Origin: Mimachlamys varia
Lineage: Eukaryota; Mollusca; Bivalvia; Pectinida; Pectinidae
NCBI GenBank assembly: GCA_947623455.1
Contig: OX392527.1
Location: forward strand, 7,374,001 to 7,438,000
Direction: 5' to 3'
DNA length: 64,000 nucleotides
Below are positions 1-64,000 of this stretch, piece by piece. Below the pieces are notes generated by a model that did no database searches, was not told where the DNA came from, and saw nothing but the letters and a program-made list of their open reading frames with translations. Numbering within the stretch: the first letter of the stretch is position 1; each line of letters begins with the position of its first letter. The position numbers were made by a program, and so were the translations under genes.

Positions 1-3000
1 TGTCTACCTAGATAACAACCTGGGTGTTTGGTGTTGTACAGGACTCTGGGGGTCCCTGTTAACATACTCTACAATGTCCCTGACTACCTAGATAACAACC
101 TGGGTGTGTGGTGTTGTACAGGAGTCTGGGGGTCCCTGGTTACACACTCTACAATGTCCCTGTCTACCTAGATAACAACCTGGGTGTGTGGTGTTGTACA
201 GGAGTCTGGGGGTCCCTGGTTACGCACTCTACAATGTCCCTGACTACCTAGATAACAACCTGGGTGTGTGGTGTTGTACAGGACTCTGGGGGTCCCTGGT
301 AACACACTCTACAATGTCCCTGTCTACCTAGATAACAACCTGGATGTGCGGTGTTGTACAGGAGTCTGGGGGTCCCTGGTTACATACTCTACAATGACCC
401 TGTCTACCTAGATAACAACCTGGGTGTGTGGTGTTGTACAGGAGTCTGGGGGTCCCTGGTAACATACTCTACAATGTCCCTGACTACCTAGATAACAACC
501 TGGGTGTGTGGTGTTGTACAGGACTCTGGGGGTCCCTGGTAACATACTCTACAATGTCCCTGTCTACCTAGATAACAACCTGGGTGTGTGGTGTTGTACA
601 GGAGTCTGGGGGTCCCTGGTAACATACTCTACAATGTCCCTGTCTACCTAGATAACAACCTGGGTGTGCAGTGTTGTACAGGAGTCTGGGGTCCCTGGTA
701 ACATACTCTACAATGTCCCTGTCTACCTAGATAACAACCTGGGTGTGTGGTGTTGTACAGGAGTCTGGGGGTCCCTGGTAACATACTCTACAATGTCCCT
801 GTCTACCTAGATAACAACCTGGGTGTGCGGTGTTGTACAGGAGTCTGGGGGTCCCTGGTAACATACTCTACAATGTTCCTGACTACCTAGATAACAACCT
901 GGGTGTGTGGTGTTGTACAGGACTCTGGGGGTCCCTGGTAACATACTCTACAATGTCCCTGTCTACCTAAATAACAACCTGGGTGTGTGGTGTTGTACAG
1001 GAGTCTGGGGGTCCCTGGTAACATACTCTACAATGTCCCTGTCTACCTAGATAACAACCTGGGTGTGTGGTGTTGTACAGGAGTCTGGGGTCCCTGGTAA
1101 CATACTCTACAATGTCCCTGTCTACCTAGATAACAACCTGGGTGTGTGGTGTTGTACAGGAGTCTGGGGGTCCCTGGTAACATACTCTACAATGTCCCTG
1201 TCTACCTAGATAACAACCTGGGTGTGTGGTGTTGTACAGGAGTCTGGGGGTCCCTGGTAACATACTCTACAATGTCCCTGTCTACCTAGATAACAACCTG
1301 GGTGTGTGGTGTTGTACAGGAGTCTGGGGGTCCCTGGTAACATACTCTACAATGTCCCTGTCTACCTAGATAACAACCTGGGTGTGTGGTGTTGTACAGG
1401 ACTCTGGGGGTCCCTGGTAACATACTCTACAATGTCCCTGTCTACCTAGATAACAACCTGGGTGTTTGGTGTTGTACAGGAGTCTGGGGTCCCTGGTTAC
1501 ATACTCTACAATGTCCCTGTCTACCTAGATAACAACCTGGGTGTGTGGTGTTGTACAGGACTCTGGAGGTCCCTGGTTACACACTCTACAATGTTCCTGT
1601 CTACCTAGATAACAACCTGGGTGTGTGGTGTTGTACAGGACTCTGGAGGTCCCTGGTTACATACTCTACAATGTCCCTGACTACCTAGATAACAACCTGG
1701 GTGTGTGGTGTTGTACAGGACTCTGGGGGTCCCTGTTAACATACTCTACAATGTCCCTGACTACCTAGATAACAACCTGGGTGTGTGGTGTTGTACAGGA
1801 GTCTGGGGGTCCCTGGTTACACACTCTACAATGTCCCTGTCTACCTAGATAACAACCTGGGTGTGTGGTGTTGTACAGGAGTCTGGGGGTCCCTGGTTAC
1901 ACACTCTACAATGTCCCTGTCTACCTAGATAACAACCTGGGTGTGTGGTGTTGTACAGGAGTCTGGGGGTCCCTGGTTACACACTCTACAATGTCCCTGT
2001 CTACCTAGATAACAACCTGGGTGTGTGGTGTTGTACAGGAGTCTGGGGGTCCCTGGTTACACACTCTACAATGTCCCTGTCTACCTAGATAACAACCTGG
2101 GTGTGTGGTGTTGTACAGGAGTCTGGGGGTCCCTGGTTACACACTCTACAATGTCCCTGTCTACCTAGATAACAACCTGGGTGTGTGGTGTTGTACAGGA
2201 GTCTGGGGGTCCCTGGTTACACACTCTACAATGTCCCTGACTACCTAGATAACAACCTGGGTGTGTGGTGTTGTACAGGAGTTTGGGGGTCCCTGGTAAC
2301 ACACTCTACAATGTCCCTGTCTACCTAGATAACAACCTGGGTGTGTGGTGTTGTACAGGAGTCTGGGGGTCCCTGGTTACACACTCTACAATGTCCCTGT
2401 CTACCTAGATAACAACCTGGGTGTGCGGTGTTGTACAGGAGTCTGGGGGTCCCTGGTAACATACTCTACAATGTCCCTGTCTACCTAGATAACAACCTGG
2501 GTGTGTGGTGTTGTACAGGACTCTGGGGGTCCCTGGTAACACACTCTACAATGTCCCTGTCTACCTAAATAACAACCTGGGTGTGTGGTGTACACTTACA
2601 GGACTCTGGGGGTCCCTGGTAACATACTCTACAATGTCCCTGTCTACCTAGATAACAACCTGGGTGTGCGGTGTTGTACAGGACTCTGGGGGTCACTGGT
2701 AACATACTCTACAATGTCCCTGTCTACCTAGATAACAACCTGGGTGTGTGGTGTTGTAAAGGAGTCTGGGGGTCCCTGGTAACATACTCTACAATGTCCC
2801 TGTCTACCTAGATAACAACCTGGGTGTGTGGTGTTGTACAGGAGTCTGGGGGTCCCTGGTAACATACTCTACAATGTCCCTGTCTACCTAGATAACAACC
2901 TGGGTGTGCGGTGTTGTACAGGAGTCTGGGGGTCCCTGGTAACATACTCTACAATGTCCCTGTCTATCTAGATAACAACCTGGGTGTGTGGTGTTGTACA

Positions 3001-6000
3001 GGACTCTGGGGGTCCCTGGTAACATACTCTACAATGTCCCTGTCTACCTAGATAACAACCTGGGTGTTTGGTGTTGTACAGGACTCTGGGGGTCCCTGTT
3101 AACATACTCTACAATGTCCCTGACTACCTAGATAACAACCTGGGTGTGTGGTGTTGTACAGGAGTCTGGGGGTCCCTGGTTACACACTCTACAATGTCCC
3201 TGTCTACCTAGATAACAACCTGGGTGTGTGGTGTTGTACAGGAGTCTGGGGGTCCCTGGTTACACACTCTACAATGTCCCTGACTACCTAGATAACAACC
3301 TGGGTGTGTGGTGTTGTACAGGACTCTGGGGGTCCCTGGTAACACACTCTACAATGTCCCTGTCTACCTAGATAACAACCTGGATGTGCGGTGTTGTACA
3401 GGAGTCTGGGGGTCCCTGGTTACATACTCTACAATGACCCTGTCTACCTAGATAACAACCTGGGTGTGTGGTGTTGTACCGGAGTCTGGGGGTCCCTGGT
3501 AACATACTCTACAATGTCCCTGACTACCTAGATAACAACCTGGGTGTGTGGTGTTGTACAGGACTCTGGGGGTCCCTGGTAACATACTCTACAATGTCCC
3601 TGTCTACCTAGATAACAACCTGGGTGTGTGGTGTTGTACAGGAGTCTGGGGGTCCCTGGTAACATACTCTACAATGTCCCTGTCTACCTAGATAACAACC
3701 TGGGTGTGCAGTGTTGTACAGGAGTCTGGGGTCCCTGGTAACATACTCTACAATGTCCCTGTCTACCTAGATAACAACCTGGGTGTGTGGTGTTGTACAG
3801 GAGTCTGGGGGTCCCTGGTAACATACTCTACAATGTCCCTGTCTACCTAGATAACAACCTGGGTGTGCGGTGTTGTACAGGAGTCTGGGGGTCCCTGGTA
3901 ACATACTCTACAATGTTCCTGACTACCTAGATAACAACCTGGGTGTGTGGTGTTGTACAGGACTCTGGGGGTCCCTGGTAACATACTCTACAATGTCCCT
4001 GTCTACCTAAATAACAACCTGGGTGTGTGGTGTTGTACAGGAGTCTGGGGGTCCCTGGTAACATACTCTACAATGTCCCTGTCTACCTAGATAACAACCT
4101 GGGTGTGTGGTGTTGTACAGGAGTCTGGGGTCCCTGGTAACATACTCTACAATGTCCCTGTCTACCTAGATAACAACCTGGGTGTGTGGTGTTGTACAGG
4201 AGTCTGGGGGTCCCTGGTAACATACTCTACAATGTCCCTGTCTACCTAGATAACAACCTGGGTGTGTGGTGTTGTACAGGACTCTGGGGGTCCCTGGTAA
4301 CATACTCTACAATGTCCCTGTCTACCTAGATAACAACCTGGGTGTTTGGTGTTGTACAGGAGTCTGGGGTCCCTGGTTACATACTCTACAATGTCCCTGT
4401 CTACCTAGATAACAACCTGGGTGTGTGGTGTTGTACAGGACTCTGGAGGTCCCTGGTTACACACTCTACAATGTTCCTGTCTACCTAGATAACAACCTGG
4501 GTGTGTGGTGTTGTACAGGACTCTGGAGGTCCCTGGTTACATACTCTACAATGTCCCTGACTACCTAGATAACAACCTGGGTGTGTGGTGTTGTACAGGA
4601 CTCTGGGGGTCCCTGTTAACATACTCTACAATGTCCCTGACTACCTAGATAACAACCTGGGTGTGTGGTGTTGTACAGGAGTCTGGGGGTCCCTGGTTAC
4701 ACACTCTACAATGTCCCTGTCTACCTAGATAACAACCTGGGTGTGTGGTGTTGTACAGGAGTCTGGGGGTCCCTGGTTACACACTCTACAATGTCCCTGT
4801 CTACCTAGATAACAACCTGGGTGTGTGGTGTTGTACAGGAGTCTGGGGGTCCCTGGTTACACACTCTACAATGTCCCTGTCTACCTAGATAACAACCTGG
4901 GTGTGTGGTGTTGTACAGGAGTCTGGGGGTCCCTGGTTACACACTCTACAATGTCCCTGTCTACCTAGATAACAACCTGGGTGTGTGGTGTTGTACAGGA
5001 GTCTGGGGGTCCCTGGTTACACACTCTACAATGTCCCTGTCTACCTAGATAACAACCTGGGTGTGTGGTGTTGTACAGGAGTCTGGGGGTCCCTGGTTAC
5101 ACACTCTACAATGTCCCTGACTACCTAGATAACAACCTGGGTGTGTGGTGTTGTACAGGAGTTTGGGGGTCCCTGGTAACACACTCTACAATGTCCCTGT
5201 CTACCTAGATAACAACCTGGGTGTGTGGTGTTGTACAGGAGTCTGGGGGTCCCTGGTTACACACTCTACAATGTCCCTGTCTACCTAGATAACAACCTGG
5301 GTGTGCGGTGTTGTACAGGAGTCTGGGGGTCCCTGGTAACATACTCTACAATGTCCCTGTCTACCTAGATAACAACCTGGGTGTGTGGTGTTGTACAGGA
5401 CTCTGGGGGTCCCTGGTAACACACTCTACAATGTCCCTGTCTACCTAAATAACAACCTGGGTGTGTGGTGTACACTTACAGGACTCTGGGGGTCCCTGGT
5501 AACATACTCTACAATGTCCCTGTCTACCTAGATAACAACCTGGGTGTGCGGTGTTGTACAGGACTCTGGGGGTCACTGGTAACATACTCTACAATGTCCC
5601 TGTCTACCTAGATAACAACCTGGGTGTGTGGTGTTGTAAAGGAGTCTGGGGGTCCCTGGTAACATACTCTACAATGTCCCTGTCTACCTAGATAACAACC
5701 TGGGTGTGTGGTGTTGTACAGGAGTCTGGGGGTCCCTGGTAACATACTCTACAATGTCCCTGTCTACCTAGATAACAACCTGGGTGTGCGGTGTTGTACA
5801 GGAGTCTGGGGGTCCCTGGTAACATACTCTACAATGTCCCTGTCTATCTAGATAACAACCTGGGTGTGTGGTGTTGTACAGGACTCTGGGGGTCCCTGGT
5901 AACATACTCTACAATGTCCCTGTCTACCTAGATAACAACCTGGGTGTTTGGTGTTGTACAGGACTCTGGGGGTCCCTGTTAACATACTCTACAATGTCCC

Positions 6001-8880
6001 TGACTACCTAGATAACAACCTGGGTGTGTGGTGTTGTACAGGAGTCTGGGGGTCCCTGGTTACACACTCTACAATGTCCCTGTCTACCTAGATAACAACC
6101 TGGGTGTGTGGTGTTGTACAGGAGTCTGGGGGTCCCTGGTTACACACTCTACAATGTCCCTGACTACCTAGATAACAACCTGGGTGTGTGGTGTTGTACA
6201 GGACTCTGGGGGTCCCTGGTAACACACTCTACAATGTCCCTGTCTACCTAGATAACAACCTGGATGTGCGGTGTTGTACAGGAGTCTGGGGGTCCCTGGT
6301 TACATACTCTACAATGACCCTGTCTACCTAGATAACAACCTGGGTGTGTGGTGTTGTACCGGAGTCTGGGGGTCCCTGGTAACATACTCTACAATGTCCC
6401 TGACTACCTAGATAACAACCTGGGTGTGTGGTGTTGTACAGGACTCTGGGGGTCCCTGGTAACATACTCTACAATGTCCCTGTCTACCTAGATAACAACC
6501 TGGGTGTGTGGTGTTGTACAGGAGTCTGGGGGTCCCTGGTAACATACTCTACAATGTCCCTGTCTACCTAGATAACAACCTGGGTGTGCAGTGTTGTACA
6601 GGAGTCTGGGGTCCCTGGTAACATACTCTACAATGTCCCTGTCTACCTAGATAACAACCTGGGTGTGTGGTGTTGTACAGGAGTCTGGGGGTCCCTGGTA
6701 ACATACTCTACAATGTCCCTGTCTACCTAGATAACAACCTGGGTGTGCGGTGTTGTACAGGAGTCTGGGGGTCCCTGGTAACATACTCTACAATGTTCCT
6801 GACTACCTAGATAACAACCTGGGTGTGTGGTGTTGTACAGGACTCTGGGGGTCCCTGGTAACATACTCTACAATGTCCCTGTCTACCTAAATAACAACCT
6901 GGGTGTGTGGTGTTGTACAGGAGTCTGGGGGTCCCTGGTAACATACTCTACAATGTCCCTGTCTACCTAGATAACAACCTGGGTGTGTGGTGTTGTACAG
7001 GAGTCTGGGGTCCCTGGTAACATACTCTACAATGTCCCTGTCTACCTAGATAACAACCTGGGTGTGTGGTGTTGTACAGGAGTCTGGGGGTCCCTGGTAA
7101 CATACTCTACAATGTCCCTGTCTACCTAGATAACAACCTGGGTGTGTGGTGTTGTACAGGAGTCTGGGGGTCCCTGGTAACATACTCTACAATGTCCCTG
7201 TCTACCTAGATAACAACCTGGGTGTGTGGTGTTGTACAGGAGTCTGGGGGTCCCTGGTAACATACTCTACAATGTCCCTGTCTACCTAGATAACAACCTG
7301 GGTGTGTGGTGTTGTACAGGACTCTGGGGGTCCCTGGTAACATACTCTACAATGTCCCTGTCTACCTAGATAACAACCTGGGTGTTTGGTGTTGTACAGG
7401 AGTCTGGGGTCCCTGGTTACATACTCTACAATGTCCCTGTCTACCTAGATAACAACCTGGGTGTGTGGTGTTGTACAGGACTCTGGAGGTCCCTGGTTAC
7501 ACACTCTACAATGTTCCTGTCTACCTAGATAACAACCTGGGTGTGTGGTGTTGTACAGGACTCTGGAGGTCCCTGGTTACATACTCTACAATGTCCCTGA
7601 CTACCTAGATAACAACCTGGGTGTGTGGTGTTGTACAGGACTCTGGGGGTCCCTGTTAACATACTCTACAATGTCCCTGACTACCTAGATAACAACCTGG
7701 GTGTGTGGTGTTGTACAGGAGTCTGGGGGTCCCTGGTTACACACTCTACAATGTCCCTGTCTACCTAGATAACAACCTGGGTGTGTGGTGTTGTACAGGA
7801 GTCTGGGGGTCCCTGGTTACACACTCTACAATGTCCCTGTCTACCTAGATAACAACCTGGGTGTGTGGTGTTGTACAGGAGTCTGGGGGTCCCTGGTTAC
7901 ACACTCTACAATGTCCCTGTCTACCTAGATAACAACCTGGGTGTGTGGTGTTGTACAGGAGTCTGGGGGTCCCTGGTTACACACTCTACAATGTCCCTGT
8001 CTACCTAGATAACAACCTGGGTGTGTGGTGTTGTACAGGAGTCTGGGGGTCCCTGGTTACACACTCTACAATGTCCCTGTCTACCTAGATAACAACCTGG
8101 GTGTGTGGTGTTGTACAGGAGTCTGGGGGTCCCTGGTTACACACTCTACAATGTCCCTGACTACCTAGATAACAACCTGGGTGTGTGGTGTTGTACAGGA
8201 GTTTGGGGGTCCCTGGTAACACACTCTACAATGTCCCTGTCTACCTAGATAACAACCTGGGTGTGTGGTGTTGTACAGGAGTCTGGGGGTCCCTGGTTAC
8301 ACACTCTACAATGTCCCTGTCTACCTAGATAACAACCTGGGTGTGCGGTGTTGTACAGGAGTCTGGGGGTCCCTGGTAACATACTCTACAATGTCCCTGT
8401 CTACCTAGATAACAACCTGGGTGTGTGGTGTTGTACAGGACTCTGGGGGTCCCTGGTAACACACTCTACAATGTCCCTGTCTACCTAAATAACAACCTGG
8501 GTGTGTGGTGTACACTTACAGGACTCTGGGGGTCCCTGGTAACATACTCTACAATGTCCCTGTCTACCTAGATAACAACCTGGGTGTGCGGTGTTGTACA
8601 GGACTCTGGGGGTCACTGGTAACATACTCTACAATGTCCCTGTCTACCTAGATAACAACCTGGGTGTGTGGTGTTGTAAAGGAGTCTGGGGGTCCCTGGT
8701 AACATACTCTACAATGTCCCTGTCTACCTAGATAACAACCTGGGTGTGTGGTGTTGTACAGGAGTCTGGGGGTCCCTGGTAACATACTCTACAATGTCCC
8801 TGTCTACCTAGATAACAACCTGGGTGTGCGGTGTTGTACAGGAGTCTGGGGGTCCCTGGTAACATACTCTACAATGTCCC
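1..8880. repeat. Higher-order repeat: three copies of ~2.9-3.0 kb
   Basis: The same ordered series of variant 80-bp monomers recurs at 1-3040 (38 units), 3041-5920 (36 units) and 5921-8880 (37 units). Anchors: a GGGTGTTTGG unit with GGACTCTGG and CCCTGTTAAC opens each copy (1, 3041, 5921). A TGGATGTGCGG unit lies at about 341, 3381 and 6261. The TACACTTAC variant lies at 2591, 5471 and 8511. Copy 2 lacks two monomers in the run near 4200. Copies 2 and 3 share a GTTGTACCGGAG variant (3480, 6360) that copy 1 lacks, so they are the closer pair. A more rearranged fourth copy with the TGGATGTGCGG marker starts near 12.4 kb. Confidence 0.85.
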
Positions 8881-11800
8881 TGTCTACCTAGATAACAACC
8901 TAGGTGTTTGGTGTTGTACAGGAGTCTGGGGGTCCCTGGTAACATACTCTACAATGTCCCTGTCTACCTAGATAACAACCTGGGTGTGCGGTGTTGTACA
9001 GGAGTCTTGGGGTCCCTGGTAACATACTCTACAATGTCCCTGTCTACCTAGATAACAACCTGGGTGTGTGGTGTTGTACAGGAGTCTGGGGGTCCCTGGT
9101 TACACACTCTACAATGTCCCTGTCTACCTAGATAACAACCTGGGTGTGTGGTGTTGTACAGGAGTCTGGGGGTCCCTGGTTACACACTCTACAATGTCCC
9201 TGTCTACCTAGATAACAACCTGGGTGTGTGGTGTTGTACAGGAGTCTGGGGGTCCCTGGTTACACACTCTACAATGTCCCTGTCTACCTAGATAACAACC
9301 TGGGTGTGTGGTGTTGTACAGGAGTCTGGGGGTCCCTGGTTACACACTCTACAATGTCCCTGTCTACCTAGATAACAACCTGGGTGTGTGGTGTTGTACA
9401 GGAGTCTGGGGGTCCCTGGTTACACACTCTACAATGTCCCTGACTACCTAGATAACAACCTGGGTGTGTGGTGTTGTACAGGAGTTTGGGGGTCCCTGGT
9501 AACACACTCTACAATGTCCCTGTCTACCTAGATAACAACCTGGGTGTGTGGTGTTGTACAGGAGTCTGGGGGTCCCTGGTTACACACTCTACAATGTCCC
9601 TGTCTACCTAGATAACAACCTGGGTGTGCGGTGTTGTACAGGAGTCTGGGGGTCCCTGGTAACATACTCTACAATGTCCCTGTCTACCTAGATAACAACC
9701 TGGGTGTGTGGTGTTGTACAGGACTCTGGGGGTCCCTGGTAACACACTCTACAATGTCCCTGTCTACCTAAATAACAACCTGGGTGTGTGGTGTACACTT
9801 ACAGGACTCTGGGGGTCCCTGGTAACATACTCTACAATGTCCCTGTCTACCTAGATAACAACCTGGGTGTGCGGTGTTGTACAGGACTCTGGGGGTCACT
9901 GGTAACATACTCTACAATGTCCCTGTCTACCTAGATAACAACCTGGGTGTGTGGTGTTGTAAAGGAGTCTGGGGGTCCCTGGTAACATACTCTACAATGT
10001 CCCTGTCTACCTAGATAACAACCTGGGTGTGTGGTGTTGTACAGGAGTCTGGGGGTCCCTGGTAACATACTCTACAATGTCCCTGTCTACCTAGATAACA
10101 ACCTGGGTGTGCGGTGTTGTACAGGAGTCTGGGGGTCCCTGGTAACATACTCTACAATGTCCCTGTCTACCTAGATAACAACCTAGGTGTTTGGTGTTGT
10201 ACAGGAGTCTGGGGGTCCCTGGTAACATACTCTACAATGTCCCTGTCTACCTAGATAACAACCTGGGTGTGCGGTGTTGTACAGGAGTCTTGGGGTCCCT
10301 GGTAACATACTCTACAATGTCCCTGTCTACCTAGATAACAACCTGGGTGTTTGGTGTTGTACAGGAGTCTGGGGTCCCTGGTTACATACTCTACAATGTC
10401 CCTGTCTACCTAGATAACAACCTGGGTGTGTGGTGTTGTACAGGACTCTGGGGGTCCCTGTTAACATACTCTACAATGTCCCTGACTACCTAGATAACAA
10501 CCTGGGTGTGTGGTGTTGTACAGGAGTCTGGGGGTCCCTGGTTACACACTCTACAATGTCCCTGTCTACCTAGATAACAACCTGGGTGTGTGGTGTTGTA
10601 CAGGAGTCTGGGGGTCCCTGGTTACACACTCTACAATGTCCCTGTCTACCTAGATAACAACCTGGGTGTGTGGTGTTGTACAGGAGTCTGGGGGTCCCTG
10701 GTTACACACTCTACAATGTCCCTGTCTACCTAGATAACAACCTGGGTGTGTGGTGTTGTACAGGAGTCTGGGGGTCCCTGGTTACACACTCTACAATGTC
10801 CCTGTCTACCTAGATAACAACCTGGGTGTGTGGTGTTGTACAGGAGTCTGGGGGTCCCTGGTTACACACTCTACAATGTCCCTGTCTACCTAGATAACAA
10901 CCTGGGTGTGTGGTGTTGTACAGGAGTCTGGGGACCCTGGTTACACACTCTACAATGTCCCTGTCTACCTAGATAACAACCTGGGTGTGTGGTGTTGTAC
11001 AGGAGTCTGGGGGTCCCTGGTTACACACTCTACAATGTCCCTGACTACCTAGATAACAACCTGGGTGTGTGGTGTTGTACAGGAGTTTGGGGGTCCCTGG
11101 TAACACACTCTACAATGTCCCTGTCTACCTAGATAACAACCTGGGTGTGTGGTGTTGTACAGGAGTCTGGGGGTCCCTGGTTACACACTCTACAATGTCC
11201 CTGTCTACCTAGATAACAACCTGGGTGTGTGGTGTTGTACAGGAGTCTGGGGGTCCCTGGTAACATACTCTACAATGTCCCTGTCTACCTAGATAACAAC
11301 CTGGGTGTGCGGTGTTGTACAGGAGTCTGGGGGTCCCTGGTAACATACTCTACAATGTCCCTGTCTACCTAGATAACAACCTGGGTGTGTGGTGTTGTAC
11401 AGGACTCTGGGGGTCCCTGGTAACACACTCTACAATGTCCCTGTCTACCTAAATAACAACCTGGGTGTGTGGTGTACACTTACAGGACTCTGGGGGTCCC
11501 TGGTAACATACTCTACAATGTCCCTGTCTACCTAGATAACAACCTGGGTGTGCGGTGTTGTACAGGACTCTGGGGGTCACTGGTAACATACTCTACAATG
11601 TCCCTGTCTACCTAGATAACAACCTGGGTGTGTGGTGTTGTAAAGGAGTCTGGGGGTCCCTGGTAACATACTCTACAATGTCCCTGTCTACCTAGATAAC
11701 AACCTGGGTGTGTGGTGTTGTACAGGAGTCTGGGGGTCCCTGGTAACATACTCTACAATGTCCCTGTCTACCTAGATAACAACCTGGGTGTGCGGTGTTG

Positions 11801-14800
11801 TACAGGAGTCTGGGGGTCCCTGGTAACATACTCTACAATGTCCCTGTCTACCTAGATAACAACCTAGGTGTTTGGTGTTGTACAGGAGTCTGGGGGTCCC
11901 TGGTAACATACTCTACAATGTCCCTGTCTACCTAGATAACAACCTGGGTGTGCGGTGTTGTACAGGAGTCTGGGGGTCCCTGGTAACACACTCTACAATG
12001 TCCCTGACTACCTAGATAACAACCTAGGTGTGTGGTGTTGTACAGGAGTCTGGGGGTCCCTGGTTACACACTCTACAATGTCCCTGTCTACCTAGATAAC
12101 AACCTGGGTGTGTGGTGTTGTACAGACGTCTGGGGGTCCCTGGTAACATACTCTACAATGTCCCTGTCTACCTAGATAACAACCTGGGTGTGCGGTGTTG
12201 TACAGGAGTCTGGGGGTCCCTGGTAACATACTCTACAATGTCCCTGTCTACCTAGATAACAACCTGGGTGTGTGGTGTTGTACAGGACTCTGGGGGTCCC
12301 TGTTAACATACTCTACAATGTCCCTGACTACCTAGATAACAACCTGGGTGTGTGGTGTTGTACAGGAGTCTGGGGGTCCCTGGTTACACACTCTACAATG
12401 TTCCTGTCTACCTAGATAACAACCTGGGTGTGTGGTGTTGTACAGGACTCTGGAGGTCCCTGGTTACATACTCTACAATGTCCCTGACTACCTAGATAAC
12501 AACCTGGGTGTGTGGTGTTGTACAGGACTCTGGGGGTCCCTGTTAACATACTCTACAATGTCCCTGACTACCTAGATAACAACCTGGGTGTGTGGTGTTG
12601 TACAGGAGTCTCGGGGTCCCTGGTTACACACTCTACAATGTCCCTGTCTACCTAGATAACAACCTGGGTGTGTGGTGTTGTACAGGACTCTGGGGGTCCC
12701 TGGTAACACACTCTACAATGTCCCTGTCTACCTAGATAACAACCTGGATGTGCGGTGTTGTACAGGAGTCTGGGGGTCCCTGGTTACATACTCTACAATG
12801 ACCCTGTCTACCTAGATAACAACCTGGGTGTGTGGTGTTGTACAGGAGTCTGGGGGTCCCTGGTAACATACTCTACAATGTCCCTGACTACCTAGATAAC
12901 AACCTGGGTGTGTGGTGTTGTACAGGACTCTGGGGGTCCCTGGTAACATACTCTACAATGTCCCTGTCTACCTAGATAACAACCTGGGTGTGTGGTGTTG
13001 TACAGGAGTCTGGGGGACCCTGGTAACATACTCTACAATGTCCCTGTCTACCTAGATAACAACCTGGGTGTGCGGTGTTGTACAGGAGTCTGGGGTCCCT
13101 GGTAACATACTCTACAATGTCCCTGTCTACCTAGATAACAACCTGGGTGTGTGGTGTTGTACAGGAGTCTGGGGGTCCCTGGTAACATACTCTACAATGT
13201 CCCTGTCTACCTAGATAACAACCTGGGTGTGCGGTGTTGTACAGGAGTCTGGGGGTCCCTGGTAACATACTCTACAATGTTCCTGACTACCTAGATAACA
13301 ACCTGGGTATGTGGTGTTGTACAGGAGTCTGGGGGTCCCTGGTAACATACTCTACAATGTCCCTGACTACCTAGATAACAACCTGGGTGTGTGGTGTTGT
13401 ACAGGAGTCTGGGGTCCCTGGTAACATACTCTACAATGTCCCTGTCTACCTAGATAACAACCTGGGTGTGTGGTGTTGTACAGGAGTCTGGGGGTCCCTG
13501 GTAACATACTCTACAATGTCCCTGTCTACCTAGATAACAACCTGGGTGTGTGGTGTTGTACAGGACTCTGGGGGTCCCTGGTAACATACTCTACAATGTC
13601 CCTGTCTACCTAGATAACAACCTGGGTGTTTGGTGTTGTACAGGAGTCTGGGGTCCCTGGTTACATACTCTACAATGTCCCTGTCTACCTAGATAACAAC
13701 CTGGGTGTGTGGTGTTGTACAGGACTCTGGAGGTCCCTGGTTACACACTCTACAATGTTCCTGTCTACCTAGATAACAACCTGGGTGTGTGGTGTTGTAC
13801 AGGACTCTGGAGGTCCCTGGTTACACACTCTACAATGTCCCTGACTACCTAGATAACAACCTGGGTGTGTGGTGTTGTACAGGACTCTGGGGGTCCCTGT
13901 TAACATACTCTACAATGTCCCTGACTACCTAGATAACAACCTGGGTGTGTGGTGTTGTACAGGAGTCTGGGGGTCCCTGGTTACACACTCTACAATGTCC
14001 CTGTCTACCTAGATAACAACCTGGGTGTGTGGTGTTGTACAGGAGTCTGGGGGTCCCTGGTTACACACTCTACAATGTCCCTGTCTACCTAGATAACAAC
14101 CTGGGTGTGTGGTGTTGTACAGGAGTCTGGGGGTCCCTGGTTACACACTCTACAATGTCCCTGTCTACCTAGATAACAACCTGGGTGTGTGGTGTTGTAC
14201 AAGAGTCTGGGGGTCCCTGGTTACACACTCTACAATGTCCCTGTCTACCTAGATAACAACCTGGGTGTGTGGTGTTGTACAGGAGTCTGGGGGTCCCTGG
14301 TTACACACTCTACAATGTCCCTGTCTACCTAGATAACAACCTCGGTGTGTGGTGTTGTACAGGAGTCTGGGGGTCCCTGGTTACACACTCTACAATGTCC
14401 CTGACTACCTAGATAACAACCTGGGTGTGTGGTGTTGTACAGGAGTTTGGGGGTCCCTGGTAACACACTCTACAATGTCCCTGTCTACCTAGATAACAAC
14501 CTGGGTGTGTGGTGTTGTACAGGAGTCTGGGGGTCCCTGGTTACACACTCTACAATGTCCCTGTCTACCTAGATAACAACCTGGGTGTGTGGTGTTGTAC
14601 AGGAGTCTGGGGGTCCCTGGTAACATACTCTACAATGTCCCTGTCTACCTAGATAACAACCTGGGTGTGCGGTGTTGTACAGGAGTCTGGGGGTCCCTGG
14701 TAACATACTCTACAATGTCCCTGTCTACCTAGATAACAACCTGGGTGTGTGGTGTTGTACAGGACTCTGGGGGTCCCTGGTAACACACTCTACAATGTCC

Positions 14801-17800
14801 CTGTCTACCTAAATAACAACCTGGGTGTGTGGTGTACACTTACAGGACTCTGGGGGTCCCTGGTAACATACTCTACAATGTCCCTGTCTACCTAGATAAC
14901 AACCTGGGTGTGCGGTGTTGTACAGGACTCTGGGGGTCACTGGTAACATACTCTACAATGTCCCTGTCTACCTAGATAACAACCTGGGTGTGTGGTGTTG
15001 TAAAGGAGTCTGGGGGTCCCTGGTAACATACTCTACAATGTCCCTGTCTACCTAGATAACAACCTGGGTGTGTGGTGTTGTACAGGAGTCTGGGGGTCCC
15101 TGGTAACATACTCTACAATGTCCCTGTCTACCTAGATAACAACCTGGGTGTGCGGTGTTGTACAGGAGTCTGGGGGTCCCTGGTAACATACTCTACAATG
15201 TCCCTGTCTACCTAGATAACAACCTAGGTGTTTGGTGTTGTACAGGAGTCTGGGGGTCCCTGGTAACATACTCTACAATGTCCCTGTCTACCTAGATAAC
15301 AACCTGGGTGTGCGGTGTTGTACAGGAGTCTGGGGGTCCCTGGTAACATACTCTACAATGTCCCTGTCTACCTAGATAACAACCTGGGTGTGTGGTGTTG
15401 TACAGGAGTCTGGGGGTCCCTGGTAACACACTCTACAATGTCCCTGACTACCTAGATAACAACCTAGGTGTGTGGTGTTGTACAGGAGTCTGGGGGTCCC
15501 TGGTTACACACTCTACAATGTCCCTGTCTACCTAGATAACAACCTGGGTGTGTGGTGTTGTACAGACGTCTGGGGGTCCCTGGTAACATACTCTACAATG
15601 TCCCTGTCTACCTAGATAACAACCTGGGTGTGCGGTGTTGTACAGGAGTCTGGGGGTCCCTGGTAACATACTCTACAATGTCCCTGTCTACCTAGATAAC
15701 AACCTGGGTGTGTGGTGTTGTACAGGACTCTGGGGGTCCCTGTTAACATACTCTACAATGTCCCTGACTACCTAGATAACAACCTGGGTGTGTGGTGTTG
15801 TACAGGAGTCTGGGGGTCCCTGGTTACACACTCTACAATGTTCCTGTCTACCTAGATAACAACCTGGGTGTGTGGTGTTGTACAGGACTCTGGAGGTCCC
15901 TGGTTACATACTCTACAATGTCCCTGACTACCTAGATAACAACCTGGGTGTGTGGTGTTGTACAGGACTCTGGGGGTCCCTGTTAACATACTCTACAATG
16001 TCCCTGACTACCTAGATAACAACCTGGGTGTGTGGTGTTGTACAGGAGTCTGGGGGTCCCTGGTTACACACTCTACAATGTCCCTGTCTACCTAGATAAC
16101 AACCTGGGTGTGTGGTGTTGTACAGGAGTCTGGGGGACCCTGGTTACACACTCTACAATGTCCCTGTCTACCTAGATAACAACCTGGGTGTGTGGTGTTG
16201 TACAGGAGTCTGGGGGTCCCTGGTTACACACTCTACAATGTCCCTGTCTACCTAGATAACAACCTGGGTGTGTGGTGTTGTACAGGAGTCTGGGGGTCCC
16301 TGGTTACACACTCTACAATGTCCCTGTCTACCTAGATAACAACCTGGGTGAGTGGTGTTGTACAGGAGTCTGGGGGTCCCTGGTTACACACTCTACAATG
16401 TCCCTGTCTACCTAGATAACAACCTGGGTGTGTGGTGTTGTACAGGAGTTTGGGGGTCCCTGGTAACACACTCTACAATGTCCCTGTCTACCTAGATAAC
16501 AACCTGGGTGTGTGGTGTTGTACAGGAGTCTGGGGGTCCCTGGTTACACACTCTACAATGTCCCTGTCTACCTAGATAACAACCTGGGTGTGTGGTGTTG
16601 TACAGGAGTCTGGGGGTCCCTGGTAACATACTCTACAATGTCCCTGTCTACCTAGATAACAACCTGGGTGTGTGGTGTTGTACAGGACTCTGGGGGTCCC
16701 TGGTTACACACTCTACAATGTCCCTGTCTACCTAAATAACAACCTGGGTGTGTGGTGTACACTTACAGGACTCTGGGGGTCCCTGGTAACATACTCTACA
16801 ATGTCCCTGTCTACCTAGATAACAACCTGGGTGTGTGGTGTTGTACAGGAGTCTGGGGGTCCCTGGTAACACACTCTACAATGTCCCTGACTACCTAGAT
16901 AACAACCTAGGTGTGTGGTGTTGTACAGGAGTCTGGGGGTCCCTGGTTACACACTCTACAATGTCCCTGTCTACCTAGATAACAACCTGGGTGTGTGGTG
17001 TTGTACAGACGTCTGGGGGTCCCTGGTAACATACTCTACAATGTCCCTGTCTACCTAGATAACAACCTGGGTGTGTGGTGTTGTACAGGAGTCTGGGGGT
17101 CCCTGGTAACATACTCTACAATGTCCCTGTCTACCTAGATAACAACCTGGGTGTGCGGTGTTGTACAGGAGTCTGGGGTCCCTGGTAACATACTCTACAA
17201 TGTCCCTGTCTACCTAGATAACAACCTGGGTGTGTGGTGTTGTACAGGAGTCTGGGGGTCCCTGGTAACATACTCTACAATGTCCCTGTCTACCTAGATA
17301 ACAACCTGGGTGTGCGGTGTTGTACAGGAGTCTGGGGTCCCTGGTAACATACTCTACAATGTCCCTGTCTACCTAGATAACAACCTGGGTGTGTGGTGTT
17401 GTACAGGAGTCTGGGGGTCCCTGGTAACATACTCTACAATGTTCCTGACTACCTAGATAACAACCTGGGTATGTGGTGTTGTACAGGAGTCTGGGGGTCC
17501 CTGGTAACATACTCTACAATGTCTCTGACTACCTAGATAACAACCTGGGTATGTGGTGTTGTACAGGAGTCTGGGGGTCCCTGGTAACATACTCTACAAT
17601 GTCCCTGACTACCTAGATAACAACCTGGGTGTGTGGTGTTGTACAGGAGTCTGGGGGTCCCTGGTAACATACTCTACAATGTCCCTGACTACCTAGATAA
17701 CAACCTGGGTGTGTGGTGTTGTACAGGACTATGGGGGTCCCTGGTAACATACTCTACAATGTCCCTGTCTACCTAGATAACAACCTGGGTGTTTGGTGTT

Positions 17801-20800
17801 GTACAGGAGTCTGGGGTCCCTGGTTACATACTCTACAATGTCCCTGTCTACCTAGATAACAACCTGGGTGTGTGGTGTTGTACAGGACTCTGGAGGTCCC
17901 TGGTTACACACTCTACAATGTCCCTGTCTACCTAGATAACAACCTGGGTGTGTGGTGTTGTACAGGAGTCTGGGGGTCCCTGGTTACACACTCTACAATG
18001 TCCCTGTCTACCTAGATAACAACCTGGGTGTGTGGTGTTGTACAGGAGTCTGGGGGTCCCTGGTAACATACTCTACAATGTCCCTGTCTACCTAGATAAC
18101 AACCTGGGTGTGTGGTGTTGTACAGGACTCTGGGGGTCCCTGGTTACACACTCTACAATGTCCCTGTCTACCTAAATAACAACCTGGGTGTGTGGTGTAC
18201 ACTTACAGGACTCTGGGGGTCCCTGGTAACATACTCTACAATGTCCCTGTCTACCTAGATAACAACCTGGGTGTGTGGTGTTGTACAGGAGTCTGGGGGT
18301 CCCTGGTAACACACTCTACAATGTCCCTGTCTACCTAGATAACAACCTGGGTGTGTGGTGTTGTACAGACGTCTGGGGGTCCCTGGTAACATACTCTACA
18401 ATGTCCCTGTCTACCTAGATAACAACCTGGGTGTGTGGTGTTGTACATGAGTCTGGGGGTCCCTGGTAACATACTCTACAATGTCCCTGTCTACCTAGAT
18501 AACAACCTGGGTGTGCGGTGTTGTACAGGAGTCTGGGGTCCCTGGTAACATACTCTACAATGTCCCTGTCTACCTAGATAACAACCTGGGTGTGTGGTGT
18601 TGTACAGGAGTCTGGGGGTCCCTGGTAACATACTCTACAATGTTCCTGACTACCTAGATAACAACCTGGGTATGTGGTGTTGTACAGGAGTCTGGGGGTC
18701 CCTGGTTACACACTCTACAATGTCCCTGTCTACCTAGATAACAACCTGGGTGTGTGGTGTTGTACAGGAGTCTGGGGGTCCCTGGTTACACACTCTACAA
18801 TGTCCCTGTCTACCTAGATAACAACCTGGGTGTGTGGTGTTGTACAGGAGTCTGGGGGTCCCTGGTTACACACTCTACAATGTCCCTGTCTACCTAGATA
18901 ACAACCTGGGTGTGTGGTGTTGTACAGGAGTCTGGGGGTCCCTGGTTACACACTCTACAATGTCCCTGACTACCTAGATAACAACCTGGGTGTGTGGTGT
19001 TGTACAGGAGTCTGGGGTCCCTGGTAACATACTCTACAATGTCCCTGTCTACCTAGATAACAACCTGGGTGTGTGGTGTTGTACAGGAGTCTGGGGGTCC
19101 CTGGTAACATACTCTACAATGTCCCTGTCTACCTAGATAACAACCTGGGTGTGTGGTGTTGTACAGGACTCTGGGGGTCCCTGGTAACATACTCTACAAT
19201 GTCCCTGTCTACCTAGATAACAACCTGGGTGTTTGGTGTTGTACAGGAGTCTGGGGTCCCTGGTTACATACTCTACAATGTCCCTGTCTACCTAGATAAC
19301 AACCTGGGTGTGTGGTGTTGTACAGGACTCTGGAGGTCCCTGGTTACACACTCTACAATGTTCCTGTCTACCTAGATAACAACCTGGGTGTGTGGTGTTG
19401 TACAGGACTCTGGAGGTCCCTGGTTACATACTCTACAATGTCCCTGACTACCTAGATAACAACCTGGGTGTGTGGTGTTGTACAGGACTCTGGGGGTCCC
19501 TGTTAACATACTCTACAATGTCCCTGACTACCTAGATAACAACCTGGGTGTGTGGTGTTGTACAGGAGTCTGGGGGTCCCTGGTTACACACTCTACAATG
19601 TCCCTGTCTACCTAGATAACAACCTGGGTGTGTGGTGTTGTACAGGAGTCTGGGGGTCCCTGGTTACACACTCTACAATGTCCCTGTCTACCTAGATAAC
19701 AACCTGGGTGTGTGGTGTTGTACAGGAGTCTGGGGGTCCCTGGTTACACACTCTACAATGTCCCTGTCTACCTAGATAACAACCTGGGTGTGTGGTTTTG
19801 TACAGGAGTCTGGGGGTCCCTGGTTACACACTCTACAATGTCCCTGTCTACCTAGATAACAACCTGGGTGTGTGGTGTTGTACAGGAGTCTGGGGGTCCC
19901 TGGTTACACACTCTACAATGTCCCTGTCTACCTAGATAACAACCTGGGTGTGTGGTGTTGTACAGGAGTCTGGGGGTCCCTGGTTACACACTCTACAATG
20001 TCCCTGACTACCTAGATAACAACCTGGGTGTGTGGTGTTGTACAGGAGTTTGGGGGTCCCTGGTAACACACTCTACAATGTCCCTGTCTACCTAGATAAC
20101 AACCTGGGTGTGTGGTGTTGTACAGGAGTCTGGGGGTCCCTGGTTACACACTCTACAATGTCCCTGTCTACCTAGATAACAACCTGGGTGTGTGGTGTTG
20201 TACAGGAGTCTGGGGGTCCCTGGTAACATACTCTACAATGTCCCTGTCTACCTAGATAACAACCTGGGTGTGCGGTGTTGTACAGGAGTCTGGGGGTCCC
20301 TGGTAACATACTCTACAATGTCCCTGTCTACCTAGATAACAACCTGGGTGTGTGGTGTTGTACAGGACTCTGGGGGTCCCTGGTAACACACTCTACAATG
20401 TCCCTGTCTACCTAAATAACAACCTGGGTGTGTGGTGTACACTTACAGGACTCTGGGGGTCCCTGGTAACATACTCTACAATGTCCCTGTCTACCTAGAT
20501 AACAACCTGGGTGTGCGGTGTTGTACAGGACTCTGGGGGTCACTGGTAACATACTCTACAATGTCCCTGTCTACCTAGATAACAACCTGGGTGTGTGGTG
20601 TTGTAAAGGAGTCTGGGGGTCCCTGGTAACATACTCTACAATGTCCCTGTCTACCTAGATAACAACCTGGGTGTGTGGTGTTGTACAGGAGTCTGGGGGT
20701 CCCTGGTAACATACTCTACAATGTCCCTGTCTACCTAGATAACAACCTGGGTGTGCGGTGTTGTACAGGAGTCTGGGGGTCCCTGGTAACATACTCTACA

Positions 20801-23800
20801 ATGTCCCTGTCTACCTAGATAACAACCTAGGTGTTTGGTGTTGTACAGGAGTCTGGGGGTCCCTGGTAACATACTCTACAATGTCCCTGTCTACCTAGAT
20901 AACAACCTGGGTGTGCGGTGTTGTACAGGAGTCTGGGGGTCCCTGGTAACATACTCTACAATGTCCCTGTCTACCTAGATAACAACCTGGGTGTGTGGTG
21001 TTGTACAGGAGTCTGGGGGTCCCTGGTAACACACTCTACAATGTCCCTGACTACCTAGATAACAACCTAGGTGTGTGGTGTTGTACAGGAGTCTGGGGGT
21101 CCCTGGTTACACACTCTACAATGTCCCTGTCTACCTAGATAACAACCTGGGTGTGTGGTGTTGTACAGACGTCTGGGGGTCCCTGGTAACATACTCTACA
21201 ATGTCCCTGTCTACCTAGATAACAACCTGGGTGTGCGGTGTTGTACAGGAGTCTGGGGGTCCCTGGTAACATACTCTACAATGTCCCTGACTACCTAGAT
21301 AACAACCTGGGTGTGTGGTGTTGTACAGGACTCTGGGGGTCCCTGTTAACATACTCTACAATGTCCCTGACTACCTAGATAACAACCTGGGTGTGTGGTG
21401 TTGTACAGGAGTCTGGGGGTCCCTGTTTACACACTCTACAATGTTCCTGTCTACCTAGATAACAACCTGGGTGTGTGGTGTTGTACAGGACTCTGGAGGT
21501 CCCTGGTTACATACTCTACAATGTCCCTGACTACCTAGATAACAACCTGGGTGTGTGGTGTTGTACAGGAGTCTGGGGGTCCCTGGTTACACACTCTACA
21601 ATGTCCCTGTCTACCTAGATAACAACCTGGGTGTGTGGTGTTGTACAGGAGTCTGGGGGTCCCTGGTTACACACTCTACAATGTCCCTGTCTACCTAGAT
21701 AACAACCTGGGTGTGTGGTGTTGTACAGGAGTCTGGGGGTCCCTGGTTACACACTCTACAATGTCCCTGTCTACCTAGATAACAACCTGGGTGTGTGGTG
21801 TTGTACAGGAGTTTGGGGGTCCCTGGTAACACACTCTACAATGTCCCTGTCTACCTAGATAACAACCTGGGTGTGTGGTGTTGTACAGGAGTCTGGGGGT
21901 CCCTGGTTACACACTCTACAATGTCCCTGTCTACCTAGATAACAACCTGGGTGTGTGGTGTTGTACAGGAGTCTGGGGGTCCCTGGTAACATACTCTACA
22001 ATGTCCCTGTCTACCTAGATAACAACCTGGGTGTGCGGTGTTGTACAGGAGTCTGGGGGTCCCTGGTAACATACTCTACAATGTTCCTGACTACCTAGAT
22101 AACAACCTGGGTGTGTGGTGTTGTACAGGAGTCTGGGGGTCCCTGGTTACACACTCTACAATGTCCCTGACTACCTAGATAACAACCTGGGTGTGTGGTG
22201 TTGTACAGGAGTTTGGGGGTCCCTGGTAACACACTCTACAATGTCCCTGTCTACCTAGATAACAACCTGGGTGTGTGGTGTTGTACAGGAGTCTGGGGGT
22301 CCCTGGTTACACACTCTACAATGTCCCTGTCTACCTAGATAACAACCTGGGTGTGTGGTGTTGTACAGGAGTCTGGGGGTCCCTGGTAACATACTCTACA
22401 ATGTCCCTGTCTACCTAGATAACAACCTGGGTGTGCGGTGTTGTACAGGAGTCTGGGGGTCCCTGGTAACATACTCTACAATGTCCCTGTCTACCTAGAT
22501 AACAACCTGGGTGTGTGGTGTTGTACAGGACTCTGGGGGTCCCTGGTAACACACTCTACAATGTCCCTGTCTACCTAAATAACAACCTGGGTGTGTGGTG
22601 TACACTTACAGGACTCTGGGGGTCCCTGGTAACATACTCTACAATGTCCCTTTCTACCTAGATAACAACCTGGGTGTGCGGTGTTGTACAGGACTCTGGG
22701 GGTCACTGGTAACATACTCTACAATGTCCCTGTCTACCTAGATAACAACCTGGGTGTGTGGTGTTGTAAAGGAGTCTGGGGGTCCCTGGTAACATACTCT
22801 ACAATGTCCCTGTCTACCTAGATAACAACCTGGGTGTGTGGTGTTGTACAGGAGTCTGGGGGTCCCTGGTAACATACTCTACAATGTCCCTGTCTACCTA
22901 GATAACAACCTGGGTGTGCGGTGTTGTACAGGAGTCTGGGGGTCCCTGGTAACATACTCTACAATGTCCCTGTCTACCTAGATAACAACCTAGGTGTTTG
23001 GTGTTGTACAGGAGTCTGGGGGTCCCTGGTAACATACTCTACAATGTCCCTGTCTACCTAGATAACAACCTGGGTGTGCGGTGTTGTACAGGAGTCTGGG
23101 GGTCCCTGGTAACATACTCTACAATGTCCCTGTCTACCTAGATAACAACCTGGGTGTGTGGTGTTGTACAGGAGTCTGGGGGTCCCTGGTAACACACTCT
23201 ACAATGTCCCTGACTACCTAGATAACAACCTAGGTGTGTGGTGTTGTACAGGAGTCTGGGGGTCCCTGGTTACACACTCTACAATGTCCCTGTCTACCTA
23301 GATAACAACCTGGGTGTGTGGTGTTGTACAGACGTCTGGGGGTCCCTGGTAACATACTCTACAATGTCCCTGTCTACCTAGATAACAACCTGGGTGTGCG
23401 GTGTTGTACAGGAGTCTGGGGGTCCCTGGTAACATACTCTACAATGTCCCTGACTACCTAGATAACAACCTGGGTGTGTGGTGTTGTACAGGACTCTGGG
23501 GGTCCCTGTTAACATACTCTACAATGTCCCTGACTACCTAGATAACAACCTGGGTGTGTGGTGTTGTACAGGAGTCTGGGGGTCCCTGGTTACACACTCT
23601 ACAATGTTCCTGTCTACCTAGATAACAACCTGGGTGTGTGGTGTTGTACAGGACTCTGGAGGTCCCTGGTTACATACTCTACAATGTCCCTGACTACCTA
23701 GATAACAACCTGGGTGTGTGGTGTTGTACAGGAGTCTGGGGGTCCCTGGTTACACACTCTACAATGTCCCTGTCTACCTAGATAACAACCTGGGTGTGTG

Positions 23801-26800
23801 GTGTTGTACAGGAGTCTGGGGGTCCCTGGTTACACACTCTACAATGTCCCTGTCTACCTAGATAACAACCTGGGTGTGTGGTGTTGTACAGGAGTCTGGG
23901 GGTCCCTGGTTACACACTCTACAATGTCCCTGTCTACCTAGATAACAACCTGGGTGTGTGGTGTTGTACAGGAGTTTGGGGGTCCCTGGTAACACACTCT
24001 ACAATGTCCCTGTCTACCTAGATAACAACCTGGGTGTGTGGTGTTGTACAGGAGTCTGGGGGTCCCTGGTTACACACTCTACAATGTCCCTGTCTACCTA
24101 GATAACAACCTGGGTGTGTGGTGTTGTACAGGAGTCTGGGGGTCCCTGGTAACATACTCTACAATGTCCCTGTCTACCTAGATAACAACCTGGGTGTGCG
24201 GTGTTGTACAGGAGTCTGGGGGTCCCTGGTAACATACTCTACAATGTCCCTGTCTACCTAGATAACAACCTGGGTGTGTGGTGTTGTACAGGAGTTTGGG
24301 GGTCCCTGGTAACACACTCTACAATGTCCCTGTCTACCTAAATAACAACCTGGGTGTGTGGTGTACACTTACAGGACTCTGGGGGTCCCTGGTAACATAC
24401 TCTACAATGTCCCTGTCTACCTAGATAACAACCTGGGTGTGCGGTGTTGTACAGGACTCTGGGGGTCACTGGTAACATACTCTACAATGTCCCTGTCTAC
24501 CTAGATAACAACCTGGGTGTGTGGTGTTGTAAAGGAGTCTGGGGGTCCCTGGTAACATACTCTACAATGTCCCTGTCTACCTAGATAACAACCTGGGTGT
24601 GTGGTGTTGTACAGGAGTCTGGGGGTCCCTGGTAACATACTCTACAATGTCCCTGTCTACCTAGATAACAACCTGGGTGTGCGGTGTTGTACAGGAGTCT
24701 GGGGGTCCCTGGTAACATACTCTACAATGTCCCTGTCTACCTAGATAACAACCTAGGTGTTTGGTGTTGTACAGGAGTCTGGGGGTCCCTGGTAACATAC
24801 TCTACAATGTCCCTGTCTACCTAGATAACAACCTGGGTGTGCGGTGTTGTACAGGAGTCTGGGGGTCCCTGGTAACATACTCTACAATGTCCCTGTCTAC
24901 CTAGATAACAACCTGGGTGTGTGGTGTTGTACAGGAGTCTGGGGGTCCCTGGTAACACACTCTATAATGTCCCTGACTACCTAGATAACAACCTAGGTGT
25001 GTGGTGTTGTACAGGAGTCTGGGGGTCCCTGGTTACACACTCTACAATGTCCCTGTCTACCTAGATAACAACCTGGGTGTGTGGTGTTGTACAGACGTCT
25101 GGGGGTCCCTGGTAACATACTCTACAATGTCCCTGTCTACCTAGATAACAACCTGGGTGTGTGGTGTTGTACAGGAGTCTGGGGGTCCCTGGTAACATAC
25201 TCTACAATGTCCCTGTCTACCTAGATAACAACCTGGGTGTGCGGTGTTGTACAGGAGTCTGGGGTCCCTGGTAACATACTCTACAATGTCCCTGTCTACC
25301 TAGATAACAACCTGGGTGTGTGGTGTTGTACAGGAGTCTGGGGGTCCCTGGTAACATACTCTACAATGTCCCTGTCTACCTAGATAACAACCTGGGTGTG
25401 CGGTGTTGTACAGGAGTCTGGGGGTCCCTGGTAACATACTCTACAATGTTCCTGACTACCTAGATAACAACCTGGGTATGTGGTGTTGTACAGGAGTCTG
25501 GGGGTCCCTGGTAACATACTCTACAATGTCCCTGACTACCTAGATAACAACCTGGGTGTGTGGTGTTGTACAGGACTCTGGGGGTCCCTGGTAACATACT
25601 CTACAATGTCCCTGACTACCTAGATAACAACCTGGGTGTGTGGTGTTGTACAGGAGTCTGGGGGTCCCTGGTAACATACTCTACAATGTCCCTGACTACC
25701 TAGATAACAACCTGGGTGTGTGGTGTTGTACAGGACTATGGGGGTCCCTGGTAACATACTCTACAATGTCCCTGTCTACCTAGATAACAACCTGGGTGTT
25801 TGGTGTTGTACAGGAGTCTGGGGTCCCTGGTTACATACTCTACAATGTCCCTGTCTACCTAGATAACAACCTGGGTGTGTGGTGTTGTACAGGACTCTGG
25901 AGGTCCCTGGTTACACACTCTACAATGTTCCTGTCTACCTAGATAACAACCTGGGTGTGTGGTGTTGTACAGGACTCTGGAGGTCCCTGGTTGCATACTC
26001 TACAATGTCCCTGACTACCTAGATAACAACCTGGGTGTGTGGTGTTGTACAGGAGTCTGGGGGTCCCTGGTTGCATACTCTACAATGTTCCTGACTACCT
26101 AGATAACAACCTGGGTGTGCGGTGTTGTAAAGGAGTCTGGGGGTCCCTGGTAACATACTCTACAATGTCCCTGACTACCTAGATAACAACCTGGGTGTGT
26201 GGTGTTGTAAAGGAGTCTGGGGTCCCTGGTTACATACTCTACAATGTCCCTGTCTACCTAGATAACAACCTGGGTATGTGGTGTTGTACAGGACTCTGGA
26301 GGTCCCTGGTTACACACTCTACAATGTTCCTGTCTACCTAGATAACAACCTGGGTGTGTGGTGTTGTACAGGACTCTGGAGGTCCCTGGTAACATACTCT
26401 ACAATGTCCCTGTCTACCTAGATAACAACCTGGGTGTGCGGTGTTGTACAGGACTCTGGGGGTCCATGTTAACATACTCTACAATGTCCCTGACTACCTA
26501 GATAACAACCTGGGTGTGTGGTGTTGTACAGGAGTCTGGGGGTCCCTGGTTACACACTCTACAATGTCCCTGTCTACCTAGATAACAACCTGGGTGTGTG
26601 GTGTTGTACAGGAGTCTGGGGGTCCCTGGTTACACACTCTACAATGTCCCTGTCTACCTAGATAACAACCTGGGTGTGTGGTGTTGTACAGGAGTCTGGG
26701 GGTCCCTGGTTACACACTCTACAATGTCCCTGTCTACCTAGATAACAACCTGGGTGTGTGGTGTTGTACAGGAGTCTGGGGGTCCCTGGTTACACACTCT

Positions 26801-29800
26801 ACAATGTCCCTGTCTACCTAGATAACAACCTGGGTGTGCGGTGTTGTACAGGAGTCTGGGGGTCCCTGGTTACACACTCTACAATGTCCCTGTCTACCTA
26901 GATAACAACCTGGGTGTGTGGTGTTGTACAGGAGTCTGGGGGTCCCTGGTTACACACTCTACAATGTCCCTGACTACCTAGATAACAACCTGGGTGTGTG
27001 GTGTTGTACAGGAGTTTGGGGGTCCCTGGTAACACACTCTACAATGTCCCTGTCTACCTAGATAACAACCTGGGTGTGTGGTGTTGTACAGGAGTCTGGG
27101 GGTCCCTGGTTACACACTCTACAATGTCCCTGTCTACCTAGATAACAACCTGGGTGTGTGGTGTTGTACAGGAGTCTGGGGGTCCCTGGTAACATACTCT
27201 ACAATGTCCCTGTCTACCTAGATAACAACCTGGGTGTGCGGTGTTGTACAGGAGTCTGGGGGTCCCTGGTAACATACTCTACAATGTCCCTGTCTACCTA
27301 GATAACAACCTGGGTGTGTGGTGTTGTACAGGACTCTGGGGGTCCCTGGTAACACACTCTACAATGTCCCTGTCTACCTAAATAACAACCTGGGTGTGTG
27401 GTGTACACTTACAGGACTCTGGGGGTCCCTGGTAACATACTCTACAATGTCCCTGTCTACCTAGATAACAACCTGGGTGTGCGGTGTTGTACAGGACTCT
27501 GGGGGTCACTGGTAACATACTCTACAATGTCCCTGTCTACCTAGATAACAACCTGGGTGTGTGGTGTTGTAAAGGAGTCTGGGGGTCCCTGGTAACATAC
27601 TCTACAATGTCCCTGTCTATCAGATAACAACCTGGGTGTGTGGTGTTGTACAGGAGTCTGGGGGTCCCTGGTAACATACTCTACAATGTCCCTGTCTACC
27701 TAGATAACAACCTGGGTGTGCGGTGTTGTACAGGAGTCTGGGGGTCCCTGGTTACACACTCTACAATGTCCCTGTCTACCTAGATAACAACCTGGGTGTG
27801 TGGTGTTGTACAGGAGTCTGGGGGTCCCTGGTTACACACTCTACAATGTCCCTGTCTACCTAGATAACAACCTGGGTGTGTGGTGTTGTACAGGAGTCTG
27901 GGGGTCCCTGGTTACACACTCTACAATGTCCCTGTCTACCTAGATAACAACCTGGGTGTGTGGTGTTGTACAGGAGTCTGGGGGTCCCTGGTTACACACT
28001 CTACAATGTCCCTGTCTACCTAGATAACAACCTGGGTGTGCGGTGTTGTACAGGAGTCTGGGGGTCCCTGGTTACACACTCTACAATGTCCCTGTCTACC
28101 TAGATAACAACCTGGGTGTGTGGTGTTGTACAGGAGTCTGGGGGTCCCTGGTTACACACTCTACAATGTCCCTGACTACCTAGATAACAACCTGGGTGTG
28201 TGGTGTTGTACAGGAGTTTGGGGGTCCCTGGTAACACACTCTACAATGTCCCTGTCTACCTAGATAACAACCTGGGTGTGTGGTGTTGTACAGGAGTCTG
28301 GGGGTCCCTGGTTACACACTCTACAATGTCCCTGTCTACCTAGATAACAACCTGGGTGTGTGGTGTTGTACAGGAGTCTGGGGGTCCCTGGTAACATACT
28401 CTACAATGTCCCTGTCTACCTAGATAACAACCTGGGTGTGCGGTGTTGTACAGGAGTCTGGGGGTCCCTGGTAACATACTCTACAATGTCCCTGTCTACC
28501 TAGATAACAACCTGGGTGTGTGGTGTTGTACAGGACTCTGGGGGTCCCTGGTAACACACTCTACAATGTCCCTGTCTACCTAAATAACAACCTGGGTGTG
28601 TGGTGTACACTTACAGGACTCTGGGGGTCCCTGGTAACATACTCTACAATGTCCCTGTCTACCTAGATAACAACCTGGGTGTGCGGTGTTGTACAGGACT
28701 CTGGGGGTCACTGGTAACATACTCTACAATGTCCCTGTCTACCTAGATAACAACCTGGGTGTGTGGTGTTGTAAAGGAGTCTGGGGGTCCCTGGTAACAT
28801 ACTCTACAATGTCCCTGTCTATCAGATAACAACCTGGGTGTGTGGTGTTGTACAGGAGTCTGGGGGTCCCTGGTAACATACTCTACAATGTCCCTGTCTA
28901 CCTAGATAACAACCTGGGTGTGCGGTGTTGTACAGGAGTCTGGGGGTCCCTGGTAACATACTCTACAATGTCCCTGTCTACCTAGATAACAACCTAGGTG
29001 TTTGGTGTTGTACAGGAGTCTGGGGGTCCCTGGTAACATACTCTACAATGTCCCTGTCTACCTAGATAACAACCTGGGTGTGCGGTGTTGTACAGGAGTC
29101 TGGGGGTCCCTGGTAACATACTCTACAATGTCCCTGTCTACCTAGATAACAACCTGGGTGTGTGGTGTTGTACAGGAGTCTGGGGGTCCCTGGTAACATA
29201 CTCTACAATGTCCCTGTCTACCTAGATAACAACCTGGGTGTGTGGTGTTGTACAGGAGTCTGGGGGTCCCTGGTAACACACTCTACAATGTCCCTGTCTA
29301 CCTAGATAACAACCTGGGTGTGTGGTGTTGTACAGGAGTCTGGGGGTCCCTGGTTACACACTCTACAATGTCCCTGTCTACCTAGATAACAACCTGGGTG
29401 TGCGGTGTTGTACAGGACTCTGGGGTCCCTGTTAACACACTCTACAATGTCCCTGACTACCTAGATAACAACCTAGGTGTGTGGTGTTGTACAGGAGTCT
29501 GGGGGTCCCTGGTTACACACTCTACAATGTCCCTGTCTACCTAGATAACAACCTGGGTGTGTGGTGTTGTACAGACGTCTGGGGGTCCCTGGTAACATAC
29601 TCTACAATGTCCCTGTCTACCTAGATAACAACCTGGGTGTGCGGTGTTGTACAGGACTCTGGAGGTCCCTGGTTACATACTCTACAATGTCCCTGACTAC
29701 CTAGATAACAACCTGGGTGTGTGGTGTTGTACAGGAGTCTGGGGGTCCCTGGTAACACACTCTACAATGTCCCTGTCTACCTAGATAACAACCTGGGTGT

Positions 29801-32800
29801 GCGGTGTTGTACAGGAGTCTGGGGGTCCCTGGTTACACACTCTACAATGTCCCTGTCTACCTAGATAACAACCTGGGTGTGTGGTGTTGTACAGGAGTCT
29901 GGGGGTCCCTGGTTACACACTCTACAATGTCCCTGTCTACCTAGATAACAACCTGGGTGTGTGGTGTTGTACAGGAGTCTGGGGGTCCCTGGTTACACAC
30001 TCTACAATGTCCCTGACTACCTAGATAACAACCTGGGTGTGTGGTGTTGTAAAGGAGTTTGGGGGTCCCTGGTAACACACTCTACAATGTCCCTGTCTAC
30101 CTAGATAACAACCTGGGTGTGTGGTGTTGTACAGGAGTCTGGGGGTCCCTGGTTACACACTCTACAATGTCCCTGTCTACCTAGATAACAACCTGGGTGT
30201 GTGGTGTTGTACAGGAGTCTGGGGGTCCCTGGTAACATACTCTACAATGTCCCTGTCTACCTAGATAACAACCTGGGTGTGCGGTGTTGTACAGGAGTCT
30301 GGGGGTCCGTGGTAACATACTCTACAATGTCCCTGTCTACCTAGATAACAACCTGGGTGTGTGGTGTTGTACAGGACTCTGGGGGTCCCTGGTAACACAC
30401 TCTACAATGTCCCTGTCTACCTAAATAACAACCTGGGTGTGTGGTGTACACTTACAGGACTCTGGGGGTCCCTGGTAACATACTCTACAATGTCCCTGTC
30501 TACCTAGATAACAACCTGGGTGTGCGGTGTTGTACAGGACTCTGGGGGTCACTGGTAACATACTCTACAATGTCCCTGTCTACCTAGATAACAACCTGGG
30601 TGTGTGGTGTTGTAAAGGAGTCTGGGGGTCCCTGGTAACATACTCTACAATGTCCCTGTCTACCTAGATAACAACCTGGGTGTGTGGTGTTGTACAGGAG
30701 TCTGGGGGTCCCTGGTAACATACTCTACAATGTCCCTGTCTACCTAGATAACAACCTGGGTGTGTGGTGTTGTACAGGAGTCTGGGGGTCCCTGGTAACA
30801 TACTCTACAATGTCCCTGTCTACCTAGATAACAACCTAGGTGTTTGGTGTTGTACAGGAGTCTGGGGGTCCCTGGTAACATACTCTACAATGTCCCTGTC
30901 TACCTAGATAACAACCTGGGTGTGCGGTGTTGTACAGGAGTCTGGGGGTCCCTGGTAACACACTCTACAATGTCCCTGACTACCTAGATAACAACCTAGG
31001 TGTGTGGTGTTGTACAGGAGTCTGGGGGTCCCTGGTTACACACTCTACAATGTCCCTGTCTACCTAGATAACAACCTGGGTGTGTGGTGTTGTACAGACG
31101 TCTGGGGGTCCCTGGTAACATACTCTACAATGTCCCTGTCTACCTAGATAACAACCTGGGTGTGCGGTGTTGTACAGGAGTCTGGGGGTCCCTGGTAACA
31201 TACTCTACAATGTCCCTGTCTACCTAGATAACAACCTGGGTGTGTGGTGTTGTACAGGACTCTGGGGGTCCCTGTTAACATACTCTACAATGTCCCTGAC
31301 TACCTAGATAACAACCTGGGTGTGTGGTGTTGTACAGGAGTCTGGGGGTCCCTGGTTACACACTCTACAATGTCCCTGTCTACCTAGATAACAACCTGGG
31401 TGTGTGGTGTTGTACAGGACTCTGGGGGTCCCTGGTAACATACTCTACAATGTCCCTGTCTACCTAGATAACAACCTGGGTGTGTGGTGTTGTACAGGAC
31501 TCTGGGGGTCCCTGGTAACACACTCTACAATGTCCCTGTCTACCTAGATAACAACCTGGGTGTGTGGTGTTGTACAGGAGTCTGGGGGTCCCTGGTAACA
31601 TACTCTACAATGTCCCTGTCTACCTAGATAACAACCTGGGTGTGCGGTGTTGTACAGGACTCTGGGGGTCACTGGTAACATACTCTACAATGTCCCTGTC
31701 TACCTAGATAACAACCTGGGGGTGTGGTGTTGTACAGGAGTCTGGGGGTCCCTGGTAACATACTCTACAATGTCCCTGTCTACCTAGATAACAACCTGGG
31801 TGTGCGGTGTTGTACAGGAGTCTGGGGGTCCCTGGTTACACACTCTACAATGTCCCTGTCTACCTAGATAACAACCTTAGTGTGCGGTGTTGTACAGGAC
31901 TCTGGGGTCCCTGTTAACACACTCTACAATGTCCCTGACTACCTAGATAACAACCTAGGTGTGCGGTGTTGTACAGGACTCTGGGGTCCCTGTTAACATA
32001 CTCTACAATGTCCCTGACTACCTAGATAACAACCTGGGTGTGTGGTGTTGTACAGGAGTCTGGGGGTCCCTGGTAACATACTCTACAATGTCCCTGTCTA
32101 CCTAGATAACAACCTGGGTGTGCGGTGTTGTACAGGACTCTGGAGGTCCCTGGTTACATACTCTACAATGTCCCTGACTACCTAGATAACAACCTGGGTG
32201 TGTGGTGTTGTACAGGAGTCTGGGGGTCCCTGGTAACACACTCTACAATGTCCCTGTCTACCTAGATAACAACCTGGGTGTGCGGTGTTGTACAGGAGTC
32301 TGGGGGTCCCTGGTTACACACTCTACAATGTCCCTGTCTACCTAGATAACAACCTGGGTGTGTGGTGTTGTACAGGAGTCTGGGGGTCCCTGGTTCCACA
32401 CTCTACAATGTCCCTGTCTACCTAGATAACAACCTGGGTGTGTGGTGTTGTACAGGAGTCTGGGGGTCCCTGGTTACACACTCTACAATGTCCCTGACTA
32501 CCTAGATAACAACCTGGGTGTGTGGTGTTGTAAAGGAGTTTGGGGGTCCCTGGTAACACACTCTACAATGTCCCTGTCTACCTAGATAACAACCTGGGTG
32601 TGTGGTGTTGTACAGGAGTCTGGGGGTCCCTGGTTACACACTCTACAATGTCCCTGTCTACCTAGATAACAACCTGGGTGTGTGGTGTTGTACAGGAGTC
32701 TGGGGGTCCCTGGTAACATACTCTACAATGTCCCTGTCTACCTAGATAACAACCTGGGTGTGCGGTGTTGTACAGGAGTCTGGGGGTCCCTGGTAACATA

Positions 32801-35800
32801 CTCTACAATGTCCCTGTCTACCTAGATAACAACCTGGGTGTGTGGTGTTGTACAGGACTCTGGGGGTCCCTGGTAACACACTCTACAATGTCCCTGTCTA
32901 CCTAAATAACAACCTGGGTGTGTGGTGTACACTTACAGGACTCTGGGGGTCCCTGGTAACATACTCTACAATGTCCCTGTCTACCTAGATAACAACCTGG
33001 GTGTGCGGTGTTGTACAGGACTCTGGGGGTCACTGGTAACATACTCTACAATGTCCCCGTCTACCTAGATAACAACCTGGGTGTGTGGTGTTGTAAAGGA
33101 GTCTGGGGGTCCCTGGTAACATACTCTACAATGTCCCTGTCTACCTAGATAACAACCTGGGTGTGTGGTGTTGTACAGGAGTCTGGGGGTCCCTGGTAAC
33201 ATACTCTACAATGTCCCTGTCTACCTAGATAACAACCTGGGTGTGTGGTGTTGTACAGGAGTCTGGGGGTCCCTGGTAACATACTCTACAATGTCCCTGT
33301 CTACCTAGATAACAACCTAGGTGTTTGGTGTTGTACAGGAGTCTGGGGGTCCCTGGTAACATACTCTACAATGTCCCTGTCTACCTAGATAACAACCTGG
33401 GTGTGCGGTGTTGTACAGGAGTCTGGGGGTCCCTGGTAACACACTCTACAATGTCCCTGACTACCTAGATAACAACCTAGGTGTGTGGTGTTGTACAGGA
33501 GTCTGGGGGTCCCTGGTTACACACTCTACAATGTCCCTGTCTACCTAGATAACAACCTGGGTGTGTGGTGTTGTACAGACGTCTGGGGGTCCCTGGTAAC
33601 ATACTCTACAATGTCCCTGTCTACCTAGATAACAACCTGGTTGTGCGGTGTTGTACAGGAGTCTGGGGGTCCCTGGTAACATACTCTACAATGTCCCTGT
33701 CTACCTAGATAACAACCTGGGTGTGTGGTGTTGTACAGGACTCCGGGGGTCCCTGGTAACATACTCTACAATGTCCCTGACTACCTAGATAACAACCTGG
33801 GTGTGTGGTGTTGTACAGGAGTCTGGGGGTCCCTGGTTACACACTCTACAATGTCCCTGTCTACCTAGATAACAACCTGGGTGTGTGGTGTTGTACAGGA
33901 CTCTGGGGGTCCCTGGTAACATACTCTACAATGTCCCTGTCTACCTAGATAACAACCTGGGTGTGTGGTGTTGTACAGGACTCTGGGGGTCCCTGGTAAC
34001 ACACTCTACAATGTCCCTGTCTACCTAGATAACAACCTGGGTGTGTGGTGTTGTACAGGAGTCTGGGGGTCCCTGGTAACATACTCTACAATGTCCCTGT
34101 CTACCTAGATAACAACCTGGGTGTGCGGTGTTGTACAGGACTCTGGGGGTCACTGGTAACATACTCTACAATGTCCCTGTCTACCTAGATAACAACCTGG
34201 GGGTGTGGTGTTGTACAGGAGTCTGGGGGTCCCTGGTAACATACTCTACAATGTCCCTGACTACCTAGATAACAACCTAGGTGTTTGGTGTTGTACAGGA
34301 GTCTGGGGGTCCCTGGTAACATACTCTACAATGTCCCTGTCTACCTAGATAACAACCTGGGTGTGTGGTGTTGTACAGGACTCTGGGGGTCCCTGGTAAC
34401 ACACTCTACAATGTCCCTGTCTACCTAAATAACAACCTGGGTGTGTGGTGTACACTTACAGGACTCTGGGGGTCCCTGGTAACATACTCTACAATGTCCC
34501 TGTCTACCTAGATAACAACCTGGGTGTGCGGTGTTGTACAGGACTCTGGGGGTCACTGGTAACATACTCTACAATGTCCCTGTCTACCTAGATAACAACC
34601 TGGGTGTGTGGTGTTGTACAGGAGTCTGGGGGTCCCTGGTAACATACTTTACAATGTCCCTGTCTACCTAGATAACAACCTGGGTGTGTGGTGTTGTACA
34701 GGAGTCTGGGGGTCCCTGGTAACATACTCTACAATGTCCCTGTCTACCTAGATAACAACCTGGGTGTGCGGTGTTGTACATGAGTCTGGGGGTCCCTGGT
34801 AACATACTCTACAATGTCCCTGTCTACCTAGATAACAACCTGGGTGTGTGGTGTTGTACAGGACTCTGGGGGTCCCTGGTAACATACTCTACAATGTCCC
34901 TGTCTACCTAGATAACAACCTGGGTGTGTGGTGTTGTACAGGACTCTGGGGGTCCCTGGTAACATACTCTACAATGTCCCTGTCTACCTAGATAACAACC
35001 TGGGTGTGTGGTGTTGTACAGGAGTCTGGGGGTCCCTGGTAACATACTCTACAATGTTCCTGACTACCTAGATAACAACCTGGGTGTGCGGTGTTGTACA
35101 GGAGTCTGGGGTCCCTGGTAACACACTCTACAATGTCCCTGTCTACCTAGATAACAACCTGGGTGTGTGGTGTTGTACAGGAGTTTGGGGGTCCCTGGTT
35201 ACACACTCTACAATGTCCCTGTCTACCTAGATAACAACCTGGGTGTGTGGTGTTGTACAGGAGTCTGGGGGTCCCTGGTTACACACTCTACAATGTTCCT
35301 GACTACCTAGATAACAACCTGGGTGTGTGGTGTTGTACAGGAGTCTGGGGGTCCCTGGTTACACACTCTACAATGTTCCTGACTACCTAGATAACAACCT
35401 GGGTGTGTGGTGTTGTACAGGAGTCTGGGGGTCCCTGGTAACATACTCTACAATGTCCCTGTCTACCTAGATAACAACCTGGGTATGTGGTGTTGTACAG
35501 GAGTCTGGGGTCCCTGGTAACATACTCTACAATGTTCCTGACTACCTAGATAACAACCTGGGTGTGTGGTGTTGTACAGGAGTCTGGGGGTCCCTGGTAA
35601 CACACTCTACAATGACCCTGTCTACCTAGATAACAACCTGGGTGTGTGGTGTACACTTACAGGACTCTGGAGGTCCCTGGTAACATACTCTACAATGTCC
35701 CTGTCTACCTAGATAACAACCTGGGTGTTTGGTGTTGTACAGGAGTCTGGGGGTCCCTGGTAACACACTCTACAATGTCCCTGTCTACCTAGATAACAAC

Positions 35801-36900
35801 CTGGGTGTGTGGTGTTGTACAGGAGTCTGGGGGTCCCTGGTAACATACTCTACAATGTCCCTGTCTACCTAGATAACAACCTGGGTGTGCGGTGTTGTAC
35901 AGGAGTCTGGGGGTCCCTGGTAACATACTCTACAATGTCCCTGTCTACCTAGATAACAACCTGGGTGTGTGGTGTTGTACAGGACTCTGGGGGTCCCTGG
36001 TAACATACTCTACAATGTCCCTGTCTACCTAGATAACAACCTAGGTGTTTGGTGTTGTACAGGAGTCTGGGGGTCCCTGGTAACATACTCTACAATGTCC
36101 CTGTCTACCTAGATAACAACCTGGGTGTGTGGTGTTGTACAGGACTCTGGGGGTCCCTGGTAACACACTCTACAATGTCCCTGTCTACCTAAATAACAAC
36201 CTGGGTGTGTGGTGTACACTTACAGGACTCTGGGGGTCCCTGGTAACATACTCTTCAATGTCCCTGTCTACCTAGATAACAACCTGGGTGTGCGGTGTTG
36301 TACAGGACTCTGGGGGTCACTGGTAACATACTCTACAATGTCCCTGTCTACCTAGATAACAACCTGGGTGTGCGGTGTTGTACATGAGTCTGGGGGTCCC
36401 TGGTAACATACTCTACAATGTCCCTGTCTACCTAGATAACAACCTGGGTGTGTGGTGTACACTTACAGGACTCTGGGGGTCCCTGGTAACATACTCTACA
36501 ATGTCCCTGTCTACCTAGATAACAACCTGGGTGTGTGGTGTTGTACAGGAGTCTGGGGGTCCCTGGTAACACACTCTACAATGTCCCTGTCTACCTAGAT
36601 AACAACCTGGGTGTGTGGTGTTGTACAGGAGTCTGGGGGTCCCTGGTAACATACTCTACAATGTCCCTGTCTACCTAGATAACAACCTGGGTGTGCGGTG
36701 TTGTAAAGGAGTCTGGGGGTCCCTGGTAACATACTCTACAATGTCCCTGTCTACCTAGATAACAACCTGGGTGTGTGGTGTTGTACAGGACTCTGGGGGT
36801 CCCTGGTAACATACTTTACAATGTCCCTGTCTACCTAGATAACAACCTGGGTGTGTGGTGTTGTACAGGAGTCTGGGGGTCCCTGGTAACATACTCTACA
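8881..36900. repeat. 80-bp satellite with shuffled higher-order blocks
   Basis: The same monomers continue, but the ~3-kb order is broken into blocks of about 1.2-3.4 kb. Useful anchors are a TACAGACGTCTGG unit (about 12121, 15561, 17001, 18361, 21161, 23331, 25081, 29571, 31091, 33571) and the 83-bp TACACTTAC unit. Spacing between successive anchors varies (for example 1283, 1440, 1681, 1923, 2163, 3360 bp), as expected from repeated unequal exchange. I see no gene, transposon or unique sequence in this stretch. Confidence 0.8.
26520..28945. repeat. Tandem duplication of a 15-monomer block (1202 bp)
   Basis: Two adjacent copies offset by 1202 bp share a rare 1-bp-shorter unit reading GTCTATCAGATAAC (27618 and 28820) and the TACACTTAC unit (27404 and 28606). 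1202 equals 15 x 80 with +3 for the 83-bp unit and -1 for the short unit. Carriage of a private mutation by both copies indicates a very recent event. Confidence 0.8.
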
Positions 36901-39286
36901 ATGTCCCTGTCTACCTAGATAACAACCTGGGTGTGCGGTGTTGTACATGAGTCTGGGGATCCCTGGTAACATACTCTACAATGTTCCTGACTACCTAGAT
37001 AACAACCTGGGTGTGTGGTGTTGTACAGGACTCTGGGGGTCCCTGGTTACACACTCTACAATGTTCCTGACTACCTAGATAACAACCTGGGTGTGTGGTG
37101 TTGTACAGGAGTCTGGGGGTCCCTGGTAACATACTCTACAATGTCCCTGTCTACCTAGATAACAACCTGGGTATGTGGTGTTGTACAGGAGTCTGGGGTC
37201 CCTGGTAACATACTCTACAATGTTCCTGACTACCTAGATAACAACCTGGGTGTGTGGTGTTGTACAGGAGTCTGGGGGTCCCTGGTAACACACTCTACAA
37301 TGTCCCTGTCTACCTAGATAACAACCTGGGTGTGTGGTGTTGTACAGGAGTCTGGGGTCCCTGGTAACATACTCTACAATGTTCCTGACTACCTAGATAA
37401 CAACTTGGGTGTGTGGTGTTGTACAGGAGTCTGGGGGTCCCTGGTAACACACTCTACAATGTCCCTGTCTACCTAGATAACAACCTGGGTGTGTGGTGTT
37501 GTACAGGAGTCTTGGGTTCCTGGTAACATACTCTACAATGTCCCTGTCTACCTAGATAACAACCTGGGTGTGTGGTGTTGTACAGGAGTCTGGGGGTCCC
37601 AGGTAACACACTCTACAATGACCCTGTCTACCTAGATAACAACCTGGGTGTGTGGTGTACACTTACAGGACTCTGGAGGTCCCTGGTAACATACTCTACA
37701 ATGTCCCTGTCTACCTAGATAACAACCTGGGTGTGCGGTGTTGTACAGGAGTCTGGGGGTCCCTGGTAACATACTCTACAATGTCCCTGTCTACCTAGAT
37801 AACAACCTGGGTGTGTGGTGTTGTACAGGAGTCTGGGGTCCCTGGTAACATACTCTACAATGTCCCTGTCTACCTAGATAACAACCTGGGTGTGCGGTGT
37901 TGTACTGGAGTCTGGGGGTCCCTGGTAACATACTCTACAATGTCCCTGTCTACCTAGATAACAACCTGGGTGTGTGGTGTTGTACAGGAGTCTGGGGTCC
38001 CTGGTAACATACTCTACAATGTCCCTGTCTACCTAGATAACAACCTGGGTGTGCGGTGTTGTACAGGACTCTGGGGGTCACTGGTAACATACTCTACAAT
38101 GTCCCTGTCTACCTAGATAACAACCTGGGTGTGTGGTGTTGTACAGGACTCTGGGGGTCACTGGTAACATACTCTACAATGTCCCTGTCTACCTAGATAA
38201 CAACCTGGGTGTGTGGTGTTGTACAGGAGTCTGGGGTCCCTGGTAACATACTCTACAATGTCCCTGTCTACCTAGATAACAACCTGGGTGTGCGGTGTTG
38301 TACAGGACTCTGGGGGTCCCTGGTAACATACTCTACAATGTCCCTGTCTACCTAGATAACAACCTGGGTGTGCGGTGTTGTACAGGACTCTGGGGGTCAC
38401 TGGTAACATACTCTACAATGTCCCTGTCTACCTAGATAACAACCTGGGTGTGTGGTGTTGTACAGGAGTCTGGGGGTCCCTGGTAACACACTCTACAATG
38501 TCCCTGTCTACCTAGATAACAACCTAGGTGTTTGGTGTTGTACAGGAGTCTGGGGGTCCCTGGTAACACACTCTACAATGTCCCTGTCTACCTAAATAAC
38601 AACCTGGGTGTGTGGTGTACACTTACAGGACTCTGGGGGTCCCTGGTAACATACTCTACAATGTCCCTGTCTACCTAGATAACAACCTGGGTGTGCGGTG
38701 TTGTACAGGACTCTGGGGGTCACTGGTAACATACTCTACAATGTCCCTGTCTACCTAGATAACAACCTGGGTGTGTGGTGTTGTACAGGAGTCTGGGGGT
38801 CCCTGGTAACATACTTTACAATGTCCCTGTCTACCTAGATAACAACCTGGGTGTGTGGTGTTGTACAGGAGTCTGGGGGTCCCTGGTAACATACTCTACA
38901 ATGTCCCTGACTACCTAGATAACAACCTGGGTGTGTGGTGTTGTACAGGAGTCTGGGGGTCCCTGGTAACATACTCTACAATGTCCCTGTCTACCTAGAT
39001 AACAACCTGGGTGTGTGGTGTTGTACAGGAGTCTGGGGGTCCCTGGTAACATACTCTACAATGTCCCTGTCTACCTAGATAACAACCTGGGTGTGTGGTG
39101 TTGTACAGGAGTCTGGGGGTCCCTGGTAACATACTCTACAATGTCCCTGTCTACCTAGATAACAACCTGGGTGTGTGGTGTTGTACATGAGTCTGGGGGT
39201 CCCTGGTAACATACTCTACAATGTCCCTGTCTACCTAGATAACAACCTGGGTGTGTGGTGATGTACAGGACTCTGGGGGTCCCTGG

Positions 39287-39315
39287 TTGTTGTACAGGAC
39301 TCTGGGGGTCCCTGG
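39287..39315. repeat. 29-bp partial-monomer insertion
   Basis: After GGGGTCCCTGG the array continues TTGTTGTACAGG instead of TAACATAC, repeating the TTGTACAGGACTCTG-to-CCCTGG part of the monomer once with a TTG joint. It is a sub-monomer duplication and breaks the 80-bp phase. Confidence 0.8.
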
Positions 39316-42300
39316 TAACATACTCTACAATGTCCCTGTCTACCTAGATAACAACCTGGGTGTGTGGTGTTGTACAGGACTCTGGGGGTCCCTGGTAACA
39401 TACTCTACAATGTCCCTGTCTACCTAGATAACAACCTGGGTGTGTGGTGTTGTACAGGAGTCTGGGGGTCCCTGGTAACATACTCTACAATGTTCCTGAC
39501 TACCTAGATAACAACCTGGGTGTGTGGTGTTGTACAGGAGTCTGGGGGTCCCTGGTTACACACTCTACAATGTTCCTGACTACCTAGATAACAACCTGGG
39601 TGTGTGGTGTTGTACAGGAGTCTGGGGGTCCCTGGTTACACACTCTACAATGTTCCTGACTACCTAGATAACAACCTGGGTGTGTGGTGTTGTACAGGAG
39701 TCTGGGGGTCCCTGGTAACATACTCTACAATGTCCCTGTCTACCTAGATAACAACCTGGGTATGTGGTGTTGTACAGGAGTCTGGGGTCCCTGGTAACAT
39801 ACTCTACAATGTTCCTGACTACCTAGATAACAACCTGGGTGTGTGGTGTTGTACAGGAGTCTGGGGGTCCCTGGTAACACACTCTACAATGTCCCTGTCT
39901 ACCTAGATAACAACCTGGGTGTGTGGTGTTGTACAGGAGTCTTGGGTTCCTGGTAACATACTCTACAATGTCCCTGTCTACCAAGATAACAACCTGGGTG
40001 TGTGGTGTTGTACAGGAGTCTGGGGGTCCCTGGTAACACACTCTACAATGACCCTGTCTACCTAGATAACAACCTGGGTGTGTGGTGTACACTTACAGGA
40101 CTCTGGAGGTCCCTGGTAACATACTCTACAATGTCCCTGTCTACCTAGATAACAACCTGGGTGTTTGGTGTTGTACAGGAGTCTGGGGGTCCCTGGTAAC
40201 ACACTCTACAATGTCCCTGTCTACCTAGATAACAACCTGGGTGTGTGGTGTTGTACAGGACTCTGGGGGTCCCTGGTAACACACTCTACATTGTCCCTGT
40301 CTACCTAAATAACAACCTGGGTGTGTGGTGTACACTTACAGGACTCTGGGGGTCCCTGGTAACATACTCTTCAATGTCCCTGTCTACCTAGATAACAACC
40401 TGGGTGTGCGGTGTTGTACAGGACTCTGGGGGTCACTGGTAACATACTCTACAATGTCCCTGTCTACCTAGATAACAACCTGGGTGTGCGGTGTTGTACA
40501 TGAGTCTGGGGGTCCCTGGTAACATACTCTACAATGTCCCTGTCTACCTAGATAACAACCTGGGTGTGTGGTGTACACTTACAGGACTCTGGGGGTCCCT
40601 GGTAACATACTCTACAATGTCCCTGTCTACCTAGATAACAACCTGGGTGTGCGGTGTTGTACAGGACTCTGGGGGTCACTGGTAACATACTCTACAATGT
40701 CCCTGTCTACCTAGATAACAACCTGGGTGTGTGGTGTTGTACAGGAGTCTGGGGGTCCCTGGTAACATACTTTACAATGTCCCTGTCTACCTAGATAACA
40801 ACCTGGGTGTGTGGTGTTGTACAGGAGTCTGGGGGTCCCTGGTAACATACTCTACAATGTCCCTGTCTACCTAGATAACAACCTGGGTGTGCGGTGTTGT
40901 ACATGAGTCTGGGGGTCCCTGGTAACACACTCTACAATGTTCCTGACTACCTAGATAACAACCTGGGTGTGTGGTGTTGTACAGGACTCTGGGGGTCCCT
41001 GGTTACACACTCTACAATGTTCCTGACTACCTAGATAACAACCTGGGTGTGTGGTGTTGTACAGGAGTCTGGGGGTCCCTGGTAACATACTCTACAATGT
41101 CCCTGTCTACCTAGATAACAACCTGGGTATGTGGTGTTGTACAGGAGTCTGGGGTCCCTGGTAACATACTCTACAATGTTCCTGACTACCTAGATAACAA
41201 CCTGGGTGTGTGGTGTTGTACAGGAGTCTGGGGGTCCCTGGTAACACACTCTACAATGTCCCTGTCTACCTAGATAACAACCTGGGTGTGTGGTGTTGTA
41301 CAGGAGTCTGGGGTCCCTGGTAACATACTCTACAATGTTCCTGACTACCTAGATAACAACTTGGGTGTGTGGTGTTGTACAGGAGTCTGGGGGTCCCTGG
41401 TAACACACTCTACAATGTCCCTGTCTACCTAGATAACAACCTGGGTGTGTGGTGTTGTACAGGAGTCTTGGGTTCCTGGTAACATACTCTACAATGTCCC
41501 TGTCTACCAAGATAACAACCTGGGTGTGTGGTGTTGTACAGGAGTCTGGGGGTCCCAGGTAACACACTCTACAATGACCCTGTCTACCTAGATAACAACC
41601 TGGGTGTGTGGTGTACACTTACAGGACTCTGGAGGTCCCTGGTAACATACTCTACAATGTCCCTGTCTACCTAGATAACAACCTGGGTGTGCGGTGTTGT
41701 ACAGGAGTCTGGGGGTCCCTGGTAACATACTCTACAATGTCCCTGTCTACCTAGATAACAACCTGGGTGTGTGGTGTTGTACAGGAGTCTGGGGTCCCTG
41801 GTAACATACTCTACAATGTCCCTGTCTACCTAGATAACAACCTGGGTGTGCGGTGTTGTACAGGAGTCTGGGGGTCCCTGGTAACATACTCTACAATGTC
41901 CCTGTCTACCTAGATAACAACCTGGGTGTGTGGTGTTGTACAGGAGTCTGGGGTCCCTGGTAACATACTCTACAATGTCCCTGTCTACCTAGATAACAAC
42001 CTGGGTGTGCGGTGTTGTACAGGACTCTGGGGGTCACTGGTAACATACTCTACAATGTCCCTGTCTACCTAGATAACAACCTGGGTGTGTGGTGTTGTAC
42101 AGGACTCTGGGGGTCACTGGTAACATACTCTACAATGTCCCTGTCTACCTAGATAACAACCTGGGTGTGTGGTGTTGTACAGGAGTCTGGGGTCCCTGGT
42201 AACATACTCTACAATGTCCCTGTCTACCTAGATAACAACCTGGGTGTGCGGTGTTGTACAGGACTCTGGGGGTCCCTGGTAACATACTCTACAATGTCCC

Positions 42301-43002
42301 TGTCTACCTAGATAACAACCTGGGTGTGCGGTGTTGTACAGGACTCTGGGGGTCACTGGTAACATACTCTACAATGTCCCTGTCTACCTAGATAACAACC
42401 TGGGTGTGTGGTGTTGTACAGGAGTCTGGGGGTCCCTGGTAACACACTCTACAATGTCCCTGTCTACCTAGATAACAACCTAGGTGTTTGGTGTTGTACA
42501 GGAGTCTGGGGGTCCCTGGTAACACACTCTACAATGTCCCTGTCTACCTAAATAACAACCTGGGTGTGTGGTGTACACTTACAGGACTCTGGGGGTCCCT
42601 GGTAACATACTCTACAATGTCCCTGTCTACCTAGATAACAACCTGGGTGTGCGGTGTTGTACAGGACTCTGGGGGTCACTGGTAACATACTCTACAATGT
42701 CCCTGTCTACCTAGATAACAACCTGGGTGTGTGGTGTTGTACAGGAGTCTGGGGGTCCCTGGTAACATACTTTACAATGTCCCTGTCTACCTAGATAACA
42801 ACCTGGGTGTGTGGTGTTGTACAGGAGTCTGGGGGTCCCTGGTAACATACTCTACAATGTCCCTGTCTACCTAGATAACAACCTGGGTGTGCGGTGTTGT
42901 ACAGGAGTCTGGGGGTCCCTGGTAACATACTCTACAATGTCCCTGTCTACCTAGATAACAACCTGGGTGTGTGGTGTTGTACAGGACTCTGGGGGTCCCT
43001 GG

Positions 43003-43031
43003 TTGTTGTACAGGACTCTGGGGGTCCCTGG
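43003..43031. repeat. 29-bp partial-monomer insertion, second copy
   Basis: Same joint as the fragment at 39287, offset 3716 bp, carried along by the higher-order duplication. The flanking first copy differs by one base (GTGTTGTACAGG here, GTGATGTACAGG at 39258). Confidence 0.8.
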
Positions 43032-46000
43032 TAACATACTCTACAATGTCCCTGTCTACCTAGATAACAACCTGGGTGTGTGGTGTTGTACAGGACTCTG
43101 GGGGTCCCTGGTAACATACTCTACAATGTCCCTGTCTACCTAGATAACAACCTGGGTGTGTGGTGTTGTACAGGAGTCTGGGGGTCCCTGGTAACATACT
43201 CTACAATGTTCCTGACTACCTAGATAACAACCTGGGTGTGTGGTGTTGTACAGGAGTCTGGGGGTCCCTGGTTACACACTCTACAATGTTCCTGACTACC
43301 TAGATAACAACCTGGGTGTGTGGTGTTGTACAGGAGTCTGGGGGTCCCTGGTTACACACTCTACAATGTTCCTGACTACCTAGATAACAACCTGGGTGTG
43401 TGGTGTTGTACAGGAGTCTGGGGGTCCCTGGTAACATACTCTACAATGTCCCTGTCTACCTAGATAACAACCTGGGTATGTGGTGTTGTACAGGAGTCTG
43501 GGGTCCCTGGTAACATACTCTACAATGTTCCTGACTACCTAGATAACAACCTGGGTGTGTGGTGTTGTACAGGAGTCTGGGGGTCCCTGGTAACACACTC
43601 TACAATGTCCCTGTCTACCTAGATAACAACCTGGGTGTGTGGTGTTGTACAGGAGTCTTGGGTTCCTGGTAACATACTCTACAATGTCCCTGTCTACCAA
43701 GATAACAACCTGGGTGTGTGGTGTTGTACAGGAGTCTGGGGGTCCCTGGTAACACACTCTACAATGACCCTGTCTACCTAGATAACAACCTGGGTGTGTG
43801 GTGTACACTTACAGGACTCTGGAGGTCCCTGGTAACATACTCTACAATGTCCCTGTCTACCTAGATAACAACCTGGGTGTTTGGTGTTGTACAGGAGTCT
43901 GGGGGTCCCTGGTAACACACTCTACAATGTCCCTGTCTACCTAGATAACAACCTGGGTGTGTGGTGTTGTACAGGAGTCTGGGGGTCCCTGGTAACATAC
44001 TCTACAATGTCCCTGTCTACCTAGATAACAACCTGGGTGTGCGGTGTTGTACAGGAGTCTGGGGGTCCCTGGTAACATACTCTACAATGTCCCTGTCTAC
44101 CTAGATAACAACCTGGGTGTGTGGTGTTGTACAGGACTCTGGGGGTCCCTGGTAACATACTCTACAATGTCCCTGTCTACCTAGATAACAACCTAGGTGT
44201 TTGGTGTTGTACAGGAGTCTGGGGGTCCCTGGTAACATACTCTACAATGTCCCTGTCTACCTAGATCACAACCTGGGTGTGTGGTGTTGTACAGGACTCT
44301 GGGGGTCCCTGGTAACACACTCTACAATGTCCCTGTCTACCTAAATAACAACCTGGGTGTGTGGTGTACACTTACAGGACTCTGGGGGTCCCTGGTAACA
44401 TACTCTTCAATGTCCCTGTCTACCTAGATAACAACCTGGGTGTGCGGTGTTGTACAGGACTCTGGGGGTCACTGGTAACATACTCTACAATGTCCCTGTC
44501 TACCTAGATAACAACCTGGGTGTGCGGTGTTGTACATGAGTCTGGGGGTCCCTGGTAACATACTCTACAATGTCCCTGTCTACCTAGATAACAACCTGGG
44601 TGTGCGGTGTTGTACAGGACTCTGGGGGTCACTGGTAACATACTCTACAATGTCCCTGTCTACCTAGATAACAACCTGGGTGTGTGGTGTTGTACAGGAG
44701 TCTGGGGGTCCCTGGTAACATACTCTACAATGTCCCTGTCTACCTAGATAACAACCTGGGTGTGCGGTGTTGTACATGAGTCTGGGGGTCCCTGGTAACA
44801 TACTCTACAATGTTCCTGACTACCTAGATAACAACCTGGGTGTGTGGTGTTGTACAGGACTCTGGGGGTCCCTGGTTACACACTCTACAATGTTCCTGAC
44901 TACCTAGATAACAACCTGGGTGTGTGGTCTTGTACAGGAGTCTGGGGGTCCCTGGTAACATACTCTACAATGTCCCTGTCTACCTAGATAACAACCTGGG
45001 TATGTGGTGTTGTACAGGAGTCTGGGGTCCCTGGTAACATACTCTACAATGTTCCTGACTACCTAGATAACAACCTGGGTGTGTGGTGTTGTACAGGAGT
45101 CTGGGGGTCCCTGGTAACATACTCTACAATGTTCCTGACTACCTAGATAACAACTTGGGTGTGTGGTGTTGTACAGGAGTCTGGGGGTCCCTGGTAACAT
45201 ACTCTACAATGTTCCTGACTACCTAGATAACAACCTGGGTGTGTGGTGTTGTACAGGAGTCTGGGGGTCCCTGGTAACACACTCTACAATGTCCCTGTCT
45301 ACCTAGATAACAACCTGGGTGTGTGGTGTTGTACAGGAGTCTTGGGTTCCTGGTAACATACTCTACAATGTCCCTGTCTACCAAGATAACAACCTGGGTG
45401 TGTGGTGTTGTACAGGAGTCTGGGGGTCCCAGGTAACACACTCTACAATGACCCTGTCTACCTAGATAACAACCTGGGTGTGTGGTGTACACTTACAGGA
45501 CTCTGGAGGTCCCTGGTAACATACTCTACAATGTCCCTGTCTACCTAGATAACAACCTGGGTGTGCGGTGTTGTACAGGAGTCTGGGGGTCCCTGGTAAC
45601 ATACTCTACAATGTCCCTGTCTACCTAGATAACAACCTGGGTGTGTGGTGTTGTACAGGAGTCTGGGGTCCCTGGTAACATACTCTACAATGTCCCTGTC
45701 TACCTAGATAACAACCTGGGTGTGCGGTGTTGTACAGGAGTCTGGGGGTCCCTGGTAACATACTCTACAATGTCCCTGTCTACCTAGATAACAACCTGGG
45801 TGTGTGGTGTTGTACAGGAGTCTGGGGTCCCTGGTAACATACTCTACAATGTCCCTGTCTACCTAGATAACAACCTGGGTGTGCGGTGTTGTACAGGACT
45901 CTGGGGGTCACTGGTAACATACTCTACAATGTCCCTGTCTACCTAGATAACAACCTGGGTGTGTGGTGTTGTACAGGACTCTGGGGGTCACTGGTAACAT

Positions 46001-49000
46001 ACTCTACAATGTCCCTGTCTACCTAGATAACAACCTGGGTGTGTGGTGTTGTACAGGAGTCTGGGGTCCCTGGTAACATACTCTACAATGTCCCTGTCTA
46101 CCTAGATAACAACCTGGGTGTGCGGTGTTGTACAGGACTCTGGGGGTCCCTGGTAACATACTCTACAATGTCCCTGTCCACTAGATAACAACCTGGGTGT
46201 GCGGTGTTGTACAGGACTCTGGGGGTCACTGGTAACATACTCTACAATGTCCCTGTCTACCTAGATAACAACCTGGGTGTGTGGTGTTGTACAGGAGTCT
46301 GGGGGTCCCTGGTAACACACTCTACAATGTCCCTGTCTACCTAGATAACAACCTAGGTGTTTGGTGTTGTACAGGAGTCTGGGGGTCCCTGGTAACACAC
46401 TCTACAATGTCCCTGTCTACCTAAATAACAACCTGGGTGTGTGGTGTACACTTACAGGACTCTGGGGGTCCCTGGTAACATACTCTACAATGTCCCTGTC
46501 TACCTAGATAACAACCTGGGTGTGCGGTGTTGTACAGGAGTCTGGGGGTCCCTGGTAACATACTCTACAATGTCCCTGTCTACCTAGATAACAACCTGGG
46601 TGTGTTGTGTTGTACAGGACTCTGGGGGTCCCTGTTAACATACTCTACAATGTCCCTGTCTACCTAGATAACAACCTGGGTGTGCGGTGTTGTACAGGAG
46701 TCTGGGGGTCCCTGGTTACACACTCTACAATGTCCCTGTCTACCTAGATAACAACCTGGGTGTGTGGTGTTGTACAGGACTCTGGGGGTCCCTGGTAACA
46801 TACTCTACAATGTCCCTGTCTACCTAGATAACAACCTAGGTGTTTGGTGTTGTACAGGAGTCTGGGGGTCCCTGGTAACATACTCTACAATGTCCCTGAC
46901 TACCTAGATAACAACTTGGGTGTGTGGTGTTGTACAGGAGTCTGGGGGTCCCTGGTAACATACTCTACAATGTCCCTGTCTACCTAGATAACAACCTGGG
47001 TATGTGGTGTTGTACAGGAGTCTGGGGTCCCTGGTAACATACTCTACAATGTCCCTGTCTACCTAGATAACAACCTGGGTGTGTGGTGTTGTACAGGACT
47101 CTGGGGGTCCCTGGTTACACACTCTACAATGTTCCTGACTACCTAGATAACAACTTGGGTGTGCGGTGTTGTACATGAGTCTGGGGGTCCCTGGTAACAT
47201 ACTCTACAATGTCCCTGTCTACCTAGATAACAACCTGGGTGTGTGGTGTTGTACAGGACTCTGGGGGTCCCTGGTTACACACTCTACAATGACCCTGTCT
47301 ACCTAGATAACAACCTGGGTGTGTGGTGTACACTTACAGGACTCTGGAGGTCCCTGGTAACATACTCTACAATGTCCCTGTCTACCTAGATAACAACTTG
47401 GGTGTGCGGTGTTGTACAGGAGTCTGGGGGTCCCTGGTAACACACTCTACAATGTCCCTGTCTACCTAGATAACAACCTGGGTGTGTGGTGTTGTACAGG
47501 AGTCTGGGGGTCCCTGGTTACACACTCTACAATGTTCCTGACTACCTAGATAACAACTTTGGTGTGTGGTGTTGTACAGGAGTCTGGGGGTCCCTGGTAA
47601 CACACTCTACAATGTCCCTGTCTACCTAGATAACAACCTGGGTGTGTTGTGTTGTACAGGAGTCTGGGGGTCCCTGGTAACATACTCTACAATGTCCCTG
47701 TCTACCTAGATAACAACCTGGGTGTGCGGTGTTGTACAGGAGTCTGGGGGTCCCTGGTAACATACTCTACAATGTCCCTGTCTACCTAGATAACAACCTG
47801 GGTGTGTGGTGTTGTACAGGACTCTGGGGGTCCCTGGTAACATACTCTACAATGTCCCTGTCTACCTAGATAACAACCTGGGTGTGTGGTGTTGTACAGG
47901 ACTCTGGGGGTCCCTGGTAACATACTCTACAATGTCCCTGTCTACCTAGATAACAACCTGGGTGTGCGGTGTTGTACAGGACTCTGGGGGTCCCTGGTAA
48001 CACACTCTACAATGTCCCTGACTACCTAGATAACAACCTAGGTGTGTGGTGTTGTACAGGAGTCTGGGGGTCCCTGGTTACACACTCTACAATGTCCCTG
48101 TCTACCTAGATAACAACCTGGGTGTGTGGTGTTGTACAGACGTCTGGGGGTCCCTGGTAACATACTCTACAATGTCCCTGACTACCTAGATAACAACCTG
48201 GGTGTGTGGTGTTGTACAGGAGTCTGGGGGTCCCTGGTTACACACTCTACAATGTCCCTGTCTACCTAGATAACAACCTGGGTGTGTGGTGTTGTACAGG
48301 ACTCTGGGGGTCCCTGGTAACATACTCTACAATGTCCCTGTCTACCTAGATAACAACCTAGGTGTTTGGTGTTGTACAGGAGACTGGGGGTCCCTGGTAA
48401 CATACTCTACAATGTCCCTGTCTACCTAGATAACAACCTGGGTGTGTGGTGTTGTACAGGACTCTGGGGGTCCCTGGTAACACACTCTACAATGTCCCTG
48501 TCTACCTAAATAACAACCTGGGTGTGTGGTGTACACTTACAGGACTCTGGGGGTCCCTGGTAACATACTCTACAATGTCCCTGTCTACCTAGATAACAAC
48601 CTGGGTGTGCGGTGTTGTACAGGACTCTGGGAGTCACTGGTAACATACTCTACAATGTCCCTGTCTACCTAGATAACAACCTGGGTGTGTGGTGTTGTAC
48701 AGGAGTCTGGGGGTCCCTGGTAACATACTCTACAATGTCCCTGTCTACCTAGATAACAACCTGGGTGTGTGGTGTTGTACAGGAGTCTGGGGGTCCCTGG
48801 TTCCACACTCTACAATGTCCCTGTCTACCTAGATAACAACCTGGGTGTGTGGTGTTGTACAGGAGTCTGGGGGTCCCTGGTTACACACTCTACAATGTCC
48901 CTGACTACCTAGATAACAACCTGGGTGTGTGGTGTTGTACAGGAGTCTGGGGGTCCCTGGTAACACACTCTACAATGTCCCTGTCTACCTAGATAACAAC

Positions 49001-52000
49001 CTGGGTGTGTTGTGTTGTACAGGAGTCTGGGGGTCCCTGGTAACATACTCTACAATGTCCCTGTCTACCTAGATAACAACCTGGGTGTGCGGTGTTGTAC
49101 AGGAGTCTGGGGGTCCCTGGTAACATACTCTACAATGTCCCTGTCTACCTAGATAACAACCTGGGTGTGTGGTGTTGTACAGGACTCTGGGGGTCCCTGT
49201 TAACATACTCTACAATGTCCCTGACTACCTAGATAACAACCTGGGTGTGTGGTGTTGTACAGGAGTCTGGGGGTCCCTGGTTACACACTCTACAATGTCC
49301 CTGTCTACCTAGATAACAACCTGGGTGTGTGGTGTTGTACAGGACTCTGGGGGTCCCTGGTAACATACTCTACAATGTCCCTGTCTACCTAGATAACAAC
49401 CTAGGTGTTTGGTGTTGTACAGGAGTCTGGGGGTCCCTGGTAACATACTCTACAATGTCCCTGTCTACCTAGATAACAACCTGGGTGTGTGGTGTTGTAC
49501 AGGACTCTGGGGGTCCCTGTTAACATACTCTACAATGTCCCTGACTACCTAGATAACAACCTGGGTGTGTGGTGTTGTACAGGAGTCTGGGGGTCCCTGG
49601 TTACACACTCTACAATGTCCCTGTCTACCTAGATAACAACCTGGGTGTGTGGTGTTGTACAGGACTCTGGGGGTCCCTGGTAACATACTCTACAATGTCC
49701 CTGTCTACCTAGATAACAACCTAGGTGTTTGGTGTTGTACAGGAGTCTGGGGGTCCCTGGTAACATACTCTACAATGTCCCTGTCTACCTAGATAACAAC
49801 CTGGGTGTGTGGTGTTGTACAGGACTCTGGGGGTCCCTGGTAACACACTCTACAATGTCCCTGTCTACCTAAATAACAACCTGGGTGTGTGGTGTACACT
49901 TACAGGACTCTGGGGGTCCCTGGTAACATACTCTACAATGTCCCTGTCTACCTAGATAACAACCTGGGTGTGCGGTGTTGTACAGGACTCTGGGGGTCAC
50001 TGGTAACATACTCTACAATGTCCCTGTCTACCTAGATAACAACCTGGGTGTGTGGTGTTGTACAGGAGTCTGGGGGTCCCTGGTAACATACTCTACAATG
50101 TCCCTGTCTACCTAGATAACAACCTGGGTGTGTGGTGTTGTACAGGAGTCTGGGGGTCCCTGGTAACATACTCTACAATGTCCCTGTCTACCTAGATAAC
50201 AACCTGGGTGTGCGGTGTTGTACATGAGTCTGGGGGTCCCTGGTAACATACTCTACAATGTCCCTGTCTACCTAGATAACAACCTGGGTGTGTGGTGTTG
50301 TACAGGACTCTGGGGGTCCCTGGTAACATACTCTACAATGTCCCTGTCTACCTAGATAACAACCTGGGTGTGTGGTGTTGTACAGGAGTCTGGGGGTCCC
50401 TGGTAACATACTCTACAATGTCCCTGTCTACCTAGATAACAACCTGGGTGTGTGGTGTTGTACAGGACTCTGGGGGTCCCTGGTTACACACTCTACAATG
50501 TTCCTGACTACCTAGATAACAACCTGGGTGTGTGGTGTTGTACAGGAGTCTGGGGGTCCCTGGTAACATACTCTACAATGTCCCTGTCTACCTAGATAAC
50601 AACCTGGGTATGTGGTGTTGTACAGGAGTCTGGGGTCCCTGGTAACATACTCTACAATGTTCCTGACTACCTAGATAACAACCTGGGTGTGTGGTGTTGT
50701 ACAGGAGTCTGGGGGTCCCTGGTAACATACTCTACAATGTCCCTGTCTACCTAAATAACAACCTGGGTGTGTGGTGTTGTACAGGAGTCTGGGGGTCCCT
50801 GGTAACATACTCTACAATGTTCCTGACTACCTAGATAACAACTTGGGTGTGTGGTGTTGTACAGGAGTCTGGGGGTCCCTGGTAACATACTCTACAATGT
50901 CCCTGTCTACCTAGATAACAACCTGGGTGTGTGGTGTTGTACAGGAGTCTGGGGTCCCTGGTAACATACTCTACAATGTTCCTGACTACCTAGATAACAA
51001 CTTGGGTGTGTGGTGTTGTACAGGAGTCTGGGGGTCCCTGGTAACACACTCTACAATGTCCCTGTCTACCTAGATAACAACCTGGGTGTGTGGTGTTGTA
51101 CAGGAGTCTTGGGTTCCTGGTAACATACTCTACAATGTCCCTGTCTACCAAGATAACAACCTGGGTGTGTGGTGTTGTACAGGAGTCTGGGGGTCCCTGG
51201 TAACACACTCTACAATGACCCTGTCTACCTAGATAACAACCTGGGTGTGTGGTGTACACTTACAGGACTCTGGAGGTCCCTGGTAACATACTCTACAATG
51301 TCCCTGTCTACCTAGATAACAACCTGGGTGTTTGGTGTTGTACAGGAGTCTGGGGGTCCCTGGTAACACACTCTACAATGTCCCTGTCTACCTAGATAAC
51401 AACCTGGGTGTGTGGTGTTGTACAGGAGTCTGGGGGTCCCTGGTAACATACTCTACAATGTCCCTGTCTACCTAGATAACAACCTGGGTGTGTGGTGTTG
51501 TACAGGAGTCTGGGGGTCCCTGGTAACACACTCTACAATGTCCCTGTCTACCTAGATAACAACCTGGGTGTGTGGTGTTGTACAGGAGTCTGGGGGTCCC
51601 TGGTAACACACTCTACAATGTCCCTGTCTACCTAGATAACAACCTGGGTGTGTGGTGTTGTACAGGAGTCTGGGGGTCCCTGGTAACATACTCTACAATG
51701 TCCCTGACTACCTAGATAACAACCTGGGTGTGTGGTGTACACTTACAGGACTCTGGGGGTCCCTGGTAACATACTCTACAATGTCCCTGTCTACCTAGAT
51801 AACAACCTGGGTGTGTGGTGTTGTACAGGAGTCTGGGGTTCCCTGGTAACATACTCTACAATGTCCCTGTCTACCTAGATAACAACCTGGGTGGTTGGTG
51901 TTGTACAGGAGTTTGGGGGTCCCTGGTTACACACTCTACAATGTCCCTGTCTACCTAGATAACAACCTGGGTGTGTGGTGTTGTACAGGAGTCTGGGGGT

Positions 52001-53976
52001 CCCTGGTAACATACTCTACAATGTCCCTGTCTACCTAGATAACAACCTGGGTGTGTGGTGTTGTACAGGAGTCTGGGGGTCCCTGGTAACATACTCTACA
52101 ATGTCCCTGTCTACCTAGATAACAACCTGGGTGTGTGGTGTTGTACAGGACTCTGGGGTCCCTGGTAACATACTCTACAATGTCCCTGACTACCTAGATA
52201 ACAACCTGGGTGTGTGGTGTTGTACAGGAGTCTGGGGTCCCTGGTAACATACTCTACAATGTCCCTGACTACCTAGATAACATCCTGGGTGTGTGGTGTT
52301 GTACAGGAGTCTGGGGTCCCTGGTAACACACTCTACAATGTCCCTGTCTACCTAGATAACAACCTGGGTGTGTGGTGTTGTACAGGACTCTGGGGGTCCC
52401 TGGTAACATACTCTACAATGTCCCTGACTACCTAGATAACAACCTGGGTGTGTGGGGTTGTACAGGAGTCTGGGGGTCCCTGGTAACATACTCTACAATG
52501 TCCCTGTCTACCTAGATAACAACCTGGGTGTGTGGTGTTGTACAGGAGTCTGGGGGTCCCTGGTAACATACTCTACAATGTCCCTGTCTACCTAGATAAC
52601 AACCTGGGTGTGTGGTGTTGTACAGGAGTCTGGGGGTCCCTGGTTACACACTCTACAATGTCCCTGTCTACCTAGATAACAACCTGGGTATGTGGTGTTG
52701 TACAGGACTCTGGGGGTCCCTGGTAACACACTCTACAATGTCCCTGTCTACCTAGATAACAACCTAGGTGTTTGGTGTTGTACAGGAGTCTGGGGGTCCC
52801 TGGTAACATACTCTACAATGTCCCTGACTACCTGGATAACAACCTGGGTATGTGGTGTTGTACAGGACTCTGGGGGTCCCTGGTAACACACTCTACAATG
52901 TCCCTGTCTACCTAGATAACAACCTAGGTGTTTGGTGTTGTACAGGAGTCTGGGGGTCCCTGGTAACATACTCTACAATGTCCCTGACTACCTAGATAAC
53001 AACCTGGGTGTGTGGTGTTGTACAGGAGTCTGGGGGTCCCTGGTAACATACTCTACAATGTCCCTGTCTACCTAGATAACAACCTGGGTGTGTGGTGTTG
53101 TACAGGAGTCTGGAGTCCCTGGTAACATACTCTACAATGTCCCTGTCTACCTAGATAACAACCTGGGTGTGTGGTGTTGTACAGGAGTCTGGGGGTCCCT
53201 GGTAACATACTCTGCAATGTCCCTGTCTACCTAGATAACAACCTGGGTGTGTGGTGTTGTACAGGACTCTGGGGGTCCCTGGTAACATACTCTACAATGT
53301 CCCTGTCTACCTAGATAACAACCTGGGTGGTTGGTGTTGTACAGGAGTCTGGGGGTCCCTGGTAACATACTCTACAATGTCCCTGTCTACCTAGATAACA
53401 ACCTAGGTGTTTGGTGTTGTACAGGAGTCTGGGGTCCCTGGTTACACACTCTACAATGTCCCTGACTACCTAGATAACAACCTGGGTGTGTGGTGTTGTA
53501 CAGGAGTCTGGGGGTCCCTGGTAACATACTCTACAATGTCCCTGTCTACCTAGATAACAACCTGGGTGTGTGGTGTTGTACAGGAGTCTGGGGGTCCCTG
53601 GTAACATACTCTACAATGTTCCTGACTACCTAGATAACAACCTGGGTATGTGGTGTTGTACAGGAGTCTGGGGGTCCCTGGTAACATACTCTACAATGTC
53701 CCTGTCTACTTAGATAACAACCTGGGTGTGTGGTGTTGTACAGGAGTCTGGGGGTCCCTGGTTACACACTCTACAATGTCCCTGTCTACCTAGATAACAA
53801 CCTGGGTGTGTGGTGTTGTACAGGAGTCTGGGGGTCCCTGGTAACACACTCTACAATGTCCCTGTCTACCTAGATAACAACCTGGGTGTGTGGTGTTGTA
53901 CAGGAGTCTGGAGGTCCCTGGTAACACACTCTACAATGTCCCGGTCTACCTAGATAACAACCTGGGTGTGTGGTGT

Positions 53977-53984
53977 ACACTTAC
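53977..53984 (-). other. Authentic 5' splice site after exon 54059-53985
   Basis: On minus, AGTCCT is followed by GTAAGTGTACACC, a strong donor. It is the exon-proximal first unit from which the 83/80-bp satellite derives. Confidence 0.85.
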
Positions 53985-54059
53985 AGGACTCTGGAGGTCC
54001 CTTGTTACATACTCTACAATGTTCCTGGCTACCTCAGCATATTTTTCCTCTTTGGTTAT
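53985..54059 (-). CDS. SPATA20: SPATA20 exon: start of toroid domain, AEVARNIVEYVTRDL
   Basis: 75 nt, 25 codons, phase 0 at both ends. It follows TTTTATTTACAG and precedes GTAAGT. The translation reads ITKEEKYAEVARNIVEYV and then TRDLQSP, matching the helix that in this family runs between the FEKMLYDQ...YSEAYQ segment and the GGFYSAEDADS motif. The next exon should therefore begin near that motif, beyond the left edge. The last 50 nt are the template of the 80-bp satellite. The exon itself differs from the satellite consensus (GTAACAAGGGACCTCCAGAGT versus GTTACCAGGGACCCCCAGACT within the coding part), which separates the genuine exon from its copies. Expected soluble protein; no signal or membrane segment is visible. 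Confidence 0.87.
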
Positions 54060-54100
54060 CTGTAAATAAAATGACATATTTTAAATTTCCAGATTTTAAG
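54060..54100 (-). other. Unique 3' end of intron with splice acceptor
   Basis: This 41-bp AT-rich stretch is the only non-repeat sequence in the 7.06-kb intron. On minus it ends CATTTTATTTACAG directly before the exon. The 29-bp array stops mid-unit at 54101. Confidence 0.8.
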
Positions 54101-54190
54101 AGGCCTCACTGTAACCATAGATACCTGATAAGTCTCAATGTAACCATAGATACCTGACAGGTCTCACTATAACCATAGATACTTGATAGG

Positions 54191-56891
54191 TCTCATTGTA
54201 ACCATAGATACTTGGTAGGTTTCACTGTAACCATAGATACCTGGTAGGTTTCACTGTAATAGATACCTGACAGGTCACACTGTAACCATAGAAACCTGAC
54301 AGGTCTCATTGTAACCATAGATACCTGGTAGGTTTCAATGTAACCATAGATACCTGGTAGGTTTCACTTTAACCATAGATACCTGGTAGGTTTCACTGTA
54401 ATAGATACCTGATAGGTTTCACTGTTACCATAGGTACCTGGTAGGTTTCACTGTAATAGATACCTGGTAGGTTTCACTGTAATAGATACCTGGTAGGTTT
54501 CACTTTAACCATAGATACCTGACAGGTCTCACTGTAACCATAGATACCTGGTAGGTTTCACTGTAACCATAGATACCTGGTAGGTTTCACTGTAATAGAT
54601 ACCTGACAGGTCGCACTGTAACCATAGATACCTGACAGGTCTCACTGTAACCATAGATACCTGGTAGGTTTCACTGTAACCTTAGATACCTGGTAGGTTT
54701 CACTTTAACCATAGATACCTGGTAGGTTTCATTGTAACCATAGATACCTGGTAGGTTTCACTGTAATAGATACCTGACAGGTCGCACTGTAACCATAGAT
54801 ACCTGACAGGTTTCACTGTAACCATAGATACCTGGTAGGTTTCACTGTAACCATAGATACCTGGTAGGTTTCACTTTAACCATAGATACCTGATAGGTCT
54901 AACTGTAACTATAGATACCTGATAGGCCTCACTGTAACTATAGATACCTAACAGGTTTCACTGTAACCATAGATACCTGATAGGTTTCACTGTAACCATA
55001 GGTACCTGATAGGTCTAACTGTAACTATAGATACCTGATAGGTCTAACTATAACCATAGATACCTGATAGGTCTAACTGTAACTATAGATACCTGATAGG
55101 TCTCATTGTAACCATAGATACTTGGTAGGTTTCACTGTAACCATAGATACCTGGTAGGTTTCACTGTAATAGATACCTGACAGGTCACACTGTAACCATA
55201 GAAACCTGACAGGTCTCATTGTAACCATAGATACCTGGTAGGTTTCAATGTAACCATAGATACCTGGTAGGTTTCACTTTAACCATAGATACCTGGTAGG
55301 TTTCACTGTAATAGATACCTGATAGGTTTCACTGTTACCATAGGTACCTGGTAGGTTTCACTGTAATAGATACCTGGTAGGTTTCGCTGTAATAGATACC
55401 TGGTAGGTTTCACTTTAACCATAGATACCTGACAGGTCTCACTGTAACCATAGATACCTGGTAGGTTTCACTGTAACCATAGATACCTGGTAGGTTTCAC
55501 TGTAATAGATACCTGACAGGTCGCACTGTAACCATAGATACCTGACAGGTCTCACTGTAACCATAGATACCTGGTAGGTTTCACTGTAACCTTAGATACC
55601 TGGTAGGTTTCACTTTAACCATAGATACCTGGTAGGTTTCATTGTAACCATAGATACCTGGTAGGTTTCACTGTAATAGATACCTGACAGGTCGCACTGT
55701 AACCATAGATACCTGACAGGTTTCACTGTAACCATAGATACCTGGTAGGTTTCACTGTAACCATAGATACCTGGTAGGTTTCACTTTAACCATAGATACC
55801 TGATAGGTCTAACTGTAACTATAGATACCTGATAGGCCTCACTGTAACTATAGATACCTAACAGGTTTCACTGTAACCATAGATACCTGATAGGTTTCAC
55901 TGTAACCATAGGTACCTGATAGGTCTAACTGTAACTATAGATACCTGATAGGTCTAACTATAACCATAGATACCTGATAGGTCTAACTGTAACTATAGAT
56001 ACCTGATAGGTCTCATTGTAACCATAGATACTTGGTAGGTTTCACTGTAACCATAGATACCTGGTAGGTTTCACTGTAATAGATACCTGACAGGTCACAC
56101 TGTAACCATAGAAACCTGACAGGTCTCATTGTAACCATAGATACCTGGTAGGTTTCACTTTAACCATAGATACCTGGTAGGTTTCACTGTAATAGATACC
56201 TGATAGGTTTCACTGTTACCATAGGTACCTGGTAGGTTTCACTGTAATAGATACCTGGTAGGTTTCACTGTAATAGATACCTGGTAGGTTTCACTTTAAC
56301 CATAGATACCTGACAGGTCTCACTGTAACCATAGATACCTGGTAGGTTTCACTGTAACCATAGATACCTGGTAGGTTTCACTGTAATAGATACCTGACAG
56401 GTCGCACTGTAACCATAGATACCTGACAGGTCTCACTGTAACCATAGATACCTGGTAGGTTTCACTGTAACCTTAGATACCTGGTAGGTTTCACTTTAAC
56501 CATAGATACCTGGTAGGTTTCATTGTAACCATAGATACCTGGTAGGTTTCACTGTAATAGATACCTGACAGGTCGCACTGTAACCATAGATACCTGACAG
56601 GTTTCACTGTAACCATAGATACCTGGTAGGTTTCACTGTAACCATAGATACCTGGTAGGTTTCACTTTAACCATAGATACCTGATAGGTCTAACTGTAAC
56701 TATAGATACCTGATAGGCCTCACTGTAACTATAGATACCTAACAGGTTTCACTGTAACCATAGATACCTGATAGGTTTCACTGTAACCATAGGTACCTGA
56801 TAGGTCTAACTGTAACTATAGATACCTGATAGGTCTAACTATAACCATAGATACCTGATAGGTCTAACTGTAACTATAGATACCTGATAGG
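54191..56891. repeat. 910-bp higher-order repeat in the 29-bp array, three copies
   Basis: The same ordered set of variants, including 26-bp units, a GAAACCTGAC unit and a GGTCGCACTG unit, starts at 54191, 55101 and 56011 with lengths 910, 910 and 881 bp. Copy 3 lacks exactly one 29-bp unit (the TTTCAATGTAACC one). Copy 2 has a private CGCTG near 55385. Confidence 0.88.
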
Positions 56892-57130
56892 TCTCACTGT
56901 AACCATAGATACCTGGTATTGCCTCACTGTAACCATAGATTCCTGGTAGGTTTCACTGTAAACATAGATACCTGATAGGCCTCACTGTAACCATAGATAC
57001 CTGACAGGTTTCACTGTAACCATAGATACCTGATAGGTTTCACTGTAAACATCGATACCTGATAGGCCTCACTGTAACCATAGATACCTGACAGGTTTCA
57101 CTGTAACCATAGATACCTGACAGGTCTCAC

Positions 57131-58465
57131 TGTAAACATAGATACCTGATAGGCCTCACTGTAACCATATATACCTGACAGGTTTCACTTTAACCATAAA
57201 TACCTGATAGGTCTCACTGTAACCATAGATACCTGACAGGTTTCACAGTAACCATAAATACCTGATACATGTAGGTCTCACTGTAACCATAGATACCTGA
57301 CAGGTTTCACTGTAACCATAAATACCTGATAGGTCTCACTGTTACCATAGATACCTGACAGGTCTCACTGTAACCATAGATACCTGACAGGTTTCACTGT
57401 AACCATAGACACATGACAGTCCTCACTGTAACCATAGATACCTGATAGGTCTCATTGTAACCATAGATACCTGATAGGTTTCACTGTAAACATAGATACC
57501 TGATAGGCCTCACTGTAACCATATATACCTGATAGATCTCACTGTAACCATAGATACCTGGTAGGTTTCACTATAACCATAGATACCTGATAGGTTTCAC
57601 TGTAACCATAGATACCTGACAGGTTTCACTATAACCATAGATACCTGGTAGGTTTCACTATAACTATAGATACCTGCTAGGCCTCACTGTAACCATAGAT
57701 ACCTGATAGATCTCACTGTAACCATAGATACCTGGTAGGTTTCACAGTAACCATAGATTCCTGGTAGGTTTCACTGTAAACATAGATACCTGATAGGCCT
57801 CACTGTAACCATATATACCTGACAGGTTTCACTTTAACCATAAATACCTGATAGGTCTCACTGTAACCATAGATACCTGACAGGTTTCACAGTAACCATA
57901 AATACCTGATAGGTCTCACTGTAACCATAGATACCTGACAGGTTTCACTGTAACCATAAATACCTGATAGGTCTCACTGTAACCATAGATACCTGACAGG
58001 TCTCACTGTAACCATAGATACCTGACAGGTTTCACTGTAACCATAGACACATGACAGTCCTCACTGTAACCATAGATACCTGATAGGTCTCATTGTAACC
58101 ATAGATACCTGATAGGTTTCACTGTAAACATAGATACCTGATAGGCCTCACTGTAACCATATATACCTGATAGATCTCACTGTAACCATAGATACCTGGT
58201 AGGTTTCACTATAACCATAGATACCTGATAGGTTTCACTGTAACCATAGATACCTGACAGGTTTCACTATAACCATAGATACCTGGTAGGTTTCACTATA
58301 ACTATAGATACCTGCTAGGCCTCACTGTAACCATAGATACCTGATAGATCTCACTGTAACCATAGATACCTGGTAGGTTTCACAGTAACCATAGATTCCT
58401 GGTAGGTTTCACTGTAAACATAGATACCTGATAGGCCTCACTGTAACCATATATACCTGACAGGT
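57131..58465. repeat. 638/644-bp duplicated block in the 29-bp array
   Basis: A 22-unit block recurs in tandem. Anchors are ATATATACCTGACAGG (57167, 57811) and AGACACATGACAGTCC (57407, 58045). The offset is 644 bp before and 638 bp (22 x 29) after a 6-bp CATGTA insertion near 57268 that only copy 1 carries. Confidence 0.82.
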
Positions 58466-61117
58466 TTCACTGTAACCATAGATACCTGCTAGGCCTCACT
58501 GTAACCATAGATACCTGACAGGTTTCACTGTAAACATAGATACCTGATAGATCTCACTGTAACCATAGATACCTGGTAGGTTTCACTGTAACCATAGATT
58601 CCTGGTAGGTTTCACTGTAAACATAGATACCTGATAGGCCTCACTGTAACCATAGATACCTGACAGGTTTCACTGTAACCATAGATACCTGATAGGCCTC
58701 ACTGTAACCATAAATACCTGATAGGCCTCACTGTTACCATTAATACCTGACAGGTTTCACTGTAAACATAGATACCTGGTAGGTTTCACTATAACCATAG
58801 ATACCTGACAGATTTCACTGTCAACATAGATACCTGATAGGTTTCACTGTAAACATAGTTACCTGATAGGCCTCACTGTAACCATAGATACCTGATAGGT
58901 CTCACTGTAACCATAGATACCTGATAGGTTTCACTGTAAACATAGATACCTGATAGGCCTCACTGTAACCATATATACCTGACAGGTTTCACTGTAACCA
59001 TAAATACCTGATAGGTCTCACTGTAACCATAGATACCTGACAGGTTTCACTGTAACCATAGATACCTGACAGGTTTCACTGTAACCATAAATACCTGATA
59101 GGTCTCACTGTAACCATAGATACCTGACAGGTTTCACTGTAACTATAGATACCTGACAGGTCTCACTGTAACCATAGATACCTGACAGGTTTCACTGTAA
59201 CCATAGACACCTGACAGTCCTCACTGTAACCATAGATACCTGATAGGTCTCATTGTAACCATAGATACCTGATAGGTCTTTTTGTAACCATAGATACCTG
59301 ACAAGTCTCACTGTAACCATAGATACCTGATAGGCCTCACTGTAACCATAGATACCTGATAGGTCTCATTGTAACCATAGATACCTGATAGGTCTTTTTG
59401 TAACCATAGATACCTGACAAGTCTCACTGTAACCATAGATACCTGATAGGCCTCACTATAACTATAGATACCTGATAGGTCTCACTGTAACTATAGATAC
59501 CTGATAGGTCTCACTGTAACCATAGATACCTGATAGATCTCACTGTAACCATAGATACCTGGTAGGTTTCACTGTAACCATAAATACCTGGTAGGTATCA
59601 CTGTAACCATAGATACCTGACAGGTTTCACTGTAATAGATACCTGACAGGTCTCCCTGTAACCATAAATACCTGACAGGTTTCACTGTAAACATAGATAC
59701 CTGACAGGTTTCACTGTAACCATAGATACCTGACAAGTTTCACTGTAACTATAGGTACCTGACAGGTCTCACTGTAACCATAGATACCTGACAGGTTTCA
59801 CTGTAACCATAGACACCTGATAGGTCTCACTGTAACCATAGATACCTGACAGATTTCACTGTAAACATAGATACCTGATAGATTTCACTGTAAACATAGT
59901 TACCTGATAGGCCTCACTGTAACCATAGATACCTGATAGGTCTCACTGTAACCATAGATACCTGATAGGTTTCACTGTAAACATAGATACCTGATAGGCC
60001 TCACTGTAACCATATATACCTGATAGGTCTCACTGTAACCATAGATACCTGACAGGTTTCACTGTAACCATAAATACCTGATAGGTCTCACTGTAACCAT
60101 AGATACCTGACAGGTTTCACTGTAACTATAGATACCTGACAGGTCTCACTGTAACCATAGATACCTGACAGGTTTCACTGTAACCATAGACACCTGACAG
60201 TCCTCACTGTAACCATAGATACCTGATAGATCTCATTGTAACCATAGATACCTGATAGGTCTTTTTGAAACCATAGATACCTGCCAAGTCTCACTGTAAC
60301 CATAGATACCTGATGGGCCTCACTGTAACCATAGGTACCTGATAGGCTTCACTATAACTATAGATACCTGATAGGTCTCACTGTAACTATAGATACCTGA
60401 TAGGTCTCACTGTAACAATAGATACCTGATAGATCTCACTGTAACCATAGTTACCTGGTAGGTTTCACTATTACCATAAATACCTGGTAGGTTTCACTGT
60501 AATAGATACCTGACAGGTTTCACTGTAATAGATACCTGACAGGTCTCCCTGTAACCATAAATACCTGACAGGTTTCACTGTAAACATAGATACCTGACAG
60601 GTCTCACTGTAACTATAGGTACCTGACAGGTCTCACTGTAACCATAGATACCTGACAGGTTTCACTGTAACCATAGATACCTGACAAGTTTCACTGTAAC
60701 TATAGGTACCTGACAGGTTTCACTGTAACCATAGACACCTGATAGGTCTCACTGTAACAATAGATACCTTATAGGTCTCATTGTAACCATAAATACCTGA
60801 TAGGTCTTTTTGTAACCATAGATACCTGATAGGTCTCACTGTAACCATAGATACCTGACAGGTCTCACTGTAACTATAGGTACCTGACAGGTCTCACTGT
60901 AACCATAGATACCTGATAGGCCTCACTGTAACCATAAATACCTGATAGGCCTCACTGTAACCATAGATACCTGACAGGTCTCACTGTAACCATAGATACC
61001 TGATAGACGTCACTGTTACTATAGATATACCTGATAGGTCTCAATGTAATCATAGATACCTGATAGGTCTCATTGTAACCATAGATACCTAATAGGCCTC
61101 ACTGTAACCATAGATAC
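58466..61117. repeat. Exon-proximal, more diverse part of the 29-bp array
   Basis: The 29-bp units continue with more varied substitutions (GGTCTTTTTGTAACC, AGACACCTGACAGTCC, CTCCCTGTAACC). Partial higher-order similarity remains, for example between about 58.97-59.3 kb and 60.0-60.3 kb. The units nearest the exon read AGGCCTCACTGTAACC like the exon itself (GAGGCCT), as expected at the source end. No gene in this part. Confidence 0.75.
61110..61117 (-). other. 5' splice site after exon 61222-61118
   Basis: On minus TATCAG is followed by GTATCTATGG. The same decamer recurs in most of the 29-bp units downstream, so choice of the first copy cannot rest on the decamer alone. Confidence 0.7.
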
Positions 61118-61222
61118 CTGATAGGCCTCACTGTAGCAGTTGAGCAGCTGACCCTGGTCATACAACATCTTTTCAAAGTGAGGCACATGCCAGAACTTGT
61201 CCGTGGAGTATCTGTGGAATCC
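61118..61222 (-). CDS. SPATA20: SPATA20 exon: GFHRYS...[12 protein letters not shown] motif
   Basis: 105 nt, 35 codons, phase 0 at both ends. It follows GTTCTGGATGTTACAG and precedes GTATCT. The translation contains [18 protein letters not shown] and then [29 protein letters not shown] is the most recognisable signature of the SPATA20/YyaL (DUF255) family, and the GFHRYS element directly continues the GGIYDHVSQ end of the preceding exon. Residues of this conserved loop face the central cavity of the toroid in related folds; a catalytic role is not established. The last 18 nt (YSEAYQ) seed the 29-bp array. The other minus-strand frame through this exon is open but not homologous to anything I recognise. 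Confidence 0.9.
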
Positions 61223-61404
61223 CTGTAACATCCAGAACAACACAACAAGTGAAATCCATGTTTCTTCATCTTGTCACGAATCACCATTGTTATTTATGAT
61301 TGTAACCTACTTATGTTCTGAGGATAAAAAAAGCCTTTCTTGAATCGATCAATTTTTTGTACAATTTTGAAAAAGAAAATATTGTATGGAATAGAAGACA
61401 GGCA
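61223..61404 (-). other. Unique intron sequence with splice acceptor
   Basis: It separates the 51-bp array from the next exon. On minus it continues GTGCCTGTCTTCTATTCC after the last array donor and ends with a pyrimidine-rich TTGTTGTGTTGTTCTGG then ATGTTACAG. An in-frame stop (AATTGA) lies about 60 nt in, so retention would truncate the protein. No other feature seen. Confidence 0.8.
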
Positions 61405-62475
61405 CACTAACCTGTGACACATGGTCGTAGACGCCGCCCTTGGCCATGCTGGTTACACTAACCTGTGACACATGGTCGTAGACGCCGCCCTTAGCCATGC
61501 TGGTTACACTAACCTGTGACACATGGTCGTAGACGCCGCCCTTAGCCATGCTGGTAACACTAACCTGTGACACATGGTCGTAGACGCCGCCCTTAGCCAT
61601 GCTGGTTACTCTAACCTGTGACACATGGTCGTAGATGCCGCCCTTAGCCATGCTGGTTACACTAACCTGTGACACATGGTCGTAGATGCCACCCTTAGCC
61701 ATGCTGGTTACACTAACCTGTGACACATGGTCGTAGATGCCACCCTTAGCCATGCTGGTTACACTAACCTGTGACACATGGTCGTAGACGCCGCCCTTAG
61801 CCATGCTGGTTACACTAACCTGTGACACATGGTCGTAGATGCCGCCCTTAGCCATGCTGGTTACACTAACCTGTGACACATGGTCGTAGATGCCGCCCTT
61901 AGCCATGCTGGTTACACTAACCTGTGACACATGGTCGTAGATGCCGCCCTTAGCCATGCTGGTTACACTAACCTGTGACACATGGTCGTAGACGCCGCCC
62001 TTAGCCATGCTGGTTACACTGACCTGTGACACATGGTCGTAGACGCCGCCCTTGGCCATGCTGGTTACACTAACCTGTGACACATGGTCGTAGACGCCGC
62101 CCTTGGCCATGCTGGTTACACTAACCTGTGACACATGGTCGTAGACGCCGCCCTTGGCCATGCTGGTAACACTAACCTGTGACACATGGTCGTAGACGCC
62201 GCCCTTAGCCATGCTGGTTACACTAACCTGTGACACATGGTCGTAGACGCCGCCCTTGGCCATGCTGGTTACACTAACCTGTGACACATGGTCGTAGACG
62301 CCGCCCTTAGCCATGCTGGTTACACTAACCTGTGACACATGGTCGTAGACGCCTCCCTTAGCCATGCTGGTTACACTAACCTGTGACACATGGTCGTAGA
62401 CGCCGCCCTTAGCCATGCTGGTTACACTAACCTGTGACACATGGTCGTAGATGCCGCCCTTAGCCATGCTGGTTA
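61405..62475 (-). repeat. 51-bp array, 21 exact-length units, open in the exon's reading frame
   Basis: Each unit is the last 44 nt of the exon (TAACCAGCATGGC to CATGTGTCACAG) plus the first 7 nt of intron (GTTAGTG). There are 21 units, all 51 bp, from the exon copy down to 61405. Because 51 is a multiple of 3, read-through encodes TSMAKGGVYDHVSQVSV repeats without a stop. Unit differences in the exon-derived part are GCT/GCC, GGC/GGT and GGC/GGA (silent) and GTC/ATC (Val/Ile). The intron-derived part varies as GTA/GTT, GTT/GTC and one AGT to AGA. Twenty of 21 donor copies read GTTAGT (one GTTAGA); one near 62020 has GTCAGT. Any of the donors could in principle end the exon, changing the protein by multiples of 17 residues. 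Whether the array is spliced out or translated cannot be decided from sequence. Confidence 0.93.
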
Positions 62476-62562
62476 AGGTGAAAAGGCATTCTTCAAGAGC
62501 TTTCTCACCCTCCTCTGTTGAGGAATTGTTGGCATAGTAACGTAACATGAAGTTCAAATTTA
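62432..62562 (-). CDS. SPATA20: SPATA20 exon: LNFMLRYYAN...SMAKGGIYDHVSQ
   Basis: 131 nt if the first donor is used, entered in phase 1 (codon G|TA) after TCTATATTTACAG and left in phase 0. The translation reads (V)NLNFMLRYYANNSSTEE, then GEKALEECLFTLTSMAKG and GIYDHVSQ. This matches the family segment just after the APKFP-like stretch and just before GFHRYS, ending in the conserved GGIYD(H/Q)V. The upstream ATG that opens the frame at 62587 is intronic and not a start. If later donors are used the exon extends to as far as 61412 and adds up to 340 residues (20 x 17) between GGIYDHVSQ and GFHRYS, which would be an unusual insertion in a conserved loop. Confidence 0.87.
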
Positions 62563-62582
62563 CTGTAAATATAGACAGAACA
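62563..62582 (-). other. Splice acceptor before exon 62562-62432
   Basis: On minus, GTTCTGTCTATATTTACAG precedes TAAATTTGAAC. The site restores a Val codon whose first base, G, must come from the exon beyond 64000. Confidence 0.75.
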
Positions 62583-62817
62583 TCCATAAGTATTTTTCAA
62601 AAGTATATAATTTGCTTATTAAATAACACAGCAAGCTGAAGCAAATAATTCACCTAGATTTTAATATTAATACAATAGTTGTGGATAGTTAACTGGTATG
62701 TAACCTGTATGTATCAAACTTTAATTATCACTATGAATAGCAACCATGTATACATAAAAGTGATAAATCACCACAAAAACATGTACAAAGTACACAACAT
62801 GCTCGTCAGGCCTGTGC
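62583..62817. other. Unique AT-rich intron sequence
   Basis: About 235 bp without repeats or coding potential that I can support, between the acceptor and the 34-bp array. Confidence 0.7.
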
Positions 62818-64000
62818 ACCCCCTGCCCCTCCTACAATGTATTTATACACCACCCATTGACCCTCCTACACTGTATTTATACACCACCCACTGCCCCTCC
62901 TACACTGTAGTCATACACTCACTGCCCCTCCTACACCGTAGTCATAAATCCACTGCCCCTCCTACACCTGAATTTATACACCATCCACTGCCCCTCCTAC
63001 ACTGTATTTATACACCACCCACTGCCCCTCCTACACTGTAGTCATACATCCACTGCCCCTCCTACACTGTATTTATACACCACCCACTGCCCTTCCTACA
63101 CTGTATTTATACACCACCCACTGCCCCTCCTACACTGTATTTATACACCACCCACTGCCCCTCCTACACTGTATTTATACACCACCCACTGCCCCTCCTA
63201 CACTGTATTTATACACCACCCACTGCCCCTCCTACACTGTATTTATACACCACCCACTGCTCTTCCTACACTGTATTTATACACCACCCACTGCCCCTCC
63301 TACACTGTATTTATACACCACCCACTGCCCCTCCTACACTGAATTTATACATCACCCACTGCCCCTCCTACACTGTATTTATACATCACCGACTGCCCCT
63401 CCTACACTGTAGTCATACACCCACTGCCCCTCCTACACTGTATTTATACACCACCCACTGCTCTTCCTACACTGTATTTATACACCACCCACTGCTCTTC
63501 CTACACTGTATTTATACACCACCCACTGCCCCTCCTACACTGTATTTATACACCACCCACTGCCCTTCCCATACTGTAGTCATACACCCACTCTCCCTCC
63601 TACACTGTATTTATACACCACCCACTGCCCCTCCTACACTGTATTTATACACCACCCACTGCCCCTTCTACACTGTATTTATACACCACCCACTGCCCCT
63701 CCTACACTGTATTTATACACCACCCACTGCCCCTCCTACACTGTATTTATACACCACCCACTGCCCCTCCTACACTGTATTTATACACCACCCACTGCTC
63801 CTCCTACATTGTAGTCATACACCCACTTCCCCTCCTACACTGTAGTCATACACCCACTGCTCCTCCTACACTGTATTTATACACCACCCACTGCTCTTCC
63901 TACACTGTATTTATACACCACCCACTGCCCCTCCTACACTGTATTTATACACCACCCGCTGCTCCTCCTACACTGTAGTCATACACCCACTGCCCCTCCT
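62818..64000. repeat. 34/31-bp tandem array running off the right edge
   Basis: About 35 units: a 34-bp form (plus: CTGCCCCTCCTACACTGTAT then TTATACACCACCCA) and a 31-bp form with GTAGTCATACACCCA in the second half, intermixed. It lies in the intron upstream of the exon at 62562. On minus each 34-bp unit reads GGTGTATAAATACAGTGTAG, which includes TATAAATA. A plus-strand frame is open through a few units (for example 62679-63041) but has no homology I recognise. By analogy with the other arrays the source may be the exon beyond 64000, but the unit does not resemble the expected APKFP-type exon end. Confidence 0.88.

What the first reader, a model, noticed from the sequence alone, without database searches (positions are those of the whole stretch)
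1..64000. Three consecutive 5' splice sites of one gene have each seeded their own tandem array
The 51-, 29- and 80/83-bp units are unrelated to one another, yet each is exactly the last part of its adjacent exon plus the first part of the following intron (44+7, 18+11, 50+33 nt). Each array begins at the authentic donor and extends downstream into the intron. Three independent origins at the same kind of position point to a mechanism focused on exon-intron junctions (for example R-loop or transcription-linked replication slippage near U1 sites), not random minisatellite birth. A related phenomenon ('mirages') is, from memory, described in amphioxus; three in series, with one above 54 kb, is what looks new here.
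Basis: partly seen in the sequence, partly recalled or inferred. Interest (0 to 1): 0.95.

Follow-up and report, generated by a model that had tools for sequence, protein, structure and literature searches.

The report
Splice-site-seeded repeat arrays in scallop
In the SPATA20 gene of a scallop, five exon ends together with their splice sites have been copied in tandem into the introns that follow, one array reaching 55 kilobases, and sampled exons of two other gene families show the same at about one donor in eight, so 5' splice sites are likely birthplaces of repeat DNA that splicing would then have to ignore.

Summary
On the minus strand, exons E5, E6 and E7 of a SPATA20 orthologue each end in a donor whose flanks (44+7, 18+11, 50+33 nt) are the unit of the array that follows. 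The host is not amphioxus but the scallop Mimachlamys varia. Fetching the flanks shows 5 of 12 donors of this gene with such arrays, 1 of 12 acceptors, and one array over the stop codon; the E7 array is 55.4 kb (690 units, 37 with an intact donor). These match the 'mirages' described in amphioxus, here in a mollusc. In an exon panel (myosin, kinesin) junction-spanning arrays occur at 10 of 81 donors (about 3.5 expected) and 7 of 87 acceptors (about 3.8 expected). Genome-wide, three spaced copies of CAGGTAAGT occur 7,433 times against 188 for the reversed word, 7-fold per single site; an acceptor word gives 2.0-fold, not normalised. A donor preference is thus supported for arrays of three or more copies, but acceptors and a stop codon are copied too, and three in series is not exceptional here. 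Whether birth, growth or survival causes the bias, and which donor copy is spliced, is untested: no RNA was available.

The parts
62432..62562 (-).
61404..62475 (-). array 1: 21 copies of 51 bp (44 nt exon end + 7 nt intron start, exon copy included); open in the exon's frame through all copies; 19 of 21 copies keep CACAGGTTAGT
61118..61222 (-). SPATA20 exon E6 (105 nt)
54101..61135 (-). array 2: about 244 copies of 29 bp (18 nt exon end + 11 nt intron start); 182 of 244 donor contexts found read CAGGTATCT
53985..54059 (-). SPATA20 exon E7 (75 nt)
1..54034 (-). array 3: 80/83-bp units (50 nt exon end + 33 nt intron start); continues outside the window to -1355 (about 55.4 kb, 690 units, 37 with GTAAGTGTACACC, 619 with TGTACAACACC)
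62817..64000 (-). array 4: 34-bp units inside the E4-E5 intron, continuing to 68552 outside the window; does not contain the E4 donor

Best explanation
These arrays are 'mirage' minisatellites: tandem copies of an exon's last 18-50 bases plus the first 7-33 bases of its intron, likely born by a short tandem duplication across the 5' splice site and predicted to be harmless because splicing would use the exon-proximal donor and remove every extra copy with the intron. Shown: the anatomy, the scallop host, five donor arrays in this gene, an excess of donor-spanning arrays in a two-family panel, and a genome-wide excess of tandem donor words. Inferred: duplications arise around junctions of both kinds, but those over donors grow into arrays more often than duplications elsewhere in introns. 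I commit to a donor-biased birth or early growth, filtered by splicing tolerance: a copied donor lies downstream of the real one and adds nothing to the exon, whereas a copied acceptor lies upstream of the real one and could be chosen first. The physical cause of the donor bias, and the use of the first donor in Mimachlamys varia, are untested.
For: Unit boundaries; gene and junctions from orthologous proteins with a single copy of each segment; 12 introns examined in this gene: donors E2, E5, E6, E7 and E10 carry arrays, of acceptors only E9; host identity by three contig lengths equal to the published longest, N50 and N90 scaffold lengths; panel of 92 exons: 10 of 81 called donors and 7 of 87 called acceptors spanned, background 64 and 66 of 1,500 comparable windows, strict arrays 8 of 81 donors and 3 of 87 acceptors against 2.4-2.6 and 2.6-2.8; genome: CAGGTAAGT triples 7,433 against 188 reversed, singles 30,635 against 5,463, i.e. 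7.05-fold per single; acceptor-word triples 2,388 against 1,194. GC accounts for 1.14-fold at donors and 1.02-fold at acceptors.
Against: A coverage profile shows no peak at donors (11 of 81 at the junction, 8-12 of 81 at points 10-110 bp into the intron), though it counts each spanning array again downstream. Unit consensus sequences of 83 arrays in 284 kb are not richer in donor motifs (3 against 2 reversed and 2.6 shuffled at score 5). The donor-acceptor difference in the panel is not significant (Fisher P 0.45). The exon copy is held by selection, which lengthens the time a spanning array stays detectable. Junctions were corrected by hand in five exons (L043, L052, L060 donors; L088, L091 acceptors) after repeats had been flagged there; with all 92 exons as denominator P is 0.006-0.007 for donors and 0.10-0.11 for acceptors. 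About 26-28 distinct edges underlie each strict background pool. The genome-wide triples were not checked to lie at exon ends, overlap within arrays, and the acceptor word was not normalised to its singles (requests did not complete). The stop-codon array has no donor.
Confidence: 0.7

Rival explanations
1. Selection filter only: minisatellites are born at the same rate everywhere in this repeat-rich genome, those inside exons are lost, and junction-spanning ones survive because one intact exon copy remains. No focus on donors exists.
For: Acceptor arrays and a stop-codon array exist; coverage at donors equals intron coverage; unit consensus sequences are not donor-rich; arrays make up 52% of 284 kb read, a non-random sample; other scallop genomes are rich in tandem repeats (passages).
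Against: Array edges are 2.8-fold above local background at donors, about 3-fold in the strict count, and donor-word triples are 7-fold above the reversed word per single site.
Confidence: 0.25
2. Transcription-linked birth at donors, for example U1-associated R-loops or fork stalling at exon ends. It is one possible cause within the best explanation.
For: The donor excess is stronger than the acceptor excess among arrays of three or more copies.
Against: Nothing here measures R-loops, replication direction or U1 binding; the stop-codon array and acceptor arrays need another route.
Confidence: 0.25
3. Assembly artefact: copy numbers or whole arrays are produced by misassembly of repeats.
For: Array 3 (55 kb) is longer than a typical HiFi read (recalled), so its exact copy number is uncertain.
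Against: 141 distinct unit sequences among the 673 units in the window with weak local higher-order patterns; short arrays such as the 21-copy 51-mer and the two- to four-copy panel cases fit within single long reads (inference); the published assembly is from HiFi reads with contig N50 19.4 Mb (passages).
Confidence: 0.04
4. Array 1 is a coding repeat: all 21 copies are translated as a 17-residue repeat tract.
For: 51 is a multiple of 3, the frame is open through all copies, and 3 of the 5 variable codons, of 16 examined, vary only synonymously.
Against: The 8 SPATA20 proteins aligned have one copy; the exon part is already coding, so an open frame follows almost from divisibility by 3 alone; arrays 2 and 3 have units of 29 and mostly 80 bp, not divisible by 3.
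Confidence: 0.06

Closest known systems
Amphioxus 'mirages' (Adh3, globin, PGBD5, TnC genes)
   Same: [quoted passage not shown] at donors and acceptors; said not to disturb regular splicing (passages of PMC3087553, and PMC3902484).
   Different: Host is a bivalve mollusc; five donors in one gene; one array of 690 units and 55.4 kb, against 3 and 6 units quoted for globin BflGb6; a donor bias was measured here. The original Adh paper (Canestro 2002) was not held and is known only through its citation.
Intron creation by tandem duplication of AGGT proto-splice sites (Rogers; Gao and Lynch, as cited in the PMC3087553 passage)
   Same: Tandem duplication of exon sequence carrying splice signals.
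   Different: Here existing introns are enlarged; no new intron is shown.
Ordinary intronic minisatellites
   Same: Units of 28-83 bp with shared variants between copies.
   Different: The unit includes coding sequence and the donor of the flanking exon.

Membership tests
mirage (exon-intron boundary minisatellite) | Tandem units that span an exon-intron boundary | tested here: met
mirage (exon-intron boundary minisatellite) | Splice signal present in the copies | tested here: met
   Commonest donor context in 19 of 21 (E5), 182 of 244 (E6), 45 of 56 (E10) and 11 of 31 (E2) copies found; intact donor in only 37 of 690 units of the E7 array
mirage (exon-intron boundary minisatellite) | Authentic junction still used, normal mRNA | not testable with these tools
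   No RNA reads available; single-copy orthologous proteins agree with it
mirage (exon-intron boundary minisatellite) | Length instability between alleles or cells | not testable with these tools
   Only one assembly held
mirage (exon-intron boundary minisatellite) | Occurrence in cephalochordates, the reported lineage (not a structural criterion) | tested here: not met
   Host is Mimachlamys varia: three contig lengths equal the published longest, N50 and N90 scaffolds of xbMimVari1.1; total and number differ slightly (975,302,275 bases in 71 contigs here; 975,381,475 in 82 scaffolds in print)

The most novel reading that the evidence does not exclude
In scallops the 5' splice site itself is a minisatellite seed: perhaps a thousand loci carry arrays of perfect donors, each copy being ignored by splicing because it lies downstream of the real donor, while the arrayed U1 sites keep the swelling intron from premature polyadenylation, so donor arrays are the ones free to grow to tens of kilobases.
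Probability: 0.2. Interest if true: 0.9.

Novelty: new variant of a known kind. Interest (0 to 1): 0.72.

Why it matters
It carries mirages, described for lancelets in the papers I opened, to a mollusc, and shows that they are frequent there: 10 of 81 sampled donors. That turns a curiosity into a natural experiment on splice-site choice: many near-identical donors stand beside the real one, in and out of frame, at known distances. It also offers a testable origin for intron growth and minisatellite birth.

Tried and rejected
Rejected: amphioxus as host (Branchiostoma SPATA20 58% against 86-91% for four scallop-type sequences). Rejected: my first reading that donors are no hotter than introns, based on coverage; counting array edges and using background windows that begin array-free reversed it. 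An earlier background without that condition gave a lower expectation and was replaced. Rejected as main cause: GC content. No donor enrichment in unit consensus sequences of 83 arrays: kept as evidence against. Higher-order structure of array 3: weak lags (74, 36 and 38 units in the distal third), not pursued.

Array lengths at donors and acceptors: 7 of 10 against 2 of 7 reach 200 bp (Fisher P 0.15, Mann-Whitney P 0.07; this set of ten donors has L055 in place of L064): suggestive only.

Literature. Listings were capped in several (15 of 121, 20 of 72, 15 of 17, 10 of 32) and most hits were not opened. The papers opened that describe mirages concern lancelets; (minisatellite, splice donor, intron, mollusc) returned none. 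The library holds open-licence papers only, so absence in print is not shown. An amphioxus huntingtin paper gave nothing of use.

Full report
WHAT IS THERE. The window is G000:C1:7374001-7438000. C1 is 65,822,114 bases long, the longest-scaffold length given for Mimachlamys varia xbMimVari1.1; C9 and C17 match its N50 and N90 scaffold lengths (passages). The held genome has 975,302,275 bases in 71 contigs against 975,381,475 in 82 scaffolds in print, a small difference that I did not resolve. The gene is on the minus strand. Three exons in the window (E5 62562-62432, E6 61222-61118, E7 54059-53985) join into an open frame of 103 aa. Of 7,997 proteins found (120 listed) the best four are scallop-type SPATA20 proteins: Mizuhopecten, an unnamed 790-aa sequence, Ylistrum and Pecten; over the 103 residues they are 86-91% identical, Branchiostoma 58%, and none of the 8 proteins aligned has a second copy of a repeated segment. 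A Pfam scan of the piece gave only a sub-threshold match.

THE THREE ARRAYS. Self-comparison at the unit period starts 44, 18 and 50 nt before the donors of E5, E6 and E7. Array 1 has 21 units, 9 distinct, and its frame is open throughout. Array 2 has about 244 units. Array 3 extends beyond the window to -1355; E8 starts at -1422, so almost the whole 55-kb intron is array: 690 units, 37 with the exon's GTAAGTGTACACC and 619 with TGTACAACACC. Its units are on average 85-88% identical to the exon end in every eighth of the array. In one search the stretch 61100-62820 matched only itself and array 2 of this locus; that search skips very common words.

THE REST OF THE GENE. tblastn with three scallop-type proteins placed 13 coding exons; the first coding exon may not be the true start. 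Donor arrays: E2 (28 bp), E5, E6, E7, E10 (40 bp). Acceptor array: E9 (46 bp, about 4 copies). The last exon carries an array across its stop codon: 78 copies, at up to 4 mismatches, of the 17-bp word around the TGA lie in the 3' region. Two introns have arrays that do not touch a junction (34 bp after E4, 30 bp before E4). So 5 of 12 donors and 1 of 12 acceptors.

IS IT MORE THAN CHANCE, AND IS IT DONORS? Panel: exons found by Pfam families Myosin_head (74 matches) and Kinesin (131 matches), taken without regard to repeats; 68 and 24 were covered by fetched DNA. A donor was called in 81 and an acceptor in 87 of the 92. Anchored echo test: 11 of 81 donors and 7 of 87 acceptors, two donor hits and one acceptor hit being weak; in shuffled sequence 3 of 2,120. 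Cases read by eye: kinesin L084, L088, L089, L091, L096 and myosin L021, L052, L060, L066 at donors; kinesin L078, L087, L088, L091 and myosin L035, L061, L075 at acceptors. Counting arrays by their exon-proximal edge gives 10 donor-spanning and 7 acceptor-spanning arrays. Background windows whose first bases are array-free, as an exon is, give 64 of 1,500 and 66 of 1,500 spanning-like arrays in two pools; expected 3.5-3.6 at donors (P 0.002-0.003) and 3.7-3.8 at acceptors (P 0.08-0.09). Requiring 2.7 periods: 8 of 81 donors against 2.4-2.6 (P 0.003-0.004), 3 of 87 acceptors against 2.6-2.8 (P about 0.5). About 26-28 distinct edges underlie each pool in the strict count, so the expectation itself is uncertain. 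Donors and acceptors do not differ significantly from each other (P 0.45). SPATA20 (5 of 12) exceeds the background (P about 1e-4) but was chosen for having arrays. Against this, coverage shows no donor peak and the units of 83 arrays are not donor-rich.

GENOME-WIDE. CAGGTAAGT three times at spacings of 15-45 occurs 3,348 + 4,085 times, the reversed word 59 + 129. Single sites are 30,635 and 5,463: 0.243 and 0.034 triples per single, 7.05-fold. Matches overlap within arrays, so they are not independent loci. The first 100 triples listed fall in 10 loci over 9.98 Mb, extrapolating to about 980; of the first 38 distinct single-site loci listed, 6 hold three or more copies. These locus counts are rough: the listings are capped, and the triple locus at 3.406 Mb is missing from the list of singles. 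The five loci whose sequence is printed have units that differ in length and sequence. The acceptor word TTTTNCAGG in triple: 2,388 against 1,194 reversed, its first 100 matches in two loci; it was not normalised to single sites. None of these matches was tied to an annotated exon.

HOW IT LIKELY WORKS. Shown: junctions copied in tandem, donors more often than expected. Inferred: a short tandem duplication spanning a donor leaves the first exon copy and donor intact, so the copies are intronic and can grow by unequal exchange; copies over acceptors precede the true acceptor and are likely tolerated only when few. The excess over intron background means that tolerance alone is not enough; a birth or growth bias at donors is needed, its cause unknown. 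The stop-codon array shows that the architecture does not require a splice site.

KNOWN AND NEW. Mirages are described for amphioxus Adh3, globin, PGBD5 and TnC genes (passages), at both donors and acceptors, with unit lengths of 10-160 bp quoted for Adh3 and globins. Intronic partial exons with splice sites are mentioned for amphioxus VCBP3 (passage). Scallop genomes are rich in tandem repeats, 21.7% and 11.3% being given for two species (passages). New here, as far as the searches named under Tried and rejected show: mirages in a mollusc, five donors in one gene, 55 kb, and a measured donor bias.

Noticed in passing
window -8592 to about -11528 (loci L011, L012): SPATA20 last exon: array seeded across the stop codon; 78 copies, at up to 4 mismatches, of the word around the TGA in the 3' region.
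   Followed up: partly
window -2107 to -1916 (L011): Acceptor array at E9: 46-bp unit, about 4 copies, 30 nt of exon included.
   Followed up: yes
window 61404-62475: Array 1 stays open in the exon's frame through all 21 copies; any donor choice there would add multiples of 17 residues.
   Followed up: partly
window -79999 to -75174 (L018), 75054 to 78212 (L010), 94645 to 99217 (L020): Neighbouring arrays whose units hold donor-like words (CCCAGTAAGTATT, CTGATCAGGTAGGAG on minus, TCAGTAAGTAG); their genes were not identified.
   Followed up: no
G000:C10 about 7.99-8.95 Mb: Several kinesin matches of nearly equal score repeat along this stretch, as if the gene were present in several near-identical copies.
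   Followed up: no
window 1-54034: Units with the intact 83-bp donor form are scattered through array 3 at intervals of 3 to 42 units (35 of 673 in the window).
   Followed up: partly
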